This document shows positions 1-21,248 of a DNA stretch of 21,248 nt, piece by piece. This DNA is from Pigoraptor vietnamica (Eukaryota; Opisthokonta; Filasterea). Positions within the stretch are counted from its first letter, which is position 1, and every line of letters begins with the position of its first letter. A program made the translations under genes and the position numbers. The stretch lies in contig CALSCQ010002237.1 in NCBI GenBank assembly GCA_943704525.1, positions 1 through 21,248 on the forward strand, in the 5' to 3' direction. The notes below the pieces were generated by a model that saw only the letters and a list, made by a program, of their open reading frames with translations, did no database searches and was not told where the DNA came from.

Positions 1-14
1 TCCCCCCAAACAAA

Positions 15-34
15 ACACACACACACACACACAC
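15..34. repeat. (AC)10 microsatellite in cyclin Y intron 4
   Basis: Pure AC dinucleotide run on the plus strand, inside the part of the last visible cyclin Y intron (positions 1-85). On the transcribed strand it reads GT. An A run follows at 39-48. Confidence 0.9.
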
Positions 35-85
35 TCGCAAAAAAAAAATTCTTCCACGAGCCTCTATCGTTCCCATTTCACTCAC

Positions 86-1115
86 CGCAGCCGAAGTGAA
101 TATCAGCTTCAAAAAGTTGTAAATCGGCTCTTCGTTAGAGAGCATCCGCCCGTACTCATCAGCCGGCGTCGATTTCTGCAAAGAGACGACACACGCGCGT
201 GCGTGAGGGAAAGTGTGATATCCGGTATGTGTAAGATCGGTGTGCCGGAACACTGGCGCTCAACTACCGTGTTTCAGATATGCACAAACAGGAGCAAAGG
301 TGACCAAGACGGGGAACACTGTAGAGACACAGCGGGGCGTCAATCAAGGGGCGTTGCGCACGCACCGACAGCGGGTGCAACTTCTCGTCAAAAATGGGGT
401 CGAGGAGAGGGTCTGTCTCCTTGTGGCCCGCTCGCACGAAATAGTAGATGGCAGATGCCACGCTGGAGGAAAACTCGGTTTCAGCACGTACAGCACCAAT
501 GCGCACGCACACACGCATGCACAAACACTCACACACGCACGAACACAACATACGCGCGCACGCCACACACGCACTTATATAGACAAACACTCACTTACAA
601 CATATAACGCGCGCACACACGCACGCACAAACACACTCAGACACGCACGAACACAACAAATGCGCGCACGCAACACACGCACACATATAGAGACGCACAC
701 ATATAGAGACATACACTCAGTTACAACACATACTGCGCGCACGCCACACACGCACACATATAGAGACACACTCACTTACAACACATACCGCGCGCACACA
801 ACACACGGCACGCACCATCGCAATGTCTCGTCCATGTCTGGTTGCGATACGGTGCTGTCCACAAAAAGCGTCGAGCACGAGTTGGACTTTGTGACCTGCC
901 CGTCCGCACCCGAATGCATCGACCGCACCGACTCTCGTCGCGACGGTTTCCTCTCGGACGAGATGCGACGCATGCCGAGGTTTCGGTTCGGTTCAGGCAT
1001 CACCGACGTGAAGAGCGTGTCTTGCTGGCCGCCACCGCCTGCCACGGGACAGTCGATGACAGTGAGGACAACGACAGGCGCACAGTCACAACGCACGCGA
1101 CATAAAAGGAAAAGT

Positions 1116-1156
<41 letters not shown>

Positions 1157-1392
1157 GCGCGCGTGACAAAAAAGAAAGACGCGCAACACAGCACAGAATC
1201 CAAGTTCGCGAGGGGGAGTCTCAAAAATGAGAGCGCACCTTCTCGGTCGCTGATGTGTTGGACGCGCTCGTCCTCTTCCTTGTCAGCGGCCGCCGCCGTG
1301 ACGCTCACGCGCGGCGCCCCCATCGCAATCTCCTTCTCCGGGACGACATCTGCGTCCCCTCCCTTCGTGCAACCGCTGAATAGGTTGCCCAT
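86..1392 (-). CDS. CCNY: Cyclin Y (partial, 5' part; four exons, continues past the left edge)
   Basis: Cyclin Y recruits and activates CDK14/CDK16-type kinases at the plasma membrane. Exons on the minus strand are 1392-1239, 1038-816, 462-366 and 175-86; all joins keep frame and give 188 codons. The protein starts MGNLFSGC, an N-myristoylation signal with a nearby Cys (C8) suited to palmitoylation, as in animal cyclin Y. Family blocks appear in the expected order: HISDRE (residues 46-51), SNSCSTLFVDSTVSQP, the block CVASAIYYFV, FDEKLHPL, then the start of the cyclin box, IYNFLKLIFTSAA. The stretch between HISDRE and SNSCS is rich in Arg and Ser (RRIS, SRRES), plausible phosphorylation or 14-3-3 sites. 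The start codon has A at -3. The rest of the cyclin box lies outside the window. Identity rests on remembered family sequence and is strong; the exon joins are inferred. Confidence 0.93.
501..790. repeat. Alternating two-unit minisatellite in cyclin Y intron 2
   Basis: Two related CA-rich units of about 52-55 bases alternate. Unit X (about 501-552 and 609-660) carries GCACAAACAC and ACGCACGAACACAACA. Unit Y (about 553-608, 662-733 and 734-788) carries an ATATAGA core and ACTCA(C/G)TTACAACA. The order is X-Y-X-Y-Y; the second Y also doubles its ATATAGAGAC core. The array fills most of the intron at 463-815. Unit borders were set by eye. Confidence 0.75.
1119..1152. repeat. (AC)17 microsatellite in cyclin Y intron 1
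   Basis: Uninterrupted AC run on the plus strand in the intron between exon 1 (ending 1239) and exon 2 (starting 1038), followed by GC/AC-rich sequence. It reads GT on the transcribed strand and is likely length-variable between individuals. Confidence 0.95.
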
Positions 1393-2439
1393 TTTTGCGA
1401 AGACGCGGCGTGCGCAGCGTCGTGGTCTCCACGCGGGCGATTACGTGCGACTCCCACTCTGCGCCGATCAGCCGAAAGACACCCGGAGCAGAGCACCTCT
1501 GCGGAGAGGAAAACGCGCTCGAAGCGCTTCCTCAGACGGAAAGCAGCCGAAGGGCCATCGCCGAGGCCTTCAGGGTAATCGTACACAACAGCGGGCACGA
1601 GTGAGTCCCGGACGACCACCGGCAAAACGAAAGTCACTCGTGAATCAACCAGGGACTTTTTTCGCAATTTCCCTTCGGAGTGCGCGACGAGATGACGAAG
1701 TGCGCGCGGCGATTGTCGAGAAGTGTCGTTTGCCAAAACGCCGGTTCGAAAGTTTGGAGGTTTGCCCAACAACACACTCTAGCAAGCTCACACTGTTTCA
1801 CCTCTATTGACAGCGCGTGTTGTCTTCGAGAGAGAGAGAGAGCTCACGTAGTCTCACTGGTTGCACACTACACGCACGCACTCGGCGAACACGCGCGCAC
1901 ACACTCGCGACAATGCGCACGCACGCACACGCGCGCATACACACACACACACAAGCTGAGACACACCAAAGCCAATTCCTGAGCTGCCTCCACTTGGCCG
2001 CGACTATTAATTTGAACTGTTGGAAAATCTAACCAAAAAATCATGCATCTTTAAATTAATCGAGGGAGTGTATGGAACTGTGAAAGAACTTCCGAAAACG
2101 TGTCATCTGGAGAATTTCTTCAAATAAATTGCCTCGGGTGTAGTTCGGCAACAGGGGATGGCGCCAACCCCAGCTTCAAACGTGCAGAGTCCGTTTCACG
2201 TGCAGCTTCGGCCTCGTCTTCCTGATGAGTCGACTTGTTTATGGGGTGAGTGCGACTGGGGGAGCGGGGTGAGGGCATCGAGGATGCACCCTTTTGGTTG
2301 CGTCACGTGTGTGTTCGCTGCACTACCGAGGGATCCTACGCCATCAAAGTCTGCCCAAACACAGGTACGCGGAAGTTGAAAGATTCTCGCGTGTGGGAAA
2401 ATAGTAACAATTTACAGGACGAAGAAGGGCGGTTTCCGC
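1393..2439. other. Spacer: cyclin Y upstream region and DUF4246 downstream region
   Basis: About 1 kb between two minus-strand genes. It holds a GA run (about 1836-1850), a CA-rich tract (about 1866-1954) and an unusually AT-rich island (about 2003-2135) containing AATTTGAA at 2009-2016, the best place for cyclin Y promoter elements. A CACGTG lies at 2304-2309. Several open frames cross the region, but none matches a family I know or has convincing splice partners. A 5' untranslated exon or intron of cyclin Y is possible. Confidence 0.5.
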
Positions 2440-4375
2440 TCAGTGTTCGCACAACGAGAAGACGCGCTCGTAAATTTCCTTCGAGTGCATGTCGACAAAG
2501 TACTTGCGCTCGCGCATGAGCTTCTCGCGGTGCTCGCACGCGTCCTTGAAGGACATCGGGTAGTCAACGTAGGACATAATCTTCTCGAAGATCTCAATCG
2601 GAAGCTGGCGAATGTGGCCGCCGGCAAGGCGCACCGAGTCCACGAGCCACTCGCGCTGCTGCGGCGCAACGTTGAGCGTCGACAGCACGCGCGTCGTGGG
2701 ATTGACGAGGAAGAACACGAGAATCTTGCGCACGCCGGGCTTCGTCCGGTCGATGAGGCTGAACGGCGCCACGCGGTGCTGGAACGTGTTGGGGAACGAG
2801 ATGCAGCGGTCCTCCTTCGTGAGGATCGAGCCGATCGTCTGGTTGAGCGCCTCTTCGTTGCCGAGGCCGTAGATCATGTTCACGCCGCGGTCGTCACCCT
2901 CTGTAGAACAAACCAGCATCAATAACATGAGTGTAAGCCCAACCTCCACACACACAAGTCGAAAATACACCGTGACCAAACAGTCGAGACCCAAAGTGAT
3001 GCGCGCACTGGCAAATGGGTCGTTTGCGCATGAGTGCGCGTGCGTGTGTGTGTCAATGTGCGATGAGTGTATGTGTCCGTGCGTACTTGCGTATGAAAAT
3101 ACAGCAGTGCCGCGCGCAGCTACACTCACGCTCGTAGCCGGGCTCGGACACGGCGACGCGGAAGTGGAGGCGCGACTCGGAAATGTTCTCCGACTTGTAG
3201 TAGTAGATGCCCGATGCGATGATGTTCTCGTTCTCCATGCCCTCAATGTGCCACACGCCGCCATCGTACGACGGCTGCTCCGGCGTCAGCACAATGTTCG
3301 CGAGCTTGACAATCACCTGCACGCGCCGCCCCTTCAGGTCGATAATCCGCGACGGCGGCGGAGGCGCCTCAAACTCGGGGATGCGGGGCTCGCGCGGGAC
3401 GCGGTTCTCGTAGTCGTCGTCGTCTTCTTCCTCCTCCTCCTCCTCCTCTTCCTCGTCGTCGGCGTCGTCAAAGTCGGCGTCGTCGTCGTCGCCGTCGGCC
3501 CTCGCGCCCTTCCGCTTCTTGGGCTCCTCGTCGCTGTACGGCTCAGAGTCCGACCCCTTGTCGTACCACGAGTCCTCGTCCGCGCGAAGCCGCCTCTCCG
3601 GTCGCTCCAGGAGGTCCGTGAGCACCTTGTTGAAGAGCGGCACGAACTTTTCAAAGACGCGGCCGATCGTCTTGTACAGGCCCTTGTGGTAGTACGGGTG
3701 CAGGTTGTTGATGTACGACGCAATCTTGACGCTGCCGGACTTGTCGATATCAAACTCGGCGGGGAGCCACTGGTACTTCTCGCTCTTCGTATAGTAGTGG
3801 CCGCTGTCCGCGTCGTAGCGCTTCTTATAGTCGCGCTCCTTCGTCTTGCCGACGGTTTCGGGTTCGCCCCCGCCGATCTTGGCGAGAGGGGGAATCGCGT
3901 CCGTCTTCATCACGTGCGACACGCCCTTGACGTAGCAGTACAGCGACGGATGGACGAGATCCAGCACCTGCTTCTTAGAGCCGGGGTGCCAGTCCTTCAG
4001 CTCGTCGGGGATCGCCTCGAGCTGCGCGACGCCTGTGAGCAGCTCGTTCTTGAGCTCGTCGTCGACGAGGTTGTCGGCCTGCCACGTGCCGTCGACACCG
4101 CCCGGCTGCACGGGACCCTCGCGGATCGAAGCATAGTGCTTGACCTCCGCGAGAATGTACTTGGCCATGTTCTTCGACACGCCCTGGCGACGCGCCTCCT
4201 CGCCCCATTTCTTGATGATCTCGGGATTGTTAATCTTCTCGTACCACTGCGGCTTGTCGCGGATCGCCGCGCTATACTGGCACATGACGATTTCGCGCAG
4301 CGTGTAGGGCTCCACCTCCGCCCCGTGGAAGGGGTCGGGGAACTTGAGCGTGGAATAGTCCTCGACGACCGCCAT
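2440..4375 (-). CDS. DUF4246 family protein, possible 2-oxoglutarate/Fe(II) oxygenase-like
   Basis: Two exons, 4375-3130 and 2900-2440, joined in phase give 568 residues, within the usual DUF4246 range. The N-terminal part shows the family pattern (PDPFHG, PYTLREIVMCQY, KPQWYEKI), then WHPGS and VLDLVHPSLYCYV. The C-terminal part has WHIEGMENE, SENISESRLHFR, YEQGDDRG, FPNTFQHRVAPF and KPGVRKILVFFLVNP. DUF4246 is common in fungi and has no settled function. I see H376-x-E378, then H457 and R473, spaced like the metal and 2-oxoglutarate ligands of a double-stranded beta-helix oxygenase; that is inference. A tract at about residues 296-321 is almost wholly Asp/Glu, ten Glu in a row among them, and looks disordered. 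The gene is divergent from BABAM2. The start sits at the beginning of the conserved block. Confidence 0.88.
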
Positions 4376-4845
4376 TTCCCAATCTCCCGCGCGGGGAAGT
4401 GGTTAACACGAAGAGACGACACTCGAATTGAGAGTCTATAAAGTGTTTTGCAGGTAAAGCAATACGCAGACTCACGCACTGCACACACACGCACACACGC
4501 ACACACGCACACACGCAGACACAGACCGGCAGAGACCAGTCCTCCCACAGCGAGCATGTTGTCGTGTCAGCTGGCTGACAAACACTGGGCGACCACAAGG
4601 CTTACACTTTAATTTGAAAATGCGCACTTTTGTGGTGAAATTGGGACCCAGACTCAATTAATGCCGCACGGGACAAGAAACGCCCACCCGCCACACGTGA
4701 CTCAGTGACGACATTTTGGATATGATGTCATTCGTTTTCTGCGTAGGTGACGTCATGGTTTTTGAATCGCTGGTCATTTTTGTTCCCCGCCTCACACACG
4801 TTCTTTCAGACAAGTCTACTCCATCTACAGCACATTGGTCGCCTC
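4376..4845. promoter_or_regulatory. Divergent promoter between DUF4246 and BABAM2
   Basis: Some 470 bases separate the two start codons. A CA-rich tract lies at about 4480-4520 and AATTTGAA at 4611-4618. A cluster of classic binding-site shapes follows: CACGTG (4694-4699) overlapping TGACTCA (4698-4704), TGATGTCA (4723-4730) and a perfect TGACGTCA (4748-4755), about 90 bases before the BABAM2 start. These match E-box, AP-1 and CRE/ATF consensus sites. The sites are seen; their use here is inferred. Confidence 0.6.
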
Positions 4846-6469
4846 ATGGCTGCGACCGAGAGTGACGCACTGTTGGCCCTCCTTGCGCCCTTCGTCCAGT
4901 CGCATCTCGGCGCTGTGCTCGAGCACGAGTTGCCGTTCCATGACCAGCCCATAAGAATAACCGGCGTCGCTCCAAGGTGTTTTGATTTTTGTGTATGTGG
5001 GGGGAGGGGCGCGTGCGTCCGTGTTTTCGTGTGCCGGGCTCGGTGTGCGTGTGTCGCTTGTGTGTGTGCAGCCCCGTATCGATTTCATTGTGCTTACCTC
5101 GCTTGTTGCGGCAGTGACTGGGAGTACGCAAAACCAGCCGATCGTTTTGAACTCAGCATTCCGTACTGTCGGTCTCAGCTAACATGTGAGTTCTCAAACG
5201 TCCGTCACCGTCACCAGCACCTACTGAGCTCCAATGTTCCCATGTGAACTTTTGTGCCACCACCACACCTTACCACAATGGCTTATGTATCGGCTCGTAG
5301 GGGAGGTTATCTACGACTACCGAAGGCCACGTGCGCCACCGGACTTCATATTCTCGCGTGACCGCACTTTCATGCCTTCGTACACGTCGGTGCGTGCACT
5401 TCTCGACTGGCAACCCGACGAAAGCGATTGTTTGCTGCGAGTCATTCTCGAACTCATCGAGGTAAAGTGCCGTTATGCTTTCAGTTGCCCCATAGCACGC
5501 ACTGTTGTCGGTGCTATGTGTGCTCGGCACTGGAATTTATTTTGTGACACTGACTTTCTCGCTTCCTGCATTGCGTAGTAGAAGTGTACTCGTCGCCTCT
5601 ATTCGTGTCCTCAATGAGTGGTCTTTACCGTGCAGCTCTTTCGCGCGCACCACGTCGCCCTTGCGTCCAACCACCCATGCGAGGCCATTGTTCGCGCCGT
5701 CAACGACCTCACGCGACACGAGCAGCTGCGCGCGGGCTGTGTGCTTGTGGACACGAGTGGCGAAGCGCCGGCGTCAGCCACATTCCTCGTCCCTCTGCAG
5801 GCATCTCTCGGCGAGCTCGTCCAATCGGAAGCGCTGAGCCCCGCCGATTCGCAAATTGCCGTCGCCGTCACGTTTCGCCCGTACGAGTCGCAGATCTCCG
5901 ACGTCACCATGTCCGCGTCGTTCGTTGCAAGCGCCCCGTTGCGTGGGCTGCTGAGGCTGGATAGCCCTCCAAAATATGAGGGGCATACGACGCTCGAGGA
6001 CTACGCGCAGATTGCGCTCATTGGAGTTACGGACGCCGTGGAGGCGGCCATGGCGTCCCTCGTGAAGCGACGCGAGTACATTGCCGCTTTCCTCGCGATG
6101 TTCGGCACGTCGATCCTCGAGTTTGATGCGTCGTCGTACTTCATGGCGGCGGCGCTGATTGATCCCGGCCCTGGCCACTACCCATTCATACTCCACGTGA
6201 CCCTCGGGAAGGGCTTCCCTGCGGACAGGCCTGTTGTGGCAGCCATTTCCATCGCCATCGAAGAGCAGGCGCGCAAGGTGCTGTCGAGCGCGCCGTACAG
6301 CCCGTCGTGGCACTGCGACGAGATGATCGAGCGGCTCAAGTGGGTGCTCACGAACCGTGTAATGTGTGCGTTGCACTGGACAGTGGTGGGCGACTGACGC
6401 GCCCTCTTGTGTGCGTGCAGAGCGTACTTGGTGGACGAGGCCAAGAAGCCGCCGCCAAGCAAGCGGTAG
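4846..6469 (+). CDS. BABAM2: BRISC and BRCA1-A complex member 2 (BRE/BRCC45)
   Basis: BABAM2 is the scaffold that holds the BRCC36 deubiquitinase with MERIT40 and Abraxas/ABRO1 in complexes that cut K63-linked ubiquitin. Exons are 4846-4976, 5115-5185, 5301-5461, 5636-about 6363 and 6421-6469, giving about 379 residues (human 383). Matches include DRFELSIPY, then WEVIYDY and PPDFIF (around residues 68-85), and the second UEV-like domain with KRREYIAAF (265-273), FGTSILEFDA, GFPADRPV and PYSPSWHCDEM. The family is built of E2-variant domains that lack a catalytic cysteine. Exon 2 to 3 joining recreates the expected LTWEVIYD. The last donor is uncertain: 6364 gives a short Lys/Pro-rich end, while a donor at 6359 keeps another frame open to about 6579. 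The first of two in-frame Met near the conserved start was set aside because 4846 matches the family N-terminus better. Confidence 0.92.
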
Positions 6470-6922
6470 TCGATGGGAGCCTGTGGTTCGGCGCGTCGCA
6501 CGCGTCTCTTGGAGAGATTGGGTGCGTTTGCGAGCCCGACATCCACCCTATGCGGAATACACTCGATGCTGCAAATTGATTTGGGATGTGTGCAGTTTTT
6601 CTGTTATTTTGAACAACTCTTGAATATATTTGGGTCGAGTGAGTTTGACACAATTGCGGCACACACAACAGTCACACACACACACACACACAACACGCAT
6701 TCGCTCGACCAACAACAGATGCACTCATTGCCAAAGGCATCGCACACACAGACGAGTAGAGACAACTGCATGCCAACAGATTTGCACCTTACGCACACAA
6801 GAGAACCGTCTCTCGCACATCTAAGTGCCTGTTTCGATCCACCTGCCGCCCACGGGGGCGTGCGCAGCCTTGCGTGGATGCGTCCCCTTCATCACTAGTG
6901 CACCGCTCTTGAGTCTTGCGTC
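6470..6922. other. Spacer between BABAM2 and TRAPPC10
   Basis: No gene seen. The region has an AT-rich stretch at about 6570-6645 and an (AC)10 run at about 6673-6692 with further CA-rich sequence to about 6800, followed by GC-rich DNA up to the TRAPPC10 start. It must hold the BABAM2 poly(A) site and the TRAPPC10 promoter, but I see no AATAAA. Here the CA strand, not GT, is the sense strand of both genes. Confidence 0.5.
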
Positions 6923-9900
6923 ATGAGCGAGGGCGACGCACCGGCCGCGCTGTCGGTGCCGCAAGTGCCTGTGCGGCCCGAAACGCCCACGCCGGTCGAC
7001 GCAAAGCGGAAATGCCCCCTCATCTCTTGTGAGTTGCATCAGAAACATCCCTGCCCGTGTGACGAGGGAGAACGGGGTTCGCTGTCTGGTTGTGTGCGAT
7101 ATGTGCGCGACTTTCGAAGCGCGTATGGAGTGTGCATTTGTAGAATCTATCCGTGTGTTCAAGTCGGTGTTGATTGTATGTGCGTGGATGTGCGTGGGTA
7201 CGTGTGTGCTGGGAACGTGTGTGTGTGTGTGTGTGTGTATACTGTGTGTGAGTGCACGCATGCGCGGGTTTTCAAATAGTGAGTCTGAGCGCCTTCCACT
7301 CATCGCAGACCAAGACGACTATGGCCTGTGGCCGCAGTTGGCCAAGGGCTTTGCGCGGCGCATCCCTTTTCCCAACGTCACGTGGCGCAGCATGTCAACC
7401 GGGCGCCAGCAGCTCATCGAGTCGCTCAACGTGGAGCTCGTCCCCTTTGTGCCAGGTCTTGCGTCCAGGTCGGACGGCATGGGGGGCGTCTCGCTCGATC
7501 ACCAGCAGCCCTTCGTGCACCTGTACCTTGTCAGCTGCGACGTGGGTGGCACTCTTCCATGGTGCTAGACGTGTGTTTGTGTGTGCCTTGTTGTGATTGA
7601 CGGCGGATGGTCGCGGGTCACATCCGTCTAGTGTCAGGAGCACACTCGTGTGTACGTGCAGGTTCTTTCGCTAACTTGCTACCGCCGCGCCCACCCGCGG
7701 ACGCACAGGACGTGGACGTGTACAAGCAGTCGGTGAAGAACAAGATACAGAACTGGCTCAACTACTTCAAGGACAACTCCAAGATCGAGTGGCTCATTGT
7801 GTATGTCGACATAAAGAAGGGCCTCGCGCAGAAGCTGCCCAAGCTGCAGCTGAGGAGCGTCCTCGACAAGCTCAAGAGCGATTTTGCCTCGAAGCCGGAG
7901 AGGTGAGAAAATGCGCGCACTCTGAAATTTCTGTGTGTGGTCGTGATGAAGAGTGCAGTAGTTTGTGCGAGGAGACACACTCTTCTTGCGTACTAATTTG
8001 CGTGTATGAAGAGCCGCGTGTGTGGCGGGAGGGAAGACAAGTCCGTTTTATTTTTGTCGATCGCGTCCTCTCGGTTTGGCCCTAACCTTTGAACTCGCAG
8101 GTGCGTCCAGTTGCGCATCAGTGACAACGACGCCAAGGCGGAGGAGACGTGGGAGGACGTCATCAGCCGCATCCGCGACAGCGTGCTTGCTTGCTTCGAC
8201 CGCCGCGTGGCGCAGTACGAGGACGACATCAAGCGCAATCTCGGCAACAGGCAGCTGCCGGGGTGGAACTTTCTCAACTTCTTTATTCTCAAGGTGAGGG
8301 AGGCAGTAATCCCGGACGCCATTTGCGCGCTGTCCTTTGTCCCTTTAGTAAGTACTGGTTTGTGCCTCTATGTATGCTTGTTGTTGACCACCGCTCATGC
8401 GCAGGAGGGACTTGCGTATGCGTTTGAGATGATGCGGCTGTACGAGGAGGCCTTCTTCCAGTATGTCGAGCTCGAATTTCTCTACAGACAGCTCGAGTCA
8501 ACGGAGAACGCGCAGCAGCCCGGGGGTGCGTTCTGCCGTGCCTCCCTTCCTCTGTTGCTTTATCGGAGTCGATGGACGCGCGTCCATGATTTTGTCTGAT
8601 CCGACATCTTTGGTTTGCTGTGTGCGCTGGCTGATACTTTGCCAAGTCGATCTGTCACGTGGCCGTGCGCGTGGCTCACGTGCTTGTTTCGCAACCCGAA
8701 TGTGTTGTGCTTGTGTTTCCATCGTCTGTGTTCTGATGCCACCTTTCGCACCGCCAGGCGCACTGCCGGTGCTCGAGGTGTTTGGCGGTACGGACGTGGG
8801 AGATGACAGCGGCAGCGTCCTTGACCTTTCCCGAAAGGCTTACCGCGACATGATACGGCGCAACACGATCAAGGCGTTTGACTTTCGCAACTACCTCTTT
8901 GCGTGCCAGTTCCGCCTGCTCCTCCAGCTGGGTCGACCGGTGGAGGCTGCCGAGCGCGGCCACGCGTTTGCGCTGTCGACCGGTCGCAAGCTGCGCGAAA
9001 ACGTGTCGCGGCTCAAGCGGCATTTCGCCGAGTCCTGGATGTTCTCCTTCTGCACCGAAATTGTTGTCGAGTGCGACCGCGTCGTCCCCACACTCCAGCC
9101 GCCTATGGAGTCCGAGTTGCGCGCGCGATACCAAATGCTGAGGGGAGACCTCGCATATACGGCGCGCAAGCGACTCGACGCCCTGGGCATTGCGTACGGC
9201 CACTTGCCGCGCGAGCTGCCTTTCACCTTGAACGCAGGAAGCGCAGCTTCCACCGTCGCTACGGCGCCACAGACGCCTGCAGTTGCGCCACCGACGGCGC
9301 TTGCAGTGACGGAGAAGTCGGCGGCGAATCCGGCAGACCCACTCGGCGCGCTTGGTGGAGGTCCCCTCGCCGAAGAGGCCGGGGAGAAGATGGTGGAGTA
9401 CCCGCCAATTGCGGGCGGCGTCCCCGCAACGGACGACGGGCGACTGACGAACGCCATCCTCCTCAACGCCGTCTCGAGCACGAAAGAGTTTGATCGGCTG
9501 TACGAGGACTGCAGCCGTTCGGCCGCGGAGAGCTATGCGGCGGCCAATCGCCAGCGCGGTGCGCTGCGCGTCAACAGGGATTTGGGCGCGCTCCGCTTCT
9601 GTCGCAAGGAGTACGAGCGCGCCGAGTGGTACTACGGCAACGCGCACCGCACGTTCGCGGAGGACGGGTGGCTGTCGCTCGACTACGACATTCGGCGCGA
9701 CCTTGCCTTCTGCCAGCGCCGCCTGGGGAAACTCGAGGACTGCGTCGACTCGTACACGGCCTTGCTCGCGCCCGCGTCGTCGCTGTCTGCCGAGGAGCGC
9801 CAGTCGACGTTTGACGACCTCATGGTCATCGCGAAGCAGGACCTCCAGTCGATGTACGCGCTGGCGGCGGGTCCTTTGCTCCGCCCGACGGTCGTGTGTG

Positions 9901-12900
9901 CGCGGCGCGTGGAGAGCGACGGCAGCATCCCCGGGACACCGCGCGCGTCGGCGGCCGTGGTGGAGGCCGGTCGCATGGCCCGGTTCGACATTGGAGACGC
10001 GATTGAGATTGAGATTGTGGTGGATTCTCTGTTTCCGGGCCTGCTGTCGTGCGAGCGCGCGGGACTGGCGCTCGCGCGGCGGGACGTTAGCAGCATCGTG
10101 ACGACGACGCCGTCCGCTGGGGCGAGCAATGCGAACCTTGACGCTATGTCCCTTGGGCAAGGGGTGCGTCGAAACAGCGACGTGTCCGCCTCCCCGTCAC
10201 GCGTGCGTGCGGAGACAGACGAGGTCGGAAAGCCCGCGCCGGTCATTGCGACGCCTGCGGCGATCACCGCTGCATCGACGGGGGCGCCACCTCAAACACT
10301 CTCTCCCGCAACGGTGGCGCAGCTGTCGGCGGTGGCGGAGATGACGGCGGCGGAAGACAACTCGCTTAACGAGTCGCGTCGGTCGCTCGCCCACGAGACG
10401 CGGTCGATGGGAATGGAGATTGAGTGCGTGGAAGTGCGGCCGGGCGCCGTTAACACCCTCGTGTTCAGCGGGATTGTCACGTGCGGAGGCGACTTCGTCT
10501 TTGATCGCATATGGGTCGACGTCGGAAACCTCCGCCTCACGCGTGCGCTGGGGCCATCGGACGGCCTGCGCGGGCTCACATTTGGTCCCACGCGCAGCAG
10601 CGTGACTGTCGAGGTGTTTTTGCCGCCGTCGACGGCGTTGATCGCGGGATCCCCTGTGAACATGAACATTGCCATACGCACAAACGCCGACTCGATTGTC
10701 GGGGGCACGCTCGAAGTCTCGTCCTCCACGGGGCTCCGCATCGATCCCGTGCCGTCCGGATTTCTGTTGATATCTCGGCCGGTTGCACAGCCGCAGCAGC
10801 CACCGCAAGAGTCGTCGCAGCAACCTTCTAGCGGCTCGGCCCCCGCCGACACGCCCGTACCGCCCGTGCGCATGTCGCGGGGGAGCATTCGGCGGCCGTC
10901 TGTTGCGGCGCTGCCCATTGCGCAGATCAATGCCATGCAGGCGGGGACGGCGCGCCGCGTGCCGTTTTCGTTCACGGACAAGGTGATGCAGCTTCCGGAG
11001 TGCGGGCCGAACGAAGTGGTCGAGTTTGCGCTGCCGGTGACCGCCACGGAGAGGGAGCTCAAGCACAAGGTGGGCTGGCTTTTATATTTGACATTGTGTG
11101 TCACGCATGGACCGTGAATGACAAGTCAATTCTTTGTGTGTGTGTGCGCGCGTGTGAAGACTCTGTTGCGGGTTGGATGCGGGAGACACCATGTCGTCCA
11201 CACGTGTGTTATTTGAGGAAATGGGGTTCGCATGCCTCTAATCTGAACGCGCATGGCCTGTGCAGGTGACGTTCGTGCTGAGCTACACGAAGGCGACGGC
11301 CGAGGCTTTCACGCGGCGGCTGACGGTGCCACTGCGCTTCGTCAATCCCTTCGCTGTTTCGTCATCCGTTGTCTTCGATGGCACGCGGTGAGCGATACAT
11401 GAGCAAATTGGTTGCTGTCTAATGTTACAATTACTCGTTGTTGCACGCCTATGAAGGCGCGTAGCGTGTGTTTCTGTGATCGAGACAACATTCGTTTGTT
11501 GTATTCTCACTCACGCGAAACGCGCCCCAATCGCTCCAGGATAATCGCGCCCGCACAGCTGCAATGCGCGGCGCCGGTGCCTCTCAAGCTGCTTGGCTTT
11601 ACCGCTGTACTCGCCGAGGGATCGTCTGCTGGGTGGAAGGTCGCAGACGTCGCCGCGAACAAGGCCGTGGAGGGCATTGTGGGTTGTCGATTGTTGCTGT
11701 GCTGATTTACGTGGGGAACGCAATGCGTTGCGTTTTACGTGGGGGTCTTACTGACACTGGTGACGTGGGGGAACGCGGTCTTACTGACCTTGCCATTCTT
11801 AGGTGGCGCTGCCGCAGCAGAGGATTGGAACTGTTTCTCTGATTGAGAGAGACGAAGGTAAGATTGCTTGTCACGTGCTGCAGCCGCTGTTTTGAGCGCC
11901 TTGCGACCATGACGACACATGTGCGGGCTGACCTACCCTTTCGGACACTCGCTGCATTGCTGGCTCGTTGCCTGATGTTGCGCGAAAACGCCGAATGAGC
12001 AACACCGACCAATCACACAATGGCTCGTATTTTTGGACGTCCACTCGCAGAGGCGGCGGCGGAGGCGGCCACGCGCCCTGGCGTCGACAACCTCGTGCTG
12101 ACGGCGACCATGACGTACACGTTTTTGCGGCAGCAGCGCGAGGAAATATTTGCGTACTCGTTTCCAATTGCCATTGAGTTGCCGAGGGTGCGTCTCATGC
12201 TCGCGCCTGCGCAGTGTTTCAAGTGTCCGTGCGAATGGTCCGATGGTTTTCTTGTTCGTGCACGTGGGTGCTTCAGCGCTTTTACTGTGCCACGTTCCTC
12301 ACTGCTGTCCTTCCTCGCGACAGACTATGTACTTGGTCGATCTGAGGCCAGCGGGCGACAATAGCGAGCCGCTCTGTGTCGGATGCACGCGCCCGTTCAC
12401 CCTGGAGATCACGCGCGTGGGGCCTGTTCCTGTGCGCTCGTCCCTCCTCTACGAAATTGCGCTCGACAGTGCCATGTGGGCGGTTGTTGGGCGTCGCAAG
12501 GGCCTCTTGCCGCCGGAGGAGGTGGGTGTAAGTAGCATGTCGCCAGATGTGCACGTTGTATGGCGTGGGTTTTGCGTGTGGTGCGCAGAGCGTAGTCATG
12601 GATAATACGTTGCCTTCTCTTCTGACGATTCGGTTTGTGTGCCACAGCACGCGACAGTGACCGTCGGGCTTCTTCCGCTGACCGCCGGACGCATTCCATT
12701 GCCCGACGTCGACCTGTCTGTTGCGGACCCCCTACCAGCTGCTGGGTGAGTGCGTGCGTGGTCCTATATTATCGCATTTCATGATCCTGTCTCTTCGTCA
12801 CAACCGGCACCGGACTGACTCGAGGTGTTTCGGCCGCAGTCCCGTGGGGAATCTCCGCAGCAACTCGTTGGCGTCCGCGTCTGTCTCGAGCGGCGGCACT

Positions 12901-13083
12901 CTGAGCGTCGGTTATGCGAGCATGCTGAGCGTGCCTGGAGTGCAGGACCTCTCTGCGCACGGTGGCGACGGCGCCGAGCTCGAGAACCCCTTCCGGTTGT
13001 TTGCCGTCGTGAACAATGGCCGCGGGCGACAGATGATGGTTCTGCCGAAGGAGCAGAGCTATCCGTCGGTGTTGGTCGCGTGA
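6923..13083 (+). CDS. TRAPPC10: Trafficking protein particle complex subunit 10 (Trs130)
   Basis: TRAPPC10 is a large subunit of TRAPPII, the exchange factor complex acting on Rab/Ypt GTPases at the Golgi and endosomes. Thirteen exons: 6923-7028, 7309-7541, 7709-7902, 8101-8293, 8405-8525, 8758-11069, 11266-11387, 11540-11678, 11803-11857, 12051-12187, 12324-12527, 12648-12745, 12840-13083. All joins keep frame and give about 1385 residues, longer than the roughly 1260 of human. The N-terminal third matches the family: DVDVYKQSVK, KIEWLIVYVDIKK, RCVQLRISDN, LPGWNFLNFF and EGLAYAFEMMRLYEEAFFQY. Three low-complexity linkers rich in Ala, Ser, Pro and Thr interrupt the large exon 6 (about residues 440-495, 730-825 and 958-1005). 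Beta-rich C-terminal segments follow. Donor 11 could be 12522 (GTGGGT) or 12528 (GTAAGT); the latter was chosen for its better consensus. Confidence 0.93.
11706..11788 (+). repeat. Short direct repeats in TRAPPC10 intron 8
   Basis: Within the 124-base intron (11679-11802), GGTCTTACTGAC occurs at 11744-11755 and 11777-11788, TTTACGTGGGG at 11706-11716 and 11734-11744, and ACGTGGGGAACGC at 11709-11721 recurs with one extra G at 11763-11776. The doubled TTACTGAC resembles a branch-point sequence, and the second copy sits 14 bases before the acceptor AG. Confidence 0.7.
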
Positions 13084-13296
13084 GGGCCGAATAAGAGAAC
13101 TTGCGCAACTAAGCAGTGGATCTTTGCGATAGTTTGGCGAGGGAACGTGGGATATCGTACGATACCGTCAATCCGACACGGCGCTCCATATATTGCCCGT
13201 CGAGAACAGAGGGCATTGCATGCGGCGTCCACGCACACACGCAACGCACAGCGCAGCGAAGCAACTTCGCACATGGCCATCGTTCGGGCGACGTTC
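13084..13296. other. Short spacer between convergent TRAPPC10 and SerRS
   Basis: Only 213 bases separate the two stop codons, so both 3' untranslated regions and poly(A) sites must fit here or overlap. I see GAATAAG just after the TRAPPC10 stop (about 13089-13095) but no perfect AATAAA on either strand, and nothing that looks coding. Confidence 0.5.
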
Positions 13297-15636
13297 TCAC
13301 TTCTTGGCCTTCTCCGCCGCCTTCTCGTTCTCCTCGTCGATCGGCGCCTTCTTGACAAAGGGGATCGAGTCGCGGTACATCGGGGGCATGTACGGCTTGA
13401 GCACCTCGGGGATAGAAATGCCTGCGAGTTGAGAAAGAAGAAGCGCAGTCGTTGAGTTACAACCGAGGATGACGTTTACGGATAGTAACAAGGACAACAT
13501 TGATACGTTCGCAAATGCACAGTCTCGTCCACGAAGTCGCAAACAGTCCCGCTTACAATTACGAACAGTCGCACACACAATCGCACACACAGTCGCACAT
13601 ACAGTCGCAGACGTCGCACGCAGTCGCACACACAGTCCCGCACACAGTCGCACAATACAGTCGCACGCAGTCGTACACAGTCACACGCACTGTCCGCGCA
13701 CACGCACCCGTCTCGGTCTGGTGGTTCTCCATGATGGCGCAGATGGCGCGCGTCGTCGCACACAGCGTGCTGTTCAGCATGTGCACAAACTCGGGCGCCT
13801 TATCCAGCTTCTTCACGGAGCCGTACCGAATCCGAAGCGCGCGCGACTGGTAGTCGGTGCAGTTCGAGCACGAGACGAGCTCTCGGAACGCGCCGCTGCC
13901 GGGGAACCAGCCCTCGAGGTCCAGCTTCTTGGCGGCCGCGTTGTTGAGCTCACCCGTCACAATGTTGACGACCCGGTAGGGGATGCCGAGCGACTGGAAA
14001 AACTCCTCGGCGTTGCCGATCATCTCGTCCATCATTTTCCACGAGACGCCGTCGTGCGGCGACGTGATGCAAAACTGCTCCACCTTCTCAAACTGGTGCA
14101 CGCGAAAGATGCCGCGCGTGTCGCGCCCGTGCGAGCCGACCTCCTGCCGGAAGCACGTCGAGATGCCCGCGTACCGCTTCGGGAGCGTCGCCACGTCCAT
14201 CCACTCGTCCCGGTGGAACGCGGCGATGGGCTGCTCGCTGGTCGCGATAAGGTACTTCTCGTCGGTGCCCGCGTCCTCGGCCTTCTCGCTCGCCTTGCCC
14301 GTGACCTTGTAGAGCTCCGTGTCAAACTGCGACAGCTGCGCGACCTCCTGCATGACCTCCTTGTTCATGAAGAAGGGCGTGTACAGCGGCGTGTAGTTCT
14401 TCAGACCGAGCAGATGCAGGCCGTAGTTGATGATCGCAAACTCGAGGAACACGGCCGGCCCCTTCAGGTAATAGCCGCGGTTGCCCGCCGTCACCGTACC
14501 GCGGTCCGTGTCCACGCCGTCGATCATCACGATCAGGTCCACGTGCGAGTACTTCTTGCGCGTCTGGGTATCGCCGAACGTCCGCTCAATGCCGTTGTTC
14601 GCCTCGTCGTTGCTGACGACGCACGTCTGAGGAGTGACCACAAACAAGACGCATGAGACTGCTTGCTGGCAAAAACGAGTGCAACAAAGACCGGTCGTCG
14701 TGCACCCCCTCACGCTGGCTTCCTTCTCTTGCACTAGCGCGCAGTCAGTCACCAGACACCTCCACTACACAACACACGCGAAGACGGCGAGAGCATCCAT
14801 GAGCCGCAACGCACGCCGAGCACGCACTCCCACCTCGTGGATGATGTTGCCGACGCCCTTGAGCATCGCAAAGCGCTCCTTGTCGGCGGCGTCGGACTGC
14901 GCCTCGGTGCGCTTGACGTCGTCCTCGATCAGCTTCTTCACGGCCTTGATCTGCGTCACCGTCAGCGCCTTGAGCCCCTCCGCCGTGAGCCCCGTCAGGT
15001 TCTCCGAGATGGACGCCGGCACTGCGTCGGAATCGCCCACGGCCTCCTTCGCCTGCATGCATGCACAGAGAGTGGAAGAGACCACAGCCGTTAACGCCAA
15101 GGACCCACAAAGAGCCGTTACAAGCACATCGCAGCCACTCGAAGACGACCGGTGGATGGATCTCAAAGGCCTTCCCCGCGTGGAATGAACAGCGGCCACC
15201 CAAAAGCACTCTGCAAATGAAATGAACAGCGGCCACCCAAAAGCACTCTGCACCGTGTCGAGGCACCTTCATCTTCTCGCCGACGGCCTTGCTGCAGTTG
15301 TTCGCCATGCGGTTGAGCTGGTCGACGCGGAATCGAACTGTCGGCGACGCAGAGGGGCAATAATAGCATGAGAACGCATCGTGAAAACAACAACACGTCC
15401 CTCCAGCAGTGGCGGTGCATAGCCTCAGGCGGACGATGCACTCGCGATGTAAACAGTACGTCGTCACGGTCCCCGCACGACCCCATACTCGCACACTCAC
15501 GCTGGCGCCATTCCTTGTCCTTCGCAATAATCCTGTCAACGATGCCGACATCCGCATAGCGCTTCCGCTGGCTCTCGCGCACGGCCTCTGGATTCCCGCC
15601 GTTCTCCTCGCGGAAGAGGTTGATGTCGAGCACCAT
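13297..15636 (-). CDS. SARS1: Seryl-tRNA synthetase, cytosolic
   Basis: The enzyme charges tRNA-Ser with serine. Five exons on the minus strand, 15636-15501, 15337-15267, 15052-14834, 14626-13708 and 13421-13297, join in frame to 489 residues (human about 514). It starts [14 protein letters not shown], the usual eukaryotic cytosolic N-terminus, followed by the tRNA-binding coiled-coil arm (about residues 40-140). Class II features are plain: motif 1 around YTPLYTPFF (220-228), the serine-site TSEQP (271-275), motif 2 [21 protein letters not shown] region (from 301), and motif 3 with [20 protein letters not shown]. The end is short and Lys-rich (EKAAEKAKK) and lacks the longer human tail. No presequence is present, which supports a cytosolic role. 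It faces TRAPPC10 tail to tail and shares a divergent promoter with the LON-domain gene. Confidence 0.97.
13560..13700. repeat. Degenerate GTCGCACA-type tandem repeat in SerRS intron 4
   Basis: The 286-base intron (13422-13707) holds about ten imperfect copies of an AGTCGCACACAC-like unit of about 8-14 bases on the plus strand. The sense strand therefore reads TGTGTGCGACTG. Copy lengths and spacing vary, consistent with slippage. Confidence 0.8.
15184..15251. repeat. Recent tandem duplication in SerRS intron 2
   Basis: A 31-base block (starts AATGAACAGCGGCC, ends AAAGCACTCTGC) occurs at 15184-15214 and again, with no mismatch, at 15221-15251, a period of 37 bases. Perfect identity suggests a young event. 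On the sense strand both copies carry TGCAGAGTGC, a possible acceptor, but neither is needed for the gene model, which uses the acceptor before 15052. Confidence 0.9.
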
Positions 15637-16263
15637 TTTTGCAGGCGACTGACGGGCGCAACCGCACGGCCCTCCACACAGATGCAAGTTACAAAATATC
15701 AACTATTGTTAACTCTCAAGGAGCGAGTCAACTTCTGTCGTGTGTATCGCGTGTGTGTGTGTGTCTGTGCGCGTGTGCCTGTGCGTGAAACAGTGTGACG
15801 TGTGTGTGTGTGTTTCGTGGGTCAGCTTGACGCAAGGACCATGTGCGGAGCCATTCTTAGAACACACGTGACATCACGTGATAGAACCAGACAATTTGAA
15901 TTTGAGCCTAATATTTGTGGCAGATTTCCAACTTTTTTTCAGTGTGTGAGTTTCGGGTGTGTCCAGGCCAATCACGTGACTTGCCGCAAAAAAAAAACGG
16001 CCAGCCGACGTCGGTTGAAAATGCAACGGCTGTTCGAAGAGGCGCTACTTGGAACTCCAAGAACGACAGTATACTGACGACAGTGCGCCGCGGAAGCGAA
16101 CTCGGTCTGCCTCGTCTGCCTTCGGGCGGCAGCATTTGCAGAGGCCGGTCACATTAACGGCTTTTGTTGTGCATGTGCCACGAGTGATTGCCGTGCCCTT
16201 TGTTTGATGTGACGACTGCCGTGGTCGTGCGCTACCCACCGTCGGCTCGTCGCAGCTTGGAAA
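15637..16263. promoter_or_regulatory. Divergent promoter between SerRS and the LON-domain gene
   Basis: About 630 bases between start codons. A GT-rich stretch covers about 15738-15815. Two CACGTG palindromes lie exactly ten bases apart (15865-15870 and 15875-15880), one helical turn, as CACGTGACATCACGTG. A further CCAATCACGTGAC at 15968-15980 joins a CCAAT box to the same E-box. AATTTGAA is at 15893-15900 in an AT-rich patch. These are textbook shapes for bHLH-zip (USF/MITF-like) and NF-Y factors; binding is inferred. Confidence 0.6.
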
Positions 16264-17373
16264 ATGACGCTGCCGACGGTGTCGTCGCATTCTGCGCGCG
16301 TGATGGCGTGTGCGCGTGCCCTCGTGCTCGCGTGTGGGGTGCCCCTGCGCCGCACTCGCTCGGACGCGCACAGCATGCGCCACTACTCGACGTCCGATGG
16401 CGACCATGGCGAACCGAAACGAGCGAGCGACATCTCAGGGGCGCTGCGCGTAGAGGATGCAGCGGACGCCGCGAAGGCCACGGAGCTCAAGCTAGGTACT
16501 TTTGCCAATTGCTTTTTGTGGCCAAGTGATTCAAGTGTTGGTGCAGCAGCCGCTTGACACCAAATCTTCCGATGGGGCGCAGGGCTCTTCTACAACGAGC
16601 GGATATTTTTTCCGTCGGACCGCGTGGTCGAGTTCCGCTTCGTCGACGAGGCAAGCAAGCGCATGATCTTGCACGCGAACGCGACCACCAAACTCTTCGG
16701 CCACGTCGGCGGCATGCGAATCGACGCCGTCACGACGCGCGAGACGGAGCGAAAGGGCATCCGTGCTGTGGGTCGCATCGTGAGCCCCGACGTCGGCTGC
16801 ATGATGCGCATATGGAATTGCCACCGGGAGCCGTCGGGTCCCATTGCAGTCATGTGCAGCGCGCTCCAGCGAGTGCGCCTGGTCAACGCCGAATGGGTCG
16901 CAGAGGGGCGCTACAGGCGATCGAGCGTCACGACGATCGACGACGAGCCGATGGAGGACGAGGACGAACTGCGGGCGCAGGACAGCTTTGAGCAGCTGCG
17001 TCAGCGAGTGAGCGCGTGGAAGGCGAGTCAGGAGGGGACTTTCTTGCGCGACGACGTGCGACGCAACATGATATGGCTGCTGGGCGCGCGACCGGGCATC
17101 GCGGGAATGGACTGGCCGACATTTTCGTTCACTGTCGCTGAAATTGTGTCGTCGCTCAGGTGCGTGTCGTCGCCGGTCGCAGGCAGTGGCCGTGCGCGCC
17201 GGAGTTGCGGGACTTCTATATAATGATGCTGAAATGTGGTGCGTGCGTTTCTTAATCGCAGGCGTAACCAGGTGCATCCCGACCGCCAGTATGAGCGGCT
17301 TGTTGCCATGCTTGCGACGACAGACACGGCGGAGCGACTTCGACTCACCGTCGAGCACATGTTGATGGATTGA
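16264..17373 (+). CDS. LON substrate-binding-domain protein, probably mitochondrial
   Basis: Three exons, 16264-16495, 16583-17159 and 17262-17373, join in frame to 306 residues. The N-terminus is rich in Arg, Ser and Ala with almost no acid, and contains RHYS (residues 39-42), a typical R-3 processing site (cut after Y41), so mitochondrial import is likely. Exons 2 and 3 look like the PUA-like N-terminal domain of Lon: the opening FYNERIFFPSDRVVEFRF, then KLFGHVGG, the block RKGIRAVGRIV and ALQRVRLVNAEW, followed by the helical end TTDTAERLRLTVEHML. No AAA+ ATPase or Ser-Lys protease part is present, and the protein ends there. Stand-alone LON-domain proteins are known (LONRF- and cereblon-related, bacterial small Lon-like proteins); substrates here are unknown. 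The start has A at -3. Confidence 0.82.
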
Positions 17374-17670
17374 GCTGTGTGTAGATATGACCACTGTAAA
17401 TAGCACTTCAATTGCCTCTACTGAAGCCGTTGGCAGTTATGCGAGACCACGAAGCAGACAGCAGCCTCACCTTGTTGGACCCTGACGGCGGCCGGCGCGC
17501 GCGCGTGTGTGAGAAGCAGTGGCGGCGTTGGAAAAATTTGTACTCGAACCAATTGATGGATTCGAACGCACCATTCGCCAATTGTTCGGAGGCCGCATAA
17601 CACCCGACGACCACGACCGGCGGGGAATTTTTTGTTCGCTCTCACTGTGCGTGGCACTTCACTGCCGAAA
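17374..17670. other. Short spacer before the beta-helix gene
   Basis: About 300 bases. TGTAAATAG lies 22 bases after the LON-gene stop and could be part of its 3' end signal. A 62-codon open frame (17412-17600) has no recognisable features and probably is 5' untranslated sequence of the next gene. Confidence 0.4.
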
Positions 17671-20600
17671 ATGCGGTTGCGCGCCTGTGCCAGCGCCCTC
17701 TTGCTGCTGTGCGTCTTCTCTAGTCGCGCCCTGCCAGCGGGCGCAGACGAAGACGTCGATCTCCTGACGGGCTGTCCCGCCTTCTTTTTTGGCGGATGGA
17801 CGCAGAATGCAAACTCCTCCGGCGGCGCCGCGGCAGACGACGCCGCCGTTGCCGGCCACGTGCGCAGGCTGCGCGTTGGGTGCATATTCGCCACACTCTT
17901 TGACCGCAACGCTCCGTACGACGGGAACGCGGCCGACGTGACGATCAACAGGTGTGTGTGACTCTGTGTGCCGGTATGCCGTGCACGGGCAACCGTGACA
18001 ATGACGGCCGCCGGCGCTTCGAATTACACGGCCGGAACGATAGCCGCCAGAGGCGCGCGCTTTGCTTCTTTCGTTTCAGAGTCACGTGAAGAAGCTCAGT
18101 CTTGTTGTCAGTGTTTTATCGCGTCTTAAATCTCCCAGCGCTAGCGCTCAGTACTGACTGAGCCGTGAGACGGTGCGCACCGGCGGTAGCACGCGTACGG
18201 CAGCGGCCTGTCGTGCACCGACTCTATCTTCTCTTCATGACTCTAATTTTCGTGTGGAATTCTATGGACATGATTGTACAGCGCATCAACCCAGCGCTCC
18301 TCTCCACTGCTTGCAGACGGCTCTTTTCGTGCGTGCCCTCGAGCACGATCCCCGACGTGTACGAAGTGCTCTTCGACAGATTCGACCCGACGATTGGCTC
18401 CGAAATGTATTCCGTCGCCCTCATCAAGCTCGCCGCCGACATCGACGTCGACGCCAATCTGACCCCGCACGTGTACGATGTGCTCACCATTGTGCACGTA
18501 GAGGGCCTCGAGTTCCTCTCGCAGGAGGCCGCGTTCGCCTTTAAACCAACATCGCTGTCCGACGACCCCTTTGCGACGGTCACGATCTATCGGCGCGTGG
18601 GGCGGCAGCCAAGCGCCCTCACGCGCGTGCAGTACGCGCTGTGTGCGGGACAGCCCGTGATCGAGCTCGTGCCGGGCGTGTACAGGGACCTCGAGTGGGA
18701 GGTGCCGTCCGCAGTGCAGGTGCACACCGCGCCGTCCGCTGCCCCGGAGGAACGCGCCGTGTTTGACTGTGGGGGGGACGACGCGGCGGACAACGCGGCA
18801 TTTGTCGCCGCCGTCGACGCGGAGGGTCCCGTCGCCTTTTCGCGCTTCGCCGTCACGCGCTGCAGCAGCGGCTTCTCGGCGGCCGGGTTCGCCGAGTCGT
18901 GGGCGTGGCGGGGTGTGAAGGCGGTGGATCTCGCCCTCACGGACTTTGAGGCTTACGACAACAAGCTAAAGATGGACAGTGACGATGTGACGCGCGGTGC
19001 GGGCCACCTCGTCCACACGCTCCCGGTGTTGCCGGACGGAAACGTGGCGTGGCCGTGGAATGGTCCACCTTTGGTTGCGGTGAGCGGCTCGCTTGTGCTG
19101 CGCGAGTGCTCGGTGGTAAGGACGCACACGGGAGACGGTGGCGGGGGAAGGATTGTTGCGGTGGTGGAGAATGGCGGCCTGCACGTCGCCATCCAGCAGT
19201 GTCGCTTTGTCGGTACGCGGCGGCCACGCTCCGTTTATTTGTGTGTCAGTGTGTGCATAATGTGTGTGTGCACTGCGTGTGTGCGTGTGCGCGCGCGTGT
19301 GTGTTTGTGTGTGTGCGTGTGTGCGTGTGCATGTTCGGTGATTCCAGGTCGGTGCGTGTGCATTAATTCATTAATAACGTCCGAAATCCCACAAAACCGC
19401 AGACAACAGCCTCGGCAACACGCTTTATTTCGCCAGCTCCACGTCCGCGGACATTGCCCATTGCGTGTTTGATAACTTGGCGACCCTCTACGATGGCTTC
19501 GGGCTGTGCATTTATGCGGTGACAGCGGCCGTCGCCCTCACCGACACGGTCATACGGAACGAAGGGCTGTTCTTTGCGCAGCAGTCGCAAGTGATCATGG
19601 ACGGCTGCACGGTGGAGAACGCGAGGCCTCGCTATTTCCCCACCCTCTTCTCCTCTTCTTACCTCGTCGCAACGTCAACGCACTTTCGGAACTGTTCGGC
19701 GGTCCGATTGTACAACGCCGGAGGGGCCGTTACCGCAAATGGCTTCTCCGCCCTCAGCATGGAAGCGTGTACACATGTGTCTTCGAGAGTTGTTTCGCGG
19801 ATTACCCGGGGTCAGTTGGGGGTGCCATGCGCGCCGTCGACGGCTCTCTCATTGCCCTCCGAAACTGCAGCTTTATTGGAAACATGGTGGGTCAGTCGCC
19901 ACGCTCTTTCCCTCTCAGCCTGTGTGTACGTGCCCCTCTGCTGACGCCTCGCTATCGGCGCCGCCGCACTCCAGGCAGAGAACGGCGCTGCGCTGGCGTT
20001 AGTGGATGAGATGGGCCACGCGATTTCGCCGTTTGCATTGCTGGACGGGTGTGCGTTTGTGGGGAATGTGGCCTCGCAACGCGGTGGCGCAGTGTATCTC
20101 GAAGGGGTGGGTGTTCCGCAGCCCGTCTGGAGCAGTTGCCTCGTGTGTGTGTGCGCTCACGAATGATCCTTTTCCGCGCGCTTGTATTGAGTGTGTGGGT
20201 GTTGTGGCATCAAATGGTGTGTGTGTGTGTGTTGCGGAGGAGGGGGGTCACAGCCATGCCTGCCAGGTGCATGCATAATACGCAGTGTATCTTGCATGGT
20301 GAGAGCGCCGCAGTGAAATTATCACTGCGCGAGCGGCATGTCGCTCGCAGAGTGCGGTTGTCAGTCGCATCTCCATGTTGAGAACCCTCTTTCCTCTGCA
20401 GGCGGAGGGCTTCTCTACCACCTTTATGGCGACAGATTCGGTGCTTGGAGAGAATGTCGCAACTGTCGGCGGCGCCGTTTACGTCGGAAACGGCGCATCC
20501 CTGCAATTGGAGCGCTCGACACTGCGCGACAATGCGGTACGTCAGACCCTCGCCGTGGCGCAGTATTTGTAGTGGCGATGGCAAACACCGTGTGTGCGTG

Positions 20601-21248
20601 TGCGCGTAAGCGAGTATGTTCATATGCTTGACGTGCGCCCAAGTCTCACTAACGCGGGCCCACTGTGCAGGCCTGCTACGGCGCCGCTGTCGCTCTCGAA
20701 ACGCCAGACCGCGACTGGCACACGGACAATCCAGTGGCCATTTCGGACTCGCTGCTGCAAAGCAACGCGGCGTCCGTTTTGGGCGGTGCTTTGTACGTCC
20801 TCGTCGCCGGATCGGAGGCGACAACACGTGTCGAGTTGACGCGGATAATAGCGGTCAACAACAGCGCCACGCAGGGCGGCTTCCTGGCCACTGCCGCGAT
20901 TCTGCCTCCCCAGCAAGACAGCCACTCCACAGTTCACATCGTCGACTCGCTCGTTTCGAGTTCGAGGGCTACGGACGGCGGCGCGCTGTCGCTCGATCTC
21001 AGTGCTGTCGTTGCCGCATCAAACACTTCGTTTTTAGGCTCGTCGGCGTCCGCCGGCGGCGTTGCCAAGCTGACAAACGCCGCGCGCCTCACGATGTTTG
21101 GCTGCACCGTGGTCAGCGCGTCGTCGGTGGGAAATGGCGGCGCCGTTCTTCTCTCGTCTGCCGCGTCTTTCACAGCCACCGAAACGCACTTTCGGCTGTG
21201 CGACGCGGCTGATGCCTCTGGTGGGGTCATCCACGCGAGCGGCGAAGC
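17671..21248 (+). CDS. Secreted beta-helix protein with Pmp-like GGA(V/M/L) repeats (partial, runs off right edge)
   Basis: Visible exons: 17671-17951, 18317-19212, 19403-19886, 19975-20106, 20402-20536 and 20671 to the edge. Residues 1-25 form a signal peptide (MRLRACASALLLLCVFSS..., likely cut after AGA). A segment of about 250 residues without known match follows, then VIELVPGVYRDLEWEVP, a typical entry to a right-handed beta-helix. From exon 3 on, the protein consists of coils of about 25-40 residues with CxFxGN and GGA(V/M/L) motifs: CSFIGN, CAFVGN, RGGAVYL, VGGAVYV, LGGALYV, GNGGAVLL. These match the FxxN and GGA(ILV) signatures of chlamydial polymorphic outer membrane proteins and similar protist surface proteins. 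Introns exclude a bacterial contaminant. Exon 3 changes frame near 19768-19778. An outer-surface or wall role is likely; the C-terminus, with any membrane anchor, lies outside the window. Confidence 0.8.

Follow-up and report, generated by a model that had tools for sequence, protein, structure and literature searches.

The stretch of DNA analysed here, 21,248 nt of the filasterean Pigoraptor vietnamica and hereafter called the window, carries genes on both strands, including cyclin Y, DUF4246, BABAM2, TRAPPC10, SerRS, a LON-domain gene and a beta-helix gene (cyclin Y and beta-helix are names taken from the preliminary description). Its 32 introns were hand-listed from the gene model and the sequence, and were trimmed by 10 nt at the donor and 15 nt at the acceptor before runs were counted; intron 1-85 is truncated at the window edge, and for BABAM2 introns 2 and 4 the manually placed ends are incorrect (not GT...AG), neither of these two having a run of at least 6 nt. 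The GT and CA tracts of these introns, with two spacer tracts as controls, are as follows.

15..34, minus strand: 20-nt sense GT tract in cyclin Y intron 1-85, which is incomplete at the window edge (run list, intron model)
463..815, minus strand: cyclin Y intron in which 12 pure GT runs read in sense, each 6-7 nt long, none of 8 (intron model)
1119..1152, minus strand: 34-nt sense GT tract in cyclin Y intron 1039-1238 (run list, intron model)
2901..3129, minus strand: DUF4246 intron with a 10-nt sense GT run at 2947-2956 and a 10-nt sense CA run at 3044-3053 (run list, model; strand by Pfam)
5059..5068, plus strand: 10-nt GT run in the first BABAM2 intron, its ends placed by hand at 4977-5114 (run list; strand by Pfam BRE)
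6660..6750, no strand assigned: spacer control, CA runs on the plus strand between the plus-strand genes BABAM2 and TRAPPC10, opposite to the intron direction (run list, model)
7217..7250, plus strand: two GT runs, 22 and 8 nt long, in TRAPPC10 intron 1, 7029-7308 (run list, model; strand by Pfam)
7578..7585, plus strand: 8-nt GT run in TRAPPC10 intron 2, 7542-7708 (run list, intron model)
7932..7939, plus strand: 8-nt GT run in TRAPPC10 intron 3, 7903-8100 (run list, intron model)
11135..11146, plus strand: 12-nt GT run in TRAPPC10 intron 6, 11070-11265 (run list, intron model)
13572..13634, minus strand: three sense GT runs of 8 nt in SerRS intron 13422-13707 (run list, model; strand by Pfam)
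15751..15813, no strand assigned: spacer control, a pair of 14-nt GT runs on the plus strand between SerRS (minus) and the LON-domain gene (plus) (run list, model)
19261..19315, plus strand: three GT runs, each 8-10 nt long, in beta-helix gene intron 19213-19402 (run list, model)
20217..20232, plus strand: 16-nt GT run in beta-helix gene intron 20143-20401 (run list, intron model)

It had been proposed from this window that introns carry GT repeats on the sense strand, in about 11 of 12 cases, so that the strand of the repeat predicts the direction of the gene. The direction of this lean is right, since with runs of at least 8 nt ten window introns hold GT only, none CA only and one both (17, 1 and 2, respectively, at 6 nt or more), but its size was overstated. 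The tracts of the three cyclin Y introns all read GT in sense, although intron 463-815 is without any 8-nt run; the DUF4246 intron, described as the lone CA exception, is a mixed intron with one 10-nt run of each kind, and the tract reported for beta-helix intron 1 (17952-17960) is mostly the donor site itself.

For a wider count, genes were called in the window and in 29 further loci of the 32.5 Mb genome; the model used treats both strands alike in its non-coding part. Contig C295, which bears a bacterial-type SSU rRNA and is probably mitochondrial, was excluded from gene calling. The 399 modelled introns were reduced to 378 by removing those at stretch ends or bearing N, and to 275 high-confidence introns by requiring a length of 40-350 nt, donor and acceptor scores and flanking exons of at least 45 nt; 251 of the 275 lie outside the window. 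A homology-only intron set built from kinase exon pairs was dropped, as equal open-frame lengths suggest that many pairs share one frame. A whole-genome count was made with a donor-run-acceptor pattern, compared with a reversed-pattern control.

The sense-GT lean in introns is real, but it is weaker than first stated and not specific to GT. Pure runs of at least 8 nt in the 275 high-confidence introns number 80 GT to 17 CA in sense, and runs of at least 6 nt 233 to 52, a ratio of 4.5; the genome-wide pattern is likewise unequal, with 98 GT8 (control 41) against 19 CA8 (control 6), and 21 GT16 (control 9) against 3 CA16 (control 0). Counted by intron at 8 nt or more, 40 have GT only, 11 CA only and one both, and the unfiltered 378 introns give 54, 22 and 2. 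Outside the window the figures are 32, 11 and 0, a GT:CA intron ratio of 2.9 (bootstrap by locus 1.7-5.5). Long runs are scarce: with runs of at least 12 nt there are 16 GT and 5 CA introns (p 0.027), or 12 and 5 outside the window (p 0.14), and with at least 16 nt 9 and 5 outside the window (p 0.42). The figure of about 11 of 12 thus came from a favourable local sample, the lean beyond the window being about 3:1 by intron and about 4:1 by run, and the repeat strand gives gene direction correctly in about 75-80% of run-bearing introns. Spacers as a whole show either strand, as had been noted: runs of at least 8 nt in half-spacers number 19:23 upstream and 13:24 downstream, with no significant lean by unit. 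The exception lies near genes, where runs of at least 6 nt lean 28:10 within 150 nt past the stop codon.

The base composition of the same introns is itself strongly asymmetric. After GT/CA runs of at least 5 nt were masked, the T/A ratio of the 275 introns was 1.80 and the G/C ratio 0.96; T exceeds A in 251 introns and falls below it in 18, while G exceeds C in 121 and falls below it in 146. The sign of T minus A taken as a direction cue is right in 250 introns, wrong in 22 and tied in 3. Several T-bearing motifs lean to the coding strand in these introns, GT, CT and T alike, with CT against GA runs at 35:10 (at least 6 nt) and 10:2 (at least 8 nt), and T runs against A runs of at least 5 nt at 63:6. 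An order-1 Markov null fitted to the masked introns gave GT:CA ratios of 3.6-5.4 for runs of at least 6 nt, against an observed 4.5, and of 5.3-9.1 for runs of at least 8 nt, against an observed 4.7 (80:17). The introns used for fitting could contain remnants of decayed GT repeats, and these would raise the null ratio; the values from a shorter null simulation were 3.8 and 3.4, slightly below the observed 4.5 and 4.7. The mean masked skew is 0.136 in CA-bearing introns (n = 12) and 0.288 in GT-bearing ones (n = 41). At 8 nt or more both repeats exceed the null, GT by about 11-40 fold and CA by about 20-46 fold, hence repeat growth prefers neither.

We therefore judge it highly probable that the lean towards GT in sense is a by-product of base composition, the coding strand of introns being richer in T than in A in general and along their whole length. 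Slippage may create and lengthen GT/CA repeats with little strand preference, while the background composition would decide whether GT or CA reads in sense: a T-rich, A-poor intron would be likelier to seed runs of GT, CT or T than of CA, GA or A, and for this reason GT would be the one found in sense. What counts against such a by-product is that, among tracts of like length, GT and CA are far commoner than CT or T, so that GT repeats stand out by themselves.

The alternative that sense GT tracts are kept, beyond composition, for a role in the intron, because a UG-binding protein, a poly(UG) quadruplex fold or pairing marks introns and aids splicing, with sense CA purged, seems to us highly improbable. 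Introns with a GT run are longer than those without (median 200 against 126 nt), and runs of at least 23 nt, said to be the shortest GT length that forms the pUG fold (PMC12962679), number 12 GT to 4 CA in high-confidence introns, both of which would suit such a role; the orientation of GT is not in excess of the composition null, and splice-site scores show no difference between GT-run and run-free introns (p 0.82 donor, 0.63 acceptor). Because CT and T runs lean alike and the masked composition already predicts the GT:CA ratio, the UG-binding proteins and RNA looping offered earlier as causes are not needed, nor is any other GT-specific mechanism, and a push particular to GT is rejected as the main cause. 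In fish introns CA/GT pairing is reported to replace U2AF2 (as cited in PMC12962679); P. vietnamica shares the GT repeats, but the fish pairing needs CA and GT together in the same intron, and at 8 nt or more both occur in only 1 of 52 run-bearing high-confidence introns, the DUF4246 intron, so that pairing or looping of this kind is rejected as the main cause. Searches of the genome with TDP-43_N and hnRNP-L/PTB gave no match and one with U2AF gave 18 sub-threshold exon matches, all being searches too blunt to carry weight, with bacterial and archaeal control genomes (for TDP-43_N, none of the 14 controls matched either). Seeding from the donor, in which a GT-like 5′ splice site (GTGNGT) gives rise to repeats by slippage and so forces GT into sense, draws on the donor consensus GTG(A/C/G)GT, on tracts adjoining the donor (in the window at 17952 and 20143) and on the 52 of 80 GT runs that lie in the 5′ half of the intron. 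Yet the first 10 nt had been trimmed ahead of counting, the median GT run begins about 80 nt away from the donor site, and the lean persists in the 3′ half (28 GT to 8 CA, by subtraction); this distance and the 3′-half lean rule seeding out as the main cause, and we regard it as very improbable.

The T excess itself would have its source either in RNA-level selection, with U-rich, A-poor introns aiding intron recognition, or in transcription, with strand-unequal lesion formation or repair enriching the coding strand in T relative to A and the repeats following. The two compete as sources of the skew, and the second is compatible with the by-product reading; we place selection slightly above an even chance and transcription-linked mutation, also suggested in the preliminary description, somewhat below one. 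Transcription-coupled repair is expected to give a constant asymmetry along the transcribed region (PMC10946897), and masked T/A is indeed flat by intron quarter (1.82, 1.73, 1.91 and 1.74) and by intron length class (1.74-1.87). It also extends into the near flanks, at 1.41 (3′) and 1.34 (5′) in the first 100 nt, then 1.12 and 1.10 at 100-200 nt, and pooled fourfold sites have a T/A of 1.47 (70 genes with T above A, 15 with T below). Synonymous coding sites show it unevenly, as the fourfold T excess is mostly that of Leu (7.6) and Val (4.6), with Ala at 0.76, Thr at 0.97 and Gly at 1.00; the T share of NAN codons (0.165) matches the A share (0.169), and fourfold and intron skew are unrelated per gene (rho -0.03, n = 49). 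Furthermore, the masked introns lack the G over C excess reported for human and mouse introns (PMC10030826).

An excess of GT on the coding strand has already been published for the surroundings of human genes: the AC/GT microsatellites within 5 kb of start sites are reported as 2051 AC and 3021 GT when read on that strand, with T and GT reaching their highest density downstream of the start and A and AC upstream (PLoS One 2013, PMC3566118). The human excess of GT over AC near genes resembles that of P. vietnamica introns, but its ratio is about 1.5, with both sides of the start pooled, against 3-5 here, and AG/CT is given there as without a lean, against the CT:GA of 35:10. In arthropod introns tandem repeats are reported to differ in density from their reverse complements, with poly-T, CT and CTT exceeding theirs in Daphnia; Drosophila melanogaster and Apis mellifera differ in detail. 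Each of the three genomes has a higher GT density in introns than in either CDS or spacers, and spacers have similar densities on both strands, as shown for trinucleotides (BMC Genomics 2010, PMC3152781). The likeness drawn from that report is one of strandedness of intron repeats (poly-T, CT, CTT), not of a GT versus AC figure. Introns of P. vietnamica share their coding-strand excess of T over A with those of human and mouse (review PMC10030826) and of vertebrates (PMC2927911). A preprint on human repeats names as an earlier observation that those of transcribed regions lean to T-rich units on the coding strand, and describes this orientation as most pronounced at up to 100 bp from the affected exon (PMC13174678), whereas the base skew of P. 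vietnamica is flat along introns.

The lean thus looks ordinary and seems to follow from a known kind of strand asymmetry, not from a dedicated repeat signal. The orientation of intron repeats can simply reflect strand-asymmetric base composition, and the composition null supplied here sets the bar for any claim of GT-specific function. The sign of T minus A, right in 250 of 275 introns, is a strong and simple direction cue which could aid gene finding, and a large excess of T over A that has no G over C counterpart, stays level along introns and fades outside genes makes P. vietnamica well suited to telling RNA-level selection apart from transcription-linked mutation.

On the coding strand, introns of Pigoraptor vietnamica carry more GT than CA dinucleotide runs, and this lean is real. 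Among 275 high-confidence introns (40-350 nt, passing splice scores, flanking exons of at least 45 nt; 35,431 nt once 10 nt next to the donor and 15 nt next to the acceptor had been removed), pure runs of at least 8 nt number 80 for GT and 17 for CA, and those of at least 6 nt 233 and 52. Counted by intron at the 8-nt threshold, 40 carry GT only, 11 CA only and one both (p = 5.7e-5), and without the window these figures become 32, 11 and 0 (p = 0.0019); runs of at least 12 nt occur in 16 introns for GT and 5 for CA. Genes lean 26 to 6 towards GT, and the 28 loci other than the window 17 to 3, with eight tied. Bootstrapping over these 28 loci gives a GT:CA ratio of 2.9 for introns (range 1.7-5.5) and 4.0 for runs of at least 6 nt (2.6-6.2). 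The preliminary description had placed about 11 of 12 intron tracts in the GT orientation; its direction is borne out, whereas the ratio outside the window falls short of its strength. A whole-genome count used a pattern of a run flanked by donor and acceptor within 100 nt, with the reversed pattern as control, and gave rough totals, some places being counted twice via neighbouring donors, of 98 for 8-nt GT runs (control 41) and 19 for CA (control 6), or 57 vs. 13 after subtraction; 16-nt runs gave 21 (control 9) and 3 (control 0). The high GT control shows that GT-rich surroundings produce matches by themselves.

Introns were called with a home-made Viterbi gene finder whose coding states were learned from long ORFs of this genome, with GT-AG introns and a single strand-symmetric model for both intron and intergenic sequence, so that the called strand is set by coding sequence and short splice-site matrices. 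The sample of 30 sequences (267.6 kb, about 0.8% of the assembly of 1395 contigs and 32.5 Mb, which its introns and proteins mark as eukaryotic) comprised the window (contig C925, 59% G+C), 24 stretches taken by place and five kinase loci, with the rRNA locus excluded. Each of the 70 genes that have high-confidence introns scored better on its called strand, the margin being 23.7 log units or more. Of the 35 genes with a run of at least 8 nt in such introns, 24 had a Pfam match in the longest exon (E at most 0.001; 7/10, 3/9, 7/8 and 7/8 by batch), counting the called strand alone, including four genes fetched for their kinase domain and a few weak matches. These 24 genes hold 25 GT-only and 10 CA-only introns (p = 0.017; by gene 16 vs. 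6, p = 0.052) and the 11 unmatched genes 15 and 1. The difference in lean between these groups is not significant (p = 0.14); the lower ratio in matched genes nonetheless tempers its strength, and the true intron ratio may be nearer 2.5 than 5. In the last training pass (419 introns), the donor consensus was G|GTG(C/A/G)GT (+3 G 0.83, +5 G 0.93) and the acceptor YGCAG|G, with -4 G at 0.65 forming an extended acceptor motif.

Within the window, the gene finder agreed with the earlier models except that BABAM2 exon 1 was missed and cyclin Y and DUF4246 were fused. Pfam found DUF4246, a TRAPPC10-type domain, the class II tRNA synthetase core and BRE in the DUF4246, TRAPPC10, SerRS and BABAM2 genes, respectively, and no family in the scanned parts of the cyclin Y and beta-helix genes, whose names are those of the preliminary description. 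One gene was absent from its finding:

Window 16264-17373: LON substrate-binding domain gene (PF02190, E = 9.7e-10)

A cyclin Y intron (window 463-815) contains tandem repeats that are imperfect and have periods near 55 and 73 nt, a minisatellite made from short CA-rich pieces. Elsewhere in the assembly, a bacterial-type SSU rRNA (G000:C295:19544-21505, locus L021, E = 1.2e-130) lies on a 39 kb contig that is probably this organism's mitochondrial genome, and G000:C794:4314-5427 (-) is a candidate U2AF2 on the basis of two exon matches, both on the same strand and below threshold, to the U2AF large subunit model, the C-terminal part of which is covered.

The intron lean is not specific to GT. 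With GT/CA runs of at least 5 nt masked, T/A is 1.80 and G/C 0.96, T exceeding A in 251 of the 275 introns and falling below it in 18; T runs of at least 5 nt outnumber A runs 63 to 6, and CT runs of at least 6 nt outnumber GA runs 35 to 10. The sign of T minus A gives gene direction correctly in 250 introns (22 wrong, three tied), better than repeat strand. As null we took order-1 Markov models of masked introns at three masking levels, fitted on sequence that possibly contains decayed repeats; for runs of at least 6 nt they predict a GT:CA ratio of 3.6 to 5.4, against 4.5 observed, and for those of at least 8 nt one of 5.3 to 9.1, against 4.7 observed; a shorter run of the null gave 3.8 and 3.4. 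For CT:GA the null is 7.0 to 7.4 (observed 3.5), and for T5+:A5+ about 10 (observed 10.5). A UG-binding protein or RNA looping as a GT-specific cause, offered earlier, is not needed here, since CT and T runs lean likewise and GT:CA does not rise above the composition null. Runs of at least 8 nt exceed the null 11-40 fold for GT and 20-46 fold for CA, an excess that would be expected from slippage; repeat growth would be roughly strand-symmetric and orientation would be taken over from background composition. Masked skew is lower in CA-bearing (0.136, n = 12) than in GT-bearing introns (0.288, n = 41).

A transcription-linked process, also raised earlier, would suit as the origin of the T over A skew, which is flat across intron quarters (masked T/A 1.82, 1.73, 1.91, 1.74), steady over length classes (1.74-1.87), similar in first, internal and last introns (1.58, 1.86, 1.68) and fades through the flanks, measured from gene-model ends and hence not equivalent to UTRs: 1.41 (3′) and 1.34 (5′) in the first 100 nt, weaker than in introns, 1.12 and 1.10 at 100-200 nt, and 0.95 and 1.10 at 200-400 nt. 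Synonymous sites, however, disagree with one another and count against it. Fourfold sites pooled give T/A 1.47 (70 genes up, 15 down), but by amino acid the ratio is 7.6 for Leu, 4.6 for Val, 0.76 for Ala, 0.97 for Thr and 1.00 for Gly (151 kb of coding sequence, in which A-ending Leu and Val codons are strongly avoided); T and A shares in NAN codons are equal (0.165 and 0.169), and per gene fourfold and intron skew show no relation (rho = -0.03, n = 49). Codon selection could be masking a mutational skew, so the synonymous sites are not decisive. We lean slightly towards RNA-level selection for U-rich, A-poor introns.

Outside introns, coding sequence (151 kb) holds no GT and two CA runs of at least 8 nt, and half-spacers oriented by the neighbouring gene hold 19 GT and 23 CA upstream and 13 and 24 downstream, in line with the earlier remark that spacers carry either strand. 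For runs of at least 6 nt past the stop codon, read in the gene's own orientation, the first 150 nt or so show an intron-like lean (28 GT vs. 10 CA over three bins), which is reversed farther out (19 vs. 44 over three more bins), perhaps where the next gene's territory starts. Short runs in the upstream flank are roughly balanced (28 GT vs. 24 CA, then 31 vs. 35).

For human microsatellites lying no more than 5 kb from a start site, PMC3566118 counts 2051 AC and 3021 GT on the coding strand, with GT densest downstream of the start; PMC3152781 describes tandem-repeat strandedness in arthropod introns, T over A in introns appears in the review PMC10030826 and, for vertebrates, in PMC2927911, and PMC13174678 mentions as already known that human repeats are oriented with the T-rich unit on the coding strand. 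Unlike human and mouse introns, those here have no excess of G over C. Given these precedents, the lean in P. vietnamica belongs to a class already described, here with a high GT:CA ratio in a compact, G+C-rich genome.
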